NCBI GenBank assembly: GCA_017549145.1
Contig: JAFYVM010000057.1
Location: 1-64,000 of the forward strand
Origin: Bacteroidales bacterium
GTDB taxonomy: Bacteria > Bacteroidota > Bacteroidia > Bacteroidales > UBA932
DNA length: 64,000 nucleotides
Direction: 5' to 3'
Position 1 is the first letter of the stretch; each line of letters opens with the position of its first letter. Made by a program: the position numbers and the translations under genes. Shown piece after piece: positions 1 through 64,000 of the stretch. The notes beneath the pieces were generated by a model. The model was not told the origin of the DNA, made no database searches, and saw only the letters and a list, made by a program, of their open reading frames with translations.

Positions 1-153
1 ACCGGCATCAGGACGGAACATTTCAACCGTCGACGTAGCGCAACCTCTTCCGGCATCATAGAATAATTGTATGTTCTGTGCCTGTGCTTTATTTATCCCT
101 GAGATAGAGATGACAGATAAAAGCAACAGAACTGTAATGCATAGCTTTTTCAT
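1..153 (-). CDS. DUF5020-like outer-membrane protein, N-terminal part
   Basis: Only the first 51 codons lie in the window; the gene runs off the left edge. The start is the ATG at 151-153. Residues 1-25 form a signal peptide (Lys-Lys, a Leu-rich core, then AQA-Q). The mature part begins QNIQLFYDAGRG and continues to STVEMFRPD. Both pieces resemble the opening of Bacteroidetes DUF5020 proteins, which are Tsx-like beta-barrel channels. That family assignment is from memory of the family and rests on about 25 residues. The gene is separated from its right neighbour by 263 bases and a terminator, so it is its own unit. Confidence 0.6.
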   Translation of the reverse strand, partial: MKKLCITVLLLLSVISISGINKAQAQNIQLFYDAGRGCATSTVEMFRPDAG

Positions 154-320
154 AAATCACGATTTAACTGTGTAAATATACGAAACATCTCATAGAAAAC
201 AATCCATTGTATCGCGCTCTGGCACATAGACATCAAAGCAACTAAAATTTAAATCGTTTTCTTCATAATACTAATATTTATTACTTTCAGACTATACCCT
301 ATTAAATAGACTCAACTCAA

Positions 321-360
321 CAAATATATAAAATCTAATACATACCCAGCCACAAATATA
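321..360 (-). promoter_or_regulatory. Candidate -7 boxes for the DUF5020 gene
   Basis: The 154-416 gap holds two minus-strand TATATTTG octamers (321-328 and 353-360) that fit the Bacteroidetes -7 consensus TAnnTTTG. A weaker TATATTTA lies nearer the gene around 175. No clear -33 TTTG was found for either, so which one is used is open. Apart from these and the terminator at 385-410, I see nothing in the gap. Confidence 0.3.
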
Positions 361-384
361 CCTTATTTTGTGCCCAACAAAAAA

Positions 385-410
385 GCACCTCGAAATGAGG
401 TGCCTTTTGT
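385..410 (-). terminator. Rho-independent terminator at the end of PUL1
   Basis: On the minus strand a perfect 7-bp stem GCACCTC / GAGGTGC with a 5-base loop is followed by a T-run. It begins 14 bases after the stop codon of the GLUG/SGNH gene, so it probably ends the long PUL1 transcript. Confidence 0.8.
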
Positions 411-416
411 ATGAAG

Positions 417-2987
417 TTAAAGCAAACCGTCGATGATAGGTTTGATGATTGCCTCCATTACGTCGTATCCGTCAGGACCTGGGTGGAGGTGGTCATACAG
501 ACAGTAGTCTGGATGCAAAGCCAACTGATCGTCCGCTACAAGCGCAGGCCAGTAGTTGCAATATGTGAATCCCTTGCTGTCAACATATTCCTTGATCATA
601 CCGTTCAGTTCAATGATATGCGGTCCCTTGTTTTTAGGAGACAGCTTTGAATAGTTGTCGTTACATGGAGTAACTGAACAGAGAACCACCTTGATTCCAG
701 CAGCATCTGCCTTCTCAGCCATTGCTGTAAGGTTTGCAAGGATCTGCTTCTTGGTAACACCCTGTGCAAGGTCATTGGTACCGCCCATGATGACTACAAC
801 CTTTGGATTAAGGTCTACAATATCCTTATCAAAACGAGCAAGCATCTGAGTTGTATTCTGACCGCTTACACCTCTGTCCACATAATTATTGCCGGAGAAG
901 AAGCCAGGATGGAAATTCACTGTCACTGTTTCTCCTGTGTCTGTCATATAGCTTGAATTGAACGGTATCAACATCGGATACTTCGTCTTGCTATATGCAG
1001 CGGAATTTCTTGCCCACTGCCATGTGATACTATCGCCGATAAAGGCCGCTGCAATACGACGTGGTGTCTGAAGAAGCACTGGTAGAGATACAGAAAGATC
1101 CCAGGTGCTCGCATTCCAGCCGAGAGAAGATGCCTGTGAAGATACTGAACCCTCAACACCAGCATAGCAGTTGGTAATAGTTGCTTCAACAGTATTCACA
1201 CCATAGAACGGTAGCGAAGCATGCCATCCGATACAATTTTTAATAGTAGGCTTTCCACCATTCTGCTCAGCACACTGTCCGACAAACGCACCCACATTAC
1301 TTCCACTGCACTGAACTGCTCCTGCAGAGTAGCAAGATGAAATGGTTGCCACATATGCAACACCAGCAAAGCCTCCTACTGCAGAATATGAACCACCATC
1401 AACAGCAGCTGTCGTATAGCAATCTACAGGTCCGCCTTGCTGAACATATGCACTGAAACCACCGCACTGGTTAGCCTTGGCAGTCACCTTACCACCTGAT
1501 ACATAACTGCGGTCAATAGCCTCATATTGCACACCGACAAAACCACCAGTGTTTGTACTACCTGTAACCGCTGTCTCTTTTACGCCACACTGAGAAAGGG
1601 TAATATTATTTGCAGCATTATAGCTTGCACCCAACTGACCGACAAATCCTCCGATACGCTGACCTGTCGGAGCACTTACAGTTGCATTCTCCACAAGACA
1701 TCCATTGAACGAAACACCTTTAGTAGCATAACCGCAGAAACCGGCACTGTGACCTGTTTTTCCAGTATATGTAGAAGTAACTGCTCCTTTCTCAAACTTG
1801 GAATCTGTAAAACTTGCATTCTCAGCATAGCCGATAAATCCTCCTGTCTGCTGAGCTCCAGTCACATTACCACTTGCAGAACACTCCTTGAACATAGATG
1901 AGCCACAAGCCTGTCCGGCAAATCCACCGGTATAGTTACCTGCATTTGTAATGACTGCCGCAGAAGAGCATCCGTTATAAGTTGTTGCTACCTCCGAATA
2001 TCCGACAAAACCGCCGACACGGGTAGCCTTCGCAGTAATAGTTGTTCCTTCAAGTACATGGCTGTTGATACATGTAGGACCCATAGTGCTCGCCGAGCGT
2101 CCAAGGAAACCTCCAACATCATTGAGAGTCTTATCTGCAGCATTATTCTTATTCGCAATGATAGTAGCCTTTACAGAACAATCAATAAAAGATGAGCCGT
2201 ATGATGTAAATCCGACAAAACCTGCTGTATAGATATCACCGCCAGTTGTATTGTTCTGATTGATAGTCACATCCGAAACGTGACAATCCTTAAAGATTGC
2301 TGGAACATCATATTTATCCTCGCTACCGAGATCGACATATGCAGCAAAACCTGCGATATATGATGTTGATGTCAATGTCGTATTCTCCACACGGCATCCT
2401 GTTACATTACCAGTTGTTCTTGCTACACCTGCAAAACCACCGACATATCTTGTTCCGGTAACAGTAGAGTTGGTTACTACTACGTTCTCACAAGATCCAG
2501 GAAGTCCATTTGTTCCAAGGAAGCCGGCAACCACACCACAGTTTGCACTACCTCCATTAATTGTTGCATTACTGAATGTGACATTCCTTACACTTCCGTA
2601 AAGCACACCCGCGAAGCTGGCATAAGTACCGCTGGCTGTAAGATTGGAAATGGTATGTCCCTTGCCATCAAAGTCAATCGCCTTGTAGAAAGAGCCACTG
2701 GCATTCAAAGGTGTCCACTTAATCTCAGATGCATCCACATCAGCAATCATACAAGCATAGAACTTGAACTTATTCTTGTCAGCAGGCTGCGCAGCATCCT
2801 TATAGACATTCATAAACTCCTCAAGACGGGCTGCATTGTCGATGACAAATGGTCTTTCCTGGGAGCCATCACCATAGTCAATTACTTCTTCTGGTACATC
2901 TGGTTCCTGAGGTGGATTTTCCGGTTGCTCCGGTGTACATGCCGCAAAAGAGAGCAGGCATAACAAAAATACAATCAAATTTCTCAT
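417..2987 (-). CDS. GLUG beta-helix lipoprotein with C-terminal SGNH hydrolase
   Basis: This is an 856-residue surface lipoprotein. The signal ends in the lipobox SFAAC, followed by a Pro/Glu linker. Residues about 60-630 consist of many GLUG-type repeats (GGF-x-G ... CYxxG), predicted to fold as a right-handed beta-helix or adhesin-like stalk. Residues 643-856 are an SGNH/GDSL hydrolase. Block I is GDSIT with Ser653, block II is RGVSGQN, block III is GGTND, and block V is DHLHP with the catalytic Asp/His pair. Such enzymes usually remove acyl groups from carbohydrates; the substrate here is unknown. It is the last gene of the PUL1 strand, 34 bases after asnA, and is followed by a terminator. 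The combination suggests an esterase displayed on a binding scaffold (inference). Confidence 0.85.
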   Translation of the reverse strand: MRNLIVFLLCLLSFAACTPEQPENPPQEPDVPEEVIDYGDGSQERPFVIDNAARLEEFMNVYKDAAQPADKNKFKFYACMIADVDASEIKWTPLNASGSFYKAIDFDGKGHTISNLTASGTYASFAGVLYGSVRNVTFSNATINGGSANCGVVAGFLGTNGLPGSCENVVVTNSTVTGTRYVGGFAGVARTTGNVTGCRVENTTLTSTSYIAGFAAYVDLGSEDKYDVPAIFKDCHVSDVTINQNNTTGGDIYTAGFVGFTSYGSSFIDCSVKATIIANKNNAADKTLNDVGGFLGRSASTMGPTCINSHVLEGTTITAKATRVGGFVGYSEVATTYNGCSSAAVITNAGNYTGGFAGQACGSSMFKECSASGNVTGAQQTGGFIGYAENASFTDSKFEKGAVTSTYTGKTGHSAGFCGYATKGVSFNGCLVENATVSAPTGQRIGGFVGQLGASYNAANNITLSQCGVKETAVTGSTNTGGFVGVQYEAIDRSYVSGGKVTAKANQCGGFSAYVQQGGPVDCYTTAAVDGGSYSAVGGFAGVAYVATISSCYSAGAVQCSGSNVGAFVGQCAEQNGGKPTIKNCIGWHASLPFYGVNTVEATITNCYAGVEGSVSSQASSLGWNASTWDLSVSLPVLLQTPRRIAAAFIGDSITWQWARNSAAYSKTKYPMLIPFNSSYMTDTGETVTVNFHPGFFSGNNYVDRGVSGQNTTQMLARFDKDIVDLNPKVVVIMGGTNDLAQGVTKKQILANLTAMAEKADAAGIKVVLCSVTPCNDNYSKLSPKNKGPHIIELNGMIKEYVDSKGFTYCNYWPALVADDQLALHPDYCLYDHLHPGPDGYDVMEAIIKPIIDGLL

Positions 2988-3021
2988 AGTAAATTATAAT
3001 ATAGTTTGTAATGTTTCATCT

Positions 3022-4056
3022 TTATGCTAAATCAACTCCAGCCGCCTGGCACTTTGTGCGAGTCTCATCAGGCCATATGCTTGACTGTATCTCACCAATG
3101 TGTGCCTTACGTAATAAGAACATACACAATCTTGACTGACCGATACCACCTCCGATAGTATAAGGTAGTTTGCCCTCAAGTAGAAGTTTATGATACATCA
3201 AATCTGCTTTATGCTCTTCACCACGCAACTCGAGCTGCTTACGCAAAGCCTCTTCATCCACTCTAATACCCATACTTGATATCTCAAAAGCACTCTCAAG
3301 CACAGGATTCCACAAAAGAAGATCTCCGTTAAGGCCACAATACCCATCCTCATTCAGAGTAATCCAATCGTCATAGTCAGCAGCACGGTTATCATGAGGC
3401 TCTCCATTCGAAAGTTTTCCTCCGATACCTATCACAAACACAGCCTTATGTTCTTTAACAATAGCATTTTCCCTTTCTTTAGAGGTCATATCCGGGTACA
3501 TCTGAAGCAGGTCTTCCGAATGTATAAAGAACACCTCCTCTGGAAGCATTGGCTCTATCTGAGGAAACTCAACATATAATTTATTCTCTGTTACCTTGAT
3601 AGCCTCATATATCCTACGGACTGTCATTTTCAGGAAACTCAAGTTACGTTGCTCACGCGTAATAACCCTTTCCCAGTCCCATTGGTCCACATAGATGGAA
3701 TGGATATTATCCAGTTCCTCGTCTGGACGTAGGGCATTCATATCCGTATATATACCTCTTCCTGGAAGGATATTCATCTGTGCTAACTTCACTCGTTTCC
3801 ATTTAGCGAGAGAATGCACGACTTCTGCTCTTTGCTCGCCTAAATCCTTGATTGGGAATGACACAGGTCTCTCAACACCATTAAGGTCATCATTGAGTCC
3901 CATTCCACTCAGAATAACCATCGGAGCAGTAACACGAAGCAGTGCCAGCTGCGCAGACAAGTTATCTTGGAACATATCTTTGACTGACTTGATAGCCTTC
4001 TCGGTGTTTTCTATATTGCCAAGAATATTAGTATAGTGCTTAGGTATATATAACAT
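3022..4056 (-). CDS. asnA: Aspartate-ammonia ligase (asparagine synthetase A)
   Basis: AsnA makes asparagine from aspartate, ammonia and ATP in the cytosol. The 344-residue product has the usual family length (about 330-345). Recognisable stretches are LSGMGLNDDLNG, the NILPGRGIYTDMNALRPDE region, YVDQWDWE and the glycine-rich TIGGGIGQSR near the C terminus, which belongs to the class II tRNA-synthetase-like fold. It lies 17 bases after the DUF3298 lipoprotein gene and 34 bases before the GLUG/SGNH gene on the same strand, so it may be co-transcribed with PUL1. A link between asparagine synthesis and glycan use is not obvious, and an internal promoter is possible. Function is confident; operon membership is inference. 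Confidence 0.95.
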   Translation of the reverse strand: MLYIPKHYTNILGNIENTEKAIKSVKDMFQDNLSAQLALLRVTAPMVILSGMGLNDDLNGVERPVSFPIKDLGEQRAEVVHSLAKWKRVKLAQMNILPGRGIYTDMNALRPDEELDNIHSIYVDQWDWERVITREQRNLSFLKMTVRRIYEAIKVTENKLYVEFPQIEPMLPEEVFFIHSEDLLQMYPDMTSKERENAIVKEHKAVFVIGIGGKLSNGEPHDNRAADYDDWITLNEDGYCGLNGDLLLWNPVLESAFEISSMGIRVDEEALRKQLELRGEEHKADLMYHKLLLEGKLPYTIGGGIGQSRLCMFLLRKAHIGEIQSSIWPDETRTKCQAAGVDLA

Positions 4057-4073
4057 AAGTTTCTAATCTAAGT

Positions 4074-4811
4074 TTATTTAAGGAAAGTCAACTCAGACCA
4101 TGGTATAAGTACTTCTACAATACCAAGTGCATATGGTCCGATTTCATATTGCTGGTAGATATAGGTTATACCCTCTGAAGTAATATAGAAATCTGAAGAT
4201 GGAGAAATTGCAGGATCGTCTATCATATCCATCTCAGTACACTTTGGAAGATACTCGCGCACTAGACTTGTAAGGATCTGATAGTTTTCCGGCTCAAAAA
4301 TATCACTTTCAGTAAGAATTCGCCCTGTCTTTTCATCCATGTTCAATGCGCCTCTATATGTACCGCCATGTGCTCCTCCCGTATATGTATAATGATCGTA
4401 TACATAGCTGACAATACCGTTATAAGGCTCATTCATCTTACCATAAAATGCACTCTCCCAATTCAGTAAGAACGATTCGTAATCTGTATCCTCAGAAAGA
4501 CAACATTGCCTATATTCAGTCTTATACTCATTGCACCACTGCAAGAATGCCTGTTCAGGGTCATTAAAACTATCTGAGTCTGGGAATAGTGCATTGAGAA
4601 TATTCCTCTGCATTGCACGTAGCGCATTCTGGCTATAGCCCCTCAACGGCCAGTCAAAACTACAACTCATCTGCAAGGCCACCTCACTACCTGGATACAG
4701 CTGAATCCTTCTCTCCAACTCCACCTTCTCTACAGACTGTGCACAGCCACTGACAGCAAATAATAGAGTCACAAATGCAATTGCAACAAGAATAGATTTT
4801 ACACTTTTCAT
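4074..4811 (-). CDS. DUF3298 (RsiV-like) lipoprotein
   Basis: I chose the ATG at 4809-4811 (MKSVKSILV...) because it opens a clean lipoprotein signal ending VSGC. The reading frame extends to a TTG at 4826, but that adds residues before the signal. The mature protein of about 225 residues carries the DUF3298 signature YTGGAHGG followed by DEKTGRILTESDIF. The domain occurs in anti-sigma RsiV and in PdaC-type proteins, where it binds lysozyme or peptidoglycan-like ligands. There is no transmembrane or sigma-binding part here, so it is more likely an envelope binding protein than a regulator. It follows the SGNH gene by 15 bases. Confidence 0.8.
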   Translation of the reverse strand: MKSVKSILVAIAFVTLLFAVSGCAQSVEKVELERRIQLYPGSEVALQMSCSFDWPLRGYSQNALRAMQRNILNALFPDSDSFNDPEQAFLQWCNEYKTEYRQCCLSEDTDYESFLLNWESAFYGKMNEPYNGIVSYVYDHYTYTGGAHGGTYRGALNMDEKTGRILTESDIFEPENYQILTSLVREYLPKCTEMDMIDDPAISPSSDFYITSEGITYIYQQYEIGPYALGIVEVLIPWSELTFLK

Positions 4812-4826
4812 ATTATTTTCAGACAA

Positions 4827-5570
4827 TTATAGTTTTACTATTTCCTTACTCCACACAGAGTAGCCTTGACGGCTCAGATGGAGATGATCTCTAGAATATA
4901 GCTCAGTCTTCATGCTACCATCCGGATTAATGAACCATGAAGCCGGATTGACATATTCAACGTTTCTGACTTTATGCTTCGCCAAACATGAATGTATAGC
5001 ATCACAAGCTTTTCGTCTATCGGAATCAGGCTCCAGACCTGCTGGAAGAGGTCCCAATACAATGATTCTAGCATCAGGCATCTGGGCTACAGCCTCTTTT
5101 GCACACGCAATCACTCCACGTGCAATATCCTTTGGAGCATCACCGGCGATCACATTATTGATGCCGATTGTAATGATGACAGTCTTAGGATTGCAACGAC
5201 CATATCCCCCATTCTGAAGCCTCCATAAAAGATGCTGCGTTCGATCTCCAGATATGCCAGCGGCCTCCCACTTATCCTTACCCAGGGCTTCATCCATGGA
5301 TGCTTTTCCATTCTTGGAGGTCACCAGTTCTCTATTTCCTCCAAATCCCTGAGTAATAGAATCCCCAAGTAACAAAAGCTCAAGTTGCTTTCCATCTAAG
5401 GTCTTTACAATATCCTCTGCTACAGCCATCCAGTCAGAACCAGGTTTCCAACCCGCAGACACTGCTCTTGTCTCAGTTCCTGGGACAGGTTTAACACATT
5501 CGTTTGGCCTAGCCTCGCAAATCAAAGATAAAAAGAATAGAAAACATGCAACTATAACCCTCATTATCAT
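4827..5570 (-). CDS. Secreted SGNH/GDSL hydrolase
   Basis: A 247-residue protein with an N-terminal hydrophobic export signal (to about residue 21, ending CEA-R) and a single SGNH domain. Block I is LLGDSITQGFGG, block II is GISGDRT, block III is TIGINNV (Asn in the oxyanion hole), and block V is SRDHLHLS with Asp and His. The arrangement resembles platelet-activating-factor acetylhydrolase-like bacterial esterases, which deacetylate sugars or lipids. It lies directly after the GH29 gene with no spacer, so the two are almost certainly translated from one message. Two ATG codons are possible (5570 and 5564); both precede the signal. Confidence 0.85.
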   Translation of the reverse strand: MIMRVIVACFLFFLSLICEARPNECVKPVPGTETRAVSAGWKPGSDWMAVAEDIVKTLDGKQLELLLLGDSITQGFGGNRELVTSKNGKASMDEALGKDKWEAAGISGDRTQHLLWRLQNGGYGRCNPKTVIITIGINNVIAGDAPKDIARGVIACAKEAVAQMPDARIIVLGPLPAGLEPDSDRRKACDAIHSCLAKHKVRNVEYVNPASWFINPDGSMKTELYSRDHLHLSRQGYSVWSKEIVKL

Positions 5571-7370
5571 TTATTTAGTCGTAGCTGTAAAAGCTGTAAC
5601 TCCATAAGTAGGGCTAGAGACTGTTGCCGAACCTGTACCTGTTTCCACTCGTATTGGTGTCAAGCGAAGCATGCGGGCTCTTATTGGTTCATCAAAAACC
5701 ACTTCCTGAGCAACTGGATTATTCACAATATTCTCAAACATCTTTTCCTCATACAGCACAGTCCAGTTCTCACAGTCGATGCTTGCTTCTAGCTTATATG
5801 TAGAAATAACTCCACCTTCTCCATTCTCCTTAGGAGCATACACATATCCCTTTACAGTCTTTTTATTGTCTCCCAAGTCAACAACCAGACAATCCGATGC
5901 CGACTTCACCTCTCCACCAGGCAGATTTGTCAACTCGTGACTAACATAGATATTATCCATATATAGAGCAAAGCCATTAAGTACAGGACATGCCAAAGCC
6001 TCTTCAATATTGACGCGTACAGCCGTAGTCGTAGTCACTGGTACATGTACAATTCTCTTATATCCAATTGTCGTTTCGCGAGCGATTGGTTTCCATGAAC
6101 CATCCTCATCCAAGGCATCAATTGTAAAGGTAGCCACTCTCTGTCCAAGAGGAATATACTCCTGAAGCTGCACCCTATTAAATGTACGCTTTTCAGGCAG
6201 AGTTACAGTAAATGATACTGTCGTAATGCTATCATCCACTGCCCAATACTTATCATAATCGCCTCTCAGCATATTCTCAGCACGATATTTCCTACTACCG
6301 CCACGCACATTATCAGCCTCAACACGGGCATCTTTTGCCATATCAACACTAAATATCTCATCAAGCGCAGCACGAAACTCCATCAAACGTGCAGAATCCA
6401 CTGGATGAATAAGTCCACATGTATCAGGCGGCACATTCAATAAAAGAAGCGAATTGCGGCCTACGCTCTCATAATATATCTTCAAAAGATGCTGCAGCGA
6501 CTTCACTGTGCTATTCTCTCTCTCCTTCCAGAACCATCCTTTACGAATTGACACATCAGTCTCAGCTGGAGCCCAAGTATTACCACCAACGATTCCCTCG
6601 TTAAGCTGTTTACGGCTTGTTGGAGGACCATTAAAATCATCATCCACATTCATCGTACTCCAGCAAGTGCGACCAGCGTGACCCCTCTCGTTACCTACCC
6701 AACGACATCCTGGACCATAATCACTAAAAATCACTATACCAGGCTGCATCTTATCTACTGTACCATTAAATCGCACCCAGTCATACACCTGTTTCTTTCC
6801 ATTAGGGCCCTCACCACAAGCTCTATCGAACCACTGCTCGAACACATGACCATAGCTTCCCAAAGCATGCTCCAAGGTCTTCACAAAGACATCATTATAC
6901 TCATCTGTACCATAATGTGGATCATTTCTATCCCATGGAGAAATATAGATTCCAAAACCAAGTCCATCCTCTCGGCAAGCCTCAGAAAGATCTTTCAACA
7001 CATCACCCTTTCCATCTCTCCAAGGACTCTGCGCCACAGTATGATTGCTTACAGGATTTGGCCAAAGACAAAATCCGTCATGATGCTTTGCAGTAATAAT
7101 CACACCCTTCATTCCTGCAGCCTTAGCAATCTGCGTCCACTGGCTGCAATCCATTGCTGTTGGATTAAAAAGTTCTTCTTTTTCCTGACCGCTACCCCAC
7201 TCTACACCAGTAAAGGTATTTGGACCGAAATGCATAAACATATTATACTCCATCTTCTGCCACTCCACCTGCTGAGGAGTAGGTATAGTACCAAACGGAG
7301 CCACCTCCTGCACATTCTTACAAGAGATAGCAACAAAAAATATAAGCGCTACGGCAAATAACTTTCTCAT
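5571..7370 (-). CDS. GH29 alpha-L-fucosidase lipoprotein with F5/8 domains
   Basis: This enzyme should release alpha-linked L-fucose from glycans. The signal ends in AISC (lipid anchor). The GH29 catalytic barrel covers about residues 30-340. Family marks are MHFGPNTF near residue 46, ITAKHHDGF at 92-100, and QWFDRACGEG at 179-188, where Asp182 of WFD is the expected nucleophile by family analogy. About residues 345-480 and 500-599 look like discoidin (F5/8 type C) carbohydrate-binding modules. It is followed without spacer by the SGNH hydrolase gene. It is the only classical glycoside hydrolase I recognise in PUL1, which suggests the target glycan carries fucose or a fucose-like sugar. Confidence 0.88.
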   Translation of the reverse strand: MRKLFAVALIFFVAISCKNVQEVAPFGTIPTPQQVEWQKMEYNMFMHFGPNTFTGVEWGSGQEKEELFNPTAMDCSQWTQIAKAAGMKGVIITAKHHDGFCLWPNPVSNHTVAQSPWRDGKGDVLKDLSEACREDGLGFGIYISPWDRNDPHYGTDEYNDVFVKTLEHALGSYGHVFEQWFDRACGEGPNGKKQVYDWVRFNGTVDKMQPGIVIFSDYGPGCRWVGNERGHAGRTCWSTMNVDDDFNGPPTSRKQLNEGIVGGNTWAPAETDVSIRKGWFWKERENSTVKSLQHLLKIYYESVGRNSLLLLNVPPDTCGLIHPVDSARLMEFRAALDEIFSVDMAKDARVEADNVRGGSRKYRAENMLRGDYDKYWAVDDSITTVSFTVTLPEKRTFNRVQLQEYIPLGQRVATFTIDALDEDGSWKPIARETTIGYKRIVHVPVTTTTAVRVNIEEALACPVLNGFALYMDNIYVSHELTNLPGGEVKSASDCLVVDLGDNKKTVKGYVYAPKENGEGGVISTYKLEASIDCENWTVLYEEKMFENIVNNPVAQEVVFDEPIRARMLRLTPIRVETGTGSATVSSPTYGVTAFTATTK

Positions 7371-7381
7371 ACAATTATACT

Positions 7382-8818
7382 TTATTTCTTAGGCAAATAA
7401 ATTGCGAAACCGGACTTTACATCTTCACAGAAAGTCGTCTGATTAGGATTACTGCGAGGATCAGATGCAGCGAGATCGGTTCTGTCAGCATAAGCAAGAT
7501 TGAAAGCACGATACTTCCAGTCACCCCACCACGCATCATCCACAACAACAATATTCGTAGTCACATTTCCAGGACGCGTGCTACTTGTATTAACTACATC
7601 AAGCTCTGTCCATCCCTCTGGACGATACATATTGCCTGTCTGCTGAACAATCACAGTACCATTCGGAAGATCTTCCTTTGTATAAATTGGAGTTGCAACA
7701 AAATCGCAAATAGTACTGTTCCAACTTGTATTATCCAAAGTATACATTGTAGACTTATAGTTCTTGTTTGAAGAGTTGTAATACGCAAAATCAGTGTACT
7801 GAATCTGCATTACAGTATAGTTTGCAGGATCGTATCCATTATACTGAAGGATCTCTTCAGGAGTTGCTGTAGCTGGATCAAAGTTCTTATCCGGAGGATA
7901 TGTAGATACCGTCACCGCATAAGGAGTCTCGTATGCATTGTTTACAGCCTCCTTCATAGCCAGAATCTCCTTCTCTGAATATGTATAACCTGTAGGAGTG
8001 TAAGTTACCTTATCAAGATCACGACCTGTAAGCGCCTTTGCATAACCAAGAGCAGTTAGATAACGACCCTTATCATATGACATATGATAGCCGTCACGTG
8101 TAAGATTATCACCCACAAAGCTGGTACGCATATTCTGCACTGCTGTTCCGTTAGGAATCACCTTTCCAAACCATCCTGTCGGCACAACCTTAGTCTGAAC
8201 TGCATTCAGAATAGCGTTATACATAGTCATCTGGTCATTATTATAGCTAGCAAAACCAGAATGAGTCGAAGTTGCCTGATATGCCCATGTCATATGCCAT
8301 GCCAACTCCGAATCAGGGCAAACAGCCATTACAGATGTCACTAGAGAAGCCAGATATGTATCATAAGTCTGAGCCTGACCTGACTTAGGACTTCCCTGCT
8401 GCATTGTGATGATATCCCACTGCTCACTGCTCACTGCATCCATTGGCTTATAGGAAGCTGTCTTATTCCAAGTTCCGGTGGTATTGAGATAATAAGTATA
8501 GCTAGCACTATTGTTCTGGAAATTAGTAGCGTGAGTCTCAAGAGTACATCCGGCAATATATAGATTACCAAGTACGATTTCCTCATAACCCAGGTCAACC
8601 AACATACCGTAGAGATACTCCATAGCATCCACTGAGAAGCTGTTTCCTATAGCAAGGATCTTTATGGTAGTGCTATTATCTTCCGGAGTTTCTTGTTCAG
8701 TTTCACCAGGCTGCTCAATAGGAGGATATGATGTTGGAGGCACCTGTTTCTCACATGCACTGGCACATACTGCAAATACCATCAGCAGTGCCATAAATTT
8801 CAAACGAATATTCTTCAT
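7382..8818 (-). CDS. DUF4886 (SGNH-like) lipoprotein
   Basis: The ATG at 8816-8818 (MKNIRLK...) is preferred because it directly precedes a lipoprotein signal ending ASAC; the frame also has an earlier start at 8842. Residues about 55-300 are a DUF4886 domain, with ILAIGNSFSVDA as the block-I-like motif (GNS in place of GDS), GNLYIAGC, and ITMQQGS. DUF4886 proteins are common in Bacteroidetes PULs and are predicted esterases related to SGNH hydrolases. The C-terminal 150 residues (from about YNGYDPANYTVMQIQYTDF) form a second, compact domain of unknown role ending GFAIYLPKK. The gene lies between GH29 and the GDPD fusion with short spacers, consistent with an operon. Confidence 0.8.
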   Translation of the reverse strand: MKNIRLKFMALLMVFAVCASACEKQVPPTSYPPIEQPGETEQETPEDNSTTIKILAIGNSFSVDAMEYLYGMLVDLGYEEIVLGNLYIAGCTLETHATNFQNNSASYTYYLNTTGTWNKTASYKPMDAVSSEQWDIITMQQGSPKSGQAQTYDTYLASLVTSVMAVCPDSELAWHMTWAYQATSTHSGFASYNNDQMTMYNAILNAVQTKVVPTGWFGKVIPNGTAVQNMRTSFVGDNLTRDGYHMSYDKGRYLTALGYAKALTGRDLDKVTYTPTGYTYSEKEILAMKEAVNNAYETPYAVTVSTYPPDKNFDPATATPEEILQYNGYDPANYTVMQIQYTDFAYYNSSNKNYKSTMYTLDNTSWNSTICDFVATPIYTKEDLPNGTVIVQQTGNMYRPEGWTELDVVNTSSTRPGNVTTNIVVVDDAWWGDWKYRAFNLAYADRTDLAASDPRSNPNQTTFCEDVKSGFAIYLPKK

Positions 8819-8855
8819 AATGCTATATTTACTAATCGACAAATATAATATTTTC

Positions 8856-11237
8856 TTATCTCAACCCCTTATTTCTCAGATATCCTGCAACAAATTCACA
8901 GCAATCTGTCTGGATAAAATCAGTTTCTGAATCAATGAATGCATCAATATATGCGTAATTACGTCCCATAGTCTGGGTATCATAATTAAGAAGGTTAGAA
9001 TATGACAGGAAGCCCTTGGCTCTGATATCCTTTGCAATGCTTGTTCTTTCAACCCAAAGAGAGTAGTTGTACTGGAATAACTTTGCTCCAGGACAAGATG
9101 CATACTGATCGATATCTGAAGCGGAGCCGATGTGAGGATGGACAGCAATTGTAGGATCCTTGCTCTGATAATCCTTTGCAGCCGATCCACTGCAATATAG
9201 CATCACCTGTCCCTGCATTCCTGTATCCTGTATGACCTTGACGAGATCAGCACGCGATCCCACCGCCTTAAGGTCAAGATTAACATAAACCTTACCCTTG
9301 CAAGCATTCAAAGCCTCCGCAAGAGTTGGTACACGTACAGGCTCTCCGTTCTCAAGATATACCTTTCCACCTCGCTCCATGCTGAAACTGCGAAGCTCCT
9401 CAAGAGTATAATTCGACACATTTCCGCTACCATTGGTTGTAGCATCAATTGTAGCATCGTGCATAAGCACAAGATGTCCGTCCTTTGTGGTACGCACATC
9501 AAGTTCCACCATGTCCGCACCTGCCTTAGCAGCCATTTCAATCGCGGCGATTGAGTTATCAGGATATCCCGCATCTACTCCTGCGCAAGTATTTGCTCTA
9601 TGAGCTACGATAAACACCTTTGAGCGAGGCTTGGTTGGTCCCTGCTGAGAAATAATCTCATTAAAGAACGAGATAAGAGTCTGTCCTTTCTTTAAAGCCT
9701 CAGATGCCAAACTAGGATATGGAGTCTGATCAACTTCCTGACTATCATCCTCTGGCTCCTCAATGCTTTCATCAATCACAAGCCCCCTCTGTCTGCTTGT
9801 ATGACGAGGATCAGCACCTATCATAGGCCAATCTGAATCTGCAGGACCTGTACACTCGGTATAGCTCATGCAAATGACTCCACCATAATCCAAAGTACTT
9901 CCATCAGTGAAACAAGTATATATCTTTCCATCATTTCCAATTACCGCCGAGCACCATACCTTAGCGGAATTCATACCTCCATATGTTCTGCTATAACGGC
10001 TATCCTTAAGAATGAGAGAAACAATATTTCTCTTTTCCTTTATTTCAAACTGGCCTGCAGCATAATCTGGCTTGACAATATAATAGTCGCCTCTCTCTGT
10101 AAAGAAGTGTATATTACCTGCATTATCGACAGCAGGAGCACATATGACATTCTCTGACAATGGTAATCTGAGTTTAATTGTAGATGATGTCGGGTCAACA
10201 ATCACTATTCCACCATTGGACTTTCCTTCATTACAATTGAGAGGAGCCACGATAAATCCCTCAGAAGTAACTGCCACACCACCCTGGTCCTGAGTAGCAG
10301 TATCAGAGATACGTACAAGCGAAACTGGCATTCCAAGCTTCGCATCAGCAGCATAGACTTTTGTAGAAGTCGCATCTGTCATAATTCCGGCAACGCAATC
10401 CGTGCCGTTAACTTTCAAACAGCCAAGCGATGTCAGATTATATGTAGTCGCCTGACTCTCAGAGGTAGTATATAGGTTCCAATAATATGGGGCTCCATTA
10501 ACTCCTCTATCCAGCTTCGACCTTGAAATACCCCAAACTCCATATTTACCGCCGAACCAATGAACCATTCCGGCACCAGACAATGCAATACCAGAGCGGG
10601 CGCCACCTGTAGGTCCACTATTTCCAGATGCCACATATCCCTTACGAGTACCATCTGCCTTGCTTATGGCGATGATTGTTCCTGTAGAGCCGTTATTACC
10701 GATATAGACATATGACTGTCCGATAGCAGCCATACCTCCACTGATAACGGCCTGATGAGCAGATCCCTTATTCCAGAAATCTGTAAATGTCCATTTTTTA
10801 GATCCGTCCGGATTGAATGCCACGCAGCATGCCAAACCAGTAGACGAACCTGTAGCAATATACACCACACCATCTTTATCAATTGTAGGAGTAGCATAGA
10901 CCTTATTCTTATTAGAAGGGTCAGAAATAATCTGCTGCTTCCACAAATTCTCTCCTGTTGCACTGAACTTATACAACTGATCCTTATCAGTAGTTGCATA
11001 AACGGAACCATCATCAGCAATGGCAGGAGCTGAAATGGTATTATAACCATCCATATAACCTACCCATTCCAATGTCAGGACCGGATCCTTTGGTTGTTCA
11101 GGTTCCTCTGGTTTCTCCTGTTCCTGTCCAGGCTCCTGCTCAGGTTCCTCTACAGGAGGTACCGGATCAGCATTACATCCCAGCGGCAGACAAAGAGTTA
11201 AAATGGCAGTTATCAGTGCAATAGTATTTCTTCTCAT
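8856..11237 (-). CDS. Beta-propeller-GDPD fusion lipoprotein
   Basis: I chose the ATG at 11235-11237 (MRRNTIAL...), which begins a signal ending LPLGC; the frame extends to 11273. After a Pro/Glu-rich linker, roughly residues 55-460 are PQQ-like beta-propeller repeats (DGSVYATT, DGVVYIAT, AGNIHFF, DGKIYTCF). The C-terminal 270 residues are a glycerophosphodiester phosphodiesterase (GDPD) domain with AHRAN, VELDVR and LMHDATID holding the expected His-Arg, Glu/Asp and His metal or catalytic residues. GDPDs hydrolyse glycerophosphodiesters to glycerol-3-phosphate and an alcohol. Its two halves match the two following upstream genes, a stand-alone GDPD and a stand-alone propeller. This suggests fusion and duplication inside the locus. 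Confidence 0.88.
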   Translation of the reverse strand: MRRNTIALITAILTLCLPLGCNADPVPPVEEPEQEPGQEQEKPEEPEQPKDPVLTLEWVGYMDGYNTISAPAIADDGSVYATTDKDQLYKFSATGENLWKQQIISDPSNKNKVYATPTIDKDGVVYIATGSSTGLACCVAFNPDGSKKWTFTDFWNKGSAHQAVISGGMAAIGQSYVYIGNNGSTGTIIAISKADGTRKGYVASGNSGPTGGARSGIALSGAGMVHWFGGKYGVWGISRSKLDRGVNGAPYYWNLYTTSESQATTYNLTSLGCLKVNGTDCVAGIMTDATSTKVYAADAKLGMPVSLVRISDTATQDQGGVAVTSEGFIVAPLNCNEGKSNGGIVIVDPTSSTIKLRLPLSENVICAPAVDNAGNIHFFTERGDYYIVKPDYAAGQFEIKEKRNIVSLILKDSRYSRTYGGMNSAKVWCSAVIGNDGKIYTCFTDGSTLDYGGVICMSYTECTGPADSDWPMIGADPRHTSRQRGLVIDESIEEPEDDSQEVDQTPYPSLASEALKKGQTLISFFNEIISQQGPTKPRSKVFIVAHRANTCAGVDAGYPDNSIAAIEMAAKAGADMVELDVRTTKDGHLVLMHDATIDATTNGSGNVSNYTLEELRSFSMERGGKVYLENGEPVRVPTLAEALNACKGKVYVNLDLKAVGSRADLVKVIQDTGMQGQVMLYCSGSAAKDYQSKDPTIAVHPHIGSASDIDQYASCPGAKLFQYNYSLWVERTSIAKDIRAKGFLSYSNLLNYDTQTMGRNYAYIDAFIDSETDFIQTDCCEFVAGYLRNKGLR

Positions 11238-11300
11238 ATCGTTAATGTAACAAGAGGATGACTTTGCAGCCATCCTCTGATTTTATATAGGTTGCTTTGA

Positions 11301-12242
11301 TTATCTCAATTCTTCAATCTGAAGATACTCGTGAACGATTTCAGCTACATCAGTCTGAATAAAATCAGTTTCTGACTCAACAAAAGTTGCGAGCGGTGCA
11401 TAATTACCCTTACGCAACTGGCTGTCATAATCAAGGATATTTGTATATGTCAAATAACCCTGAGCACGCATCTCAGCTGGGAATGTGATATTTCCCTTCT
11501 TATCATAGTCAAGACCATACTGGAAAAGAAGAGCGCCAAAATATGGCTTGTAGCTTGTAGCCGCTCCTACTGAACCTACATATGGGTGGATAATGAAGTT
11601 AGGATCGATTGTAGGATACTCAACAAGTTCTGCCTGTGTTGAATAAATCATCACCTGATCAGTCATTCCACACTCCTGGATAAGCTGTGCCAACTGACCG
11701 ATTGGAACGCTCTTACCATGAATATCGAGATTAAGGAAGATTCTGCCCTTACACAACTCGAAAGTCTGCTTAAGAGTAGGAATCTTTACACCTGGAGAAA
11801 CCTTATCTCTCTTCATATCGAATTTCAAAAGTTCCTGATACGTGTAGCTGGAAACCTTACCTTTTCCGTTAGTAGTTCGATCGATAGTCGCATCATGCAT
11901 GATGACAAGTTCACCATCCTTTGTAGGGCGAACATCGATTTCGAGCATATCTACGATACCTGACTGAATAGCAATCTCAAAGCACTCCAATGAGTTCTCT
12001 GGAACAAACTGCTCGATTGCAGCAAGGGTATTTCCTCTATGAGCGACAATGAATACCTTCTCACGAGGAGTATCAGCATCCTGTTTCTCGATAGTCTGGT
12101 AGAAAAGAGTCATCAAGTCTGATGCTCTACCAGGAGTTGGGTCTTCAACAGGGGGCTGTGGCTGCGGCTCTGTGCATCCGGCAAAGCCGAATGCAAGAGC
12201 TACAGAAAATAAAGCCGATAAAAAATGCTTTGTATACTTCAT
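11301..12242 (-). CDS. Glycerophosphodiester phosphodiesterase lipoprotein
   Basis: A 313-residue lipoprotein (signal ends FAGC) with one GDPD barrel at about residues 60-305. His68-Arg69 (VAHRGNT), Glu101 and Asp103 (LEIDVR) and His116 (IMHDATID) are the canonical residues. The family cleaves glycerophosphodiester bonds using Ca2+ or Mg2+; some members act on teichoic acid or phosphoglycerol-decorated glycans. The lipid anchor places it in the envelope, not in cytosolic phospholipid recycling. It is clearly paralogous to the C-terminal half of the neighbouring fusion, sharing VFIVAHR, TKDG and HDATID plus a similar stretch just before the domain. Confidence 0.92.
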   Translation of the reverse strand: MKYTKHFLSALFSVALAFGFAGCTEPQPQPPVEDPTPGRASDLMTLFYQTIEKQDADTPREKVFIVAHRGNTLAAIEQFVPENSLECFEIAIQSGIVDMLEIDVRPTKDGELVIMHDATIDRTTNGKGKVSSYTYQELLKFDMKRDKVSPGVKIPTLKQTFELCKGRIFLNLDIHGKSVPIGQLAQLIQECGMTDQVMIYSTQAELVEYPTIDPNFIIHPYVGSVGAATSYKPYFGALLFQYGLDYDKKGNITFPAEMRAQGYLTYTNILDYDSQLRKGNYAPLATFVESETDFIQTDVAEIVHEYLQIEELR

Positions 12243-12256
12243 AAGTATCTGATAGA

Positions 12257-13942
12257 TTACTTCTGGTTGTTAGTGTGACGACGGTTCTGACCGAACATTG
12301 GCCATGCTGAATCGCTTACACCTGTACACTCCTTAACCTGGAGACATACGATAGCACCAAATGCTCTCTTCTTAGCAGAGTCATTGTTTGTGAAGTGGAT
12401 GAAGATCTTTCCATCATCACCGATAACTACTGAGCTATAAACCTTAGCAGGATCAGTCAATGGAATAGTCTGAGTATAACGGCTGTCAGCAAGAACAAGC
12501 TCCTTAAGGTCTCTCTTAGCGATGAGCTTACCAGTCTTGTCAACTACATAGTAGTTACCAGACTCAGTACCGAAGTGGATGTTACCAGCAGCGTCGATTG
12601 CAGGTGAACCTGACACCTTCTCCTGAACTCTGTACTCAGCAACCTTGCGGCCCTCAGCAGTTGTAGGATCAACGATGATGATACCACCATTCTCCTGACC
12701 GTTAGAATAGTTGAGAGTTCCAACTAGGTAACCCTCCTTAGTAACTACAACAGCACCGTTATCCATTTCTGGGCTATCCTCAATAGCGTAAGCGCATACA
12801 GCCTCACCATTTGTAACATCAAATGCATAGAGCCATGGAACTGCTGTATCATTGCTTGTGAACAAACCTGCTACGCAAGTCTTACCATTGATAGTCAATA
12901 CTGCAAGACCACCCTCAGAGTTATTCTTTGCCTGGAATGGATAGTATCTTCCATCATATGCTACACCTGAATTTCCAGCGCCATCAAGCTTGCTCTGAGA
13001 AATGTAGTGAGTACCATACTTACCACCGCTCCATACGAGCTGACCATTCTTAGTAATAACGACACCAGAACGTACACCACCTGCAGGTCCGCCTGTACCA
13101 TCAGCGTTAGTCACCCAACCTACGCGAGCACCTGTAGCCTTGTCTACTGCCAAAACAGAACCTGTTGTACCACAGTTACCGAAGTAGATATTCTTTGGAC
13201 CGATACCACAAACAGTAGTCTGAATTGAAGCTGCAAGCTTAGTTGGATCAGCTGCCCAGAACTTATCAGGAGTGAACTCCCACTTCTTAGAACCATCTGG
13301 GTTGAATGCATATACAGTAGCAGTACCATTAGCAGAACCATTACCAATATATACTGTACCATCTGTATCGATAGATGGAGTACCCTTTGCCTGACCTACA
13401 AGATCCTTAGTCCAAAGCTGCTTACCATCCTTATCGAACTTGTAAAGCATACCTGGATAGTCAGCATTAGCACCAGAAACAGCGTAAACGCTACCATCAT
13501 CTGCAACAGCTGGAGTAGAAACAGCGTTGTAACCGCGAGTTTGAGCTGCCCAAACAAGAGTCACCTCACCCTTCTCAGCAATAACTGCAGGGTTAACAAC
13601 GAGATTCTTTCTCTTCTCAGCCTTGTTACCCTGGCTGTCAACAACTGTAAGTTTTACGATATAAGCGTTATTCTTCTCGAATGTGTACTTAACTTCCTGA
13701 CCCTCAAGGTTGATGTCAGTACCGATTGTCCAAGTGTAAGTGTAAGGTTCAGCACCACCAGTAGCAGTAGCTGTGAAAGTGATCTCATCACCTACAAAGC
13801 AAGGGTTAGCTGAAATAGTGAAATCAGCCTTTACTGAAAGATTACCGCCAGGTGTGTTACCCCCACCCTGTGGACCTTCTTCTTTGTTGCAGGATGCAAA
13901 AATTGCAGCTGCAGCCATTAGAATAAATGCAAACTTTTTCAT
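12257..13942 (-). CDS. PKD and beta-propeller lipoprotein (candidate surface glycan-binding protein)
   Basis: The 561-residue lipoprotein has a signal ending FASC and a Gly/Pro linker. Residues about 36-118 are a PKD domain (ADFTISANPCFVGDEITF ... YTYTWTIG ... YIVKLTVVDSQGN). Residues about 125-561 are a PQQ-like beta-propeller with repeats such as DGSVYAVSG, DGTVYIGNG, AGNIHFGTES and DGKIFIHF. No catalytic residues are evident. Its place directly after SusD, where SusE/F-like proteins usually sit, makes it a candidate surface glycan-binding protein. The propeller is closely similar to the N-terminal half of the GDPD fusion, including the terminal WPM-x-G ... RHT motif. Confidence 0.82.
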   Translation of the reverse strand: MKKFAFILMAAAAIFASCNKEEGPQGGGNTPGGNLSVKADFTISANPCFVGDEITFTATATGGAEPYTYTWTIGTDINLEGQEVKYTFEKNNAYIVKLTVVDSQGNKAEKRKNLVVNPAVIAEKGEVTLVWAAQTRGYNAVSTPAVADDGSVYAVSGANADYPGMLYKFDKDGKQLWTKDLVGQAKGTPSIDTDGTVYIGNGSANGTATVYAFNPDGSKKWEFTPDKFWAADPTKLAASIQTTVCGIGPKNIYFGNCGTTGSVLAVDKATGARVGWVTNADGTGGPAGGVRSGVVITKNGQLVWSGGKYGTHYISQSKLDGAGNSGVAYDGRYYPFQAKNNSEGGLAVLTINGKTCVAGLFTSNDTAVPWLYAFDVTNGEAVCAYAIEDSPEMDNGAVVVTKEGYLVGTLNYSNGQENGGIIIVDPTTAEGRKVAEYRVQEKVSGSPAIDAAGNIHFGTESGNYYVVDKTGKLIAKRDLKELVLADSRYTQTIPLTDPAKVYSSVVIGDDGKIFIHFTNNDSAKKRAFGAIVCLQVKECTGVSDSAWPMFGQNRRHTNNQK

Positions 13943-13976
13943 GTTAATAGTGTTATGTATTAGTTAATAGAATCTA

Positions 13977-15311
13977 TTAATATCCAGGATTCTGTGGATA
14001 AGCCTCCTTACCGACAAGGTCAATCTCATCCTGTGGAATCGGCCAGTAAAGAAGATGATCACGTCCGTTCCAAGTCTTGTAGAGGTCTGTACGCTTTGTT
14101 CTCTTGATGTCAAACCATCTGCGACCTTCAGCATAGAACTCTCTGTTGTTCTCATCAAGAACAAGGTTCTGGAACTCCTTGTCACCCATTGATGAAGGAA
14201 GGTTTACAGAAGCATATCTGCTCTCCATGAAAGTCTTCATTGTTGCAAGACCTGCAGAAGCACCTTGAGCCTCAGCCTTAGTAAGATAAGCATCAGCAAG
14301 ACGGAAAACCATGATTGGAGATGCTGATGGGTCCTCATTTGCGATGAACTGACCCATGTTCTGACCACCATTAGGGAACTTGATGATACGTACTGGGAAT
14401 GCTGGGTTGTAAGTAGGATCCTTTCTGATATCACCTGTACCATTTTTATCAGCGAAAAGGTCTGTACGAAGCTCCTCAGCCATTGAATAGTTGAATGAAG
14501 CATCTGTATCGTTCATCTTTTCGAAAATACGGAGGAAGCTGCTTGAACGTTTGTTTGCAAGAGCAAAGATGATCTCCTTGCTTGACTGTCCGGCTACGAA
14601 CATACCTGCGAACTCATTGCTGGTCTTGCTAAGAACAAACTTAGAGTTGATCAGCTTATCAGCATACTCGATTGCCTTAGCCTTGTCACCAGTCCAAAGA
14701 TAAGCCTTTGAAAGAAGTGCCCAACAAGCCTCATCAGAAGGACGATAAACATTGCTTACAGAATCGAGATATTTCTCAGCCTCGTGAAGGTCAGCGATAA
14801 TCTGAGCCCATACATCTGCCTCAGGAGAGATTGGAACAACTCCCATTGAAGGTTCAGTAAGAATTGGAACACCACCAAATCTTGAAACTAGCTCATAATA
14901 AACATAGGCTCTGCAGAAATAAGCAGTACCTTTTGCCTGAAGTGTTGCAGCACTCTCAGCTGATGCTGAGTTCGCTGACTTAAGCAACTCATTGATATGC
15001 ATGATAGCAACGAATCCAGTCTGCCATCTGCTCTTTGCCCATGATGATGATGAAGAAACAATTTCTCCATGAACATCAGCATAGTCAAAACCAGGACCTG
15101 CTGTAAAGTTCTCACCGAGGTAATCTCCATCACACCAGAACGAAACGGTAAGGCTCTCCATTCTGTTGAGGATACCGTTTGTAAGCTTGCTGAGGTCAGC
15201 CTCATTTACAGCAGCTGAAGAAATCTTATCCTTAGGACGGATCTGATCCAACTGCGAAGAACAGCCTGCAAGCAGGAGTGCTAAAGCTCCGAAAATAAAT
15301 ATTCTTTTCAT
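13977..15311 (-). CDS. SusD/RagB family outer-membrane lipoprotein (PUL1)
   Basis: SusD proteins bind glycans on the cell surface and form the lid of the SusC channel. The ATG at 15309-15311 (MKRIFIFG...) gives a standard signal ending LAGC; an ATG at 15320 would add three residues. The family is recognised by the helical repeat region (residues about 60-330), the ending with FYAEGRRWFDIKR and the terminal PIPQDEIDL ... NPGY. It starts only 13 bases after the SusC stop codon, the usual tight coupling of a SusCD pair. Confidence 0.95.
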   Translation of the reverse strand: MKRIFIFGALALLLAGCSSQLDQIRPKDKISSAAVNEADLSKLTNGILNRMESLTVSFWCDGDYLGENFTAGPGFDYADVHGEIVSSSSSWAKSRWQTGFVAIMHINELLKSANSASAESAATLQAKGTAYFCRAYVYYELVSRFGGVPILTEPSMGVVPISPEADVWAQIIADLHEAEKYLDSVSNVYRPSDEACWALLSKAYLWTGDKAKAIEYADKLINSKFVLSKTSNEFAGMFVAGQSSKEIIFALANKRSSSFLRIFEKMNDTDASFNYSMAEELRTDLFADKNGTGDIRKDPTYNPAFPVRIIKFPNGGQNMGQFIANEDPSASPIMVFRLADAYLTKAEAQGASAGLATMKTFMESRYASVNLPSSMGDKEFQNLVLDENNREFYAEGRRWFDIKRTKRTDLYKTWNGRDHLLYWPIPQDEIDLVGKEAYPQNPGY

Positions 15312-15323
15312 CTGTGTCATCAA

Positions 15324-18300
15324 TTAAAATTTGAACTGTACTCCTGCAAGGAATGATCTCATTGTAGGCTGGTATCCGAAGTCTGTTCCATACTGCTTGT
15401 GAGCAGGACCTGCGTTCATTGATACCTCAGGATCGTATCCTGAATACTTAGTGAATGTGAAAGCGTTGTCAACAGAGAAGTAAACTCTGATTCCATCCAT
15501 CTTGATTCTCTCCATCCAAGCCTGTGGGAAGTTGTATCCAAGAGTAATATTCTTGATCTTGAAGAAAGATGCGCTCTCAAGGAAATGTGATGATGTAAGG
15601 ATGTTGTAATCTACATCATATCCAGTGTGAGCTCCTGAAAGCATAGGACGTGGATAATAGTTAGATGTACCCTCACCTCTCCAGAAGTTAAGAGCTGCAT
15701 CACGGCTGATGTTGAAGTATGAAGTCACACTTGCACCATCCATATTTACGCTACCAGATGAAAGTCCAAGGTGGTCTGTACCCTCCTGACCTGCACCTCT
15801 CCATGCTGCGAAGATCTTTCCACCAACTGAATACTGACAGAAGATGTTGAGGTCGATACCCTTCCAAGACATATTTGAAGTAATACCTCCGAAGAAATCT
15901 GGAGTAGCCTTACCACATACCTGACGGTCATCCTCATATTTGATATCACCGTCACCATTTACATCTTCATAAATCAAATCACCGGCACGTACACCCTTAG
16001 CATAAAGTTTCTCAGGAACTTCCTCATCTGTCTGATATACACCTGTTGACTTAAGCATATACCAAGTAGAGATTGGCTGACCAATGATGAGGGCATGCTT
16101 GTTACCACCATAAAGAGAAGAGTCACCAATGATAATGATGTCAGTATCATCAAGAAGCTTCACGAGAGTATTCTTACCCCATGAGATGTTACCGCTGAGA
16201 TCCCACTTGAACTCATTATCAATTACGCGGCCACCCAATGTGAGCTCAACACCCTTGTTGCTGATAGAACCGATATTTGATGTAAGCGAAGTCCAACCTG
16301 TTGTTGCGTGAACTGGCTTAGCATAAAGAAGGTCGTCTGTACGAGAGTAGAAAGCATCAAAGTTTCCATAGAGTCTTCCGCTCAAAAGCTCAAAGTCGAA
16401 ACCGAGGTTATACTTTGTTGATTTCTCCCACTTAAGGTCCTGTGCAGAAGATGAAATTGCAAATCCTGAAGCTCCGTCATAAGATGCACCTGCACCTACA
16501 AGTGACATAGCTGCCCAGTTGCTGATACCTGCCATCGAACCAGTCTGTCCTACAGAGAGACGAAGTTTAAGTTCATTGATAACATCTGTCTGAGGCATGA
16601 ACTTCTCGTTAGAAATGATCCAAGCAAGTGATCCTGCAGGGAAGAATCCGTAACGGTTATTCTTAGGGAAGCGGCTTGAACCGTCGGCACGGAACGAAAC
16701 GTTGAGGATATATCTGTTATCCCAGTTCGCTGCACCACGGAAGAAGTAAGACTCAAGAGCATAAGCATTGTAACCGATGCTACCTGCATAAATCTGTGTA
16801 CCAGAAGTAATGAGGTCGAATGATGAAGAAGGATAAGCCTCATTAGCATAGTTATCAGACTTTGCACCGAAAGTCTCATACTCGTATTTCTCGAATGAGT
16901 GACCGACCATTGCTGAGTACATGAGTCTGTCCCACTCATTATTATATGAAATGACGTTGTCGATCAAATAACGGAAACTGTGGTCCTTCTGCTCGCTGAG
17001 AGCTGCCCAACCATCCTTATATCCACGGTCAGTGTTGTTCTCAGTAAGTTTCTTGATAGTCTTATCATAGATGCTGTAACCACTGATAGAAGGAGTCCAC
17101 TTAAGACCCTTGATAGGAGTAACATCAAATGAGATGGTTCCCTGAAGCTGAGTCTTGTTAACGTAATAGTCCTCCTCAAGGATTGCGTTAAGAGGGTTGT
17201 GACGGCAGATACCATGCTCTGTCATTACTCTCCAGCTGCCATCCTCGTTATATGGGCCATAGAAAGGCTGCTCCTCACGTGCTGCACGAAGAACCTTAAG
17301 CGATCCGTCTGTCTCCTCTACCTTGTTGTACTTAGCGTATGCACCAGAAAGGTTAAGGTTGAGTTTGAGCCAATCAGCAATCTTGTGAGAGAACTTAGCA
17401 CGACCTGTGTACTTAGAGAAGTCAGTCTTGATGATGTAACCCTGAGTCATCTCAGCACCAGCAGAAACATAGAAAGTAGTCTTATCATTACCACCCTCGA
17501 GGCTTGCTGTAGCACCACCTCTCATAGCGTACTCGCGAGAGATGCATCCGAGCCAGTCAAAGTCAGGAAGTGCCTGACCGTTTGCCATCGCTTCTTTCAC
17601 GTGGTTAGGAAGAGTAAGTTCCTTAAGGTCATTCATCTGAACGTTGTAGTTATCGATTGCATTCTGCATTACATCGATCCACTGCTCTGTGTTCGCCATT
17701 GGAATATCCTTAGCGATCTGAGCGAAACCATACTGACCATTTACATTGATTCTTGTCTTTCCGCTCTTACCAGATTTAGTGGTGATGAGGATTACACCGG
17801 CATTGGCACGCGAACCGTAGATCGCAGTTGCTGACGCATCCTTCAAAACCTCCATACTCTCGATATCGGAAGCGTTGATGTTCGGATATGACTCAGCAGG
17901 AATACCGTCCACAACATAAAGAGGAGCAGAGTTACCTGAGATTGAGCTGACACCACGAACGACTACCATAGGAGTAGAACCTGGGATACCTGAAGCACTT
18001 GTGATAGAGACACCTGTCACACGACCCTGAAGAGCCTTCATAGGGTCAAGTTCAGCACCTCTTTCAATTCCGTCCATCTTCACAGAAGCGATAGACGAGC
18101 TGACGAGTTTCTTCGAAGCAACACCGTAACCTACTACGACTGCATCTTCAAGAAGTTCTGAATCTGTCGCGAGAGTGACATTAACTGAAGTTCTTCCGGC
18201 AACAGCCACTTCAGCATCTTTGTATCCGATGCATGATACTACGAGAGTTGCATCGCCTGGGACTGTGATCTTGTAGTCTCCGTCTAGTCCAGAAACAACA

Positions 18301-18512
18301 CCAGCGCCGCTGTTTCCCTTAGGAAAAACTGCTGCGCCGATTACAGGGAGACCACTATCGTCCGTAATAATACCAGTAACGGTAACCTTGGCACCTGGTG
18401 CCTGTTCATTTACGCTTTGAGCGTGCATTGTCACAGCTGAAACTGATATGAAAGATACCAGCATAGCCGCTGCACATAATGCAGAAAGCGCGGACTTAAT
18501 GGTTAGTTTCAT
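15324..18512 (-). CDS. SusC/RagA family TonB-dependent receptor (PUL1)
   Basis: A 1062-residue TonB-dependent transporter that should import the PUL1 glycan across the outer membrane. After the signal there is a CarboxypepD_reg-like domain (VTGIITDDSGLPVIGAAV). The plug follows with VVVGYG, the SusC signature around SITSASGIPGSTPMVVVRG and LYVVDGIP, then GSRANAGVILITTKSG. The beta-barrel ends with the typical GVQFKF. It is the first gene of PUL1 and has a consensus promoter 46 bases upstream. The divergent neighbour is unrelated to glycan uptake. Confidence 0.96.
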   Translation of the reverse strand: MKLTIKSALSALCAAAMLVSFISVSAVTMHAQSVNEQAPGAKVTVTGIITDDSGLPVIGAAVFPKGNSGAGVVSGLDGDYKITVPGDATLVVSCIGYKDAEVAVAGRTSVNVTLATDSELLEDAVVVGYGVASKKLVSSSIASVKMDGIERGAELDPMKALQGRVTGVSITSASGIPGSTPMVVVRGVSSISGNSAPLYVVDGIPAESYPNINASDIESMEVLKDASATAIYGSRANAGVILITTKSGKSGKTRINVNGQYGFAQIAKDIPMANTEQWIDVMQNAIDNYNVQMNDLKELTLPNHVKEAMANGQALPDFDWLGCISREYAMRGGATASLEGGNDKTTFYVSAGAEMTQGYIIKTDFSKYTGRAKFSHKIADWLKLNLNLSGAYAKYNKVEETDGSLKVLRAAREEQPFYGPYNEDGSWRVMTEHGICRHNPLNAILEEDYYVNKTQLQGTISFDVTPIKGLKWTPSISGYSIYDKTIKKLTENNTDRGYKDGWAALSEQKDHSFRYLIDNVISYNNEWDRLMYSAMVGHSFEKYEYETFGAKSDNYANEAYPSSSFDLITSGTQIYAGSIGYNAYALESYFFRGAANWDNRYILNVSFRADGSSRFPKNNRYGFFPAGSLAWIISNEKFMPQTDVINELKLRLSVGQTGSMAGISNWAAMSLVGAGASYDGASGFAISSSAQDLKWEKSTKYNLGFDFELLSGRLYGNFDAFYSRTDDLLYAKPVHATTGWTSLTSNIGSISNKGVELTLGGRVIDNEFKWDLSGNISWGKNTLVKLLDDTDIIIIGDSSLYGGNKHALIIGQPISTWYMLKSTGVYQTDEEVPEKLYAKGVRAGDLIYEDVNGDGDIKYEDDRQVCGKATPDFFGGITSNMSWKGIDLNIFCQYSVGGKIFAAWRGAGQEGTDHLGLSSGSVNMDGASVTSYFNISRDAALNFWRGEGTSNYYPRPMLSGAHTGYDVDYNILTSSHFLESASFFKIKNITLGYNFPQAWMERIKMDGIRVYFSVDNAFTFTKYSGYDPEVSMNAGPAHKQYGTDFGYQPTMRSFLAGVQFKF

Positions 18513-18557
18513 GTTATAAATATTTTGTTTTAGTTATATTATTGTGGCAATAACACG

Positions 18558-18588
18558 CAAAAATACCATTTCTCGCTTGATAAAACAA
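18558..18588 (-). promoter_or_regulatory. PUL1 promoter
   Basis: On the minus strand, TATTTTTG (18558-18565) matches the Bacteroidetes -7 consensus TAnnTTTG, and TTGTTTT at 18582-18588 is a fair -33 element about 20 bases upstream. The inferred start near 18551 leaves a leader of about 40 bases before SusC. Confidence 0.6.
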
Positions 18589-18621
18589 TAGTTTTAAGGG
18601 AAAATTACGTAATTTCGCAAC

Positions 18622-19497
18622 ATGAAATCTATGCAAAATATACTAGTCACAGGAGGCAGTGGCTTTGTCGGCAATCGCGCTATCAAAGCCCTTCAGGGAC
18701 AATACAACCTCATAACTCCAAGTCACTCAGAACTTGACATCACTTCAGCAGACGAGGTTGAAGATTTCATCTCCCGAACTCAGCCGAAAATCATCTTGCA
18801 TCTGGCGGCAATTTCAAACACCGGATACTGCGAAGCACATCCTGATGAAAGCTATCTCGTGAACGTTGTCAGCGTTGAGAATCTCGCAAGATCAGCTGAG
18901 AAACATCATGCAAAACTCGTATTCTTTTCATCCGATCAGATTTACAATGGAAATCACGAATCCGGTCTCCTTTCAGAAGATGTCCCAGTCTCTCCTGAGA
19001 ACCATTACGGAAGGCATAAATTATTGGCTGAAGAGCGTGGAGCTGCACTTTGCAAAGACTTTGTAGCACTGCGAGCAACGTGGATGTACGACATTGACAG
19101 ACCCGGAATGAAGACTCACAACAACTTCATTCTAAACATCAGAAACGCTAAAAAGAACGGCACTCCCCTACGTTTTGCGACACGCGAATTCAGAGGAATC
19201 ACCTGGATAGATGACGTAGTGAAAAACATCCCTTATACCTTCGATCTTCCGGCAGGAATATATAACTTCGGCGCAGAAAATCACCTCAACACGTATGAGA
19301 CTGCTGTAGAATATGCAAAGATACTTCAGTGCAATCCTGAAGAGATTGCTATTCCAGACACGGAACGCTTTCCGGAGCACATCCGCAATATCAGCATATC
19401 AATGGAAAAAGCAAAGATTGCATCCAAAGGTAAAATCCAATTCAGAAACACTTTGGAAAATCTGAGAGAATTCCATAAAGCAAATAAGGTTGACTAA
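18622..19497 (+). CDS. RmlD-like NAD(P)-dependent sugar reductase/epimerase
   Basis: A 291-residue extended-SDR protein. NILVTGGSGFVGNRA is the Rossmann nucleotide-binding motif, and YGRHKLLAEE contains the catalytic Tyr-x-x-x-Lys. The overall pattern (LDITSADEVEDFI, LHLAAISNTGYCE, FSSDQIYNG) fits RmlD, dTDP-4-dehydrorhamnose reductase, or a related sugar-nucleotide reductase; the exact substrate cannot be read. It stands alone, divergent from PUL1. A weak -7 (TAATTTCG, 18610-18617) sits only four bases before the first ATG. If that box is used, the second ATG (18631, MQNILVTGG) is the likelier start. Confidence 0.8.
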   Translation: MKSMQNILVTGGSGFVGNRAIKALQGQYNLITPSHSELDITSADEVEDFISRTQPKIILHLAAISNTGYCEAHPDESYLVNVVSVENLARSAEKHHAKLVFFSSDQIYNGNHESGLLSEDVPVSPENHYGRHKLLAEERGAALCKDFVALRATWMYDIDRPGMKTHNNFILNIRNAKKNGTPLRFATREFRGITWIDDVVKNIPYTFDLPAGIYNFGAENHLNTYETAVEYAKILQCNPEEIAIPDTERFPEHIRNISISMEKAKIASKGKIQFRNTLENLREFHKANKVD

Positions 19498-19505
19498 AGC
19501 CAACC

Positions 19506-20615
19506 CTATTTATTATTCTCCATTAGGAAAACTTTCATAAAATCATTCAAATCGCCATCAAGAACACCCTGAGTATCAGAGGTTTCATGACCAGTACGAA
19601 GATCCTTCACCATCTTGTACGGATGAAGTACATAGCTTCGGATCTGAGAGCCCCACTCAATCTTTTTCTTCTGACCCTCGAGCTCTGCCTGTTTCTCCTG
19701 ACGTTTCTTGAGTTCAATATCGTAGAGACGCGATTTCAAGATTCGAAGTGCATTCTGCCTGTTATCAAGCTGGGAACGTGTCTCTGTATTTTCCACAACG
19801 ATTCCAGACGGAATATGCTTGACACGAACACCGGTCTCCACCTTGTTGACATTCTGTCCGCCCGCACCGCTGGAGCGATAAGTATCCCACTCCAGATCTC
19901 CTGGATTGATCTCAATTTCGATTGAATCATCCACCAAAGGATATACGAACACGGATGAAAAAGTTGTCTGACGTTTACCTTGGGCATTAAATGGAGAAAT
20001 TCTCACAAGACGATGTACTCCACTCTCCGCTTTCAGATAACCGAAAGCATAATCTCCCTCAACCTGCATAGTAACAGACTTGATTCCGGCATCCTCACCT
20101 TCAAGCTCATCAGTAATTGTAACCTTGTATCCATTACGTTCTGCCCAGCGAATATACATACGCATCAGCATAGAAGACCAGTCGTTTGATTCCGTACCAC
20201 CAGCACCAGAGTTAATAGTCAGAACTGCTCCCAAATTATCACCTTCTTCTCCAAGCATATTCCTCAGCTCAAGAGCCTCAAGTTCCTCAACGGCAGCATT
20301 ATACGCCTCTTCTAGCTCTACCACTTCATCAGTCTGTTCATCATCAGCACCACCAAGGCTCTCCTTCGCAAAATCAAACAACACATTCAGGTCCTCTGCT
20401 GCAGTTTCAAGCTTATCAAAACCAGCAGTCCAGAACTTCACACCGGATAATTCCTTCAAGAATTTTTCCGCCTCTTTCGGATCATCCCAAAAGTCTGATG
20501 CCAAGGTACGCTGAGTCTTAGCAGAAACATCCGCACGTTTCTCCTCTATGTTTATACACCTTCCCAGCGTGACAACACGCTGCTGCAAAGCCTTTATCTG
20601 TTCTGCTGAAACCAT
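19506..20615 (-). CDS. prfB: Peptide chain release factor 2
   Basis: RF2 ends translation at UGA and UAA. The start is the ATG at 20613-20615 (MVSAEQIKALQQ); the frame extends to a GTG at 20636 that overlaps the promoter. The SPF anticodon-like tripeptide (VRISPFNAQ) and the catalytic GGQ (SSGAGGQNVNK) are both present. Length is about 369 residues, as expected. In many bacteria prfB needs a +1 frameshift at an early UGA codon; here the N-terminal coding region is one open frame through LGRCINIEE, so no frameshift is required. It converges with the RmlD-like gene with 8 bases between stops. Confidence 0.96.
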   Translation of the reverse strand: MVSAEQIKALQQRVVTLGRCINIEEKRADVSAKTQRTLASDFWDDPKEAEKFLKELSGVKFWTAGFDKLETAAEDLNVLFDFAKESLGGADDEQTDEVVELEEAYNAAVEELEALELRNMLGEEGDNLGAVLTINSGAGGTESNDWSSMLMRMYIRWAERNGYKVTITDELEGEDAGIKSVTMQVEGDYAFGYLKAESGVHRLVRISPFNAQGKRQTTFSSVFVYPLVDDSIEIEINPGDLEWDTYRSSGAGGQNVNKVETGVRVKHIPSGIVVENTETRSQLDNRQNALRILKSRLYDIELKKRQEKQAELEGQKKKIEWGSQIRSYVLHPYKMVKDLRTGHETSDTQGVLDGDLNDFMKVFLMENNK

Positions 20616-20637
20616 TTCAAAAAATTCATAAATCACG

Positions 20638-20668
20638 CAAAGATAATGAAAAATAATATTTAACTTTG
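20638..20668. promoter_or_regulatory. Divergent -7 boxes between prfB and the TM2 gene
   Basis: On the minus strand, TATCTTTG (20638-20645) is placed for prfB and supports the ATG at 20615. On the plus strand, TAACTTTG (20661-20668) is placed for the TM2 gene at 20698. Both match TAnnTTTG; the -33 elements are weak. Confidence 0.5.
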
Positions 20669-20697
20669 TTGGAAACTAACATTAAAACAGAAAGACT

Positions 20698-21012
20698 ATG
20701 TATTGTGCAAATTGTGGAGCAGAAATCAACGACAACGCCGTTGTCTGCGTGAAATGTGGATGTGCAGTTAATGCACCTAAAGCAAAAGCTGTAAATCCAA
20801 ACAAGAGTGATAAGGATTGGTTGACAACACTTCTTTTGTGCTTCTTCCTCGGAGGATTCGGTATTCACAGATTTTACACTGGACATATGGGAACTGCTAT
20901 CGTTCAGCTCTTGACTTGCGGCGGATGCGGAATCTGGGCATTGATCGATTTCATTACCATTGCTATGGGTAACTTCAAGGATGCAGAAGGCAAGGATATC
21001 AAGAACAACTAA
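20698..21012 (+). CDS. Zinc-ribbon TM2 domain membrane protein
   Basis: A 104-residue protein. Residues 1-22 are a zinc ribbon with two CxxC pairs (CANC and CVKC). Residues about 40-92 are a TM2 domain: two hydrophobic segments with the family core LGGFGIHRFYTGH and a DFITI end. TM2 proteins are small inner-membrane proteins without an established function. It lies 9 bases from the downstream DUF2752 frame, and DUF2752 and TM2 genes are frequent neighbours, so they are likely co-transcribed. Confidence 0.9.
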   Translation: MYCANCGAEINDNAVVCVKCGCAVNAPKAKAVNPNKSDKDWLTTLLLCFFLGGFGIHRFYTGHMGTAIVQLLTCGGCGIWALIDFITIAMGNFKDAEGKDIKNN

Positions 21013-21021
21013 TCTGTTCAA

Positions 21022-21426
21022 TTGAAACTAAGGTTCACAAAACAAAATATAACGGCGCTGATGACTATATTCCTCGGCGTCGTTGTTTTGTTATGCTCAT
21101 ACTTCAACATATTCATCCTCAGATGTATCCCTAAGGCAATCACGGGATATGATTGCCCGTTCTGCGGTACTCAAAGAGCAATAAGCAATATTCTTCACGG
21201 CAACTTTCAGGCTGCACTACAGCTAAACCCTTACATTTTCCTGATTTTCCCCTATCTCATCATAGTTCTGCTCTGCATCCTCAAGATAATCCCAGAAGGA
21301 AGCAAAATACAGAAATTTGCATATAGCAAGCCTGTCATAATAATAGCAGGAATAGCAACAATAGCATGGTGGGTTATCAGGAACACCGCATTCATGAAAA
21401 ACTTTCTTATATTTGCGGAGATATAA
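21022..21426 (+). CDS. DUF2752 membrane protein
   Basis: The frame opens at a TTG (21022); an ATG at 21061 is the alternative and would remove the basic N-terminal segment. The family mark is GYDCPFCGTQRA, a CxxCGxxR motif after the first membrane helix, followed by LHGNFQAALQLNP. There are three predicted transmembrane segments. The function of DUF2752 is unknown. It is coupled to the TM2 gene upstream and followed by murI after 7 bases. Confidence 0.8.
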   Translation: MKLRFTKQNITALMTIFLGVVVLLCSYFNIFILRCIPKAITGYDCPFCGTQRAISNILHGNFQAALQLNPYIFLIFPYLIIVLLCILKIIPEGSKIQKFAYSKPVIIIAGIATIAWWVIRNTAFMKNFLIFAEI

Positions 21427-21433
21427 CAAAGCT

Positions 21434-22198
21434 ATGATAGGTATTTTCGACTCAGGAGTTGGCGGATTGTCCGTATTCAGGGAGATCAAGAAATTGCTTC
21501 CTGAGGAGAACTACATCTATTATTCAGACAGCGCCAACTGCCCGTACGGAGAAAAGCCGAAGGAGTTCATCATCAAAAGAGCCAAGGAAATCACAGACTT
21601 CCTTCTCAGCCAGGGCGCAGAAATCATCGTAGTTGCATGTAATACAGCAACAGCAATCGCAGTCAAGACCCTTCGCGAGAATTATCCGGACATCCGTTTC
21701 ATCGGAATGGAGCCTGCCATCAAGCCTGCAGCCAAGATGACTCAGTCCGGAGTTGTAGGAGTACTTGCAACCGCCGGCACCCTAAGGTCTGACAAATACC
21801 TCAACCACAAAGCAAAGTACACCGACAACATCAAGTTCATCGAACACATCGGAGAAGGATTCGTACAACTAGTGGAAAAAGGCAATGTAACAGGTCCTGA
21901 AGCAGAATCAGTTGTAGCAGAAAGTGTCATTCCGCTTCTGGAAGGCGGCTCTGACATCATCGTACTCGGCTGCACCCACTACCCTTTCCTTCTTGAAACT
22001 ATCCAAAAAGTATCAGAGCAGAACAGGCCAGGTCAAATTACTCAAATCATAGACCCTGCTCCTGCAATCGCCCGTCATCTCAAAGAAGTAATGGAAGAAG
22101 AAGGCATCTTAAAATCCAGCTACGATGCACCAGGACACACAGTCCTACACTCATCGGGAGACCCGACCATCTTGGAAAACTTCTTCAAAACAATATAA
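21434..22198 (+). CDS. murI: Glutamate racemase
   Basis: MurI converts L-glutamate to D-glutamate for peptidoglycan. The ATG at 21434 gives the canonical start MIGIFDSGVGGLSV. The two catalytic cysteines are in VACNTATA and LGCTHYPFL. The product has 254 residues, within the family's usual range. It follows the DUF2752 gene by 7 bases and is followed by a hairpin terminator, so the TM2-DUF2752-murI genes probably form one unit. Confidence 0.96.
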   Translation: MIGIFDSGVGGLSVFREIKKLLPEENYIYYSDSANCPYGEKPKEFIIKRAKEITDFLLSQGAEIIVVACNTATAIAVKTLRENYPDIRFIGMEPAIKPAAKMTQSGVVGVLATAGTLRSDKYLNHKAKYTDNIKFIEHIGEGFVQLVEKGNVTGPEAESVVAESVIPLLEGGSDIIVLGCTHYPFLLETIQKVSEQNRPGQITQIIDPAPAIARHLKEVMEEEGILKSSYDAPGHTVLHSSGDPTILENFFKTI

Positions 22199-22204
22199 CA
22201 CAAC

Positions 22205-22240
22205 GAAGGCCGATCCTCAGATCGACCTTCTTTTGTGTTT
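22205..22240 (+). terminator. Terminator after murI
   Basis: Inverted repeat GAAGGcCGATC / GATCGaCCTTC (22205-22215 and 22220-22230) with a 4-base loop, followed by TTTTGTGTTT. The mismatched pair is the only defect. It separates the convergent murI and DUF6515-like genes and could act weakly in the other direction. Confidence 0.75.
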
Positions 22241-22248
22241 ATAAACTT

Positions 22249-23097
22249 CTACATCTGACCAAGTACTTCGAAATAAGGATTTCCATCAATCAAAGTCAAG
22301 GCATATACTGTGTCATCTACTCTGTAATATGTCTCACCACCTCTTGTAAATCTCACATAATCATCAGGGAGATATTCAACAAGTGCTCCTGTTGGAGGTA
22401 TGATTGTAATATACTGTCCGTATGCATCTATGATGTAGAATACGCCATCCTGATAATAATATTCAGTACCAGAAGAAATATAACTGTGAGACAAACTCAA
22501 GCCTCTAGATTCAACTGTAATGTAAACTGGTCTTGAAGCTGCTCTGACTGCACTTCTTACAAGCTGAGAAGCAATGTTAGCTGCTATTATAGTTCCGTAT
22601 GTAGGTCTGACTACGATAACTGGCTTTGGTGCTCTCTTTGGTGGTCTTGGAGCTGGTCTGTAACCTGGCTTGTGTCCTGAACCATAAATTGGACCTGGAG
22701 CTGGCTTATATCCATGATCGGGTCTCTGTGGCTGAACTGGAGGCCTTGAAGGTTGTCCACCCGGTCTAGTGGTTGGTCTGTTTGGTCTGGCCGCAGGACC
22801 TGAAGGCTTGGTAGCTGGACCGCTTGGTTTTGTAGCTGGACCTGAAGGTCTGGTTGCTGGGCCGCTTGGTCTTGTTGCAGGACCAGAAGGTTTGGTTGCT
22901 GGGCCTGAAGGTCGGGATGACTGTCCACCGGGTTTTACATCAGGACGTACAGGGCGAGCGGCTGGTTTTGAATGATTAGTTGTAGCTGCGGGTTTCCTGT
23001 CATCCTTTCTTCTCTGTTGAGCACTAGACTCAACCTGAGCGGCCGCAAACGCCAATCCCATCAGCATTACAGCCATCATCTGTCTCATCGCTTTCAT
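22249..23097 (-). CDS. DUF6515-like secreted protein with Pro-rich repeats
   Basis: A 282-residue exported protein with signal residues 1-20. Residues 30-155 are Pro/Arg/Lys/Gly-rich and contain six tandem heptads of the form SGPAT(K/R)P. The C-terminal domain (about 160-282) has the YYYQDGVFYI ... YITIIPPTGALVEYLPDDY pattern I associate with DUF6515, a Bacteroidetes periplasmic or surface family of unknown function. The basic, extended repeat may contact anionic polymers such as peptidoglycan or LPS (inference). It lies 41 bases after NamZ in the same direction and could be the last gene of that cluster or a separate unit. Confidence 0.7.
   Translation of the reverse strand: MKAMRQMMAVMLMGLAFAAAQVESSAQQRRKDDRKPAATTNHSKPAARPVRPDVKPGGQSSRPSGPATKPSGPATRPSGPATRPSGPATKPSGPATKPSGPAARPNRPTTRPGGQPSRPPVQPQRPDHGYKPAPGPIYGSGHKPGYRPAPRPPKRAPKPVIVVRPTYGTIIAANIASQLVRSAVRAASRPVYITVESRGLSLSHSYISSGTEYYYQDGVFYIIDAYGQYITIIPPTGALVEYLPDDYVRFTRGGETYYRVDDTVYALTLIDGNPYFEVLGQM
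22786..22911 (-). repeat. Tandem 21-bp coding repeat (Pro-rich heptads)
   Basis: About six copies of a 21-base unit encoding P-S-G-P-A-T-(K/R), residues about 63-104 of the DUF6515-like protein. Copies differ mainly by synonymous changes and K/R switching, so copy number may vary between strains. Confidence 0.8.
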
Positions 23098-23138
23098 AAT
23101 AAATTTGTTTTAGGAAACTGCAGAATGCAGCATCGCGG

Positions 23139-24413
23139 TTAATAAAGATGGTACTTCTGCGACAGAGCGCGGAAAGACTCCTCATCTTTTCGCCAGTACT
23201 CAAGAATATCTGCCACTTTGTACCTTTTGCTAAATTCTATCTTTACATAATCCGTGCCACAAACCTTATCCAACAAACCTACGCCATTTACAATCTCGAA
23301 TGCTTTCTTGTCCGGATACAACTCCGTAACTGCCTGCATAACATAGAATTGAGTCTCTGTGATACGAGCTTTTTCGTAGTCTGTAAAAAAGTACTGGACC
23401 CCCTTCACAAGCTGCTTTGCCTGACCTCCAGAGAAAGGCTTGAAATAGATGGTTCTGAAAGAAACTCCCGGAATATTATAGCTTTCAAGCTTAGCCTGCA
23501 ACTTGTTCGGATCGATCCATGTGCTACCGAAAACCTGGAATGGAAGAGTATATCCGATACCGATATTCAAATAGCCATAGAGCTCACCGCAAAGTCCTGC
23601 TGCAGCATAATACATCGGAGTCTCCTTGAACGGAATATTCGGAGACGGTAGTACCCAAGGAAGACCCGTATCCTCATAGACCATATCTCTCGTCCATCCT
23701 TCCATCGGAATGACAGTAAGCTCACATTTCGCTGGCTCCTGATTACCCTTCTGTCCCCTATTCAATCCTTCCTCATTGATCAGTTTCGCAAACTCACCCA
23801 CTGTAAGTCCATATACATAAGGAATCTTATACTGGCTTACGAACGAATAATACGGCTGTTCAACATAACATCCCTCAATCTTGTTACCTCCAAGAGGGTT
23901 TGGGCGATCGAGAACAACCACCTTGATACCCTTGGCACCACAAGCCTCCATCACAAGACCCAAGGTACTGATGTAAGTATATGAACGCACACCCACATCC
24001 TGGATATCATACACCATCACATCAATGCCATTAAGCATCTCAGGAGTCGGTTTGCGCGTCGCACCATAAAGAGAATAAACAGGAAGCCCTGTTTTGGGAT
24101 CTACGAAATCCGTAACCTTATCACCAGCATACGCATCGCCACGCACACCATGTTCCGGACCATAAAGAGCCACCAGATTAACTTCCGGAGCCTCATGAAG
24201 GATGTCAATTGTAGACTTCAACTGAGAATCCACACCACTAGGATTGGTTACGAGTCCCACTCTCAATCCCTTCAACTCTTCGAATCCACGATCTCTAAGA
24301 ACTTCGATTCCCGGCTTAACTCTCTTAGCTACAGGAGCTTCATTTTCCGTTGTGGCTGCGCAAGATGTAAATGGTAAGACACAACATAGTGCAAGAAGAT
24401 ACAGATATTTCAT
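23139..24413 (-). CDS. namZ: NamZ-type exo-beta-N-acetylmuramidase (DUF1343, GH171)
   Basis: The lipoprotein (signal ends FTSC) of 424 residues is a DUF1343 protein throughout. Diagnostic stretches are GLVTNPSGV, ALYGPEHGVRGDA, VMVYDIQDVGVRSYTY and VVVLDRPNPLGG, and later LPWVLPSPNIP. Characterised members (Bacillus subtilis and Tannerella forsythia NamZ) release MurNAc from the non-reducing end of peptidoglycan fragments. The lipid anchor places it outside the inner membrane. It is the last enzyme of a run GT2, DUF4922-SpoIID, AmpG, serpin, NamZ with tiny spacers, which points to peptidoglycan salvage. Confidence 0.92.
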   Translation of the reverse strand: MKYLYLLALCCVLPFTSCAATTENEAPVAKRVKPGIEVLRDRGFEELKGLRVGLVTNPSGVDSQLKSTIDILHEAPEVNLVALYGPEHGVRGDAYAGDKVTDFVDPKTGLPVYSLYGATRKPTPEMLNGIDVMVYDIQDVGVRSYTYISTLGLVMEACGAKGIKVVVLDRPNPLGGNKIEGCYVEQPYYSFVSQYKIPYVYGLTVGEFAKLINEEGLNRGQKGNQEPAKCELTVIPMEGWTRDMVYEDTGLPWVLPSPNIPFKETPMYYAAAGLCGELYGYLNIGIGYTLPFQVFGSTWIDPNKLQAKLESYNIPGVSFRTIYFKPFSGGQAKQLVKGVQYFFTDYEKARITETQFYVMQAVTELYPDKKAFEIVNGVGLLDKVCGTDYVKIEFSKRYKVADILEYWRKDEESFRALSQKYHLY

Positions 24414-24426
24414 AGGTCTAAACTTT

Positions 24427-25575
24427 TTACAGATTCATAACTCGACCAGCAAACATCACATTGCTGTTCTGAGTGTCAACGATAAAGAATATATATGGAC
24501 GGTCAACTGTCATTTTCACATAGGATGATGGTCTGGCTGAAGTCAGCCTGATCTGAGCAACAGTGACTGCGGCAGCCTCAGTACCCTTCTCAGAAATCTC
24601 CACATAACATTTCTGCTTTACCTGATCAAGAACAAGTGGTCCCATTTCCGAAATACCCTTAAAATCAGCTGCAGATGTAAATGCAGACTTGATTCCCATG
24701 CTCTGCAAAGTTTCATTGAGCAAAAGAGAAGTCTCAACCTTAGCCTTTGGCATCCTCAAAAGTACTTCCTTTGGTTCCAGAGCCTTCATTGCCTCGTTGT
24801 AAAGATCCTCGCTTAGATATCCCACTGCCTCGTTTATATCCATTCCCTCCGCAGGAAGAAGAACATACATTGAATATCTTCCACCTTCGTAAGGAAGTTC
24901 TACGAGCTGACAGCCCTGAAACTCCGCATAGTTCATATATCCCTTGCGAGTCATCATATCCACCTTAGTCTGACCCTTGGAGCCATTGAAATCTGCCTTT
25001 GCTGTAAGATTTGAGTCAAAAGGATTGAGCCAGGGGGCATTAAAGTAAAGCGCATTTGCAAGCACCATTACATCACCAGCTCCAAGTCGGTCGATTATAT
25101 CCTTGATCTTACCATTGGTATGCTCTGAGCACCAATTGTTTATAGCCTGAACAGTAGATGGGTCACCAAAGTTCAGAGTTGTTGCCAATGCATCATAATC
25201 CTTATCGAGAAGGAATAGGTATCTGTTACGGATACTGAAGTTATCATCGACCCAAAGTGAATTCACTGAGTTGACGATTACAGTATCATTACCACCAAGG
25301 TCTTCTGCCTTGAAGAGGCAATCATTCAATGCTTTGTTGAACTCTTCCTTTGTCTGTCCCTCAGCGCCCTCAGCCAACATAGAAAGGGCAACTCCTGCGC
25401 TATATGGAGAGATTACAATATTCTCATTCATATCAACGTTAGCTGCAACGTGTCTGATGAAAGACATTGAATACGCAATTTCAGAACCTGGTGTAGAAGT
25501 AGGTTCTGCGTATTTAGGACCGCAAGAGACAAGTGCAGCTGCGGCTAAAGCTGCTGTGATAAATACATTCTTCAT
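24427..25575 (-). CDS. Serpin-family protease inhibitor lipoprotein
   Basis: The ATG at 25573-25575 starts MKNVFITAA...; an in-frame TTG lies just upstream. The signal ends LVSC. The remaining 365 residues are a full-length serpin (NIVISPYSAGVALSML, NALYFNAPW, TSAADFKGISE). The reactive-centre hinge is EKGTEAAAVTVAQ and the C-terminal strand is VDRPYIFFIVD. The hinge has the small residues needed for the inhibitory conformational change, so it is probably active against a serine or cysteine protease. The P1 residue cannot be assigned with certainty. It is anchored in the envelope. It starts 3 bases after the AmpG-like stop codon and belongs to the same operon. Confidence 0.92.
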   Translation of the reverse strand: MKNVFITAALAAAALVSCGPKYAEPTSTPGSEIAYSMSFIRHVAANVDMNENIVISPYSAGVALSMLAEGAEGQTKEEFNKALNDCLFKAEDLGGNDTVIVNSVNSLWVDDNFSIRNRYLFLLDKDYDALATTLNFGDPSTVQAINNWCSEHTNGKIKDIIDRLGAGDVMVLANALYFNAPWLNPFDSNLTAKADFNGSKGQTKVDMMTRKGYMNYAEFQGCQLVELPYEGGRYSMYVLLPAEGMDINEAVGYLSEDLYNEAMKALEPKEVLLRMPKAKVETSLLLNETLQSMGIKSAFTSAADFKGISEMGPLVLDQVKQKCYVEISEKGTEAAAVTVAQIRLTSARPSSYVKMTVDRPYIFFIVDTQNSNVMFAGRVMNL

Positions 25576-25577
25576 AA

Positions 25578-26900
25578 TCAACGTTTTTTTCGTCCGTACT
25601 CCGGATCAACTTTAACAAGGAAGGTCACTGCGACCGTAACAAGACAGCAGACCATTACAAATCCGAAGAACCAGGTGTATCCAATCCATTCCTGAATGTA
25701 GCCTGCTACCATTCCAGGCACCATCATACTAAGCGCCATGAAGGCTGTACATAGCGAATAATGTGCCGTCTTAAATTCACCTTCCGAGAAATATATGAGA
25801 TAAAGCATGTATGCAGTGAAGCCGAATCCATATCCAAACTGATCCAGAGCCACACAAAAGCCTGTTATCCAAAGATTTTCAGGCTGGAAGGCACTAAGAA
25901 ATACAAAGGATAGACATGGAAGGGTCAGCGCCATTGCCATTGGCCATAAAGACTTCTTCAAGCCCCAGCGCGATGCAGCTATTCCACCTAGGATTCCACC
26001 TGCAGTCAGGGCTGCAATGCCGATAGTTCCGTAAATCAAGCCGACTGCCTGAGTAGTAAGTCCCAGGCCTCCCTTTGCTATAGGATCCAGGAGGAATGGA
26101 TTCATCATCTTCACGAGGAACGCCTCAGGAAGTCTGTAAAGAAGCATGAAAAGCATTGCGATGAGTACCCCCTTTTTCTTAAAGAAGGTTACAAATGTAC
26201 GACCGAACTCTCGGATAATTTCCATTGCTCCGTTTCCTTGTGAGCCGCCAAGTGTACGCTGAGAATCAGCAGAAGGGCGCGGTAAAAAGAATGTGTGCCA
26301 GAGAGTTATGACAGCAAAAACACCCGCAGACACTAACAGAGTAATGCTCCAGGCTTTAGGAATATCGCCTAAGCGTGTCTCAAGAAGACCTGCAATAACC
26401 ACCAGCACACCTTGTCCGAATATAGAGGACAGACGATAGAATGTACTACGGATTCCAACATAAAAGGATTGGTCGCTAGGTTCTAGAGCAAGCATATAGA
26501 ATCCGTCTGCTGCAATATCATGGGTGGCAGAAGCGAATGCTGTAATCCAGAACACAACTAGAGTAGTGACGAATAATGACACCTGAGTTCCTCCTGCAGC
26601 GATAACATCTGCCGAAGGATGCGGAAGCGAGAATGCTGTCAAGGCAAACGCCACAGACATTATGATCTGCATAGTCATTACCCACCAGCGTTTCGTGCGG
26701 ATAATGTCCACAAACGGGCTCCAGAGAGGCTTGATCACCCATGGGAGATATAGCAAACTTGTATACATTGCCATGTCTCCTTTGGACATTCCCATGTTTG
26801 TGAACATGATGACTGATATGTTGTTGACTATAAAGTAAGGTATTCCCTCAGCAAAGTATAGCGTCGGTATCCAACTCCATGGTGATTTATAATGTCGCAT
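25578..26900 (-). CDS. AmpG-like MFS permease (muropeptide uptake candidate)
   Basis: A 440-residue inner-membrane protein with about 12 hydrophobic segments. The opening (SPWSWIPTLYFAEGIPYFIVN), PWVIKPLWSPFVD and AATHDIAADGF are typical of the AmpG/PAT branch of the major facilitator superfamily, which imports anhydro-muropeptides. The start overlaps the end of the DUF4922-SpoIID gene by 14 bases, so translation is probably coupled. With NamZ and SpoIID around it, import of peptidoglycan fragments is the natural reading. Substrate is inferred from family and context. Confidence 0.85.
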   Translation of the reverse strand: MRHYKSPWSWIPTLYFAEGIPYFIVNNISVIMFTNMGMSKGDMAMYTSLLYLPWVIKPLWSPFVDIIRTKRWWVMTMQIIMSVAFALTAFSLPHPSADVIAAGGTQVSLFVTTLVVFWITAFASATHDIAADGFYMLALEPSDQSFYVGIRSTFYRLSSIFGQGVLVVIAGLLETRLGDIPKAWSITLLVSAGVFAVITLWHTFFLPRPSADSQRTLGGSQGNGAMEIIREFGRTFVTFFKKKGVLIAMLFMLLYRLPEAFLVKMMNPFLLDPIAKGGLGLTTQAVGLIYGTIGIAALTAGGILGGIAASRWGLKKSLWPMAMALTLPCLSFVFLSAFQPENLWITGFCVALDQFGYGFGFTAYMLYLIYFSEGEFKTAHYSLCTAFMALSMMVPGMVAGYIQEWIGYTWFFGFVMVCCLVTVAVTFLVKVDPEYGRKKR

Positions 26901-29148
26901 TCGGATAATAATGTTCTAGAATTTGGGTGTATGAATAGCCTTTGGAAGCCATGACAGCAGCTCCGATCTGGCAAAGTCCGACTCCGTGACCCCATCCGCA
27001 GCCATCAAGCCTGATTATATTGTCACCAATATAGCTGACATCGAAGGCAGAGCTCTTCAAATGTGAGTCCGAAAGGATACGGCGGATTTCAAGTTCCTTT
27101 CCAACTATGAGAGTGCGGTCTTCACCTGTAATCTTAAGGCGGATGATACGTCCAGACTCACCTCTTTCGAGTGGCTCAAGTGTCTGAATCTGCCCAAGAG
27201 CGATTCCGCTTCTGCGTTCTATCAGGTCTGCAAGTTCAGCTCTGTCGTATTCCTGAGTCCAGCGGTAGAAGTCCACTGTCTCCTGATCGTAGTTATTGAG
27301 TACCTGTCCCAGGATTTCCTTGTCCTGTGTAGCACAGAAGCACTCTCCTTCAGGATTATGGTCCGGAGTATCTGCAAGAGGCTGTAAATAGGCATAGTCC
27401 TTATCTTCCCAGCATGAAGAGAACTTCTCCATCTTGCCACCACAGCATTTTGAGAAACGGGCGTCACAAAGCTTGCCGTCATAATGCAAAGCCTGTCCCC
27501 ATGTTGCGTCTATCACCCTACGCACACGCTTTCCTACAGCACGTGTAAGTCCCTGATATCGTTGACAATGATCATCTGCGCAAACATCGAAGAGTTTGTG
27601 ATCCTCCTTATCGTACCACTTGGTATACTCGATCAGATCCGAACTCTCATTCGCCTCGTTCTTAGCAAAAAGGGAGTCAAGATTTGAAACCAAAGAAGGT
27701 ACATTATTCACTCCTTCCGGAACTGGATAGCAACAATCTGTGCGGAGAGCAGAGATCTGTGCCAACACCCATGAACGGGAAATCACGGCATGAGCCTTCA
27801 AGAACTCCTCAGATGCTGTAGCACTCATCTCAGAAGATATGACACTCAAAAGATAATCTTCGATGCCGACAACATTTATTGCTACAAGACGATTCTTCTC
27901 CACGATTATCTTCAAGGCACCGGCAAACTTCTGGTTTTCCTTGCGTTCCCAGTGGAATCCCACTCCAATAGTCACTCCATGCAGAATAAATGAAGGTTCT
28001 GCGAACATTGTAGATGGGTTAGGAGCTTCAAAATATAGTTCGTCGTACAAGGCCCCATCATATTCAATCTTACCTTCACGTACCTTTGCCTTACGTGGGC
28101 CGGCTCCATCTGCCAAGATTTCGAACTCCAACTCATCAGAGTTCATAATGCCGACATTAAGAAGTTGTTGCTCGCGAGTAAGGCGATTGATTATTCTTGC
28201 CTGTTCCTCCTCAGGTACAGACACTTCTCGCACCATATCTGAAAGCCACTCCGATGTCAATGCATCATACTCTTTCTCAACCGGCACAATGAAAACACCT
28301 GCCATATCTGCACAACCAGGGCTCATTGTCAGGTGATCCGGACCCTCAGACCAATAGTGGTGAGAGCGGTGTGAACGACGGAAAACCACAACTGTACGGA
28401 ACTCACCATGACTCCACCAAGAGTATAGATTTATCAGCGGCTCAGGCTCACCTTCTGGGATATCTGCACAATCTAAAAGACGGTAGAAAAGTTTGGCTGC
28501 AGACTTCGAAGTCTCAGAACGAAGCACGAAAACACCAGTAGTAAACTTCTGATAATGATATAGATGCGCATCCTGATTAGAGACAAGATAGTTTAATGGA
28601 TTATCCTGAGATTCTACCTGTGTCAACTGATCAAGATAATGATTGATATCATTCTCAAGAGGCATCATACCCTTCGGAACTCCCTGGAAATGGTGGTGAT
28701 CCGGAGCAGAAGCACCACTTTTAGGTCCATTGTAGAAGAATGCGCAGCTGTGGTACTTCCTTGCAAGGTCAAGCATATCAATATATCTGTGCCAGATAGA
28801 CTGATCTGTGTGCTTTGACTTTGCAATCACAAGGTGGTCCGGAAATATAGGATATGGATTTACAAGGATGTCATACTTCTTACCTTTGCGTCCCTCAAAT
28901 TTGAGCATGATCTGCTCTGGCGGCCTGTTTTCACGACAAAGGAAGCATCTGCGCTTAGCAATCTCCTCTTTTGTCAACTTGGCTGCAGAGGAAATCATTC
29001 GCGCCGGATTGAACTGTAGCTTAACAGTCAGGCCTCCGACTTCCAATTCCCTGACACGCACATCCTTCAGAGCACGGAAATTATTACACGCCAGAGGCCA
29101 GCGTGAAAGCTGGTCTCCTACGAATTTATGTATTCTGGTTTCTTTCAT
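26887..29148 (-). CDS. DUF4922 (HIT-like) and SpoIID/LytB fusion protein
   Basis: I chose the ATG at 29146-29148, which overlaps the GT2 stop codon in an ATGA arrangement; the frame also has a GTG at 29175. Residues about 1-310 are DUF4922, with a CFLCRENRP zinc-finger-like motif and PDHHHFQG, the histidine triad of the GalT/HIT nucleotidyl-transferase fold. Residues about 380-753 are SpoIID/Lyt[37 protein letters not shown] and the terminal [13 protein letters not shown]. SpoIID is known as a lytic transglycosylase for denuded glycan strands. There is no signal peptide or membrane segment at the N terminus, so the protein should be cytosolic, which is odd for SpoIID. Confidence 0.88.
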
Positions 29149-30539
29149 TTCTTCAAACGGGCTTCTAGTTCCCACGTACGGATGCGGTCCTTGTATAAGT
29201 TATTCGCATTTATTTTTTCGATATCGAGTGCAGCATCCGAGTTACCCTCCCATCGGCGGCAGCAGTAAAGCACGTCATAGATTCGACCGATACGATACTC
29301 TCGACTGATTCGCAGACCAAGAGCATAGTCTTCTCCATAGCTTGTGTTTGGAAGGTTTATCTGACGAAGAAGCGGAGTCCAGAAGGCACGTGGCGCACCC
29401 AGTCCATTGATCCTAAGCGCATTGTTGCGGCCATTTTCCTCTGTCCACTCGCGATGATCAATGATTCCTGGCGGGATTGGCTGCATATCGAAATTTGTCA
29501 TCTGATATGTTCCGACAACCATTGCACAATTCTGTTCACGGAAAGCATTCACGATTTTTGTCAGTGTATCAGGACTACTATAGACATCATCGCTATCAAG
29601 CTGAACTGCAAACTCACCACATTTTTCGCTATGAACTGCAAGGTTCCAGCAACCACCGATACCTAGGTCATATTTAGCAGGAACAATATGCACAAGTCTT
29701 TCATCCTTAGCTGCAATTTCCTCCAAAAGCTCGGTTGTGCCATCTGTAGAATGATTATCAACGACAATTACGTTGAACGGGAAATCACACTGCTGAGCCA
29801 AGGCGCTTTCCACAGCATCTTTTACTGTCCTGACTCTGTTATATACCGGAATAACGACAGACGCCGTCACTGGAAAGCCTCCAGTGAACTCTACATCCTT
29901 GAATTTAGGCTCAAGATATGCCCCGATACGCTTGAGATGAGCTGTACATACCTGCTCCATCTCGATCTGGACTGCCCTATTCTTCGGATCCACATAATCG
30001 AACTGTTTCTCGCCTGACTTACGGGTGTCAGTTTCAATTTCAGTATAGAGATATTCATTAACATGAACAATCTTCTTCATTCTCAGACGAAGGTCATATA
30101 GGGCTCCCCACTCATAGTCTTCCTCCATAGCACGAACGGCCTTGCGGAATGAGGCACTTCTGAAAACAAGCACACTTCCAAAGTCAAAGTCATCTCGGAG
30201 AGCACCCTTCTGGCAGTCAATCACCGGATGCTTTTTGCGTTGACCATCCACAACTTCATAATGATCTGCATAAAGCATATCTGCCTTGGTATCCTCTGCA
30301 ATAGCGATAAAGCGATCAAGGGCAAAAAGGCCCATTTCCAGAGGTAGGTCTTTAGTATAAATAAGGATGTACTTTTGAGATACGGCTTCAGCAATGCTCT
30401 TTAGAGTCTGAGTCGATCTGAGCGAAACGCCTGAAAGGATTGTAACACCTGTAAATGAATGACTTCTGCTGAAGGATTCAACTGTTGTGGATATGTCTTC
30501 ACCGTTCATTGACGGCACAAAACATTCAATGCTTGACAT
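29145..30539 (-). CDS. GT2-family glycosyltransferase with tandem GT-A-like domains
   Basis: The 464-residue protein has a C-terminal glycosyltransferase family 2 domain starting near residue 230 ([40 protein letters not shown] as the DxD-like metal site, [10 protein letters not shown]). The first 220 residues look like a degraded GT-A fold ([16 protein letters not shown]) without a clear DxD. It ends in an ATGA overlap with the DUF4922-SpoIID gene. It has a -7 box just upstream and is the first gene of the peptidoglycan-salvage cluster. Acceptor and donor are unknown. Confidence 0.87.
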
Positions 30540-30567
30540 AGTTATACCTGTTTTTGTGTATCAAAGA

Positions 30568-30575
30568 CAAATATA
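30568..30575 (-). promoter_or_regulatory. -7 box of the GT2-NamZ cluster
   Basis: TATATTTG on the minus strand, 29 bases before the ATG of the GT2 gene. A convincing -33 TTTG was not found. It separates this cluster from the Nudix gene upstream. Confidence 0.45.
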
Positions 30576-30584
30576 ACCGAAAAA

Positions 30585-31169
30585 TTACAGAAGTGCTAAC
30601 AGTTGATTGCGAATCATTTGAAATTCTGATTCGAAGTTTGGAGTGAATACTCCTTTGCCAATGGACGCATCAATCTCTGCAATATCCCACCACTTTCCTT
30701 CATCAACTTCATCAAGGTCAGGACGAAGGTCAAAAGTGCCTACTGCGGCAAAGATATTTACAAGTTCGCGCTCAATTTCTGATTCAAACTCATAAGACAT
30801 GATTGCAATAGGATTGAATGCCATCAAGCCAATCTCTTCCGAAGCTTCACGATAGACTGCTTCCAGGATTGTTTCGCCATAAGAAACATGGCCACCGACC
30901 GCAGTATCCCATTTTCCTGGCTGAATTTTCTTACGCATAGAGCGTTTCTGAAGGTAGATTCGGCTGAAACGGTCGATTATATGTATATGGATTACCGGAT
31001 GCAAAGGCTTTGCCCCGCTATGACAATATTCACGTGTAGATCGTCCTACAACCATGCCTGATGGTTCCACAACAGGAAACCACTCGCTGACCGTAGGGCG
31101 ATTCAACGAGGTCTCCGCAGTCGGAAGTGGAATCATCGGAGCAATGTCGTATGGATATATAAGCTCCAT
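30585..31169 (-). CDS. Nudix hydrolase
   Basis: A 194-residue protein with an intact Nudix box, GHVSYGETILEAVYREASEE followed by IGL (G-x5-E-x7-REUxEExGU). The segment before it (PLHPVIHIHIID, IYLQKRS, GKWDTAVGGHV) resembles the IPP-isomerase-like and NADH-pyrophosphatase-like branch. The substrate cannot be read. Its start codon overlaps the thioesterase stop codon by one base, so the two are translationally coupled. Confidence 0.9.
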   Translation of the reverse strand: MELIYPYDIAPMIPLPTAETSLNRPTVSEWFPVVEPSGMVVGRSTREYCHSGAKPLHPVIHIHIIDRFSRIYLQKRSMRKKIQPGKWDTAVGGHVSYGETILEAVYREASEEIGLMAFNPIAIMSYEFESEIERELVNIFAAVGTFDLRPDLDEVDEGKWWDIAEIDASIGKGVFTPNFESEFQMIRNQLLALL

Positions 31170-31903
31170 TAAAAACGCATTTCTATGCAGAATGACGACG
31201 CACCATCTACTTTACCCTCAACAAAGATGCGCAAGCCTTCTTCTGTTTCCTGTACTGTCTTATAAATTGCAACAGAGTCGCCAGCACGAGTCTCGCGATT
31301 GAAATTGATAAAGAATTCCTTAAGTGGACGGGCAGATGTGATTTCATAATCTACTGCATCCATAGCCCAGTGCATATACATTGCATTATTTGTGTGACCT
31401 AGCATATCTACATCAGAGTAGGACACCACATGATTCATCACATATGTAGGCTCAATGTCCTTCGGAAGCTGAATCTTGTCAGCAGGCTGAGCTATAGCGT
31501 CCTCCTTACAAGTAGAACCCTCATCAATAAGCTGCGGATCACGAACAAAACGACGTGTCTCAAGATTTAGTACAATCCATGAAGTTGTAGCCTCAACGCA
31601 AACATTTCCTTGCTCATCCTTCATCTGAAAATCTCTGATGAAGAATAGTCTGTTAAGGCCCTTATGCCAGGTAGTGAGCGTAACCTTATCACGCCACATT
31701 GGAGTATTGACAAAACGGATATGCATTCTGGAGAGCACCCAGGCCGTCTTTGAAGCGATAAGATCATCGTATCCGAAACCCAATACAGTGGCATGGCGAT
31801 TTGCCATTTCCTGTGCATAGTTCATGAATGACACCGGCTTGAGTCTCCAGGACGCATCAGTGTCATAACATGGAATTGTATAATTTTCGACTAGTTTATT
31901 CAT
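31169..31903 (-). CDS. Acyl-ACP thioesterase
   Basis: A 244-residue member of the FatA/acyl-ACP thioesterase family, built of two hot-dog folds. It should release fatty acids from acyl carrier protein. Family features are YDTDASWRLKPVSFMNYAQE, LSRMHIRFVNTPMWRDKV, TTSWIVLNLETRRFVR, and in the second half VSYSDVDMLGHTNNAMYMHW. It overlaps the HU-like gene by 4 bases (ATGA) and the Nudix gene by 1 base, forming a compact three-gene unit. Confidence 0.92.
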   Translation of the reverse strand: MNKLVENYTIPCYDTDASWRLKPVSFMNYAQEMANRHATVLGFGYDDLIASKTAWVLSRMHIRFVNTPMWRDKVTLTTWHKGLNRLFFIRDFQMKDEQGNVCVEATTSWIVLNLETRRFVRDPQLIDEGSTCKEDAIAQPADKIQLPKDIEPTYVMNHVVSYSDVDMLGHTNNAMYMHWAMDAVDYEITSARPLKEFFINFNRETRAGDSVAIYKTVQETEEGLRIFVEGKVDGASSFCIEMRF

Positions 31904-32820
31904 AATTTATAGTTAAGAATCTCCAGTTCCTCTGGCGTATATAGCAGAGTATCAAAAACTCCTGGCATCATACGGGCCACAACAACAAATGCACCTAAAA
32001 GTACAACTGCCAGTACCACAAGAACTATCATCGTTGTCATAAACTTCTTTCCAGCAGATTTCTTCGGTTTTTCAACAGTTTCTGTCTCAACCTCGACTAC
32101 TTCTTCAACAGGTTCAGATGATTCTGCTTCAACAGCAACCTCCTCCTCAACAACTGCTTCCGCCACAGCCTCAACCACCTCCTCAGCAGTCTCAACAACC
32201 TCTTCTGTAGCAACTTCTTCAACAACTTCCTCCTCTGTAGGTCCGACAACACCCTCAATAGCATTATCCTCTACCACACCCTCAACTTCCTCAACCTTAT
32301 CCTCTTCGACCTTATCTTCCTGTAAACCAGCTACAACAACCTCTTCCATGATAGACTTCAAGCCAGCAACAGCAGAAGCCACCTCCTGCTGCGTCTCCAC
32401 ATGAGTCTTCAAAGAAATAGGCTCAAGACCAATACCAGCTGGGTAAATATCAAGTCCTTCCTCAGGAATAAAGAAAAGATGGTTCTCCTTTGTAGCTCTC
32501 AAACGTCCAAGTCCAGGAAGGATTACAACCTTTTTTGTAAAGATAACCTGACGGAGTTCGCGAATGAAATCGCCAAGAATACGACAAGCCACATCCCTAT
32601 CCAAGCCATTTGCCTCAACATAGAAGTCGATCAGTTCATCACCTGTATCAGGTTTTGAGCGAAAGGAAAGCTTTCTATAAGGTGGATTTATAGTGTAGCC
32701 CTTATCTGAAAATGTAGAAGGAACCATCTCGGCCACAAAGCAACCAAGTCCCGGAAGAACCACTCTATCCTTGTCAAGGATAAGTTCCTTTATCATTTTT
32801 GACAACAAATCTACATCCAT
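31900..32820 (-). CDS. HU-like/CCDC81-type membrane protein without SPOR domain
   Basis: Residues 1-135 hold two HU-like/CCDC81-type units (LILDKDRVVLPGLGCFVAEMV, and VVILPGLGRLRATKENH). Residues about 165-245 are a long acidic Glu/Val/Ala-rich tract. About residues 252-276 form one transmembrane helix preceded by KPKKSAGKK. Only about 25 residues follow. In most Bacteroidetes relatives a C-terminal SPOR peptidoglycan-binding domain follows the membrane helix; none is visible here. The topology suggests a cytosolic HU part and a short outside tail. It has its own -7 box and leads the thioesterase-Nudix unit. Confidence 0.8.
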   Translation of the reverse strand: MDVDLLSKMIKELILDKDRVVLPGLGCFVAEMVPSTFSDKGYTINPPYRKLSFRSKPDTGDELIDFYVEANGLDRDVACRILGDFIRELRQVIFTKKVVILPGLGRLRATKENHLFFIPEEGLDIYPAGIGLEPISLKTHVETQQEVASAVAGLKSIMEEVVVAGLQEDKVEEDKVEEVEGVVEDNAIEGVVGPTEEEVVEEVATEEVVETAEEVVEAVAEAVVEEEVAVEAESSEPVEEVVEVETETVEKPKKSAGKKFMTTMIVLVVLAVVLLGAFVVVARMMPGVFDTLLYTPEELEILNYKL

Positions 32821-32848
32821 AAACCTTATATTTTGACTTTAAACGTCA

Positions 32849-32856
32849 CAAAGGTA
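32849..32856 (-). promoter_or_regulatory. -7 box of the HU-like/thioesterase/Nudix unit
   Basis: TACCTTTG on the minus strand 29 bases before the ATG of the HU-like gene. It is divergent from the tRNA promoter at 32886-32916. Confidence 0.5.
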
Positions 32857-32885
32857 GAAAAAATTCAAAAATAATTGCGAAATAT

Positions 32886-32916
32886 TTTGCCAGTTAAAAA
32901 AATGTTCGTACATTTG
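32886..32916 (+). promoter_or_regulatory. Consensus promoter of the tRNA-Asn pair
   Basis: TTTG at 32886-32889 and TACATTTG at 32909-32916, separated by exactly 19 bases: the best match in the window to the Bacteroidetes promoter. Transcription should start near 32922, giving a short leader with a CAAACG / CGTTTG hairpin before the first tRNA at 32959. Confidence 0.8.
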
Positions 32917-32958
32917 CCCTCCCAAACGTTAAGGATAGCGTTTGAGAAAACAAAATAT

Positions 32959-33032
32959 TCCCGAATAGCTCAGTTGGTTAGAGCATCTGACTGTTAATCA
33001 GAGGGTCCTTGGTTCAAGTCCAAGTTCGGGAG
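32959..33032 (+). tRNA. tRNA-Asn (GTT)
   Basis: The acceptor stem TCCCGAA / TTCGGGA closes a 74-base cloverleaf. The D arm is AGCTCAGTTGGTTAGAGC, the anticodon stem-loop CTGACTGTTAATCAG carries GTT, and the T arm has GGTTCAAGTCC. The discriminator is G. No CCA is encoded (the next bases are CAA). Confidence 0.97.
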
Positions 33033-33051
33033 CAACAAAATACAATATCAT

Positions 33052-33125
33052 TCCCGAATAGCTCAGTTGGTTAGAGCATCTGACTGTTAATCAGAGGGTC
33101 CTTGGTTCAAGTCCAAGTTCGGGAG
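33052..33125 (+). tRNA. tRNA-Asn (GTT), second identical copy
   Basis: Identical over all 74 bases to the copy 19 bases upstream, with anticodon GTT. The three bases after the discriminator happen to be CCA (33126-33128), unlike the first copy. It is followed by a terminator, so the pair forms a two-tRNA operon. Confidence 0.97.
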
Positions 33126-33521
33126 CCACACTGGACAAATCTTCAAAATTGAGGGTTTGTCCTTTTTCTTTTTCCCGTAACCCACTGATTTCAAGTCAAA
33201 TACAAACAGGAATTCATTCTTGGAAAGAGGTTCAATATCGTCATTTTTCTTATCCTTGACAAATTTCAACATCTGATTAAAACGCTTCCTGTTTACATCA
33301 GTTTTTGCCGACTCATGTTCACCCTCAAAGCACTTCACCACCTCGTATTTATGTCGCTCCGCCCAAGCATAGCAACATTCTTTCTGTGTTTCCGGCGAAA
33401 ATCCATCTTCTTGGTCCTTACTACTAACCCTTTGATATATCACAGCTCTACCGCCCTTCTTAAGGGTCTGTTTCTTGCCCTTAGCAAACTTCCTAATCAA
33501 ATTATCATCAATTTCCGCCAT
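33087..33521 (-). pseudogene. Serine-recombinase N-terminal fragment
   Basis: Residues 25-96 match the N terminus of a resolvase-type serine recombinase: RAVIYQRVSSKDQEDGFSPE contains the catalytic serine, followed by TQKECCYAWAERHKYEVV and ESAKTDVNRKRFNQMLKFV. Homology stops near 33234. The frame then runs through unrelated sequence and through the tRNA-Asn on the opposite strand, so the last 48 residues are not a real domain. The rest of the catalytic domain and all of the DNA-binding part are missing. It is a remnant of an integrated element, next to the two tRNAs and a small companion gene. Confidence 0.75.
33133..33172 (+). terminator. Terminator of the tRNA-Asn operon
   Basis: GGACAAA / TTTGTCC stem (33133-33139, 33156-33162) with a 16-base loop, then TTTTTCTTTTT. 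Confidence 0.75.
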
Positions 33522-33780
33522 AAGCTCTCATATTTTCAAATACAATTATTGACCACATAGCGAAGAAATCAGCAACATCCCTCGCCTGCTCATCTGTGAG
33601 ACTCTCATATCCCTTAAATTCTCGGATTTCATCTTCACTAAACCTAATACTGTTCACTACCGAATACAATATTACCATAGCATACATGACTGTACGCCTT
33701 ATTCGTTTTCGGCTCTCGCGAGTACAAAACGCAACACGAGACTTCTGGTCGCCAAGGGCAACTACAACCTTTGTCCACAT
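33508..33780 (-). CDS. Small hypothetical protein upstream of the recombinase fragment
   Basis: A 90-residue protein starting at the ATG 33778-33780. The second half is a plausible helical acidic segment (FSEDEIREFKGYESLTDEQARDVADFF). It overlaps the recombinase fragment by 14 bases in the same direction, the arrangement expected for an accessory gene of a small mobile element. I do not recognise a family. Confidence 0.45.
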   Translation of the reverse strand: MWTKVVVALGDQKSRVAFCTRESRKRIRRTVMYAMVILYSVVNSIRFSEDEIREFKGYESLTDEQARDVADFFAMWSIIVFENMRAYGGN

Positions 33781-33792
33781 TGGGACTATGTA

Positions 33793-34179
33793 AATATGGA
33801 ATCTGTTTCGTAGAATGGAGTGCCCGTCTCTCCGGATAAGTATTAGCAGGCTATTGTTCTATCCTTCTATAAGAAGTCACTGCACATATAGCAATTCTTT
33901 AGAAGAATTCCAAATTCATTAAGACTATTTTCACTTGAGTATCTGAAGGTTATGAGTGCATTGGTTTCCTAATCTGTCATTTATGCACAAAACTGGAACC
34001 TCAACACTAACAAATAAGGGCGAATCCACAGAAAAACCTCAATAGAAGCACCTCAAAGGCCTTTTCCATGGTTTCACTTCTGTTATTTGTGAAACATCTG
34101 TTTATGCGCCGATCGGCGCAAGACCTAATCGGTCTTTCACCGTTCGGCGTTACCTACTTTTTCTTTTAGAAAATTTATT
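33793..34179. other. Gene-free stretch with inverted repeats
   Basis: No convincing gene is seen in these 387 bases. Several inverted repeats are. AATTCTT / AAGAATT lies at 33893-33909. ACAAATAA (34010-34017) pairs with TTATTTGT (34083-34090) and encloses AGAAG / CTTCT. A perfect 16-base palindrome lies at 34105-34120 (TGCGCCGATCGGCGCA), followed at once by AAGACC / GGTCTT (34120-34136). These could be terminators, att or resolution sites of the decayed element. Confidence 0.5.
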
Positions 34180-34187
34180 TATCTTTG
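34180..34187 (+). promoter_or_regulatory. -7 box upstream of the structured leader
   Basis: TATCTTTG on the plus strand, 292 bases before the ATG at 34472. Transcription from here (start near 34193) would include the whole structured region at 34244-34419. Confidence 0.5.
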
Positions 34188-34243
34188 TAACGTTGAGTTA
34201 TTCAGCAGACATATTTTGCGAAAGTGTTTTCGTAATATCCAAG

Positions 34244-34419
34244 CCGAAAATGTGGTAGTTTTCTGTTAAATCCGGATATGCGGCAACACTTCGCACCTAT
34301 TAGATTATGTCTATTGTGTCCTATACACAATACTCTATATCTAAGGGTGTGGAGTATTGTAGCTATTAGGATTTAGGCATTACCACAGCCTTCGGTTTGA
34401 ATAGCGGACATCTCCACAC
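34244..34419 (+). ncRNA. Candidate structured leader RNA with exclusive hairpins
   Basis: Outer closing stems pair CCGAA (34244-34248) with TTCGG (34391-34395), TGTGGTA (34251-34257) with TACCACA (34381-34387), and TAAATCC (34267-34273) with GGATTTA (34369-34375). Inside, TATTGTGT (34312-34319) pairs with ACACAATA (34325-34332). ACAATACTC (34327-34335) pairs with GAGTATTGT (34352-34360). GTGTGGAG (34347-34354) pairs with CTCCACAC (34412-34419). The last three pairings overlap and exclude one another, as in an attenuator or riboswitch. A 20-codon open frame (ATG at 34307) spans the switching hairpins. All pairings were read directly; no fold was computed, and I recognise no named RNA family. 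Confidence 0.5.
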
Positions 34420-34471
34420 TTTCTTCGTTTATTATAATGCTTACTAGGAGGTGGCGAGCGCTTATTTTAGT

Positions 34472-35221
34472 ATGAAAAAGCTAATTACCATTTGCTTTGC
34501 GCTGTTATGTTACAACGCATTCGCTCAAGACTTAATCACAAAGAAAGACGGAACAGACATTCAAGCAAAAGTCTTGGAAGTTACTACAAACGAAGTAAAG
34601 TACAAACTCTACGATGAACCCAATGGTGTTACTTACACATCGAGGAAATCAGAGCTTCTTATGATTCGCTACGAATCAGGCCGCAAAGACGTCTTTACTG
34701 GCAACACATATTCCGATTTATATACAACACATAGAGAGCCTGTTGACGGAATTACCCCAAACATGAAATACAAACAGCTCAAGTCACTATATAATTATAA
34801 GGAATATGAAAAGACCCTTGCTGATAGATATAGCCCAGCATGGTCAGGCGTTGCATCATTCTTTATTCCTGGACTTGGACAAATGATTAGCGGAGAAGTC
34901 GGAAGAGGATTTGCTTATTTAGGAGGTCATCTTGGCGGTATGATATTAGCTCCTGTTATCACAGCAGCCGGCACAGACGCATATGGATACGTATCAACCG
35001 GAGCTGCAATTACCGCTCTTGCAATCTACGCCGGTGTTATTGCACTTGACATTTGCGCCATAGTTGATGGTGTACGTGTCGCTAAGGTAAAGAATATGTA
35101 TGAGCAGGACTTGAAGAAGTTATATGCCTTAGATGTGGATTTATACCCATCGGTAAATTTTGTTCAGATGGGCAACACCGTACAGCCAACAGCAGGATTT
35201 ACACTCGCAATGAAATTCTAA
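34472..35221 (+). CDS. Exported Bacteroidetes membrane protein, function unknown
   Basis: The ATG at 34472 starts MKKLITICFALLCYNAFAQ, a clear signal peptide with cleavage after AFA. The frame could begin at a GTG at 34451. An unusually perfect AGGAGG (34446-34451) lies 20 bases before the ATG, too far for normal use and rare in this window. The mature protein has a beta-rich N-terminal domain (LITKKDGTDIQAKVLEVTTNEVKY). Two hydrophobic segments follow around 125-190, and SGVASFFIPGLGQMISG resembles the TM2/DUF5683 opening. It ends in a strand PTAGFTLAMKF. I do not recognise a function. The structured RNA lies just upstream and a strong terminator just downstream. Confidence 0.75.
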   Translation: MKKLITICFALLCYNAFAQDLITKKDGTDIQAKVLEVTTNEVKYKLYDEPNGVTYTSRKSELLMIRYESGRKDVFTGNTYSDLYTTHREPVDGITPNMKYKQLKSLYNYKEYEKTLADRYSPAWSGVASFFIPGLGQMISGEVGRGFAYLGGHLGGMILAPVITAAGTDAYGYVSTGAAITALAIYAGVIALDICAIVDGVRVAKVKNMYEQDLKKLYALDVDLYPSVNFVQMGNTVQPTAGFTLAMKF

Positions 35222-35240
35222 TTAGACGAACATAACATAT

Positions 35241-35270
35241 AAGGACACCCTTGATTATATGGGTGTCCTT
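35241..35270. terminator. Bidirectional terminator
   Basis: A perfect 10-bp stem AAGGACACCC / GGGTGTCCTT with a 10-base loop and T-runs on both sides. It serves the plus-strand gene ending at 35221 and possibly the minus-strand integrase fragment. Confidence 0.85.
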
Positions 35271-35274
35271 TATT

Positions 35275-35580
35275 TTAGAAATCTAGTAAATCATAGGTGG
35301 AGAGAAGTTCTGTCTGTCGCAGACCAAGGTATCTGCGCGTTGTCGCTATATCGCGGTGATTGAATAATTCAGACAAGCGAATTAGCGCCATTTCCGCATC
35401 AGTTCCAGCAGTTTCGACCACCTTCCGACCAAAGATTTTTCTGAGCGAGTGAGTGCTGAAATTTTCGATTCTAAGGGCATACTTGCGCTTAAATTCTTTG
35501 AATCGGCGATTGATATACTGTACACTATATACCGTATTATAACGACTAATCTTAACTACCACAGACAGGTAGGAAGGCAT
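35275..35580 (-). pseudogene. Tyrosine-recombinase C-terminal fragment
   Basis: The 101-residue frame keeps the C-terminal catalytic half of a tyrosine integrase: FSTHSLRKIFGRKVVE (His-x-x-Arg), LFNHRDIATTRRYLGL (His and nucleophilic Tyr). The arm-binding domain and the first catalytic arginine are missing. A stop codon lies in frame directly upstream of the ATG. Short Bacteroidetes integrases exist, but they still carry the first arginine, so this is most likely a remnant. With the serine-recombinase fragment at 33087 it marks a decayed mobile region. Confidence 0.75.
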
Positions 35581-35642
35581 CTACCAGCAGAAACTTGTCA
35601 GGAGTACACTTTTCCAAGGTGAGGAAAAAATGCAAATTAGAC

Positions 35643-35746
35643 TTGCAGGATTCAGAAATGTTCGTACCTTTGTGGAGTCATGGATTATGACAACTTTTGG
35701 AAACAAGATACAGGTATCTGACCCTACGGATGCCTGTTTTCTTTTT
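35643..35746 (+). ncRNA. Candidate short transcript or attenuated leader
   Basis: A promoter (TTGC at 35643-35646, 18 bases, TACCTTTG at 35665-35672) is followed only about 40 bases later by a strong hairpin and T-run. The stem is ACAGGTATCT / GGATGCCTGT (35710-35719, 35728-35737) with two G-U pairs, followed by TTTTCTTTTT. A 13-codon frame (ATG 35680, stop 35719-35721) ends inside the hairpin. Either a small RNA of about 70 nt or a terminated leader for the small gene at 35825 would fit. Confidence 0.45.
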
Positions 35747-35824
35747 CTATATGGGATTCCTGCCGAGGAGACGTACTACTAAGACACTCCGAAACGATTC
35801 GTTCACATTCCAAAAGTATAATCC

Positions 35825-36001
35825 ATGAAAAAGCGAATCGCATTTCCGATTGTTAAGGTTACTACGAAAGTCGTGGTCCTTAAACTGGTCAAGGTGAAAG
35901 CGTACACACGCACTCGCTTTGGCAAGAATGAGATGGTTCGGTCGTATCTGAGCAGGCGTAGGGTAGCCCAAACAGAGACAACCGTTACTGTGTCTAAGTA
36001 A
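35825..36001 (+). CDS. Small basic protein of mobile DNA, 58 residues
   Basis: The ATG at 35825 opens 58 codons (MKKRIAFPIVKVTTKVVVLK..., then VKAYTRTRFGKNEMVRSYLS, ending VTVSK). The product is strongly basic. The core KVKAYTRxRxGKxExVRSY resembles short proteins I associate with Bacteroidetes mobile elements. No function is known to me. It lies downstream of the candidate attenuated leader, and no other gene follows closely. Confidence 0.55.
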   Translation: MKKRIAFPIVKVTTKVVVLKLVKVKAYTRTRFGKNEMVRSYLSRRRVAQTETTVTVSK

Positions 36002-36011
36002 AGGGCACTAA

Positions 36012-36164
36012 CTACTTTCCTCCTCGGCTTTTTTCTGATTTAATTCTCTCTAGGATATACTTAATCCAAGGGTTTTCATCTATGAATTTCACGACCTTCC
36101 GGAAGTCATTCCAGAGGTTCAATAATTCGATACCTGCGGGAGCACAAGCACTGAATTTCTTCAG
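36012..36164 (-). pseudogene. Short coding remnant or ATG-less small protein
   Basis: A 50-codon open stretch with protein-like composition (PAGIELLNLWNDFRKVVKFI, then DENPWIKYILERIKSEKSRG) ends in TAG at 36012-36014. No ATG opens it. The frame is closed upstream by a TAA 12 bases before the CTG at 36164, and its N-terminal codons coincide with a perfect hairpin. It may be the C-terminal end of a gene whose start was lost, or a small protein with a non-AUG start. I do not recognise the family. Confidence 0.35.
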
Positions 36165-36175
36165 TGCTTTTTTTG
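36146..36175 (+). terminator. Terminator-like hairpin
   Basis: A perfect 10-bp stem AAGCACTGAA / TTCAGTGCTT with a TTTC loop followed by TTTTTTG on the plus strand. It could end the transcript of the small gene at 35825-36001. Confidence 0.6.
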
Positions 36176-36195
36176 TTTATTCCAGTCATGAGTAA

Positions 36196-36226
36196 TTCTC
36201 CACCAAAATGGCATTTTCGTGGAGAA
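36196..36226. repeat. Palindromic hairpin A (related to hairpin B)
   Basis: TTCTCCAC / GTGGAGAA arms enclose AAAATG-G-CATTTT, so nearly the whole 31 bases is palindromic. It shares the CCAC-AAAATG core with the hairpin 18 bases downstream. Confidence 0.7.
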
Positions 36227-36243
36227 ACACCTTCTAAGACTTA

Positions 36244-36280
36244 GGTTTGTCCACAAAATGCCTCTTTTTGTGGACAAACC
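36244..36280. repeat. Palindromic hairpin B, 15-bp perfect stem
   Basis: GGTTTGTCCACAAAA pairs perfectly with TTTTGTGGACAAACC around a 7-base loop. There is no T-run after it in the plus direction, so it is not a typical terminator. Together with hairpin A it fills the gap before the beta-barrel gene. Confidence 0.75.
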
Positions 36281-36327
36281 ACCAATTGAAGCCAGACAGA
36301 AAACTAGGAGAAGATGAAATTTTATTA

Positions 36328-36335
36328 TAAATTTG
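36328..36335 (+). promoter_or_regulatory. -7 box of the beta-barrel/M48 unit
   Basis: TAAATTTG on the plus strand, 36 bases before the ATG at 36371. It lies inside the frame that extends to 36314 and so supports the downstream start. Confidence 0.5.
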
Positions 36336-36370
36336 TTACGATTGTTATTAACCAGCAAATTCGTAGACTT

Positions 36371-37138
36371 ATGAAAAAATATTTTGCAATGTTCGCGTTT
36401 CTGTTGATGGCGACAGGCGCATTCGCCCAGGTGGAAGGTTCATCTGTTTACCTTGGTATGGCTATGCCTAGAAGGGCATATGGAGCAGGACTTTCAGTCG
36501 GTTACAAGTATCAATATAACCTTCCTGTCGAGGGTCTTGGACTCATCGGTTCTGTGGACCTGTATTACTCCCGATCAAACAAGGATGTGCGCAACTCAAA
36601 TGAAAAATCTTTTGAGTCATGGCTTGACTACAACAATTACGAAAACTCGCATATAAAAACTAAGCGTTTCGCATCGAATCACGTTGCAATTCCCATTAAT
36701 TTCGGTGCAAACTACACATATCCATTGGGCAGAATGAATGTCTGGGGAGAAGGAGCAATCGGATGCGCACCAATCTTCACAAGCAGACAAGTATGGAAAG
36801 CCCAAAAACAATCTTCTGTAGAATATGACTCCACAACGAGTTCAGGACGCCCGATAACAGCACACAAATCTGGTTGGAGACATCACTATGATATCACGAA
36901 GTTCAGACCAGGTGTCAGCTTTTCATGGAAGGTAGCATTAGGTGCAATGCTCGATCAGAAATACTCACTCGGCCTTTATATTGACGGCGTTTCTAAATAC
37001 AAACAGAAAACGCTTCACGTTGAAGATGTAAAGCCATACTGGAATAGCGAAAAGGGCTCATATAGCCGCGAAACAAAAGGAGAAAACGAGAATAAAGGAT
37101 ATGCATGCGTATCGATCCGTTTCGGTTATCACTTCTAA
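36371..37138 (+). CDS. Outer-membrane beta-barrel protein
   Basis: The ATG at 36371 starts MKKYFAMFAFLLMATGAFAQ, a textbook signal peptide. The 255-residue product alternates aromatic and polar residues in strands (GLSVGYKYQYNL, GSVDLYYSRS, VAIPINFGANYTYPLG, GAMLDQKYSLGLYIDG). It ends VSIRFGYHF, with the terminal Phe typical of porin-like barrels. No specific family is recognised. It precedes the M48 peptidase gene by 21 bases and probably shares its transcript. Confidence 0.8.
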   Translation: MKKYFAMFAFLLMATGAFAQVEGSSVYLGMAMPRRAYGAGLSVGYKYQYNLPVEGLGLIGSVDLYYSRSNKDVRNSNEKSFESWLDYNNYENSHIKTKRFASNHVAIPINFGANYTYPLGRMNVWGEGAIGCAPIFTSRQVWKAQKQSSVEYDSTTSSGRPITAHKSGWRHHYDITKFRPGVSFSWKVALGAMLDQKYSLGLYIDGVSKYKQKTLHVEDVKPYWNSEKGSYSRETKGENENKGYACVSIRFGYHF

Positions 37139-37159
37139 CCAGACAAAAAATCAACAGAT

Positions 37160-37957
37160 ATGAAAAAGTCATTAAAGATTACAGCAGCATTGGCTACAGT
37201 TGCTTTGTTCGCAGCCTCTTGCGGAGTTGTTTCATTTACAGGACGTAAGCAGGTGCTTCTTTATACAGATAGCGAAATTGCCGCTTTGTCAGATGAATCA
37301 TACACTGAATTCATGAGCACTGCAAAGGAATCTTCAAATTCAGCTGCAACAAAGACACTCAGGGAAGTTGGTAATAAAATGACAGCTGCGCTTGAGGCTT
37401 ATCTTGAAAAGAATGGTCAGAGCAGCGCGCTCAGCGGCCTGACTTGGGAATTCCAGCTCGTTGAATCTACAGAAGTTAACGCATTCTGTCTTCCTAATGG
37501 AAAAATTGTTTTCTATGAAGGAATCATGTCTTATGCCAACACACCAGACTATATTGCAGTAGTAATGGGCCATGAAATCGCTCACGCCATCGCTAAGCAC
37601 GGAAATGAAAGAATGAGCCAGGAGTCTATCGTAAACCTCCTTGGAAGCGCAGCAAGCGAGGCTATCGGAGCTAAGAAAGGTGCTACAGCCCAGAGCATAT
37701 TTGACATCGGATTTGGAATAGGTTCACAGGTAGGCGTCCTCCTTCCATACTCTAGAAAGCACGAATATGAGGCTGATAAGATCGGAGTTTATATTATGAA
37801 ACTTGCTGGCTACGACATCAATGCAGCACCTGCATTCTGGGAGAAGATGATGGAGGGTGGAAGCAGCAGCGCAACAGACTTCTTGAGCACACACCCAAGC
37901 GACACTAAAAGAGTTGCAGCTTTGAAAGAAGTGATTCAGAATATGCCAGCTCTATAA
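37160..37957 (+). CDS. M48-family metalloprotease lipoprotein
   Basis: The signal ends FAASC, so the 265-residue protease is lipid-anchored, like LoiP/YcaL. The zinc site is His138-Glu139-x-x-His142 in MGHEIAHAIAKHG, and the third ligand is the Glu of HEYEADKIG. ESTEVNAFCLPNGKIVFYEG is the usual upstream strand. These proteases help clear misfolded outer-membrane proteins. The gene's end overlaps the convergent esterase gene by 6 bases. Confidence 0.93.
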   Translation: MKKSLKITAALATVALFAASCGVVSFTGRKQVLLYTDSEIAALSDESYTEFMSTAKESSNSAATKTLREVGNKMTAALEAYLEKNGQSSALSGLTWEFQLVESTEVNAFCLPNGKIVFYEGIMSYANTPDYIAVVMGHEIAHAIAKHGNERMSQESIVNLLGSAASEAIGAKKGATAQSIFDIGFGIGSQVGVLLPYSRKHEYEADKIGVYIMKLAGYDINAAPAFWEKMMEGGSSSATDFLSTHPSDTKRVAALKEVIQNMPAL

Positions 37958-38950
37958 AGTTCTCATCTTCTTGATCCACCTATCAAGAGATGCACAGAAT
38001 TCCTTTCTGGCATACGCAAATTTATCATTACGATATCGTTCTAGCTTAGCATTTGAGAATCCCCATGCATGTCCGCCTTCCGGCCAGACATGTAGCTCGG
38101 CGTATACATTATTCTCGAAAAGCTTATTATAATAGAGGAGACTATTGACCACTAAGGTCTTGTCGTCCGTGCAATGAGCCAAGAAAGTTGGAGGAGTATT
38201 TGCATGCACCTGTTTTTCCATTGAGTAATACTCAACGAGTTCATTAAACTTCTGCATATTACCCTCCCATTTTTCATCCTTACCAAGCAGGCTAGGGCGG
38301 CTGCCACTACGATATAAATTATAGTCGTAAGTTATCACCGGATATATCAGAATACAGAAATCAGGACGGGTCACCTGATCCACATAGAAATTAGAGGCAC
38401 ATGCCGCCAAGTGTCCACCAGCAGAGAATCCCATGACACCAATCTGGTCAATTCCCCACTCCTGAGCACGGGAACGGCAATAACGAAGAACATTATGTAT
38501 ATCCTCAAGGGGAACTGTCCAATGGCCGTTAGGCATACGATACTTTGCTATAGCTACTGCAATACCTTTAGACAGAAGCCACTCCGCCGTATATAACCCA
38601 CCATTATACGTCGTAAGACCCTTGTATCCGCCACCTGGACAAATCACCACCATCTGTCCTGTACCCTTCTTTGGAAGATAGATATCAACCCTGGCCAAAT
38701 TCGACACATTATTGAGCGCTCCATTGGAACGGATACGCTCAGGTCCGGTAAGACCGTTATCCTCCTTCATACCAAATCCGGCAGACTTGACTTCCTTGGC
38801 AAACACAGGATCTACATTACCCTCAAACGAATCAGCATAGAGCAATATCGTCTCATTCGGGCGAAGTTTAATCTGAGGCTGGGCATTGATATTATCAGCC
38901 ACAGTCACAAAGCATAAAACAATGGCTATGAATTTGATGTATTTCATCAT
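37952..38950 (-). CDS. Exported alpha/beta-hydrolase esterase
   Basis: A protein of about 332 residues with a signal ending INA-Q. The fold is shown by the oxyanion motif VICPGGGYKGL, the nucleophile elbow GFSAGGH, the acid in HCTDDKTLVVN and the histidine in PEGGHAWGF, a complete Ser-Asp-His triad. Relatives in PULs are acetylxylan- or feruloyl-esterase-like enzymes that remove acyl groups from glycans. The substrate is not evident. It is the last gene of PUL2, directly after the GxDLY/SGNH gene. A choice between two ATGs (38950, 38947) makes no difference to the signal. Confidence 0.85.
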   Translation of the reverse strand: MMKYIKFIAIVLCFVTVADNINAQPQIKLRPNETILLYADSFEGNVDPVFAKEVKSAGFGMKEDNGLTGPERIRSNGALNNVSNLARVDIYLPKKGTGQMVVICPGGGYKGLTTYNGGLYTAEWLLSKGIAVAIAKYRMPNGHWTVPLEDIHNVLRYCRSRAQEWGIDQIGVMGFSAGGHLAACASNFYVDQVTRPDFCILIYPVITYDYNLYRSGSRPSLLGKDEKWEGNMQKFNELVEYYSMEKQVHANTPPTFLAHCTDDKTLVVNSLLYYNKLFENNVYAELHVWPEGGHAWGFSNAKLERYRNDKFAYARKEFCASLDRWIKKMRTL

Positions 38951-38954
38951 CAAG

Positions 38955-40046
38955 CTATTTAATACCGTGCTTTTTAAGTATTTTCAAGAGTGGTTTTTCT
39001 ATCGATTCAGCCCAAAGAGTGTAGCCATAATCGTTCGGATGAGAACCATCAACAGATGTTGAATGCAGGGCATCTGTTGCATTGGTCTGGATAAAATACA
39101 CATTATTGTATTTCTTGCAGGCCTCCTTCATCAATCGGGCAGCAAGTTCTTGCTTAGTCTTTTCCTTCTCCATATACTTCTGATCAAAGCTGCGTCTTTC
39201 TCGGTATATGGTCTGCTGGAAAATAAGTGGCACATCAGGATGAGCAGACCTTATCTTCTCAATGAATGGGAAGAGTCGCTCCTCAATAATATCTGAAGTC
39301 GGATTTGAAAAAACATCAAAGACAAAGGCATCCACATCCGCATCACATAGAATCTCCGCAAAATGAGGCTGCATCTTGCCATTTCCGCCGCATCCCAGGG
39401 TTAAAAACTGAAGACCGGTGCTACGCATCAGCTGCATAGGATAGCTCATTCCTGCCCTGCTGGCGCAGATTCCCTGAGTAAAGCTTGAGCCATAGATTCC
39501 GATTCTGTGTCTGAAAGGAGAGTCAAGAGACTGTATATCACTTCCCTGCTCCACTCCAATCTTGACTGAGCGCACCTCGCAATATATAGGAAGATATAGC
39601 ATACACTCCTTATATCCTTCTTCAAGATTGCTTATAAGGACAAGATTCTTATCTTCCTTCTTTGGTCTGGCAACACCAGAAGCAGCATAAAGCCACTCAC
39701 CGTCTCTTTTAATATAGAGGTCATAGCCCTTATATGAAATAGCTGTCATATTGACAAACTCCGATTTCCAGCCATATTCAGTCTGAACAGAAATGGTCGA
39801 AGAGTTTGTCTTAAATAAGACTGCAAGGCCAGCAGGACATCTTACCTGAATGTTTTCAATCTTATTCCAGCCCTTATATCTAGCGGTATCGACTCTATGA
39901 TATGGGTTAGGGGTATTATCGTGGATTTTACCGATAATATTAAGTTCTGATGCCTCAGTAAATGAGTATGTGACATCAGAATTTTGTGCCATTGCTGAAA
40001 CGCACAGCAATGGCACAAATATCATTAGAATAAACTTTCTTATCAT
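38955..40046 (-). CDS. GxDLY/SGNH hydrolase
   Basis: The exported 363-residue protein (signal to about AMA-Q) has an N-terminal jelly-roll domain with the GYDLY motif that names the GxDLY family, and a C-terminal SGNH hydrolase. Block I is IYGSSFTQG (GSS in place of GDS, usual in this subfamily), block II is LGCGGNGKM, block III is FSNPTSD and block V is DGSHPND with Asp and His. It is a predicted carbohydrate O-deacylase. The start overlaps the phosphodiester-glycosidase stop codon by 4 bases. Confidence 0.87.
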   Translation of the reverse strand: MIRKFILMIFVPLLCVSAMAQNSDVTYSFTEASELNIIGKIHDNTPNPYHRVDTARYKGWNKIENIQVRCPAGLAVLFKTNSSTISVQTEYGWKSEFVNMTAISYKGYDLYIKRDGEWLYAASGVARPKKEDKNLVLISNLEEGYKECMLYLPIYCEVRSVKIGVEQGSDIQSLDSPFRHRIGIYGSSFTQGICASRAGMSYPMQLMRSTGLQFLTLGCGGNGKMQPHFAEILCDADVDAFVFDVFSNPTSDIIEERLFPFIEKIRSAHPDVPLIFQQTIYRERRSFDQKYMEKEKTKQELAARLMKEACKKYNNVYFIQTNATDALHSTSVDGSHPNDYGYTLWAESIEKPLLKILKKHGIK

Positions 40047-41539
40047 TTCTTTCTTACAACAGCAAGGCCGTTAGGCAGTTTTCTATCGCCTGTATTGTCA
40101 GTCGGGCGATTTCTGGTCTTGAATCCCTTTGAAGCTGTAGCATCCTTCACCAAGAATGTTGACGATCCGCCACCATCAAGGTTAATTGCATCATGCACAT
40201 TATAAATGTGGAAAATCTTAGCCAATAATGCATAGTCAGCACCTATTGAGTAAGAATCTCTTCTACCATCTACAATCAGGAGGTATACTTTGTCACCCTC
40301 TCTTGATACACCAACTGCGGTTCTAGGCTCAAGACGTGTATCAGTAAAAGCAATTGTTTCTCCACCCGAAATCAACATCTGTCGACCTCCTATAGCCTCC
40401 TGAATATTATTCTTCTGAGAGGCATACTCGGCCTGAGTCATGATTCTGGCAGTACCGTCCTTCATCATGGCGAAGACTGTACATGCTGCACCTCCGTCAA
40501 ATGTATCCTTCAAGCATACGCCATCCTTATACATAATACCATGAAGGAGGTTAAGTCTCTCTTCACCACCATAACAGAAATCGCCATTCACTCCACAGAG
40601 GACCTCAATTTGAGGACGGTTATTCTGCATTGCATAGAACTGATCTCTGATAGTAGTCAGTATCGTTTCCTCCTTATCTGTCTTCTTGATACTTGCAGGG
40701 TCATCATCACTGCATGAAGCAAGGATGGTCACATCCTTAGTCACATCTACCTCAAAAATGAATATGCTATAAGGGGAAATCGAACTACCAACCTGGTTTC
40801 TGAACTGCATCTCAAAAGCCTTTACATGGTCACCGACCATATAAGCGCTCTCCTCGATAACTTTTGACACAAGTCCTTTAGACTTGTAAACAAACTCTCT
40901 ACCCTGTGGGGTAGATGCGCCAGCAAACTCGGCATCATCAGCCTTTTGAGTTACTTTGATAACTTCTTTCTCTGCACCAGAGGCAGTCTGAACTGTAACC
41001 TCAGCCTTAAGAACATCACCAGAGTAGTTTGGATTAGCAGAAAGTTCTAAAAGAGTACTATTTTTACGTACCGCATTCAACCACTCTGCATTAGAAGTCG
41101 GAGTCCAATTCTCACCAGAAGAAATCTTCACTTCGACCTTCTCTCCTACTGTAGCCAATGTCACTTCAGTCTTCTCGACCTTAAGCTTACTAGTGTTTCC
41201 AACCTGACGGATAGTAAGGTCCTGAGTATAATCATCACCGACTACAGTAAAACGGATCTTACCATTTCTCAAATCCTCAGTGGGATTTGCTTCAACCGTA
41301 AAGCTAACCTCTCCGTCAGCCACGGTAACATCTGAAATCCATTTGCTGACAGCATCTGCCGTCCACTCATGCTCAGAGATAAACATAGCAGAAACACTGC
41401 CACCATTAGCTCCAACCATTACTGGATTTTCAGTAAAAAGAATAGAATAAGTCTTTTCATCTCCAGGCTTCTCACCTGTGCAGGAAATGATTCCTGCACA
41501 GATTGAAAAGACTGCTATGATTGTTTTTAAAAACTTCAT
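40043..41539 (-). CDS. BACON-phosphodiester glycosidase lipoprotein (NAGPA/DUF2233)
   Basis: The signal ends IISC. Residues about 30-105 and 108-195 are two BACON domains (GGSVSAMFISEHEWTAD ... IRQVG and VEVKISSGENWTPTSNAEW ... VTQKA). Residues about 215-498 are the NAGPA/DUF2233 domain: RTAVGVSREGDKVYLLIVDG and the conserved INLDGGGSS near residue 455. Mammalian NAGPA removes GlcNAc from GlcNAc-1-phospho-6-mannose by cutting the sugar-phosphodiester bond. Bacterial members are phosphodiester glycosidases. This suggests the PUL2 glycan has sugar-1-phosphodiester links. It overlaps the SGNH gene by 4 bases. Confidence 0.88.
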   Translation of the reverse strand: MKFLKTIIAVFSICAGIISCTGEKPGDEKTYSILFTENPVMVGANGGSVSAMFISEHEWTADAVSKWISDVTVADGEVSFTVEANPTEDLRNGKIRFTVVGDDYTQDLTIRQVGNTSKLKVEKTEVTLATVGEKVEVKISSGENWTPTSNAEWLNAVRKNSTLLELSANPNYSGDVLKAEVTVQTASGAEKEVIKVTQKADDAEFAGASTPQGREFVYKSKGLVSKVIEESAYMVGDHVKAFEMQFRNQVGSSISPYSIFIFEVDVTKDVTILASCSDDDPASIKKTDKEETILTTIRDQFYAMQNNRPQIEVLCGVNGDFCYGGEERLNLLHGIMYKDGVCLKDTFDGGAACTVFAMMKDGTARIMTQAEYASQKNNIQEAIGGRQMLISGGETIAFTDTRLEPRTAVGVSREGDKVYLLIVDGRRDSYSIGADYALLAKIFHIYNVHDAINLDGGGSSTFLVKDATASKGFKTRNRPTDNTGDRKLPNGLAVVRKK

Positions 41540-41549
41540 AGAACATTAA

Positions 41550-44147
41550 TTATTTAACACAAGCACCGATAACCTTGTCAGAATCAGTTCTAGCATTACC
41601 CTTCTGGTCTTTAGCAAGAACGTCAGCTGTCATAGTACCTGCAGCAAGTTTCTTAAGATCTGTTGCTGTCATACCGTTGCCAAAAGCAGGGTTAGTTGAA
41701 GCTGTACCAACAAGCTTAACCACGCCGTCAGCATATGCAGAAAGCATTGTCTTATAGTCAAATGCAGGAGTTACAGTTGCTGTAGCACCATCAGCACCAT
41801 AGTAAGCAGCACCAATAAGAGAGTTCTTGATTGTCATAGTACCTGCCTTGTTATTTGTATCAGAAGCTACACCTGCAGCAGTCATATTACCTGATGCGAT
41901 AGTATTGTAAAGGTTCATTGTAGTACCAGCTGTCTCACAGCAGAATGTTCCAAGATTTGTCTCAGAAGTACTGATATTACCAGTAGCTGTACAGCTTACT
42001 ACTGTAGCATTTACCTTACAAGCTGCAGTACCGTAGAGGTTAATAGCAGCTCCAAGAGATCCAGCCTGGTTATTTGCAAATGTACAGTTAGCAACATAAA
42101 GATTAGTATTGTCAATCTTTGCATTTCTCATGTACAATGAAGCTGCACGACCATTTGCCTTATTGTTAGCAAATGTACAGTTGTTGAAGTATGCATTATA
42201 TGCACCTGTTGCGTTTGTATACATGTAGATACCTCCGATACAACCACTAGCGGCGCCGTCTACTGGTCCGTTGTTAGTGTACTTACAACCATCGAAAGTA
42301 ACATCCATATCACCACCTGTAGTGGTTGTATACATATAGACAACACCATTACCGTTATTTTTGTTACCATCGAACTCACAGTTCTTGAAAGTCATCTTTG
42401 CGTTATTTACAAGCAAAGCTGCTCCCATGCTACCAACGTTACGGTTGAATGTACAGCCTTCGAAAGATATCTTCATCAGGTTAGCACCACTATCATCTCT
42501 AACATATACACCACCATTGTTACCAGAAGCGGTATTGTCATCAAAGTGAGAGTTCTTAACCACTGCCTCGAGTCCCTTCTCTGCAGGAACATAGAAATAA
42601 GCAGAACCAGCGAAACCACCGTTTGCCTTATTATTTACAACTGAGCAGCCGTCCATTACAAGCTTAGTATCTGTAGTAAACACAGCACCACCATTGTTAG
42701 TAGCAGACTCATTTCCAGTAATTGTACAGTTGGTCATATTAACCTCTGTACCAGTACAGTAAAGGCCACCTGCATTTGCAGCGTTATTTCCTGAAATTGT
42801 TACATTCTTAAGATCAACTACTGTATTAACAAGTGCGAGACCACCACCGTTTGTAGCAGTAAGGTTAGCTTCATTGCAAGGAAGGAATCCAACAGCATCA
42901 GCTGTATTAACACCACCAGAAATAGTGATACCCTCGATTACAACCTTCTCTCCCTCAACCTTTGGAGAAGAAACTACAAGAGTGTGGTATGCCTTACCAG
43001 CACCGTCAAGAATAGTCTTATTAGCTGCAGCATCAGCAACAGCACCTGTAGCAGCATTTGCTGGATAACCACCGATAACTGTAATATTCTTATCAATGAA
43101 GAAGCCCTTGAACTCATCCTGAGCTGGCGCCTCAACAGGTGCATCAGCAGTGCCTGTCATATACTTCAAAGCAACAGTTGGGTTGTAAGTACCTGCTGCA
43201 AGGTGAAGAACTGAACCAGGAAGAGCATTTGCAAGAGCATAATCAAGAGATGTAGGCTTCTCCCAGTTTAGACCCTTCTCAGCGTCAGTTGCATTAGCCT
43301 TGATGTACCATGCACGTGGGAATGAGTTAGCATCGAACTCGAGAGTCTCAGCAATAACCTTTGAAGACTTAAGACCACCCTCGTCGTTGTAGCTCTTTAC
43401 TGCACCCTCAGTCCAAACTGTGAAAGGATACTCCTTACCATTGTCATAAACCATAGTAATCGCGAGACCACCCTCAACTGTAAACCAACCAAGTGGAATA
43501 TTGAAAGAAGCGCCCTGCTTCATATCCATTGGAGTTGCAAGATTCAAAACAACCTCGTTAAGAGCGTTTCCAACCTTTACGCTACCCTGAGATGCATCAG
43601 CTGTGAATGTACCAGCAAGAGCACCCTCAGAAACTGTAGCCTCAGTTGCAGGAGCAACTACGATCTTCTCAACTGTAATATCGTAAGGAGCGATTGTAAG
43701 GCTAAGAACAGATGCGAGAGGCTTGAATGCAAGAGCAAGCTTATTATCAACCGGAGCATTCATAGTATATGCATAAGCAGGAATCAATGCTGTGTTAGCA
43801 CCATCCTTCCAAGTCTGCTCTGCCTGAATCTTGAATGCACCGAACATATTAGTGCAGTTCACATAAGCAGCAACTGGATTGCTACCAATCACCTCAGCAG
43901 TAAGGAAGCCCTCTGCCTCAGTAAAGTTTGCAGTCTTACCTGCTTTGTCTGCAGCGAAAGTATACATTTCATCGTTGCATACAACTGTGATTTCATCCTG
44001 TGCTTTCCACTCTGGAAGAATTGTTCCATCTGTAGAAGCTACAATTGTGAACTGTTTTGCTTCCTCTGGTTCATTCTGTGGCTGCTTCTCACATCCTACA
44101 GATGCAAGAGCTAGAAGAGAAAGCGTGAAAAATCCTAACTTTTTCAT
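41550..44147 (-). CDS. Fimbrillin-like/beta-helix surface lipoprotein
   Basis: An 865-residue lipoprotein (signal ends ASVGC). Residues about 30-270 look like a fimbrillin-type domain (EWKAQDEITVV, ALAFKPLASVLSLTIAP, FNIPLGWFTVEGG). From about residue 285 (AWYIKANATDAEKGLNWEKP) to 800 there is a right-handed beta-helix of the polymorphic-membrane-protein type with repeats like NCTITGNESATNNGGAVF and SVVNNKANGG. No catalytic residues were identified; beta-helices can be adhesins, binding proteins or lyases. It is followed by the phosphodiester glycosidase gene after 10 bases. Confidence 0.8.
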   Translation of the reverse strand: MKKLGFFTLSLLALASVGCEKQPQNEPEEAKQFTIVASTDGTILPEWKAQDEITVVCNDEMYTFAADKAGKTANFTEAEGFLTAEVIGSNPVAAYVNCTNMFGAFKIQAEQTWKDGANTALIPAYAYTMNAPVDNKLALAFKPLASVLSLTIAPYDITVEKIVVAPATEATVSEGALAGTFTADASQGSVKVGNALNEVVLNLATPMDMKQGASFNIPLGWFTVEGGLAITMVYDNGKEYPFTVWTEGAVKSYNDEGGLKSSKVIAETLEFDANSFPRAWYIKANATDAEKGLNWEKPTSLDYALANALPGSVLHLAAGTYNPTVALKYMTGTADAPVEAPAQDEFKGFFIDKNITVIGGYPANAATGAVADAAANKTILDGAGKAYHTLVVSSPKVEGEKVVIEGITISGGVNTADAVGFLPCNEANLTATNGGGLALVNTVVDLKNVTISGNNAANAGGLYCTGTEVNMTNCTITGNESATNNGGAVFTTDTKLVMDGCSVVNNKANGGFAGSAYFYVPAEKGLEAVVKNSHFDDNTASGNNGGVYVRDDSGANLMKISFEGCTFNRNVGSMGAALLVNNAKMTFKNCEFDGNKNNGNGVVYMYTTTTGGDMDVTFDGCKYTNNGPVDGAASGCIGGIYMYTNATGAYNAYFNNCTFANNKANGRAASLYMRNAKIDNTNLYVANCTFANNQAGSLGAAINLYGTAACKVNATVVSCTATGNISTSETNLGTFCCETAGTTMNLYNTIASGNMTAAGVASDTNNKAGTMTIKNSLIGAAYYGADGATATVTPAFDYKTMLSAYADGVVKLVGTASTNPAFGNGMTATDLKKLAAGTMTADVLAKDQKGNARTDSDKVIGACVK

Positions 44148-44164
44148 AATAGTTTATTTAAGTG

Positions 44165-45928
44165 TTATTTTGCGTTATATGATCCGATTGACTTCTTGGT
44201 TCTTGGAGTACCATTCTGATCCTTAAGAAGAAGTTCTGTATCAATAGCAGGATTGAATCCAGCAGAAGCAAGCTCTGTAAGGTCTGCATTTGAAAGGCCC
44301 TGGTCAACTGCAGGGTTATCTGCACTTACAACTAGAGGGAAGCACTTTGTAAAGCCACCATCATAGTAACCGAACTCGCCAAGCATTGTTGTTGAGAATC
44401 CCCAACCGCCTACTGCTCCGCCTGTAGCATCTACAAGTGATGAACCGAGAATAGAGTTCTTGACAAGTACTCTGTTGGCATCAACTCCATCAGTTACTCC
44501 AGCCTCAGCAGCAATACCAGATGATGTATTACCTGAGACGATACAGTTGTAAGCAGTGATCTGAGCACCTACATTATAAGCGAAGAGACCGCCACCACCA
44601 TTATTTGCATGGTTACCTGTAATTGTACAGTTAAAGAATGTAGTATTTGACAACTTAGCAGCCTCCTGACCGGTTCCGTGGCCTGAAATTGCGCCACCCC
44701 AACCAGCTTTATTGCCAGTAATTGTACAGTTTACAAATACAGCATCTGATCCTGCTCGAATATAAAGAGCACCACCAGAACGCTTATCAGCCTTATGAGT
44801 ACAGTCATTTTCTGTGAACAATGTATTGTAAATACGGCTCACTGTGATTGTTCCGCCGGAATCGATTGAGTAGTAACCGGCAGCCTGCTGACCGCAAGTG
44901 TTCTGAGATACAACAGAGTCATACATATACAATGTTCCACCGGCATTCCAGATACCACCACCATTACTGTCTGCAGCGTTGTTCTGGAATACGCACTGTC
45001 TGAATGTCACCTCGGCATTTGGAGAGATGTAGCAACCAGCAGCAAGAGCTGCAGCATTTGCAATCACCTTACAATTCTCCATAATGAAATTAGCCTTTCC
45101 GATATACAATCCGCCACCGAGGCCGACATCCACAAGGTTTTCACCAGCCTGACGATATATGGTCTGATTCGTAGCATGTGTACGTCCACCTGTGATTGTA
45201 ACGTTCTTAAGAACAGCAGGAGTATTGTCCTTAGATGCAGAAACCACAACAACATGGTATGCACTACCTACACCGTCAAAGATTGTCTCATTCTTAGAAG
45301 GATCAGCTATAGCACCTGTTGTTGCATCTGCTGGATAACCTCCCTCGATTGTGAAGTTACTGTGGAATTCGAATGTTCTTTCCTGCTCAGTCTCACCACC
45401 CTGAAGCAATGTTACAGGAGTATATGTACCAGCAGCAACACAGATCTTATCTCCATCAGCAGCCTTCTCCATAGCAGTTGGAAGAGTTGTTGCTGTCTCC
45501 CAAGTAAATCCTTCAGCAAGACCATCTCCATCTGCCTTGACATAGTAAGTAAATGACTCACCTGCTGGAGTAGGATCCTGAGTTACAGTCATCGTAACTG
45601 GCTTATCAGCGATGATCCATGCTGTAAGAGTAGCAACACGCTCCTTTCTAGTACGGTTTTTAGCTACAGTAAGCACAAGATTCTTACTCTCAAGACCATT
45701 GGCATCAGAAACTGTCAACCATGCTGAATTTGAAGTTACGCGCCATGGAAGATTAGAGTTAAGCTTTACTGTGAGCTCTCCTCCATTCTGGTCAATTTTA
45801 AGATTCTCTTCAGAGAATGATATATTCGGAGTCTGTGGATCGAAACCCGAATCGTCAACGTGATTCAGACAACCAGCCATTACAAAGGCTGCTGCAATCA
45901 TGATGAATGTTTTGAAAATATTCTTCAT
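44165..45928 (-). CDS. BACON/beta-helix surface lipoprotein
   Basis: A 587-residue lipoprotein (signal ends VMAGC). Residues about 30-125 are a BACON domain (GGELTVKLNSNLPWRVTSNS ... VTQDPTP). Residues about 130-560 form a beta-helix nearly parallel in plan to the neighbouring 865-residue protein: YYVKADGDGLAEGFTWETAT, then GGGLYIGKANFIMENCKV and repeats with GNKAGWGGAISG. Both end with a similar KDQNG or KDQKG-x-x-R tail. The pair probably arose by duplication with exchange of the N-terminal module. Confidence 0.82.
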   Translation of the reverse strand: MKNIFKTFIMIAAAFVMAGCLNHVDDSGFDPQTPNISFSEENLKIDQNGGELTVKLNSNLPWRVTSNSAWLTVSDANGLESKNLVLTVAKNRTRKERVATLTAWIIADKPVTMTVTQDPTPAGESFTYYVKADGDGLAEGFTWETATTLPTAMEKAADGDKICVAAGTYTPVTLLQGGETEQERTFEFHSNFTIEGGYPADATTGAIADPSKNETIFDGVGSAYHVVVVSASKDNTPAVLKNVTITGGRTHATNQTIYRQAGENLVDVGLGGGLYIGKANFIMENCKVIANAAALAAGCYISPNAEVTFRQCVFQNNAADSNGGGIWNAGGTLYMYDSVVSQNTCGQQAAGYYSIDSGGTITVSRIYNTLFTENDCTHKADKRSGGALYIRAGSDAVFVNCTITGNKAGWGGAISGHGTGQEAAKLSNTTFFNCTITGNHANNGGGGLFAYNVGAQITAYNCIVSGNTSSGIAAEAGVTDGVDANRVLVKNSILGSSLVDATGGAVGGWGFSTTMLGEFGYYDGGFTKCFPLVVSADNPAVDQGLSNADLTELASAGFNPAIDTELLLKDQNGTPRTKKSIGSYNAK

Positions 45929-45944
45929 ATATCTATCTCTTAAA

Positions 45945-46793
45945 TTATTGAACGATTAAGATTCCACCTGCAATAGCAGCCTCAACGCCCTTATTTGCAG
46001 GCTTATTGAGTAGATCAAAAAGATTAGCGCTACGCATGTTGCGCCATACAGCAGTTACATTGTTGCCAGATGCAAGTGCAAGAGCGTTGTGAGCACCGCA
46101 AGCCTTCATTAGAGTTGCAAGGTCCTTGCAACCGATACCGTTTGAATAGAAGAAATCTCCACCATCTACAACGAGAAGATAGACATCATTTCCATTCTCT
46201 GAAACACCCACAGCTGTACGCGCAGCTGTGGTGTTATCTGTCTGTCCAAGAACGTATCCATCCTGAAGGAGGTGAGCTGTTCCTGAGTAACCCATAGTTA
46301 CATTTGCGCTTACGGATGCATATTCAGATGTTGGAAGGCAAACTGCGTTTCCATCCTTAAGAGTTGCAAAGAAGACATCACCCTTTCCAAGAGCGTTACC
46401 ACCATTGACAGCACCAAGGACTGTGTATTTTCCCTGATTCTCAACTTCTATACACATATTGGTAAGAAGATCTGTCTTTTCAGTTGTATTGGCAGTTGAT
46501 GCTATGAGTGAAACTGGACCAAGTGACACCTTATAAAGGAATAGCTGCATAGCATGACCGTTCTGATTGATATAACTCATATCAAGACGGGTCACTCCTT
46601 GAGCCACCTTAGTCTGAACATCTTTCTTTACGTGTGCAATGTAGTCTGTGGCTCCGTCAACAATCTGCTGTCCTAGCTTTGTAGAAGCCACCTGCTGGAA
46701 GTATTCAGGTTTCTCGAACTCATCCGAGTTACATGACACTGCAGCAAATGCAAGGATGCCCAGTACGACTGATGTAAATATATGTTTTTTCAT
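45945..46793 (-). CDS. NAGPA/DUF2233-like lipoprotein, probably non-catalytic
   Basis: A 282-residue lipoprotein (signal ends AVSC) with one NAGPA/DUF2233-like domain: RTAVGVSENGNDVYLLVVDG closely matches the intact paralog at 40043. Where the paralog has INLDGGGSS, this protein has LALASGNNV, so the conserved glycine-rich catalytic loop is gone. The BACON domains are also absent. It may have become a binding protein at the SusE-like position just after SusD. Whether it keeps activity is open. Confidence 0.75.
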   Translation of the reverse strand: MKKHIFTSVVLGILAFAAVSCNSDEFEKPEYFQQVASTKLGQQIVDGATDYIAHVKKDVQTKVAQGVTRLDMSYINQNGHAMQLFLYKVSLGPVSLIASTANTTEKTDLLTNMCIEVENQGKYTVLGAVNGGNALGKGDVFFATLKDGNAVCLPTSEYASVSANVTMGYSGTAHLLQDGYVLGQTDNTTAARTAVGVSENGNDVYLLVVDGGDFFYSNGIGCKDLATLMKACGAHNALALASGNNVTAVWRNMRSANLFDLLNKPANKGVEAAIAGGILIVQ

Positions 46794-46814
46794 ATCTATT
46801 GTCGTTATTATTGA

Positions 46815-48086
46815 TTAATAACCAGGATTCTGTGTAAGGTTTCTATTTGCCTGACGCTCTGCTGCAGGAATCGGCATAAGAGTCTGGTACTGCTGAATAC
46901 CAAGTTTCTCAACAGCTTTGCCTGTACGAACCAGGTCATACCAACGATGGTTCTCACAGAGGAACTCCTTACGTCTTTCATCAAGGATAGCCTCAATGAA
47001 TTCAGCTTCAGTTCCAGGAATCACCTTAGTAAGGCCACGTGCCTGACGAAGCTCATTCAAACGATTAAGACCCTTTTCTACTCCCTGTGCCTCAGCACTG
47101 ATAAGATACATCTCAGCAAGTCTTGAAATAACCACAGGGTCAGTTCCTTTCTGTCCGCTAGGATACTTATTGATAAAATTCAAGTTATCAAGAGTTGTAA
47201 TTGAAATCTCTTTTCTAAGGTCGTTATCCTCATACATTGTCATCACATCACCAGCAGGAGCATATGAGTAGCTACCTGAGTTAGGATGGTTATATGAATA
47301 GAACATTGCACTGATGGCAACCTTTGACTGGTCAGTATTCAAACATGAGAATGCAAAGATTACTTCCTTATTTGGAGCTGCACGGAAAATCTTGTCAAAT
47401 GAATCAAGACCATAACGCGCATCAGCAATCAGGCTTTCTGCAAGTTCAACAGCCTCTGTCTTCTTGCCAGTGTAAAGACATACACGAGCCTTGAGTGCCT
47501 TCGCTGCATCTGCAGAAAGATAGTTGCATCCCTCATCTGGAGTTCCAAGAAGATCAATAGCAAGATTAAGTTCGTCATAGATAAACTGCCAAACCTCAGA
47601 AGCTGGAGTTCTTGATACGAGGTCATCAGTATTGAACTTCATAAGAGGGACATCACCGAATCTGGTTACAAGGCAAAGGTGGAGATATGCTCTGAAATAA
47701 TGGCACTCACCAAGCACCTTATTACGCATAGCGCTATCTTCCATTCCTTCTGCAATCGAGTAAACGTTGTTTACCTGCATAAGGGCCTTGTAATATCCCT
47801 GCCACTGAGCAAGCATCTCACCGCTCATTGCTGTAGAAAGAGAATTGATAAGGTCGATTGAGTTCTTACTTGCCTTAGTTGTGAGGTTTCCTCCGAAAAG
47901 GTCGAACATCACATAAGCCTTTTCACCTGGATCCTCCTGTACCTTGATATACATACCGCTACGGAGCGATACGATATCCTGAGAGGTTACCGAGCCTGGA
48001 GATACTGCAGATGACGGCTCCATATCGAGGTCGCATCCAACAGCACATACAAGGCTTAATATAAATAGGTTAAATATCTTTTTCAT
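46815..48086 (-). CDS. SusD/RagB family outer-membrane lipoprotein (PUL2)
   Basis: A 423-residue lipoprotein whose signal ends CAVGC. It has the SusD core (CHYFRAYLHLCLVTRFGDVP, AEMYLISAEAQ) and the C-terminal ERRKEFLCENHRWYDLVRTG ... LMPIPAAER ... NPGY. It partners the SusC 12 bases upstream as the surface glycan-binding lid. It is slightly shorter than the PUL1 SusD and not closely similar to it, in line with a different ligand. Confidence 0.95.
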   Translation of the reverse strand: MKKIFNLFILSLVCAVGCDLDMEPSSAVSPGSVTSQDIVSLRSGMYIKVQEDPGEKAYVMFDLFGGNLTTKASKNSIDLINSLSTAMSGEMLAQWQGYYKALMQVNNVYSIAEGMEDSAMRNKVLGECHYFRAYLHLCLVTRFGDVPLMKFNTDDLVSRTPASEVWQFIYDELNLAIDLLGTPDEGCNYLSADAAKALKARVCLYTGKKTEAVELAESLIADARYGLDSFDKIFRAAPNKEVIFAFSCLNTDQSKVAISAMFYSYNHPNSGSYSYAPAGDVMTMYEDNDLRKEISITTLDNLNFINKYPSGQKGTDPVVISRLAEMYLISAEAQGVEKGLNRLNELRQARGLTKVIPGTEAEFIEAILDERRKEFLCENHRWYDLVRTGKAVEKLGIQQYQTLMPIPAAERQANRNLTQNPGY

Positions 48087-48098
48087 ATCATTAATTCT

Positions 48099-51000
48099 TT
48101 AGAAGCTGATGTTTACTCCGAGTTTATAGATTCTTGGAGTAGGCACTCCGTAGTTGTCGCAGCCGATAAGTGCAGGGTTGGTACTGTTAGAGATTTCTGG
48201 ATCCCATCCTCTATACTTACTGATAAGAGCAAGGTTTTCACCCTGGAGATATACTCTCACTGACCTCATCTTCATTGAATCTGTCCACTTCTGAGGAAGT
48301 GAGTAAGAAAGCATAAGAGACTTGAGCTTTATAAACGAACCGTCCTGCATATAATATGTAGAAGCACGGCTGTTGTTTCCATGATATGAATAAACAGGTC
48401 TTGGATAGTTGTTTGTGCTACCTGGGCCAGTCCAGCGGTTATCACACCATTCCTGGAGGAGTCCCTGATAGTTACCCATACGTGTAGGACCCATCATCCA
48501 CTGAGCGAAGATGTCTGCACCGTAGCTATAAGTAAAGAATACACTGAGGTTCAAACCATTCCATGTGAATGAGTTGTTCCAACCACCTGCGAAGTCAGGG
48601 TTTGGAGAACCTACCATAATTCTATCAGAGTTATTGATGATTCCGTTGCCATCAACATCTTCATATTTCATATCACCGGCGCGTACTCCCATACCGTACT
48701 CTCCTGAAGGAACCTCTCCGTCGTACTGATAGATTCCCTGCCAGTTAAGGAGATAGTAAGAACCAACTTCCTCACCAACCTTAAGAGCGTGGTTCGATCC
48801 AAGATCGACGATGTCATCGCTTGTAAGCTTAGTCAAAGTGTTCTTATTGTGAGAAATATTGAATGATGAACTCCAGTGAACTGGTCCTAAGTCAACGTGA
48901 GTATTGAGTGTGAACTCAACTCCGTAGTTACGCATCGAACCGATGTTTGCAAGAATTGCAGTCTGACCTGATGTTGCATGCATTGGCATGTTATAAAGAA
49001 GGTCATGAGTGTTCTTGAGATATGTATCGAACATCATGTTTACCTTACCCTTGAGGAACGAAAGGTCAAATCCGACATCATACTGACCTGCTGTCTCCCA
49101 TGTAAGGTTCTCATTACCCTTTGAGCTGACAGCGATACCACTGATACCACCATAGTTTGCACCTCCGCTGATGAGAGGCTGCCAACCATAATTGCTGATG
49201 CCATCCTGGTTACCTGTCATACCGTAGCTGGCGCGAATCTTCAATTCTGTTGCAGGTGATGGCCAGAAATCCTCCTTAGATACGTTCCATCCGAGAGATA
49301 CTGAAGGGAACATACCCCAACGATACTTAGGAGCGAAACGGCTTGAACCATCCGCACGGAGAGTTGCATTGAGGACATATCTGTCTTTCCATGCAAAGTT
49401 CAATCTACCATACCAAGACTCCAAAGCGTAATCAGAAGTTCCACCTGTAACACCTGAAATAACTGCAGCTACTCCCACAGTATTGAATGAAGGAGATGGG
49501 AAGTTCTGCGCGTCGATACTGTTTGCACGAGCAGATGTCTTCTGGTATGAGTGACCAGCCATTGCTCCGAAAGTAAGATCACCCCACTTATTGTCATAAG
49601 TAAAGAATGTCTCGATGAGGTTGCTCATGATGAAACGATTCTTCTCGATAACACGACCGTTATCCTCCTTGTATGGGTGATTTGCGTTATAGTAGAGATA
49701 ATCAAGAGTATATCCTGCATCTGTACTGAAAGAAGCCTTGAATTTAAGACCCTTGTAGATTTCTGCCTGTGCCCAAAGAGCTCCGAGGAATCTATACTGA
49801 TTTACATAAACAGTCTCCTCTTCAAGAATCTGCACAGGGTTGTGACGAGAAAGCTCGTCTGTACCTCCGAGGTAGTAGTCTCCATTTGGTTTGTAAGGAC
49901 GGTCAAACGGACGCTGCTCTACCATACGCGCAACAATAGTCGAACCGATTGTAGCACCTGGAACTCGGTTGTTATTAATGAAGTTACCGCTCATGTTAGC
50001 TCCGATTTCGAGCCACTTGGCCATCTTGTGTGAGAGATTAGCCTTGAGATTAACCTTTGTGATCTCGTTTGTCTTGATTACACCTTCCTGGTTAGCGAAG
50101 CTGGCAGCAGCATAAATCTTAGTCTTGTTTGTTCCACCTGTAAATGAAACGTCTGCATTGTGCGAGAGACCAAGACGAGTTGCTACGTCAAGCCAGTTTG
50201 TATCAGGAAGACCATCAAATGGGTTACGAATTTGCTGTACATAGCCTGAGCTAGTCTGTACAAAGCCATTCTGATTGTTGTAGTTATCAATAGCCTCGTT
50301 GTAGATTCTTACCCATGACTCAGAGTCTGCATATTTGATTCTGTTCTTGTTATTGAACTCTGAAACGCCAAAGCTATAGTTTACCTTCACTTCAGATCTA
50401 CCCTCACGACCAGACTTAGTTGTGATAAGGATAACACCATTTGTAGCTCTTGAACCATAGATTGCAGCAGCAGCGGCATCCTTAAGGACTTCAATAGACT
50501 CAATATCATTGAGGTTCAACACTGAAAGCGAGCTAAGATCCTCACCGAATGTATAGAGGTTACCTGCCTCGTTGCTTAGAGGAATACCATCAATTACATA
50601 AAGAGGCTCATTGCTGGCACTGAGTGAGCTTGATCCACGGATGCTCATACGCTCTGATGTACCGAGGTTACCAGATGAAGTGGTGATGTTCACACCGGCG
50701 ATACGACCCTGAAGCATTTCAGTCGGGCTGAGCGCTGTTCTAAGGTTATTTTCATCTGGTTTGAATGATGCGATTGAGTTGGTGACGAGTTCGCGGCGCT
50801 GAGAACCGTATGCCACAACGACTACGTCTTCAAGAACGTCTGCATCTGGAGCCAATGTAACATTGATTGGTTGAGAAGGATCTGTTACTACAACCTCCTG
50901 AGTTGCCATTCCAAGGAATGCGACCTCGAGTGTTACAGGAACTGAAACACCACTGAGGGTAAATTTTCCTTCAAAATCTGTGATGACACCATTCTTAGTG

Positions 51001-51194
51001 CCTTTTACCATAACGGATGCTCCGATTACCGGACCGACTTCGTCAAGAACCGTTCCCTTGACAGTGGCATTCGTTACGACTTTTCCGTCTGAATCAGGCT
51101 GCGGTTGCTGAGCCTGAACGGAAACCGATAGAAAAATCGCAGATGCTATCATTATCAGCATCTTTGCGATGGATAGCTTCTTCGGGTTATCCAT
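48099..51194 (-). CDS. SusC/RagA family TonB-dependent receptor (PUL2)
   Basis: A 1031-residue TonB-dependent transporter: signal (to VQAQ), CarboxypepD_reg-like domain (VKGTVLDEVGPVIGASVMVK), plug with VVVAYGSQRRE, LQGRIAGVNITTSSG, LYVIDGIPLSN and GSRATNGVILITTKSG, then the barrel ending LGVNISF. It should import the PUL2 glycan. It is the first gene of PUL2, with a -7 box 59 bases upstream. Confidence 0.96.
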   Translation of the reverse strand: MDNPKKLSIAKMLIMIASAIFLSVSVQAQQPQPDSDGKVVTNATVKGTVLDEVGPVIGASVMVKGTKNGVITDFEGKFTLSGVSVPVTLEVAFLGMATQEVVVTDPSQPINVTLAPDADVLEDVVVVAYGSQRRELVTNSIASFKPDENNLRTALSPTEMLQGRIAGVNITTSSGNLGTSERMSIRGSSSLSASNEPLYVIDGIPLSNEAGNLYTFGEDLSSLSVLNLNDIESIEVLKDAAAAAIYGSRATNGVILITTKSGREGRSEVKVNYSFGVSEFNNKNRIKYADSESWVRIYNEAIDNYNNQNGFVQTSSGYVQQIRNPFDGLPDTNWLDVATRLGLSHNADVSFTGGTNKTKIYAAASFANQEGVIKTNEITKVNLKANLSHKMAKWLEIGANMSGNFINNNRVPGATIGSTIVARMVEQRPFDRPYKPNGDYYLGGTDELSRHNPVQILEEETVYVNQYRFLGALWAQAEIYKGLKFKASFSTDAGYTLDYLYYNANHPYKEDNGRVIEKNRFIMSNLIETFFTYDNKWGDLTFGAMAGHSYQKTSARANSIDAQNFPSPSFNTVGVAAVISGVTGGTSDYALESWYGRLNFAWKDRYVLNATLRADGSSRFAPKYRWGMFPSVSLGWNVSKEDFWPSPATELKIRASYGMTGNQDGISNYGWQPLISGGANYGGISGIAVSSKGNENLTWETAGQYDVGFDLSFLKGKVNMMFDTYLKNTHDLLYNMPMHATSGQTAILANIGSMRNYGVEFTLNTHVDLGPVHWSSSFNISHNKNTLTKLTSDDIVDLGSNHALKVGEEVGSYYLLNWQGIYQYDGEVPSGEYGMGVRAGDMKYEDVDGNGIINNSDRIMVGSPNPDFAGGWNNSFTWNGLNLSVFFTYSYGADIFAQWMMGPTRMGNYQGLLQEWCDNRWTGPGSTNNYPRPVYSYHGNNSRASTYYMQDGSFIKLKSLMLSYSLPQKWTDSMKMRSVRVYLQGENLALISKYRGWDPEISNSTNPALIGCDNYGVPTPRIYKLGVNISF

Positions 51195-51252
51195 GTCTTG
51201 TGTTATTAGTGGTTAATGTTATTGGGTTGGGCGAATTTCCGCCTGTAAAAAG

Positions 51253-51260
51253 CAAATATA
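51253..51260 (-). promoter_or_regulatory. -7 box of PUL2
   Basis: TATATTTG on the minus strand, 59 bases before the SusC ATG. The 297-base gap to groEL otherwise holds only the groEL terminator. Confidence 0.5.
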
Positions 51261-51354
51261 CACATCTTTTCTCATATATATACCAGCCCACTACAAAAAC
51301 ACTATATTCTCGTTCGACTTTTTTCTAATAAAACGCGACCAAAAGAAAAAGAAA

Positions 51355-51385
51355 AGGAGCCGCTGCATCACTGCAATCGACTCCT
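51355..51385 (-). terminator. Probable groEL terminator
   Basis: On the minus strand AGGAG and CTCCT close a hairpin with internal pairs (CG/CG, GCAG region), followed by TTTTTCTTTTTCTTTT. It lies about 105 bases after the groEL stop codon. Confidence 0.55.
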
Positions 51386-51491
51386 AAACGTGTACTAAAA
51401 CCTAAACCTGCTGCAAAGATGAGGAAAGGTTTTGAAATATTGCACACTGAAATGAAAAAAAATCACTTCCGTGTGCATTTTTTTATGTTTT

Positions 51492-53386
<1,895 letters not shown>

Positions 53387-53413
53387 ATTTATTTTGTTTT
53401 AATATTTCTTTTA

Positions 53414-53460
53414 AGATCCTTCGCTTCGATCAAGATGACTGAGTGAGCTCAGGATGACAT
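53414..53460. repeat. REP-like sequence upstream of groES
   Basis: AGATCCTTCGCTTCGATCAA-GATGAC followed by TGAGTGAG and CTCAGGATGAC. The parts match the widespread short repeat AGATCCTTCGCTTCG-CTCAGGATGAC, apparently as one diverged copy plus the 3' half of a second. It lies in the groES leader or promoter region. Confidence 0.6.
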
Positions 53461-53461
53461 T

Positions 53462-53505
53462 GAAAAAACAAACAAAATGCCAGTGGGGAAAGACTGACAT
53501 TTTGT
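53462..53505 (-). terminator. Terminator of the aldose epimerase gene
   Basis: On the minus strand ACAAAATGTCAGT pairs with ACTGGCATTTTGT (one G-U pair) around an 8-base loop, followed by TTGTTTTTT. It isolates galM from groES. Confidence 0.85.
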
Positions 53506-53519
53506 CATATTATATAGTA

Positions 53520-54644
53520 TTATTTTGTACCGAAGCGGTACACACAAGTATGAGTATAGCTCTCTCCAGGGTTCAAAAGTGTTGAAGGGAAGTTGGCATG
53601 ATTCGGAGTGTCAGGATATTTCTGAGTCTCCAAAGCAATCGACTCACGATAATTAAGTGTTCTACCATACTTTCCGACAGTTGTGCCATCAAAGAAATTT
53701 CCGCCATAAAACTGAAGAGCCGGCTGATCTGTCCAGACTTCCATATATCGTCCAGAAGCTGGTTCCCAAACAGAAGCAGCTAGCTCAAGTTCAGACTCGG
53801 TCTTACGGTCAAGCACCCAGTTATGGTCATATCCGGCGCCATTCTTAAGTTGCTCATTTTCAACCTCAAGATCCTGTCCAATCGCCTTAGGCTCACGGAA
53901 ATCAAACGGAGTACCCTCTACCGGAACGATCTCACCTGTAGGAATCAGCACAGAGTCCACAGGAGTAGTCTTCGATGCATTGATAAAGAGAACGTGGTCA
54001 TTGATTGTACCATTACCCTCGCCTTTGAGATTGAAGAAAGAATGGTGAGAAATATTCACATGAGTAGCCTTGTCTGTCTGAGCAAGATAGTCCACTCTGA
54101 ACTCATTTTCAGGAGTAAGAGTGTATGTCATCATGATTTTAAGATTGCCTGGCATACCTTCCTGTCCGTCAGGACGTAGATATGAAAGAACAATCGAGTT
54201 GGCTGTCAATGTATCCACATCCCATACGACCATATCAAGTCCCTTCAAGCCACCATGCAAAGTCTGACCGAAATTATTCTGTGGGAATGTATATACATGG
54301 TCACCGATGGTATATGTACCTTTTGCAATTCTATTTGCATAAGGACCCACAACAGCACCAAGGAAACGCTCACCAGGGTTATTCACATAATTCTCAAGAT
54401 TGTTATAACCAAGCACAATATCTTCCTGATTACCAGACTTATCAGGTGTCCAAAGTGTTACTACGCGCGCACCAAAATTGGTCACCTGCATTGTAAGTTC
54501 TCCTGCCTGAAGAGTGTATAAAGAGACCTGCTTGCCATCAACCTCTGCTTCAAATGCAGATGCATCAAGAAGTTGGACCTGTTTTTTCTGGGCACATGAG
54601 AAAATGGCTAGGCAAGCCATCATTATAAATGCAATCTTTTTCAT
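53520..54644 (-). CDS. galM: Aldose 1-epimerase lipoprotein
   Basis: The ATG at 54642-54644 (MKKIAFIMM...) gives a lipoprotein signal ending IFSC; the frame runs on to a TTG at 54683. The enzyme interconverts alpha and beta aldose anomers. Motifs are FGARVVTLWTPDKSG, PYANRIAKGTY, FGQTLHGGLKG, NISHHSFFNLKGEG with the catalytic-type histidine, GYDHNWVLDR and LQFYGGNFFDG. A lipid-anchored mutarotase is usual for Bacteroidetes sugar catabolism. It is a single-gene unit with a -7 box upstream and a terminator behind. Confidence 0.94.
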   Translation of the reverse strand: MKKIAFIMMACLAIFSCAQKKQVQLLDASAFEAEVDGKQVSLYTLQAGELTMQVTNFGARVVTLWTPDKSGNQEDIVLGYNNLENYVNNPGERFLGAVVGPYANRIAKGTYTIGDHVYTFPQNNFGQTLHGGLKGLDMVVWDVDTLTANSIVLSYLRPDGQEGMPGNLKIMMTYTLTPENEFRVDYLAQTDKATHVNISHHSFFNLKGEGNGTINDHVLFINASKTTPVDSVLIPTGEIVPVEGTPFDFREPKAIGQDLEVENEQLKNGAGYDHNWVLDRKTESELELAASVWEPASGRYMEVWTDQPALQFYGGNFFDGTTVGKYGRTLNYRESIALETQKYPDTPNHANFPSTLLNPGESYTHTCVYRFGTK

Positions 54645-54680
54645 AACAATAGGGTTTCGATTGGAATTGCTCGAACTACA

Positions 54681-54709
54681 CAAAGTTAGGAAAGTTTTTT
54701 GTAAGTTTG
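54681..54709. promoter_or_regulatory. Divergent -7 boxes between galM and the DUF819 gene
   Basis: TAACTTTG on the minus strand (54681-54688) for galM and TAAGTTTG on the plus strand (54702-54709) for the DUF819 gene. The galM box overlaps the upstream TTG and supports the ATG at 54644. Confidence 0.5.
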
Positions 54710-54728
54710 TCGGACTAAAGCTAAAACC

Positions 54729-55892
54729 ATGACCATTTTTAACCTTATCATGCTTTGCCTGATATTCTGCATAGCCCCTGCGGGAGTGCTGTGGGTATGC
54801 AAGAGAGTCAGTTTCTTAGGAAAAATCGGACCGGTACTCCTGCTCTATATTCTCGGAGTAATCATAGGTAATATCGGTATTAAACCAGAAGGCATGAGCA
54901 CACTTCAAGACATTATGTCCAGTGCAATGGTGCCACTTGCAATCCCAATGATGCTTTTCGGCTGCACATTCCGCCTCAGAGAGACAAAACAGCAGTTAAA
55001 AGCCCTTGTGACAGGACTTACAGCAGTCGTAATTGCTGTCATCATAGGTTATCTCATATTCGGACACAACATTGATGAAGGAGCAAAGATCGGAGGTATG
55101 CTTACCGGAGTCTACACCGGAGGTACAATCAACCTTGCTGCACTTAAGACCATGCTGGGAGTGAGGAACGAAACATACATCCTTCTCAACTCATACGACA
55201 TGCTTGTCAGCTTCCTTTATCTGACATTCCTCCTTACTATCGGAATCAAACTTTTCAGAAAATTTCTTCCATTCAAGCCAGATGCACTTGAGCATGGGTC
55301 CTATGCCAGAGTCATCAAAGAGAATCAGGAAAACGAGGGAGATTACAGCCAGCTTTTCACTAAGGCAGGAATGAAAGATGCCGGCAGACTCTTAGGTATT
55401 ACCTTGCTGATATGCGCCATCTCCGGAGGTGTGGCTATACTCTTGCCAGAAAGCATGTTCATGGTAATTTTCATCCTCATGCTCACCACACTTGGACTCA
55501 TCTGTTCTTTCATCAAGCCAATACACAATCTCAAACACAGCTACAATATAGGTATGTACTTTATCTATATTTTCTGCATTGTAGTGGCTTCAATGGCAGA
55601 TTTGACAAATCTGAATCTCACAGGTAGCCTCAACCTGCTTGCCTACTTGCTGTTTGTAGTCTTCGGTTCTTTGGGTATTCAGGCTCTGCTTGCCAGATTA
55701 TTCAAGATTGACGCAGACACTATGGTAATTGCGTCGGTGACCTTCATTAACTCTCCACCGTTCGTTCCAATGATGGCAGCGGCTATGAAAAACAGAAGAG
55801 TACTGGTAACAGGACTCACATTAGGAATCATCGGATACGCCGTAGGTAACTACCTCGGCTTCCTTATAAGCGAACTTCTTAAATTGCTATAG
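54729..55892 (+). CDS. DUF819 family membrane protein
   Basis: A 387-residue polytopic protein with about 10 hydrophobic segments. The DUF819 (YjcL-like) pattern is shown by GPVLLLYILGVIIGNIG, MMLFGCTFRL, GMLTGVYTGGTINLAAL and FINSPPFVPMMAAAM. The family resembles secondary transporters; its substrate is unknown. Its last 6 bases overlap the convergent methyltransferase gene. Confidence 0.88.
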   Translation: MTIFNLIMLCLIFCIAPAGVLWVCKRVSFLGKIGPVLLLYILGVIIGNIGIKPEGMSTLQDIMSSAMVPLAIPMMLFGCTFRLRETKQQLKALVTGLTAVVIAVIIGYLIFGHNIDEGAKIGGMLTGVYTGGTINLAALKTMLGVRNETYILLNSYDMLVSFLYLTFLLTIGIKLFRKFLPFKPDALEHGSYARVIKENQENEGDYSQLFTKAGMKDAGRLLGITLLICAISGGVAILLPESMFMVIFILMLTTLGLICSFIKPIHNLKHSYNIGMYFIYIFCIVVASMADLTNLNLTGSLNLLAYLLFVVFGSLGIQALLARLFKIDADTMVIASVTFINSPPFVPMMAAAMKNRRVLVTGLTLGIIGYAVGNYLGFLISELLKLL

Positions 55893-56417
55893 ATTCAGGC
55901 GGAAATGCCAGAGAATAACTCCAACACTCACTGACACGTTCAGCGAATGTTTAGTACCGAACTGCGGGATTTCAAGGGAAAAGTCAGAAGCATCGACTAC
56001 CTCCTGAGAAACTCCCGCAACTTCATTTCCAAAGACCACAGCATAACGTTTGCCTTTCTCAGGAACGAACTCATTGAGCATAACAGAACCGACAGTCTGC
56101 TCAGCACTGACAATAATGTAACCTTCCTCTTTCAAAATACGGATTGCATCCATCGTGTCATCTACATGCTCCCATGCCACACTATCCTCTGCTCCAAGGG
56201 CAGATTTATGGATTTCTGCAGAAGGCGGAACAGCACAGATGCCGCATAGCCAGACCTTATCAATCTTGAAAGAATCAGCAGTACGAAACGCAGAGCCCAC
56301 GTTATGAGCGCTGCGCACATTATCCAACACAACTACGATACCCGACTCAGGAAGGTCCTTATACTGGTCTGCCGAAACACGACCAAGTTCTATATTCAGG
56401 AGTTTTCTATTCTGCAT
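55887..56417 (-). CDS. SpoU/TrmH-family RNA methyltransferase
   Basis: A 176-residue SPOUT enzyme that should methylate a ribose 2'-OH in tRNA or rRNA using S-adenosylmethionine. Motif 1 is DNVRSAHNVGSAFRTAD, motif 2 is VVFGNEVAGVS and motif 3 is LEIPQFGTKHSLNVSVSVGV, the trefoil-knot SAM site. The target nucleotide cannot be read. Confidence 0.92.
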   Translation of the reverse strand: MQNRKLLNIELGRVSADQYKDLPESGIVVVLDNVRSAHNVGSAFRTADSFKIDKVWLCGICAVPPSAEIHKSALGAEDSVAWEHVDDTMDAIRILKEEGYIIVSAEQTVGSVMLNEFVPEKGKRYAVVFGNEVAGVSQEVVDASDFSLEIPQFGTKHSLNVSVSVGVILWHFRLNL

Positions 56418-56435
56418 AGGTAAAATTTATCAACA

Positions 56436-56480
56436 CAAAGGTAACTCATTTCCGAAAAAACAAAAAATTATGTACTTTTG
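56436..56480. promoter_or_regulatory. Divergent -7 boxes between the methyltransferase and glyA
   Basis: TACCTTTG on the minus strand (56436-56443) serves the methyltransferase. TACTTTTG on the plus strand (56473-56480) serves glyA and fixes its start at the ATG 56502 rather than the upstream TTG. Confidence 0.55.
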
Positions 56481-56501
56481 CACTCCCTTAAAAATTATCC
56501 T

Positions 56502-57830
56502 ATGAAACAAGATCTTCAAACATTTAAGCTGATTAAGAAAGAAGAAGAGAGACAGACCGCTGGTATTGAGCTTATTGCGTCTGAAAACTATGTAAGCAAA
56601 CAGGTTCTTGAGGCCTTGGGATCGATCTGCACAAACAAATATGCAGAGGGCTACCCAGGAGCAAGATACTATGGTGGCTGTGAAGTTGTTGACCAGATTG
56701 AGCAGCTTGCAATTGACAGACTTTGTGAACTTTTCGAGGCAGAGTATGCAAATGTTCAGCCTCACTCAGGTGCACAGGCAAACATGGCAGTCTTGATGTC
56801 ATGCCTTAAGCCAGGTGACACATTCATGGGATTGGATCTCGCACACGGAGGACACTTGACACATGGTTCACCAGTGAACATGTCCGGTATTCTCTACAAT
56901 GCAGTAGCATACGGTCTTAACGAAAAGACTGGTATGGTTGACTACGAGCAGATGGAGCAGAGAGCTCTTGAGTTCAAACCAAAACTTATCATCGGAGGTG
57001 CATCGGCATACTCTCGTGAGTGGGATTATGCAAGAATGCGTGAGATCGCTGACAAGGTAGGTGCTCTTCTTATGGTCGATATGGCTCACACTGCAGGTCT
57101 TATTGCAGCTGGTCTCTTGAGCAATCCGGTAAAATACGCACACATCGTAACTTCTACAACTCATAAGACCCTCAGAGGTCCACGTGGTGGTATCATCTTG
57201 ATGGGCAAGGACTTTGACAACCCATGGGGTCTCACTACTCCTAAGGGCGTTGTAAAGAAGATGTCTCAGATTCTCAACTCAAGCGTATTCCCAGGAGTTC
57301 AGGGTGGTCCGCTCGAGCATTGTATCGCAGCGAAGGCAGTTTCATTCTATGAGGCGCTTCAGCCAGAGTACAAGGAGTACCAGAAGCAGGTGATATCAAA
57401 TGCGAATGTAATGGCAGAAGCATTTGTTAAGAGAGGATATAAGATTGTATCAGGCGGTACTGACAACCACCTTATGCTTATCGACCTCCGCACTAAGTTC
57501 CCAGAACTTACTGGTAAGGTTGCAGAGAAAGAGCTTGTCAAAGCAGAGATTACAGTTAACAAGAACATGGTTCCATTCGACTCACGCTCTCCATTCCAGA
57601 CTTCAGGAATCCGAGTTGGAACTCCAGCAATCACATCCCGTGGTTTCGTAGAGAAAGATATGGAATTCATCGTAAATCTTATCGACAAGGTCCTCACAAA
57701 CGCTGCAGCTAACCTTGACCTTATCGCAGGTAAGACAGAAGAGGGTCGCGAGGCATACGAAAAGGTAATTAGCGATGTAAAGAAGCAGGTTCGCATGAAG
57801 ACTAACGGAATGCCACTCAACCGCTACTAA
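56502..57830 (+). CDS. glyA: Serine hydroxymethyltransferase
   Basis: GlyA interconverts serine and glycine with tetrahydrofolate, using pyridoxal phosphate. The ATG at 56502 begins [18 protein letters not shown]. Family marks are [35 protein letters not shown], the PLP-lysine site [15 protein letters not shown], and [14 protein letters not shown]. The product has 442 residues, a little longer than the E. coli enzyme. It is monocistronic, with a strong hairpin after the stop codon. Confidence 0.98.
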
Positions 57831-57844
57831 TCATCCAGACACTA

Positions 57845-57885
57845 CAGAAAACATGGTCCCTATTCTTCAGGGACCATGTTTTCTG
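57845..57885. terminator. Bidirectional hairpin that overlaps the end of the rluD-type gene
   Basis: A 17-bp perfect stem (CAGAAAACATGGTCCCT with its complement) and a 7-base loop. The stop codon and last eight codons of the pseudouridine synthase lie inside it. It should stop glyA transcripts and probably convergent ones too. Confidence 0.8.
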
Positions 57886-58939
57886 CATATTTACGCCACT
57901 TGTCAATCAGCGCCTGCATATCATCAGGAAGCTTGGAATCCAAGCGGATCATCTCTTTAGTTCTAGGATGAACAAATCCAAGGGTCTTTGCATGGAGAGC
58001 CTGACGAGGAAGAAGCTTGAAGCAATTCTCTATGAACTGACGATACTTAGCATAGATTGTTCCCTTGCGAATCTCCGAACCATCATAACGTTCATCATTG
58101 AAGAGCGGATGACCAATCCAATTGAAATGAACACGGATCTGGTGAGTTCTACCTGTTTCAAGACGACACTCAACCACAGTCACATATCCGAATCTCTCTA
58201 GAACCTTATAATGTGTCACAGCATGTTTTCCATGATCACCATCAGGGAAAACCTTGAAACGCATTCTATCATTAGGATCACGACCGATATTACCAACAAT
58301 TGTTCCCTCATCTTCTTTCAGATTACCCCAGACGATAGCAACATATCGGCGCTCGATTGAATGTACAAAGAACTGCTTAGCTAGATTGAGCTGAGCCTCA
58401 TCATTCTTCGCCACTACCAACAGACCTGAAGTATCCTTATCGATTCGATGCACCAGCACACCCATTCTCTCATCCTGAGCATCAGGTCCCTGTGATATTC
58501 CAAGGTGATGAGCAAGAGCATTTACAAGTGTACCGCTGAAATGGCCATGTCCCGGATGTACAACCATTCCGGCCTCCTTGTTAAGAACTAGAAGGTCCTC
58601 ATCCTCATATACAATATTCAATGGAATAGCCTCTGGAAGAATCTCCAATCCCCTACGCTGATATGGCATCACGAATGTCACCACATCACCAGGTCTTACC
58701 ACATAATTGGCCTTTACGATCTTATCATTAACTCTGATATACTCAGCCTTGATAGCCAACTGAATACGATGTCTGGAAGTGTACTCCATATGAGTAGCCA
58801 GATACTTATCCACACGCATCGGCACCTGTCCCGCAGAAATGTCAAAGCGGTAATGCTCAAACATTTCCTGCTGCTCATCCTCACAAGCTACTTCATCAGG
58901 AAGTTCGAAGTCAATCTGATCAATTTCATCTCTCACCAT
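57860..58939 (-). CDS. rluD: RluD-type 23S rRNA pseudouridine synthase
   Basis: A 359-residue RluA/RluD-family enzyme. Residues about 35-95 are an S4 RNA-binding domain (MRVDKYLATHMEYTSRHRIQ). The catalytic aspartate is in VHRIDKDTSGLLVVAKND, and GRTHQIRVHFNWIGHPLFND closes the fold. The N-terminal acidic extension (DEIDQIDFELPDEVACEDEQ) is typical of Bacteroidetes members. It follows the PASTA gene by 6 bases, a common neighbourhood in this phylum. Which uridines it modifies is inferred from family only. Confidence 0.9.
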   Translation of the reverse strand: MVRDEIDQIDFELPDEVACEDEQQEMFEHYRFDISAGQVPMRVDKYLATHMEYTSRHRIQLAIKAEYIRVNDKIVKANYVVRPGDVVTFVMPYQRRGLEILPEAIPLNIVYEDEDLLVLNKEAGMVVHPGHGHFSGTLVNALAHHLGISQGPDAQDERMGVLVHRIDKDTSGLLVVAKNDEAQLNLAKQFFVHSIERRYVAIVWGNLKEDEGTIVGNIGRDPNDRMRFKVFPDGDHGKHAVTHYKVLERFGYVTVVECRLETGRTHQIRVHFNWIGHPLFNDERYDGSEIRKGTIYAKYRQFIENCFKLLPRQALHAKTLGFVHPRTKEMIRLDSKLPDDMQALIDKWRKYAENMVPEE

Positions 58940-58945
58940 AATCTC

Positions 58946-59752
58946 CTATTTCTTCTTTGATTTAGTTGTTGACTTCTTGCTTGACTTAGCTGGCTTATAT
59001 AACTCTGGATGTTTAGTTAGATAAATTGTCACAGGACTTCCCTTGCTGATACGATACTGTGCATTTGGTTTCTGCATATAAACCACAGACCTCAGGCTAT
59101 CGCTATATGATACAACTGAAGTATCGCAGACAATCTTTCCCACATTAAGAGAATTGCCATGGATTGCATCTACAGCAGTCATATAAGTCATGCCATCAAG
59201 CTTAGGTACCAAGCTGGTGTAATCTGAGGAATTAAGTCCCACAACCAAATCGATTGCAGTTCCTGTCTCAACCTTTGTACCTGAAGTAATAGGCTTGCCA
59301 CCACGCTGCTGTCCAAGAACGTTATCTGTAGCCATATCACTCCTGTAGATGAGTCTACCGAGAGTCAATCCACGAGACTGAAGATCTGCAATTGCCTGTC
59401 TGAGTGAATAGCCGACAAGATTAGGAACAACAACCTTCTTAGTAGAGACTGCGTTAATTGTGATGAGGATTCTTCTTCCTTTCTTTACCTTGCTGTCAGC
59501 AATCGGGTTCTGCTTGAACACAGCACCTTTTGTCATCTTCTTGACATATACTGAATCCACAACATCAAGTCTGACATTAGCCTCCTTTGCAAGTTGCTCT
59601 GCCTCAGGGATTGTCATATTGTAGAAATCCGGAACTGATATCTCCCTATTATGCATTGTACCAATATTCAACAAGAACATTGCTCCAAACAGCAACACGA
59701 GAGCAATACCGACCGCAAAAGCCAGATGTTTCAAAATCTTCTTAATATCCAT
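58946..59752 (-). CDS. PASTA-domain membrane protein
   Basis: The ATG at 59750-59752 (MDIKKILKHLA) overlaps the preceding stop by a few bases upstream of a single transmembrane helix (residues about 9-30). Three PASTA units follow (ISVPDFYNMTIPEAEQLAKE, VVVPNLVGYSLRQAIADLQS, SLVPKLDGMTYMTAVDAI) and a Lys/Ser-rich tail. PASTA domains bind peptidoglycan or muropeptides. Unlike PASTA kinases it has no kinase domain. The protein is anchored in the inner membrane and faces the periplasm. Confidence 0.9.
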   Translation of the reverse strand: MDIKKILKHLAFAVGIALVLLFGAMFLLNIGTMHNREISVPDFYNMTIPEAEQLAKEANVRLDVVDSVYVKKMTKGAVFKQNPIADSKVKKGRRILITINAVSTKKVVVPNLVGYSLRQAIADLQSRGLTLGRLIYRSDMATDNVLGQQRGGKPITSGTKVETGTAIDLVVGLNSSDYTSLVPKLDGMTYMTAVDAIHGNSLNVGKIVCDTSVVSYSDSLRSVVYMQKPNAQYRISKGSPVTIYLTKHPELYKPAKSSKKSTTKSKKK

Positions 59753-59757
59753 AATTA

Positions 59758-60882
59758 TCAAACTTTAATCAATTCATATGAGCAAGTGCCAAGTCCGATC
59801 TTCTCACCATACTTGACTCCTGCTTCCCAATCTGTATCAGGGTGCACAAGACGAAACTTATCCTCTCCCTTGTGGTGATGTCCACAAGTACACTCGTGCT
59901 TGTCAGAAATAGCGTTTCCAGTAAGACTCGGAGCTGCCTTTACAAGATCTGCACATGCACAATCCAATGCCACAGGATCGAACGAAGCTGCAATACCCAA
60001 GTCTGGTACAATGGCAGCATCATTATGATTCCAGCAGTCGCAGTTAGGCGATACATTCATGATGAAACTGATATGGAAAGACGGTTTTCCATTAAGAACT
60101 GCGTATGCATACTCAGCAATCTTGCAATTCAACACCTCAGATGTGTCATAATCCTTGATAACAGCTGCTGACTTCTGACATACAGCCACACACTGGCCAC
60201 ATCCCACGCACTTATCATAGTCAATTACCGCCTTCTTGTCCACCACCTTCACAGCATCATGACGACAGTATTTTTCACAAATCTTACATCCGATACAATT
60301 CTGCTCATCGATCTGCGGCTGAGAAGATGAGTGAAGCTCAAGTTTACCACCGACACTCGCCGATCCCATTCCGAGATTCTTCAAGGCTCCACCAAAACCA
60401 CTCTGCTCATGCCCCTTGAAATGGTTCATTGAAATCACGATATCGGCATCAGCAATCGCAGCACCGATCTTTGGAGAAGGGCAATATGATCCTCCGCATG
60501 GAACCTCCTTGTAATCTGTACCCTTGAGTCCATCAGCGATGATGACATCTGCATGGGCACCGATTCTGTTAAATCCGTTTTCCATCGCAGCATCAAGGTG
60601 ATCAACTGCATTCGAACGACCTCCCGAATAAAGAGTATTCGCATCTGTCAAGAAGGGCTTTCCACCCAAAGAGCGAATGACATCCACAACACGTGCTGCA
60701 TAATTCGGACGGATGTATGCCATATTTCCAGGTTCACCAAAATGGATCTTTATCGCAGTAAACTTTCCTTCAAAATCAATATTCGAAATTCCAGCTCTCC
60801 TGATCAACTTCTCAAGTTTAGTCAGAAGGTCATTTCCTGGAACAGTTCTCAAATTGGTAAAATACACTTTAGAAGTTTCCAT
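59758..60882 (-). CDS. DUF362 ferredoxin-like iron-sulfur protein
   Basis: The 374-residue protein has a DUF362 domain (KIHFGEPGNMAYIRP, SGGRSNAVDHL, SMNHFKGHEQSGFGGALKNL) at residues 1-185. Two [4Fe-4S] ferredoxin sites follow at about 190-240: CIGCKICEKYC and CVGCGQCVAVC. A His/Cys-rich segment (CTCGHHHKG) near the C terminus may bind another metal. The redox partner is unknown. It sits between the LysE-type exporter and the PASTA gene, all minus strand with short spacers. Confidence 0.9.
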   Translation of the reverse strand: METSKVYFTNLRTVPGNDLLTKLEKLIRRAGISNIDFEGKFTAIKIHFGEPGNMAYIRPNYAARVVDVIRSLGGKPFLTDANTLYSGGRSNAVDHLDAAMENGFNRIGAHADVIIADGLKGTDYKEVPCGGSYCPSPKIGAAIADADIVISMNHFKGHEQSGFGGALKNLGMGSASVGGKLELHSSSQPQIDEQNCIGCKICEKYCRHDAVKVVDKKAVIDYDKCVGCGQCVAVCQKSAAVIKDYDTSEVLNCKIAEYAYAVLNGKPSFHISFIMNVSPNCDCWNHNDAAIVPDLGIAASFDPVALDCACADLVKAAPSLTGNAISDKHECTCGHHHKGEDKFRLVHPDTDWEAGVKYGEKIGLGTCSYELIKV

Positions 60883-60893
60883 AATACGGTGGT

Positions 60894-61526
60894 TTATCTG
60901 AAAAATACATTAAAAATTCCATCACCTGACAGGGCGATACCAATCAGAATTATGATTGCACCCGTCACTCTATTGATCCAAAGAATTGTTCTAATTTCAA
61001 ATTTCTTTCTAAAATGGCTCAAGAACCATGATACACAGAACCAATAAGTAGCCGAACCGGCACTCACCGAAAGGATAATCGGCATTACGCTCCAATCATG
61101 CGGAGCCTTGTCAGCCAAGCCAAAGAATGCGAATAAGGCCAATATCACAAATACAGCTCCGGGATTCGACAATCCCATCAATAAGGCTTGCATGAAATCT
61201 GTCACAGACACCTTGGAACCGGCATTTTTCTTTACCTTTCTGAAAGGATCAGAAACAGACATTGAGACGCCTAGTATCGCAACGACAAGACCACCGACAA
61301 TCAAGATAATATTCTGATGAGCAGTAAGGAACTCTTGAACGACAGCCAGGGCAAAAATTGCCACAACTGCATATAAGGTATCAACCACAGATGCACCAAG
61401 ACCAGCAATAAAGCCAGCCTTATGTCCTCCACTCAAAGACTTCTGAATGACGAGAATGGCAATCGGTCCCAGAGGTGCCGACGCGCAGATGCCAACGGTA
61501 AAAGCCTTGATAATTTCAAGCATCAT
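60894..61526 (-). CDS. LysE-family amino-acid exporter
   Basis: The ATG at 61524-61526 begins MMLEIIKAFTVGICASAPLG; the frame extends to 61553 but overlaps the promoter region. It has about six transmembrane segments with the LysE/RhtB opening SAPLGPIAILVIQKSL and GFIAGLGASVVDT, and the DFMQALLMGLSNPGAVFVIL segment. It probably exports amino acids or similar metabolites; the substrate is unknown. Confidence 0.87.
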   Translation of the reverse strand: MMLEIIKAFTVGICASAPLGPIAILVIQKSLSGGHKAGFIAGLGASVVDTLYAVVAIFALAVVQEFLTAHQNIILIVGGLVVAILGVSMSVSDPFRKVKKNAGSKVSVTDFMQALLMGLSNPGAVFVILALFAFFGLADKAPHDWSVMPIILSVSAGSATYWFCVSWFLSHFRKKFEIRTILWINRVTGAIIILIGIALSGDGIFNVFFR

Positions 61527-61558
61527 ATATGGTTCTTTCCAAAGATTATACAAACAGA

Positions 61559-61588
61559 CAAAGATAAATAAATTTCTTCATATCTTTG
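61559..61588. promoter_or_regulatory. Divergent -7 boxes between the LysE gene and lnt
   Basis: TATCTTTG occurs on both strands: minus 61559-61566 for the LysE-type gene and plus 61581-61588 for lnt. The plus box sits 24 bases before the lnt ATG. Confidence 0.55.
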
Positions 61589-61612
61589 CAGCATAACCGT
61601 TTTGAATACACA

Positions 61613-63223
61613 ATGAAGAGAGAAAATATACTATTATGGGGACTAGTCGTATTGTTCGCGATACTTATGTCTATCCCCTTCCTGATTCCTCACACAGGTT
61701 TCCTCGCACTATTTGGCTTAATTCCGCTTCTATGCATGGACCGCATCGCCACAATGATGGAAAAGAAACGCGTGTGGGTTTATCATTATAGTGCGTTCGT
61801 ACTATGGAATGCCATCACAACATTCTGGGTATGCAATGCAACTGTCGGAGGAGGACTTTTTGCTGTGTTTGCCAATGCATTCCAGATGTCACTCATATTC
61901 GGCCTCTTCAGATGGAGCAAAAAGAGATTCAGAGGCGCTCTGCCATATCTTTTTCTAATGGTAGCATGGATAGCGTGGGAACGTTTCTATTTTGACGCAG
62001 AGATCTCGTGGCCTTGGCTTGTCCTAGGTAATTCATTCGCCCGCTCTATTGGTTCTATCCAATGGTACGAATACACAGGAACTCTTGGAGGTTCTCTTTG
62101 GATCTGGCTTACAAACCTAAGCATATTCGGACTACTGGTTTCCCTATCGGACGGAAGCTGGAACAGATTCAATATCAAAGCTAAATCTGCTGTTCTCATA
62201 GGTATTCCTGCACTTATCGCTATACCTTTTGTAGTTTCATCTATCATCGGCAGGCAATATTCTGACGCCATGCAGTCAGACAACCAGATTGAAACCTTGA
62301 TAATCCAGCCAAATATTGATCCCTACAACAAGTTTGAGTTCCTCTCACAAAGTCAGCAGAACGACATTCTCCTGTCTCAAGTTGACTCAGCAATCGGATT
62401 CAGAAAGAACGACTCAACAGCTGCTCCGCTTCTGATTGTAGCTCCTGAGACATTCACAAATGACATAACTGTCAACCACTATGACAGAAGCCACACCTGG
62501 AACAGGTTCACTTCATATCTGAAGGATTACCCTAATGTAAATCTTCTTTTCGGAGCCTCAAGCTACGAACACATCCAGTCAACGTTACCACCATCCAAAA
62601 CAGCACGCAAGCTTGGTCAGGGTGCATGGTACGAGTCACATAACTCAGCATTGATGGTTGACGGTACGGCACGCACAGAAATATTTCACAAGAGCAAGCT
62701 GGTGGTTGCAGTAGAAAAAACCCCTTATCCAGGTATCTTCTGCAAACTTGACGACATGCTTGGTGGCGTGATGGGAAGATGCGTAGGACAGCCTGAAATT
62801 TCTCTTCTATATGCAGGAGAGACTCCACTTGGCTGCGCTGTATGCTACGAATCCGTATATGGTGAATATTATACCGGATATATCCAGAAAGGTGCACAGG
62901 CTATGGCTATCATCACTAACGACGCATGGTGGGGAAACACTCCTGGCTACAGACAGCATCTTAGCTACGCAAGCCTTCGCGCCATCGAAACACGCAGAGC
63001 AATAGCCAGATGTGCAAACACAGGTATATCAGCCATCATCAGTCCTTCCGGAGAAATTCTGGAGAGCACCCAGTGGTGGGAACCTGCAATAATAAAAGGT
63101 TACATCCCTCTACGTAAGGATATAACCTTCTTTGTAAGTCATGGAGACATTACCGGACGTGTATGCACGTTCCTATTCCTGCTGCTATTGCTAGCTTTAA
63201 TCGTCAGATTTAGAACAGCTTAA
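61613..63223 (+). CDS. lnt: Apolipoprotein N-acyltransferase
   Basis: Lnt adds the third acyl chain to lipoproteins in the inner membrane. The ATG at 61613 (MKRENILLWGL) is preferred over a TTG at 61586 inside the -7 box. The first about 225 residues are membrane segments with AWIAWERFYFDAEISWPWLVLG. The nitrilase-like domain follows with the triad Glu (APETFTND), Lys (FHKSKLVVAVEKTPYPG) and Cys (CAVCYESVYGEYY). A final membrane helix closes it. The product has 536 residues. The many lipoproteins in this window depend on this step. Its last 14 bases overlap the convergent lipoprotein gene. Confidence 0.95.
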   Translation: MKRENILLWGLVVLFAILMSIPFLIPHTGFLALFGLIPLLCMDRIATMMEKKRVWVYHYSAFVLWNAITTFWVCNATVGGGLFAVFANAFQMSLIFGLFRWSKKRFRGALPYLFLMVAWIAWERFYFDAEISWPWLVLGNSFARSIGSIQWYEYTGTLGGSLWIWLTNLSIFGLLVSLSDGSWNRFNIKAKSAVLIGIPALIAIPFVVSSIIGRQYSDAMQSDNQIETLIIQPNIDPYNKFEFLSQSQQNDILLSQVDSAIGFRKNDSTAAPLLIVAPETFTNDITVNHYDRSHTWNRFTSYLKDYPNVNLLFGASSYEHIQSTLPPSKTARKLGQGAWYESHNSALMVDGTARTEIFHKSKLVVAVEKTPYPGIFCKLDDMLGGVMGRCVGQPEISLLYAGETPLGCAVCYESVYGEYYTGYIQKGAQAMAIITNDAWWGNTPGYRQHLSYASLRAIETRRAIARCANTGISAIISPSGEILESTQWWEPAIIKGYIPLRKDITFFVSHGDITGRVCTFLFLLLLLALIVRFRTA

Positions 63224-63623
63224 CAACAATTCCAATAGCTGAATCCGAACACCAGAGCCAAACTAGACCTGTTGAATTATCGATCTTCTCAATTCTAAAG
63301 AGAAGATCTTTTTCTGCAACTACACTGCCGGCATAAGTATATGTCAAATCTGCAGTAAACTCCTGAAAGGCGTGAGTCATTCTCTCATGAGCCTTAAGCA
63401 CAAAATACCGAGTTACATCATCAGTCATAGCTCGACACTCATGTCTGTCTGAATTATAAGCCACCTGGCAAGTTCCCTCGTCATAAACAAAAATCGGCTC
63501 ACCTTTTATTGTAAGCGAAACATCGTCCCTGCTGATAAGTATTTCCTCCACATCGTACGGATTACATCCTGTAAGACTGGCAAATACGACCAAGCCGCAG
63601 ATATATGCTATAAACTTCTTCAT
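63210..63623 (-). CDS. Hypothetical lipoprotein, 137 residues
   Basis: The signal ends SLTGC, so this is a lipoprotein. The mature part of about 118 residues is rich in beta strands (DDVSLTIKGEPIFVYDEGTC, ADLTYTYAGSVVAEKDLLFR). I recognise no family. It follows the partial gene at 63625 with a single base between them, so they are co-transcribed. Its end overlaps lnt by 14 bases. Confidence 0.75.
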   Translation of the reverse strand: MKKFIAYICGLVVFASLTGCNPYDVEEILISRDDVSLTIKGEPIFVYDEGTCQVAYNSDRHECRAMTDDVTRYFVLKAHERMTHAFQEFTADLTYTYAGSVVAEKDLLFRIEKIDNSTGLVWLWCSDSAIGIVVKLF

Positions 63624-63624
63624 A

Positions 63625-64000
63625 CTACTCTACCACTTTAATATTCTTGATAATCACTTCCTCACTACCATCTTCCCATGTAATATACGCCTTTAACGTA
63701 CCTGAAGTTGTCAGTCTAAAATACAATTCTTCGTCACGCTTTGCCTCCGAACCATTGAATGACCACCTCACGCTCTCTGCTTCTGACGAGTTGTACACTC
63801 TCAGCGGAATTATTGTATCCTTTCTGAATGAGCCATCCTCGTTCCTATATGCCTCACCAAAATAGATATACGGCATTGCACCCTCCTCCTGCTTCTTTGT
63901 CATGAAGGTAGTCTTGACTGATTCGCCGAAAGAGCCTTCCTGCACAAATGAAATCTGAACTGTATAGCTGGTCATCGGATCGAGCCTATCCAGTTCGACA
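63625..64000 (-). CDS. Hypothetical protein, C-terminal part
   Basis: The frame stays open to the right edge (VELDRLDPMTSYTVQISF...), so the internal ATG at 63975 is probably not the start and the gene continues beyond the window. The 125 visible residues look like Ig or fibronectin-type beta strands (IPLRVYNSSEAESVRWSFNG, TSGTLKAYITWEDGSEE). It is coupled to the lipoprotein gene after it. The function is not recognised. Confidence 0.65.
   Translation of the reverse strand, partial: VELDRLDPMTSYTVQISFVQEGSFGESVKTTFMTKKQEEGAMPYIYFGEAYRNEDGSFRKDTIIPLRVYNSSEAESVRWSFNGSEAKRDEELYFRLTTSGTLKAYITWEDGSEEVIIKNIKVVE

Follow-up and report, generated by a model that had tools for sequence, protein, structure and literature searches.

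PULs are read by their CAZymes, and a locus centred on phosphodiester enzymes readily ends up classed as unknown. Two such loci, PUL1 and PUL2, lie in the stretch of DNA analysed here (64,000 nucleotides, referred to as the window), from an uncultured Bacteroidales genome, and their enzymes are predicted to act on phosphate-linked rather than plain sugar bonds. What might these loci take up, do they share one theme with the cell-wall genes between them, as a preliminary description of the window had proposed, and how does this locus type, which recurs in the genus, compare with known SusCD-based systems?

We scanned 19 proteins at the two PULs with Pfam (11 at PUL1 and 8 at PUL2), and every domain family initially named at both PULs and at the cell-wall cluster was recovered. 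SusC and SusD are adjacent at both. In PUL1 (all genes on the minus strand), SusC (15324-18512; Plug and CarbopepD_reg domains), with orthologs in loci L186 and L212, is followed by SusD (13977-15323; SusD_RagB) and by a lipoprotein with a lipobox, a PKD domain and a PQQ-type beta-propeller (12257-13942), which is probably a surface binding protein; in the PDB it matches PQQ-type and designed propellers, and its position after SusD is kept in L186 and L212. Next come a GDPD lipoprotein (11301-12242; Pfam GDPD 1.8e-20, nearest PDB entries 3i10 and 3mz2), in which H68, R69, N83, E101, D103, and H116 are invariant in a 17-sequence alignment, and a propeller-GDPD fusion (8856-11273; PQQ_2 and GDPD), a probable lipoprotein that retains the GDPD catalytic columns in the alignment. 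The two GDPD modules reported earlier are thus confirmed by profile match and by their conserved H, R, N, E, D, and H residues. The locus continues with a DUF4886 lipoprotein (7382-8842; nearest PDB entry 4i8i) and a GH29 alpha-L-fucosidase with two F5/8C domains (5571-7370; nearest PDB entries 4zrx and 8ayr, with a further match to 3ues, an alpha-1,3/4-fucosidase), and closes with an SGNH/GDSL hydrolase (4827-5570; Lipase_GDSL_2). The GH29 remains, as first described, the sole classical glycoside hydrolase recognised by Pfam among the 19 proteins; with none recognised in PUL2, CAZymes are not the main hydrolases found at these loci. Pfam also recognised no phosphatase and no GlpT-like transporter in PUL1 or PUL2 themselves.

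The span first assigned to PUL1 also includes AsnA (3022-4056) and a DUF3298 protein (4074-4826), both of which look like housekeeping genes; since they intervene, the membership of a GLUG-repeat SGNH lipoprotein (417-2987, minus strand, Pfam) is doubtful. The PUL1 core was found again in two other genomes (L186 and L212). A scan of genome contigs with patterns that reach close relatives only returned two loci, one of them in a Bacteroidales MAG, and a close relative of PUL1 is carried by a MAG from water deer caecum.

PUL2 (all genes on the minus strand, domains by Pfam) begins with SusC (48099-51194), the best match of the SusC genes in L200-L205, and SusD (46815-48086), whose relatives, 49-73% identical, occur in 7 other genomes among the 200 genus genomes searched. 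Downstream are a NAGPA-like lipoprotein (45945-46793; NAGPA 2.8e-16, nearest PDB entry 3ohg), a BACON and beta-helix lipoprotein (44165-45928) with orthologs in L200, L202, L203, and L204 and the start of one in L201, a beta-helix lipoprotein (41550-44147) with orthologs in L200, L202, L203, and L204, and a BACON-BACON-NAGPA protein (40043-41539; 2.1e-32) with orthologs in L200 and L204. The latter, a probable phosphodiester glycosidase, has 3ohg and then the mammalian uncovering enzyme 6pki as its nearest PDB entries and contains the PRT, VDGR, and NLDGGGS motifs. A GxDLY-SGNH esterase (38955-40046) and an alpha/beta hydrolase (BD-FAE; 37952-38953) complete the locus.

Both proteins that had been assigned to NAGPA (DUF2233) match the family, but the pair probably consists of one enzyme (40043-41539) and one pseudoenzyme (45945-46793), which matches the profile and has lost the NLDGGGS signature; a motif check found the same loss in its four orthologs. 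These SusD-adjacent, motif-less NAGPAs of five species (the window and L200-L203) form a clade (support 100/99) inside a ten-row clade (97/97) that also holds motif-bearing NAGPAs. Because the protein follows SusD in five species and is nested among motif-bearing NAGPAs, it is probably an enzyme turned binding protein, and would then be a clear case of an enzyme-turned-glycan-binding protein within a PUL. The SusD-adjacent NAGPA retains the motif in the more distant PUL2-type loci L205, L207, L208, and L211, and no NAGPA stands next to SusD in L204 and L206. Across the genome of the window, DGGG[SG] is kept in 14 of 16 NAGPAs.

These 16 NAGPA genes are the maximum among 200 sampled genus genomes (the next have 13, 10, and 10), 138 of which have at least one. 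Contamination as the source of this count was ruled out by tetranucleotide composition and NAGPA divergence: pieces of the genome's own contigs correlate with the window at r 0.89-0.96 (0.81 for one GDPD-bearing piece of contig C53), eight other genus loci at 0.64 or less, and the NAGPA domains have a median pairwise identity of 25%, the closest pair reaching 82%. Thirteen of the 16 are in one gene run with SusCD, and 12 are no more than 10 kb from a SusD, in a zone that makes up 17% of the genome (p 6e-7 assuming independence, which does not hold for tandem copies). For GDPD the corresponding figure is 4 of 7 (p 0.02), and proximity alone is weak here because of the high density of SusD (10-45 matches per genome).

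The survey of SusCD neighbourhoods suggested in the preliminary description bears out a conserved linkage of both families with SusCD in relatives: a same-strand run with SusD includes 20 of the 27 NAGPA genes and 12 of the 29 GDPD genes examined in 11 sampled genomes of the genus, where the GDPD count leaves out two further genes over the cut-off and one C53 gene, split by a sequence piece boundary, was assigned by hand. The two families share one gene run in two genomes (contig C52 of the same genome as the window, and L170). The GDPD count is unexceptional (7 here and in G096, 6 in G041 and G129). The seven do not form one theme, as the GDPD on C77 is a metallophosphatase fusion and those on C77 and C22 are in no gene run with SusD. 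In the GDPD tree the PUL label switches several times, and a six-row clade in which all members adjoin SusCD has an SH-aLRT of 93, just below the starred level. MFS proteins near PUL GDPDs match GlpT/PgtP models, mostly under their cut-offs; they lie within the runs of C52, L110, and L121, and that of C52 has GlpT (1pw4) as its nearest PDB entry. The phosphodiester theme of these loci is real, and PUL2 is a member of what we predict to be a genus-wide locus class with NAGPA as its hallmark enzyme.

Histidine acid phosphatase-NAGPA fusions occur in both domain orders, the phosphatase coming before NAGPA in seven proteins and after it in two (four of the fusion loci were chosen from the 200-genome NAGPA search for protein length), and RHG[AS]R is present in all nine. 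Their carriers fall in two separate supported NAGPA clades, and a match spanning both domains at E<=1e-60 was found in 10 of 398 family genomes. The fused phosphatase has its closest PDB matches in 7r5y, which is a histidine acid phosphatase, and in multiple inositol polyphosphate phosphatases. Fusion in both orders is as expected if NAGPA opened a sugar-phosphate diester and the phosphatase removed the phosphate, so that a single protein would hold both predicted chemistries of interest.

A histidine acid phosphatase or S1/P1-type enzyme is present in 7 of 25 NAGPA PULs versus 0 of 42 control runs (Fisher 5.5e-4), and in 4 of 25 versus 0 of 42 without the fusions (0.017), while histidine phosphatase alone, fusions excluded, is found in 2 of 25 (0.14), and we regard the enrichment as modest. 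These families were selected once they had turned up among the NAGPA PULs, several of which are orthologous to one another, and the controls include five runs lacking any downstream gene and one SusD that enters the count twice. The controls were chosen without GDPD by design, so they allow no GDPD comparison. GH20 was rejected as a marker of NAGPA PULs (4/25 versus 6/42 controls), and DUF4886 is not enriched (1/25 versus 1/42). EEP was assigned by Pfam to 5 of 88 NAGPA-PUL genes. In a scan covering 97 of the 165 control genes it is absent from the top 25 of the 150 families, a range in which families with two or fewer members may have been missed; a local profile, which was too narrow, found it in 1 of 25 NAGPA PULs versus 0 of 42 controls. 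Neither an EEP protein nor a protein of L170 had a match in the PDB. GLUG proteins are common in NAGPA PULs.

The sequences show which genes are present and how they are linked, the conserved catalytic residues, the loss of a motif and where in the tree it falls, and fusions in both orders. From these we consider it rather probable that this genome has several SusCD loci for the uptake of phosphodiester-containing molecules, PUL1 and PUL2 among them, and we infer the enzyme activities, protein localisation, and order of steps as follows. In PUL2, the signature-less NAGPA and the beta-helix/BACON lipoproteins would hold a glycan bearing a sugar-1-phosphodiester, SusCD would import it, and the motif-bearing BACON-NAGPA would cleave the sugar-phosphate glycosidic bond, leaving a phosphomonoester; the histidine acid phosphatase that sister loci encode as a fusion or close by could then remove its phosphate. 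PUL1 would be a parallel locus, whose propeller lipoproteins may bind a glycerophosphodiester-bearing substrate and whose two GDPD lipoproteins may free glycerol phosphate, a product that a GlpT-like transporter near GDPD could import in some sister loci. GH29 and the esterases would trim accessory groups.

It is possible, if on balance unlikely, that the targets are specifically eukaryotic phosphodiester glycans, such as N-glycans, phosphomannans, and GPI or inositol-phosphate glycans of plants, fungi, protists, or the host. Consistent with this, the two NAGPA genes of C19 are followed about 3 kb downstream by a GH92, a GDPD in L111 is flanked by GH92 and GH29, GH20 is found in C66, L170, and L211, EEP and S1/P1 families occur in some loci, the fused phosphatase is nearest to 7r5y and the inositol polyphosphate phosphatases, and the caecal MAG carries its close PUL1 relative. 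The companion hydrolases vary by locus, however, Pfam recognises no glycoside hydrolase in PUL2, and GH20 is no more frequent than in controls.

Equally doubtful is phosphate scavenging by systems of the Flavobacterium Pus type, induced by phosphate starvation and aimed at the phosphorus of lipid head groups or nucleic acids. The C52 run combines SusCD with phosphodiesterases, phosphatases, and an organophosphate-type transporter, matching the Pus description in the main text of PMC8115612, and GDPD is paired with S1/P1 in L171 and L177, in the latter also with EEP. Yet that text describes Pus clusters as unlike PULs with CAZy enzymes, whereas PUL1 has GH29, and it makes no mention of NAGPA, pf09992, or pf03009.

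The original proposal, foraging on bacterial wall polymers in which GDPDs strip teichoic-acid glycerol phosphate and NAGPA cuts the GlcNAc-1-phosphate-muramic acid link, now seems improbable. The NamZ, AmpG-like permease, and SpoIID genes on which its cell-wall theme drew are indeed present between the PULs, in a salvage cluster (23139-29175, minus strand throughout; Pfam, NCBIfam) of NamZ (23139-24413), an AmpG-family MFS protein (25578-26900; TIGR00901, under its cut-off), and DUF4922-SpoIID (26887-29175), to which a serpin (24427-25581) overlooked earlier between NamZ and AmpG has to be added. Their link to the PULs is not supported: SpoIID is single-copy in all 10 other genus genomes searched, and the SpoIID-AmpG-NamZ order is kept in all five genus loci inspected, with no GDPD or NAGPA beside it in any of them. 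We thus rejected the cluster as part of the system; its position between the PULs looks incidental, and its cell-wall recycling genes look like ordinary housekeeping. In two of the five loci (L213 and L214), the gene after NamZ has a weak SusC-profile match. Fucose and mannose, to which GH29 and, in other loci, GH92 point, are typical of eukaryotic glycans. Pfam recognised no muramidase or amidase in PUL1 or PUL2. The chemistry itself would fit wall polymers, as PMC7086022 describes the glycerophosphodiesterase GlpQ as digesting unsubstituted wall teichoic acid exolytically, with release of glycerol phosphate until the linker is reached, and the disaccharide of this linker as attached to MurNAc C6 via a glycosidic phosphodiester. 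This bond resembles the GlcNAc-P-mannose bond of the uncovering enzyme (PMC12024695).

That these are PULs for ordinary glycans, with NAGPA and GDPD folds that cleave bonds lacking phosphate or are present by chance, is quite unlikely: NAGPA activity in these PULs is predicted from sequence, one NAGPA lacks the signature and the PUL label shifts on the GDPD tree, but DGGG[SG] is retained in most NAGPAs of the genome, the GDPD catalytic columns are kept, and NAGPA and phosphatase are fused in both orders. Ordinary glycans may be the main food of these loci, because GH29, GH20, GH92, GH2, GH3, and GH97 are found in or near some NAGPA/GDPD loci.

The uptake of phosphodiester-containing molecules remains our preferred reading, with teichoic acids, phosphomannans, other eukaryotic phosphodiester glycans, and inositol- or glycerophospho-compounds, including glycerophospholipid head groups, all as candidate substrates. 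More tentatively, the loci could represent a distinct SusCD class for phosphodiester-capped glycans, with pseudo-NAGPA surface binders beside SusD, NAGPA uncovering the phosphate, bifunctional phosphatase-NAGPAs (both orders, two NAGPA lineages) finishing the process, and GDPD loci as a glycerophosphodiester companion branch, a glycan counterpart of the Flavobacterium Pus that would be most expanded here among the 200 genus genomes. If true, a species-rich Bacteroidales genus gains a route to compounds such as teichoic acids, phosphomannans, or inositol-phosphate glycans. These loci point to an under-described feeding on phosphate-decorated molecules. In the open-licence literature we found no paper combining GDPD, SusD, and PUL, none combining "phosphodiester glycosidase" with SusD, and, in the portions consulted, none pairing NAGPA or PF03009 with SusCD.

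Among known systems, canonical SusCD PULs likewise combine the SusC and SusD genes with neighbouring lipoproteins and hydrolases in a single run, but the hallmark hydrolases here belong to phosphodiester families, and the PUL2 protein adjoining SusD is a signature-less NAGPA. Within the DUF2233/NAGPA family, represented by 3ohg (presumably of Bacteroides origin) and the mammalian mannose-6-phosphate uncovering enzyme, the BACON-NAGPA retains NLDGGGS and can be aligned with 3ohg over almost the full length of that chain (8.5e-26); it differs in the BACON domains in front, the second copy without signature, and the phosphatase fusion in sister loci. The GDPDs keep the catalytic columns of 3i10 and 3mz2, which we take to be of Bacteroidales origin, matching over the N-terminal half (3i10) to two thirds (3mz2), and differ in having PQQ-type propellers and SusCD fused to them or alongside. 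GlpQ-GlpT is a glycerophosphodiester pathway; similarly, GDPD adjoins a GlpT-like transporter in C52 and L110 and is one gene away in L121, but here a SusCD outer-membrane importer belongs to the run as well. DUF2233 was treated by Das 2013, as cited in a passage of PMC12419801. The Pus of Flavobacterium, for which PMC8115612 demonstrates low-phosphate induction, has a SusCD-like pair beside phosphomonoesterases, phosphodiesterases, and inner-membrane organophosphate transporters, and one of its enzymes carries pf13653 (GDPD_2 family). PUL1 (GDPD) and PUL2 (NAGPA) share this co-localisation of SusCD with phosphodiesterases or phosphatases; a GlpT/PgtP-like MFS protein, the candidate transporter, is found in the C52, L110, and L121 runs rather than in PUL1 or PUL2, and the GH29 of PUL1 is a departure that PUL2, with no CAZyme recognised, does not share. 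Pus is the closest known kind, from which NAGPA, its fusions, and the pseudoenzyme set the present loci apart.

The window belongs to contig C56 of the source genome (2.35 Mb in 78 contigs, 83% complete) and holds two minus-strand SusCD loci, PUL1 and PUL2, separated by a cluster of NamZ, serpin, AmpG-type MFS and DUF4922-SpoIID genes. The families named in the preliminary description for all three segments were borne out by Pfam. PUL1 extends from its SusC (18512) down to an SGNH gene ending at 4827, and PUL2 from its SusC (51194) to an alpha/beta hydrolase at 37952. Since a DUF3298 gene and AsnA, both probably housekeeping, follow the PUL1 SGNH gene and intervene before the GLUG-SGNH gene at 417, the latter is a doubtful member of PUL1. 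Of the 19 proteins scanned across the two PULs, only one, GH29, was recognised as a glycoside hydrolase. A GroEL gene (51492-53117) lies just upstream of the PUL2 SusC on the same strand; in several PUL2-type relatives this position is occupied by a gene encoding about 250-335 aa, which may be a regulator. A tandem tRNA-Asn pair is also present at 32959-33521. On the opposite strand, a 144-aa frame for a resolvase N-terminus overlaps the second tRNA gene, and the arrangement is possibly an integration-site remnant.

Both PUL1 glycerophosphodiester phosphodiesterases (GDPDs), whose closest solved structures in a PDB search are 3i10 and 3mz2, retain H68, R69, N83, E101, D103, and H116, which are invariant in an alignment of 17 sequences. 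In PUL2, the BACON-NAGPA protein (40043-41539; NAGPA being the DUF2233 phosphodiester-glycosidase family) has the PRT, VDGR, and NLDGGGS motifs. It matches 3ohg along the domain and, in a shorter C-terminal segment, also the mammalian uncovering enzyme. The NAGPA directly after SusD (45945-46793) also matches 3ohg in the PDB search, with ALASGNN where NLDGGGS is expected. As is usual for these families, we take these GDPD residues and the NLDGGGS signature to form the active sites.

The phosphodiester theme proposed in the preliminary description holds, and is stronger than was visible from the sequence alone. Linkage rates were taken from the 11 genomes of the genus within the family sample, with a gene run defined as same-strand genes separated by gaps of at most 800 bases; other surveyed loci, whose selection was guided in part by interest or SusD homology, were kept out of these rates. 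A run with SusD is shared by 20 of the 27 NAGPA genes, all of which were examined (source genome 13/16, G041 1/2, G084 4/5, G096 0/1, G107 1/1, G129 1/2). For GDPD, the rate is 12 of 29 examined among 31 over the cut-off (source genome 5/7, G041 3/6, G072 1/1, G096 3/6, and 0/9 in G022, G084, G107, G118, and G129 together); it leaves out G084:C5:39066 and G129:C4:225333, which are over the cut-off, and G096:C3:15317, which is below it, and includes a 366-aa GDPD on C53 of the source genome assigned to a SusD run by hand, as the fetched pieces split that locus. Both families occur in one run on C52 of the source genome (NAGPA, DUF4886, S1/P1, organophosphate-type MFS, and GDPD) and in L170 of G041 (NAGPA, GDPD, GH20-like, and GH3-like). 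Elsewhere in the source genome, a SusD frame with one internal stop (C52:58592-59035) and a histidine-phosphatase frame with two (C18:42652-43923) are possibly decaying PULs.

The source genome encodes 16 NAGPA, 7 GDPD, and 22 SusD genes (23 SusD matches, one gene being split). Its 13 run-sharing NAGPA genes are spread across six loci (C19, C52, C56, C65, C66, and C77), and 12 of the 16 lie less than 10 kb from a SusD, a zone covering 17% of the genome. The next-highest NAGPA count among 149 family genomes is 5; among 200 genus genomes, 138 of which contain NAGPA, the source genome is followed by counts of 13, 10, and 10. In a first-look survey of 393 order genomes, scoring at most eight candidates per genome, the source genome again leads with 17 candidates, vs. 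13 and 11 in another family. Contamination or strain duplication as the source of this number was ruled out because the contigs are alike in composition and the copies mostly diverged (median identity 25%). Another family of the order (L146-L151, from G533, G476, G343, and G249) has NAGPA proteins about 810-850 aa long, several of them in tandem, which probably represent an independent expansion.

Relatives of the PUL2 SusD (49-73% identity) were found in 7 other genomes of the 200 searched in the genus. Three of the loci (L200, L202, and L203) share a core of SusC, SusD, a signature-less NAGPA, a BACON-beta-helix protein, and a beta-helix protein, with BACON-NAGPA also present in L200, and the start of this core is visible in L201 before the contig ends. 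L204 combines SusC and SusD with both beta-helix proteins and BACON-NAGPA, and neither it nor L206 has a NAGPA directly after SusD; in L205 and L207, as well as in L208 and L211, which are more distant, that place is taken by a motif-bearing NAGPA. In a 51-row NAGPA tree, the five signature-less NAGPAs group together (100/99) within a larger clade (97/97) to which the catalytic NAGPA of these loci also belongs; three changes are needed to account for motif loss. Another signature-less NAGPA, on C77 of the source genome, also directly follows SusD. The slot after SusD is the usual place of surface binding proteins in SusCD loci. Because the signature-less clade nests among catalytic NAGPAs, and the C77 copy likewise follows SusD, the SusD-adjacent signature-less NAGPA has probably changed from an enzyme to a binder.

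A histidine acid phosphatase is fused before NAGPA in seven proteins (C65 of the source genome, L126, L130, and L258-L261, the last four loci being chosen for NAGPA frames of about 700 aa in the 200-genome survey) and after NAGPA in two (L259 and L128). The fusions carry RHG[AS]R, and their NAGPAs fall into two separate supported clades of the 51-row tree. The phosphatase half of the C65 fusion is nearest to histidine acid phosphatase 7r5y and multiple inositol polyphosphate phosphatases, and matches across both halves (E ≤ 1e-60) occur in at least 10 of 398 family genomes, with at most two candidates scored per genome. L204 and L205 have unfused histidine phosphatases in their runs.

The control set comprised 42 SusD runs from 8 genus genomes (38 stretches), sampled at a fixed interval along the SusD list after removal of known NAGPA and GDPD loci; five had no downstream gene, and one SusD lay in two overlapping stretches. 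A histidine phosphatase or S1/P1 was found in 7 of 25 NAGPA runs vs. 0 of 42 controls (Fisher 5.5e-4). With the fusions excluded, the figures are 4 of 25 vs. 0 of 42 (0.017) for either family and 2 of 25 vs. 0 of 42 (0.14) for histidine phosphatase alone. As these families were selected post hoc and some of the NAGPA runs are orthologous to one another, we rank the fusions above the run enrichment as evidence. GLUG, beta-helix, BACON, EEP, and TIG top the non-NAGPA genes of NAGPA runs (Pfam, 88/91 genes), and the first 25 of 91 families include no glycoside hydrolases other than GH20 (3), GH3 (2), and GHL10 (2); the first 25 of 150 families in control genes (Pfam, 97/165) include DUF3823, GH20, NAGLU, lyases, sulfatase, and other glycoside hydrolases.

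Close relatives of the PUL1 core were found in a Bacteroidales MAG from the caecum of a water deer (L186; SusC, SusD, PKD-propeller, GDPD, and two propellers) and in G576 (L212; the same order with one propeller). A search of 299 family genomes that scored up to three candidates in each gave matches at the propeller level (E ≤ 1e-20) only in the source genome and G576. In a GDPD tree of 52 rows, the window pair, the L186 and L212 GDPDs, and the C53 pair form one clade, all beside SusCD (SH-aLRT 93, quick search); the PUL label requires at least seven changes over the tree, and therefore SusCD-adjacent GDPDs are not a single lineage. A GlpT/PgtP-like transporter adjoins GDPD on C52 of the source genome and in L110, and is one gene away in L121; these match the GlpT/PgtP models below cut-offs, and the nearest structure to the C52 protein is GlpT 1pw4. 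GDPD is paired with GH29 a second time in a SusCD locus of another genus (G008, L111 5238-13032), which contains GH92, a 1340-aa GDPD protein, and GH29. We also observed a 750-aa calcineurin-like phosphoesterase-GDPD fusion on C77 (L100 4175-6427), with which GDPDs of similar length from G041 and G107 (L168 and L183) cluster in the tree; none of these is in a SusD gene run.

The cell-wall theme, which the preliminary description extended to the cluster between the PULs (23139-29175), did not hold up. Each of the 10 other genus genomes searched has a single copy of DUF4922-SpoIID, and the SpoIID, AmpG, NamZ order is kept in five inspected relatives (L213-L217), in stretches containing no GDPD or NAGPA. 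The cluster thus looks like ordinary salvage machinery, placed between the PULs by chance. Its serpin (24427-25581) recurs in G072 (L214 13218-14387) and was not found in the cluster of the other four relatives. In two of the five, NamZ is immediately followed by a long gene that weakly matches a SusC profile (L213 13571-16360 and L214 16369-18999).

Among the open-licence papers listed in our literature search, we found none pairing NAGPA or GDPD with SusCD. An eLife paper reports that NAGPA in Bacillota is linked to a domain predicted to be a toxin, in some cases together with a peptidase whose predicted target is peptidoglycan (PMC12419801). Unsubstituted wall teichoic acid is described as stripped by GlpQ up to a linker held via a glycosidic phosphodiester (PMC7086022). 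The phosphate utilisation systems (Pus) of Flavobacterium join SusCD to phosphoesterases and organophosphate transporters, and the main text of that paper contains no NAGPA, pf09992, or pf03009 (PMC8115612).
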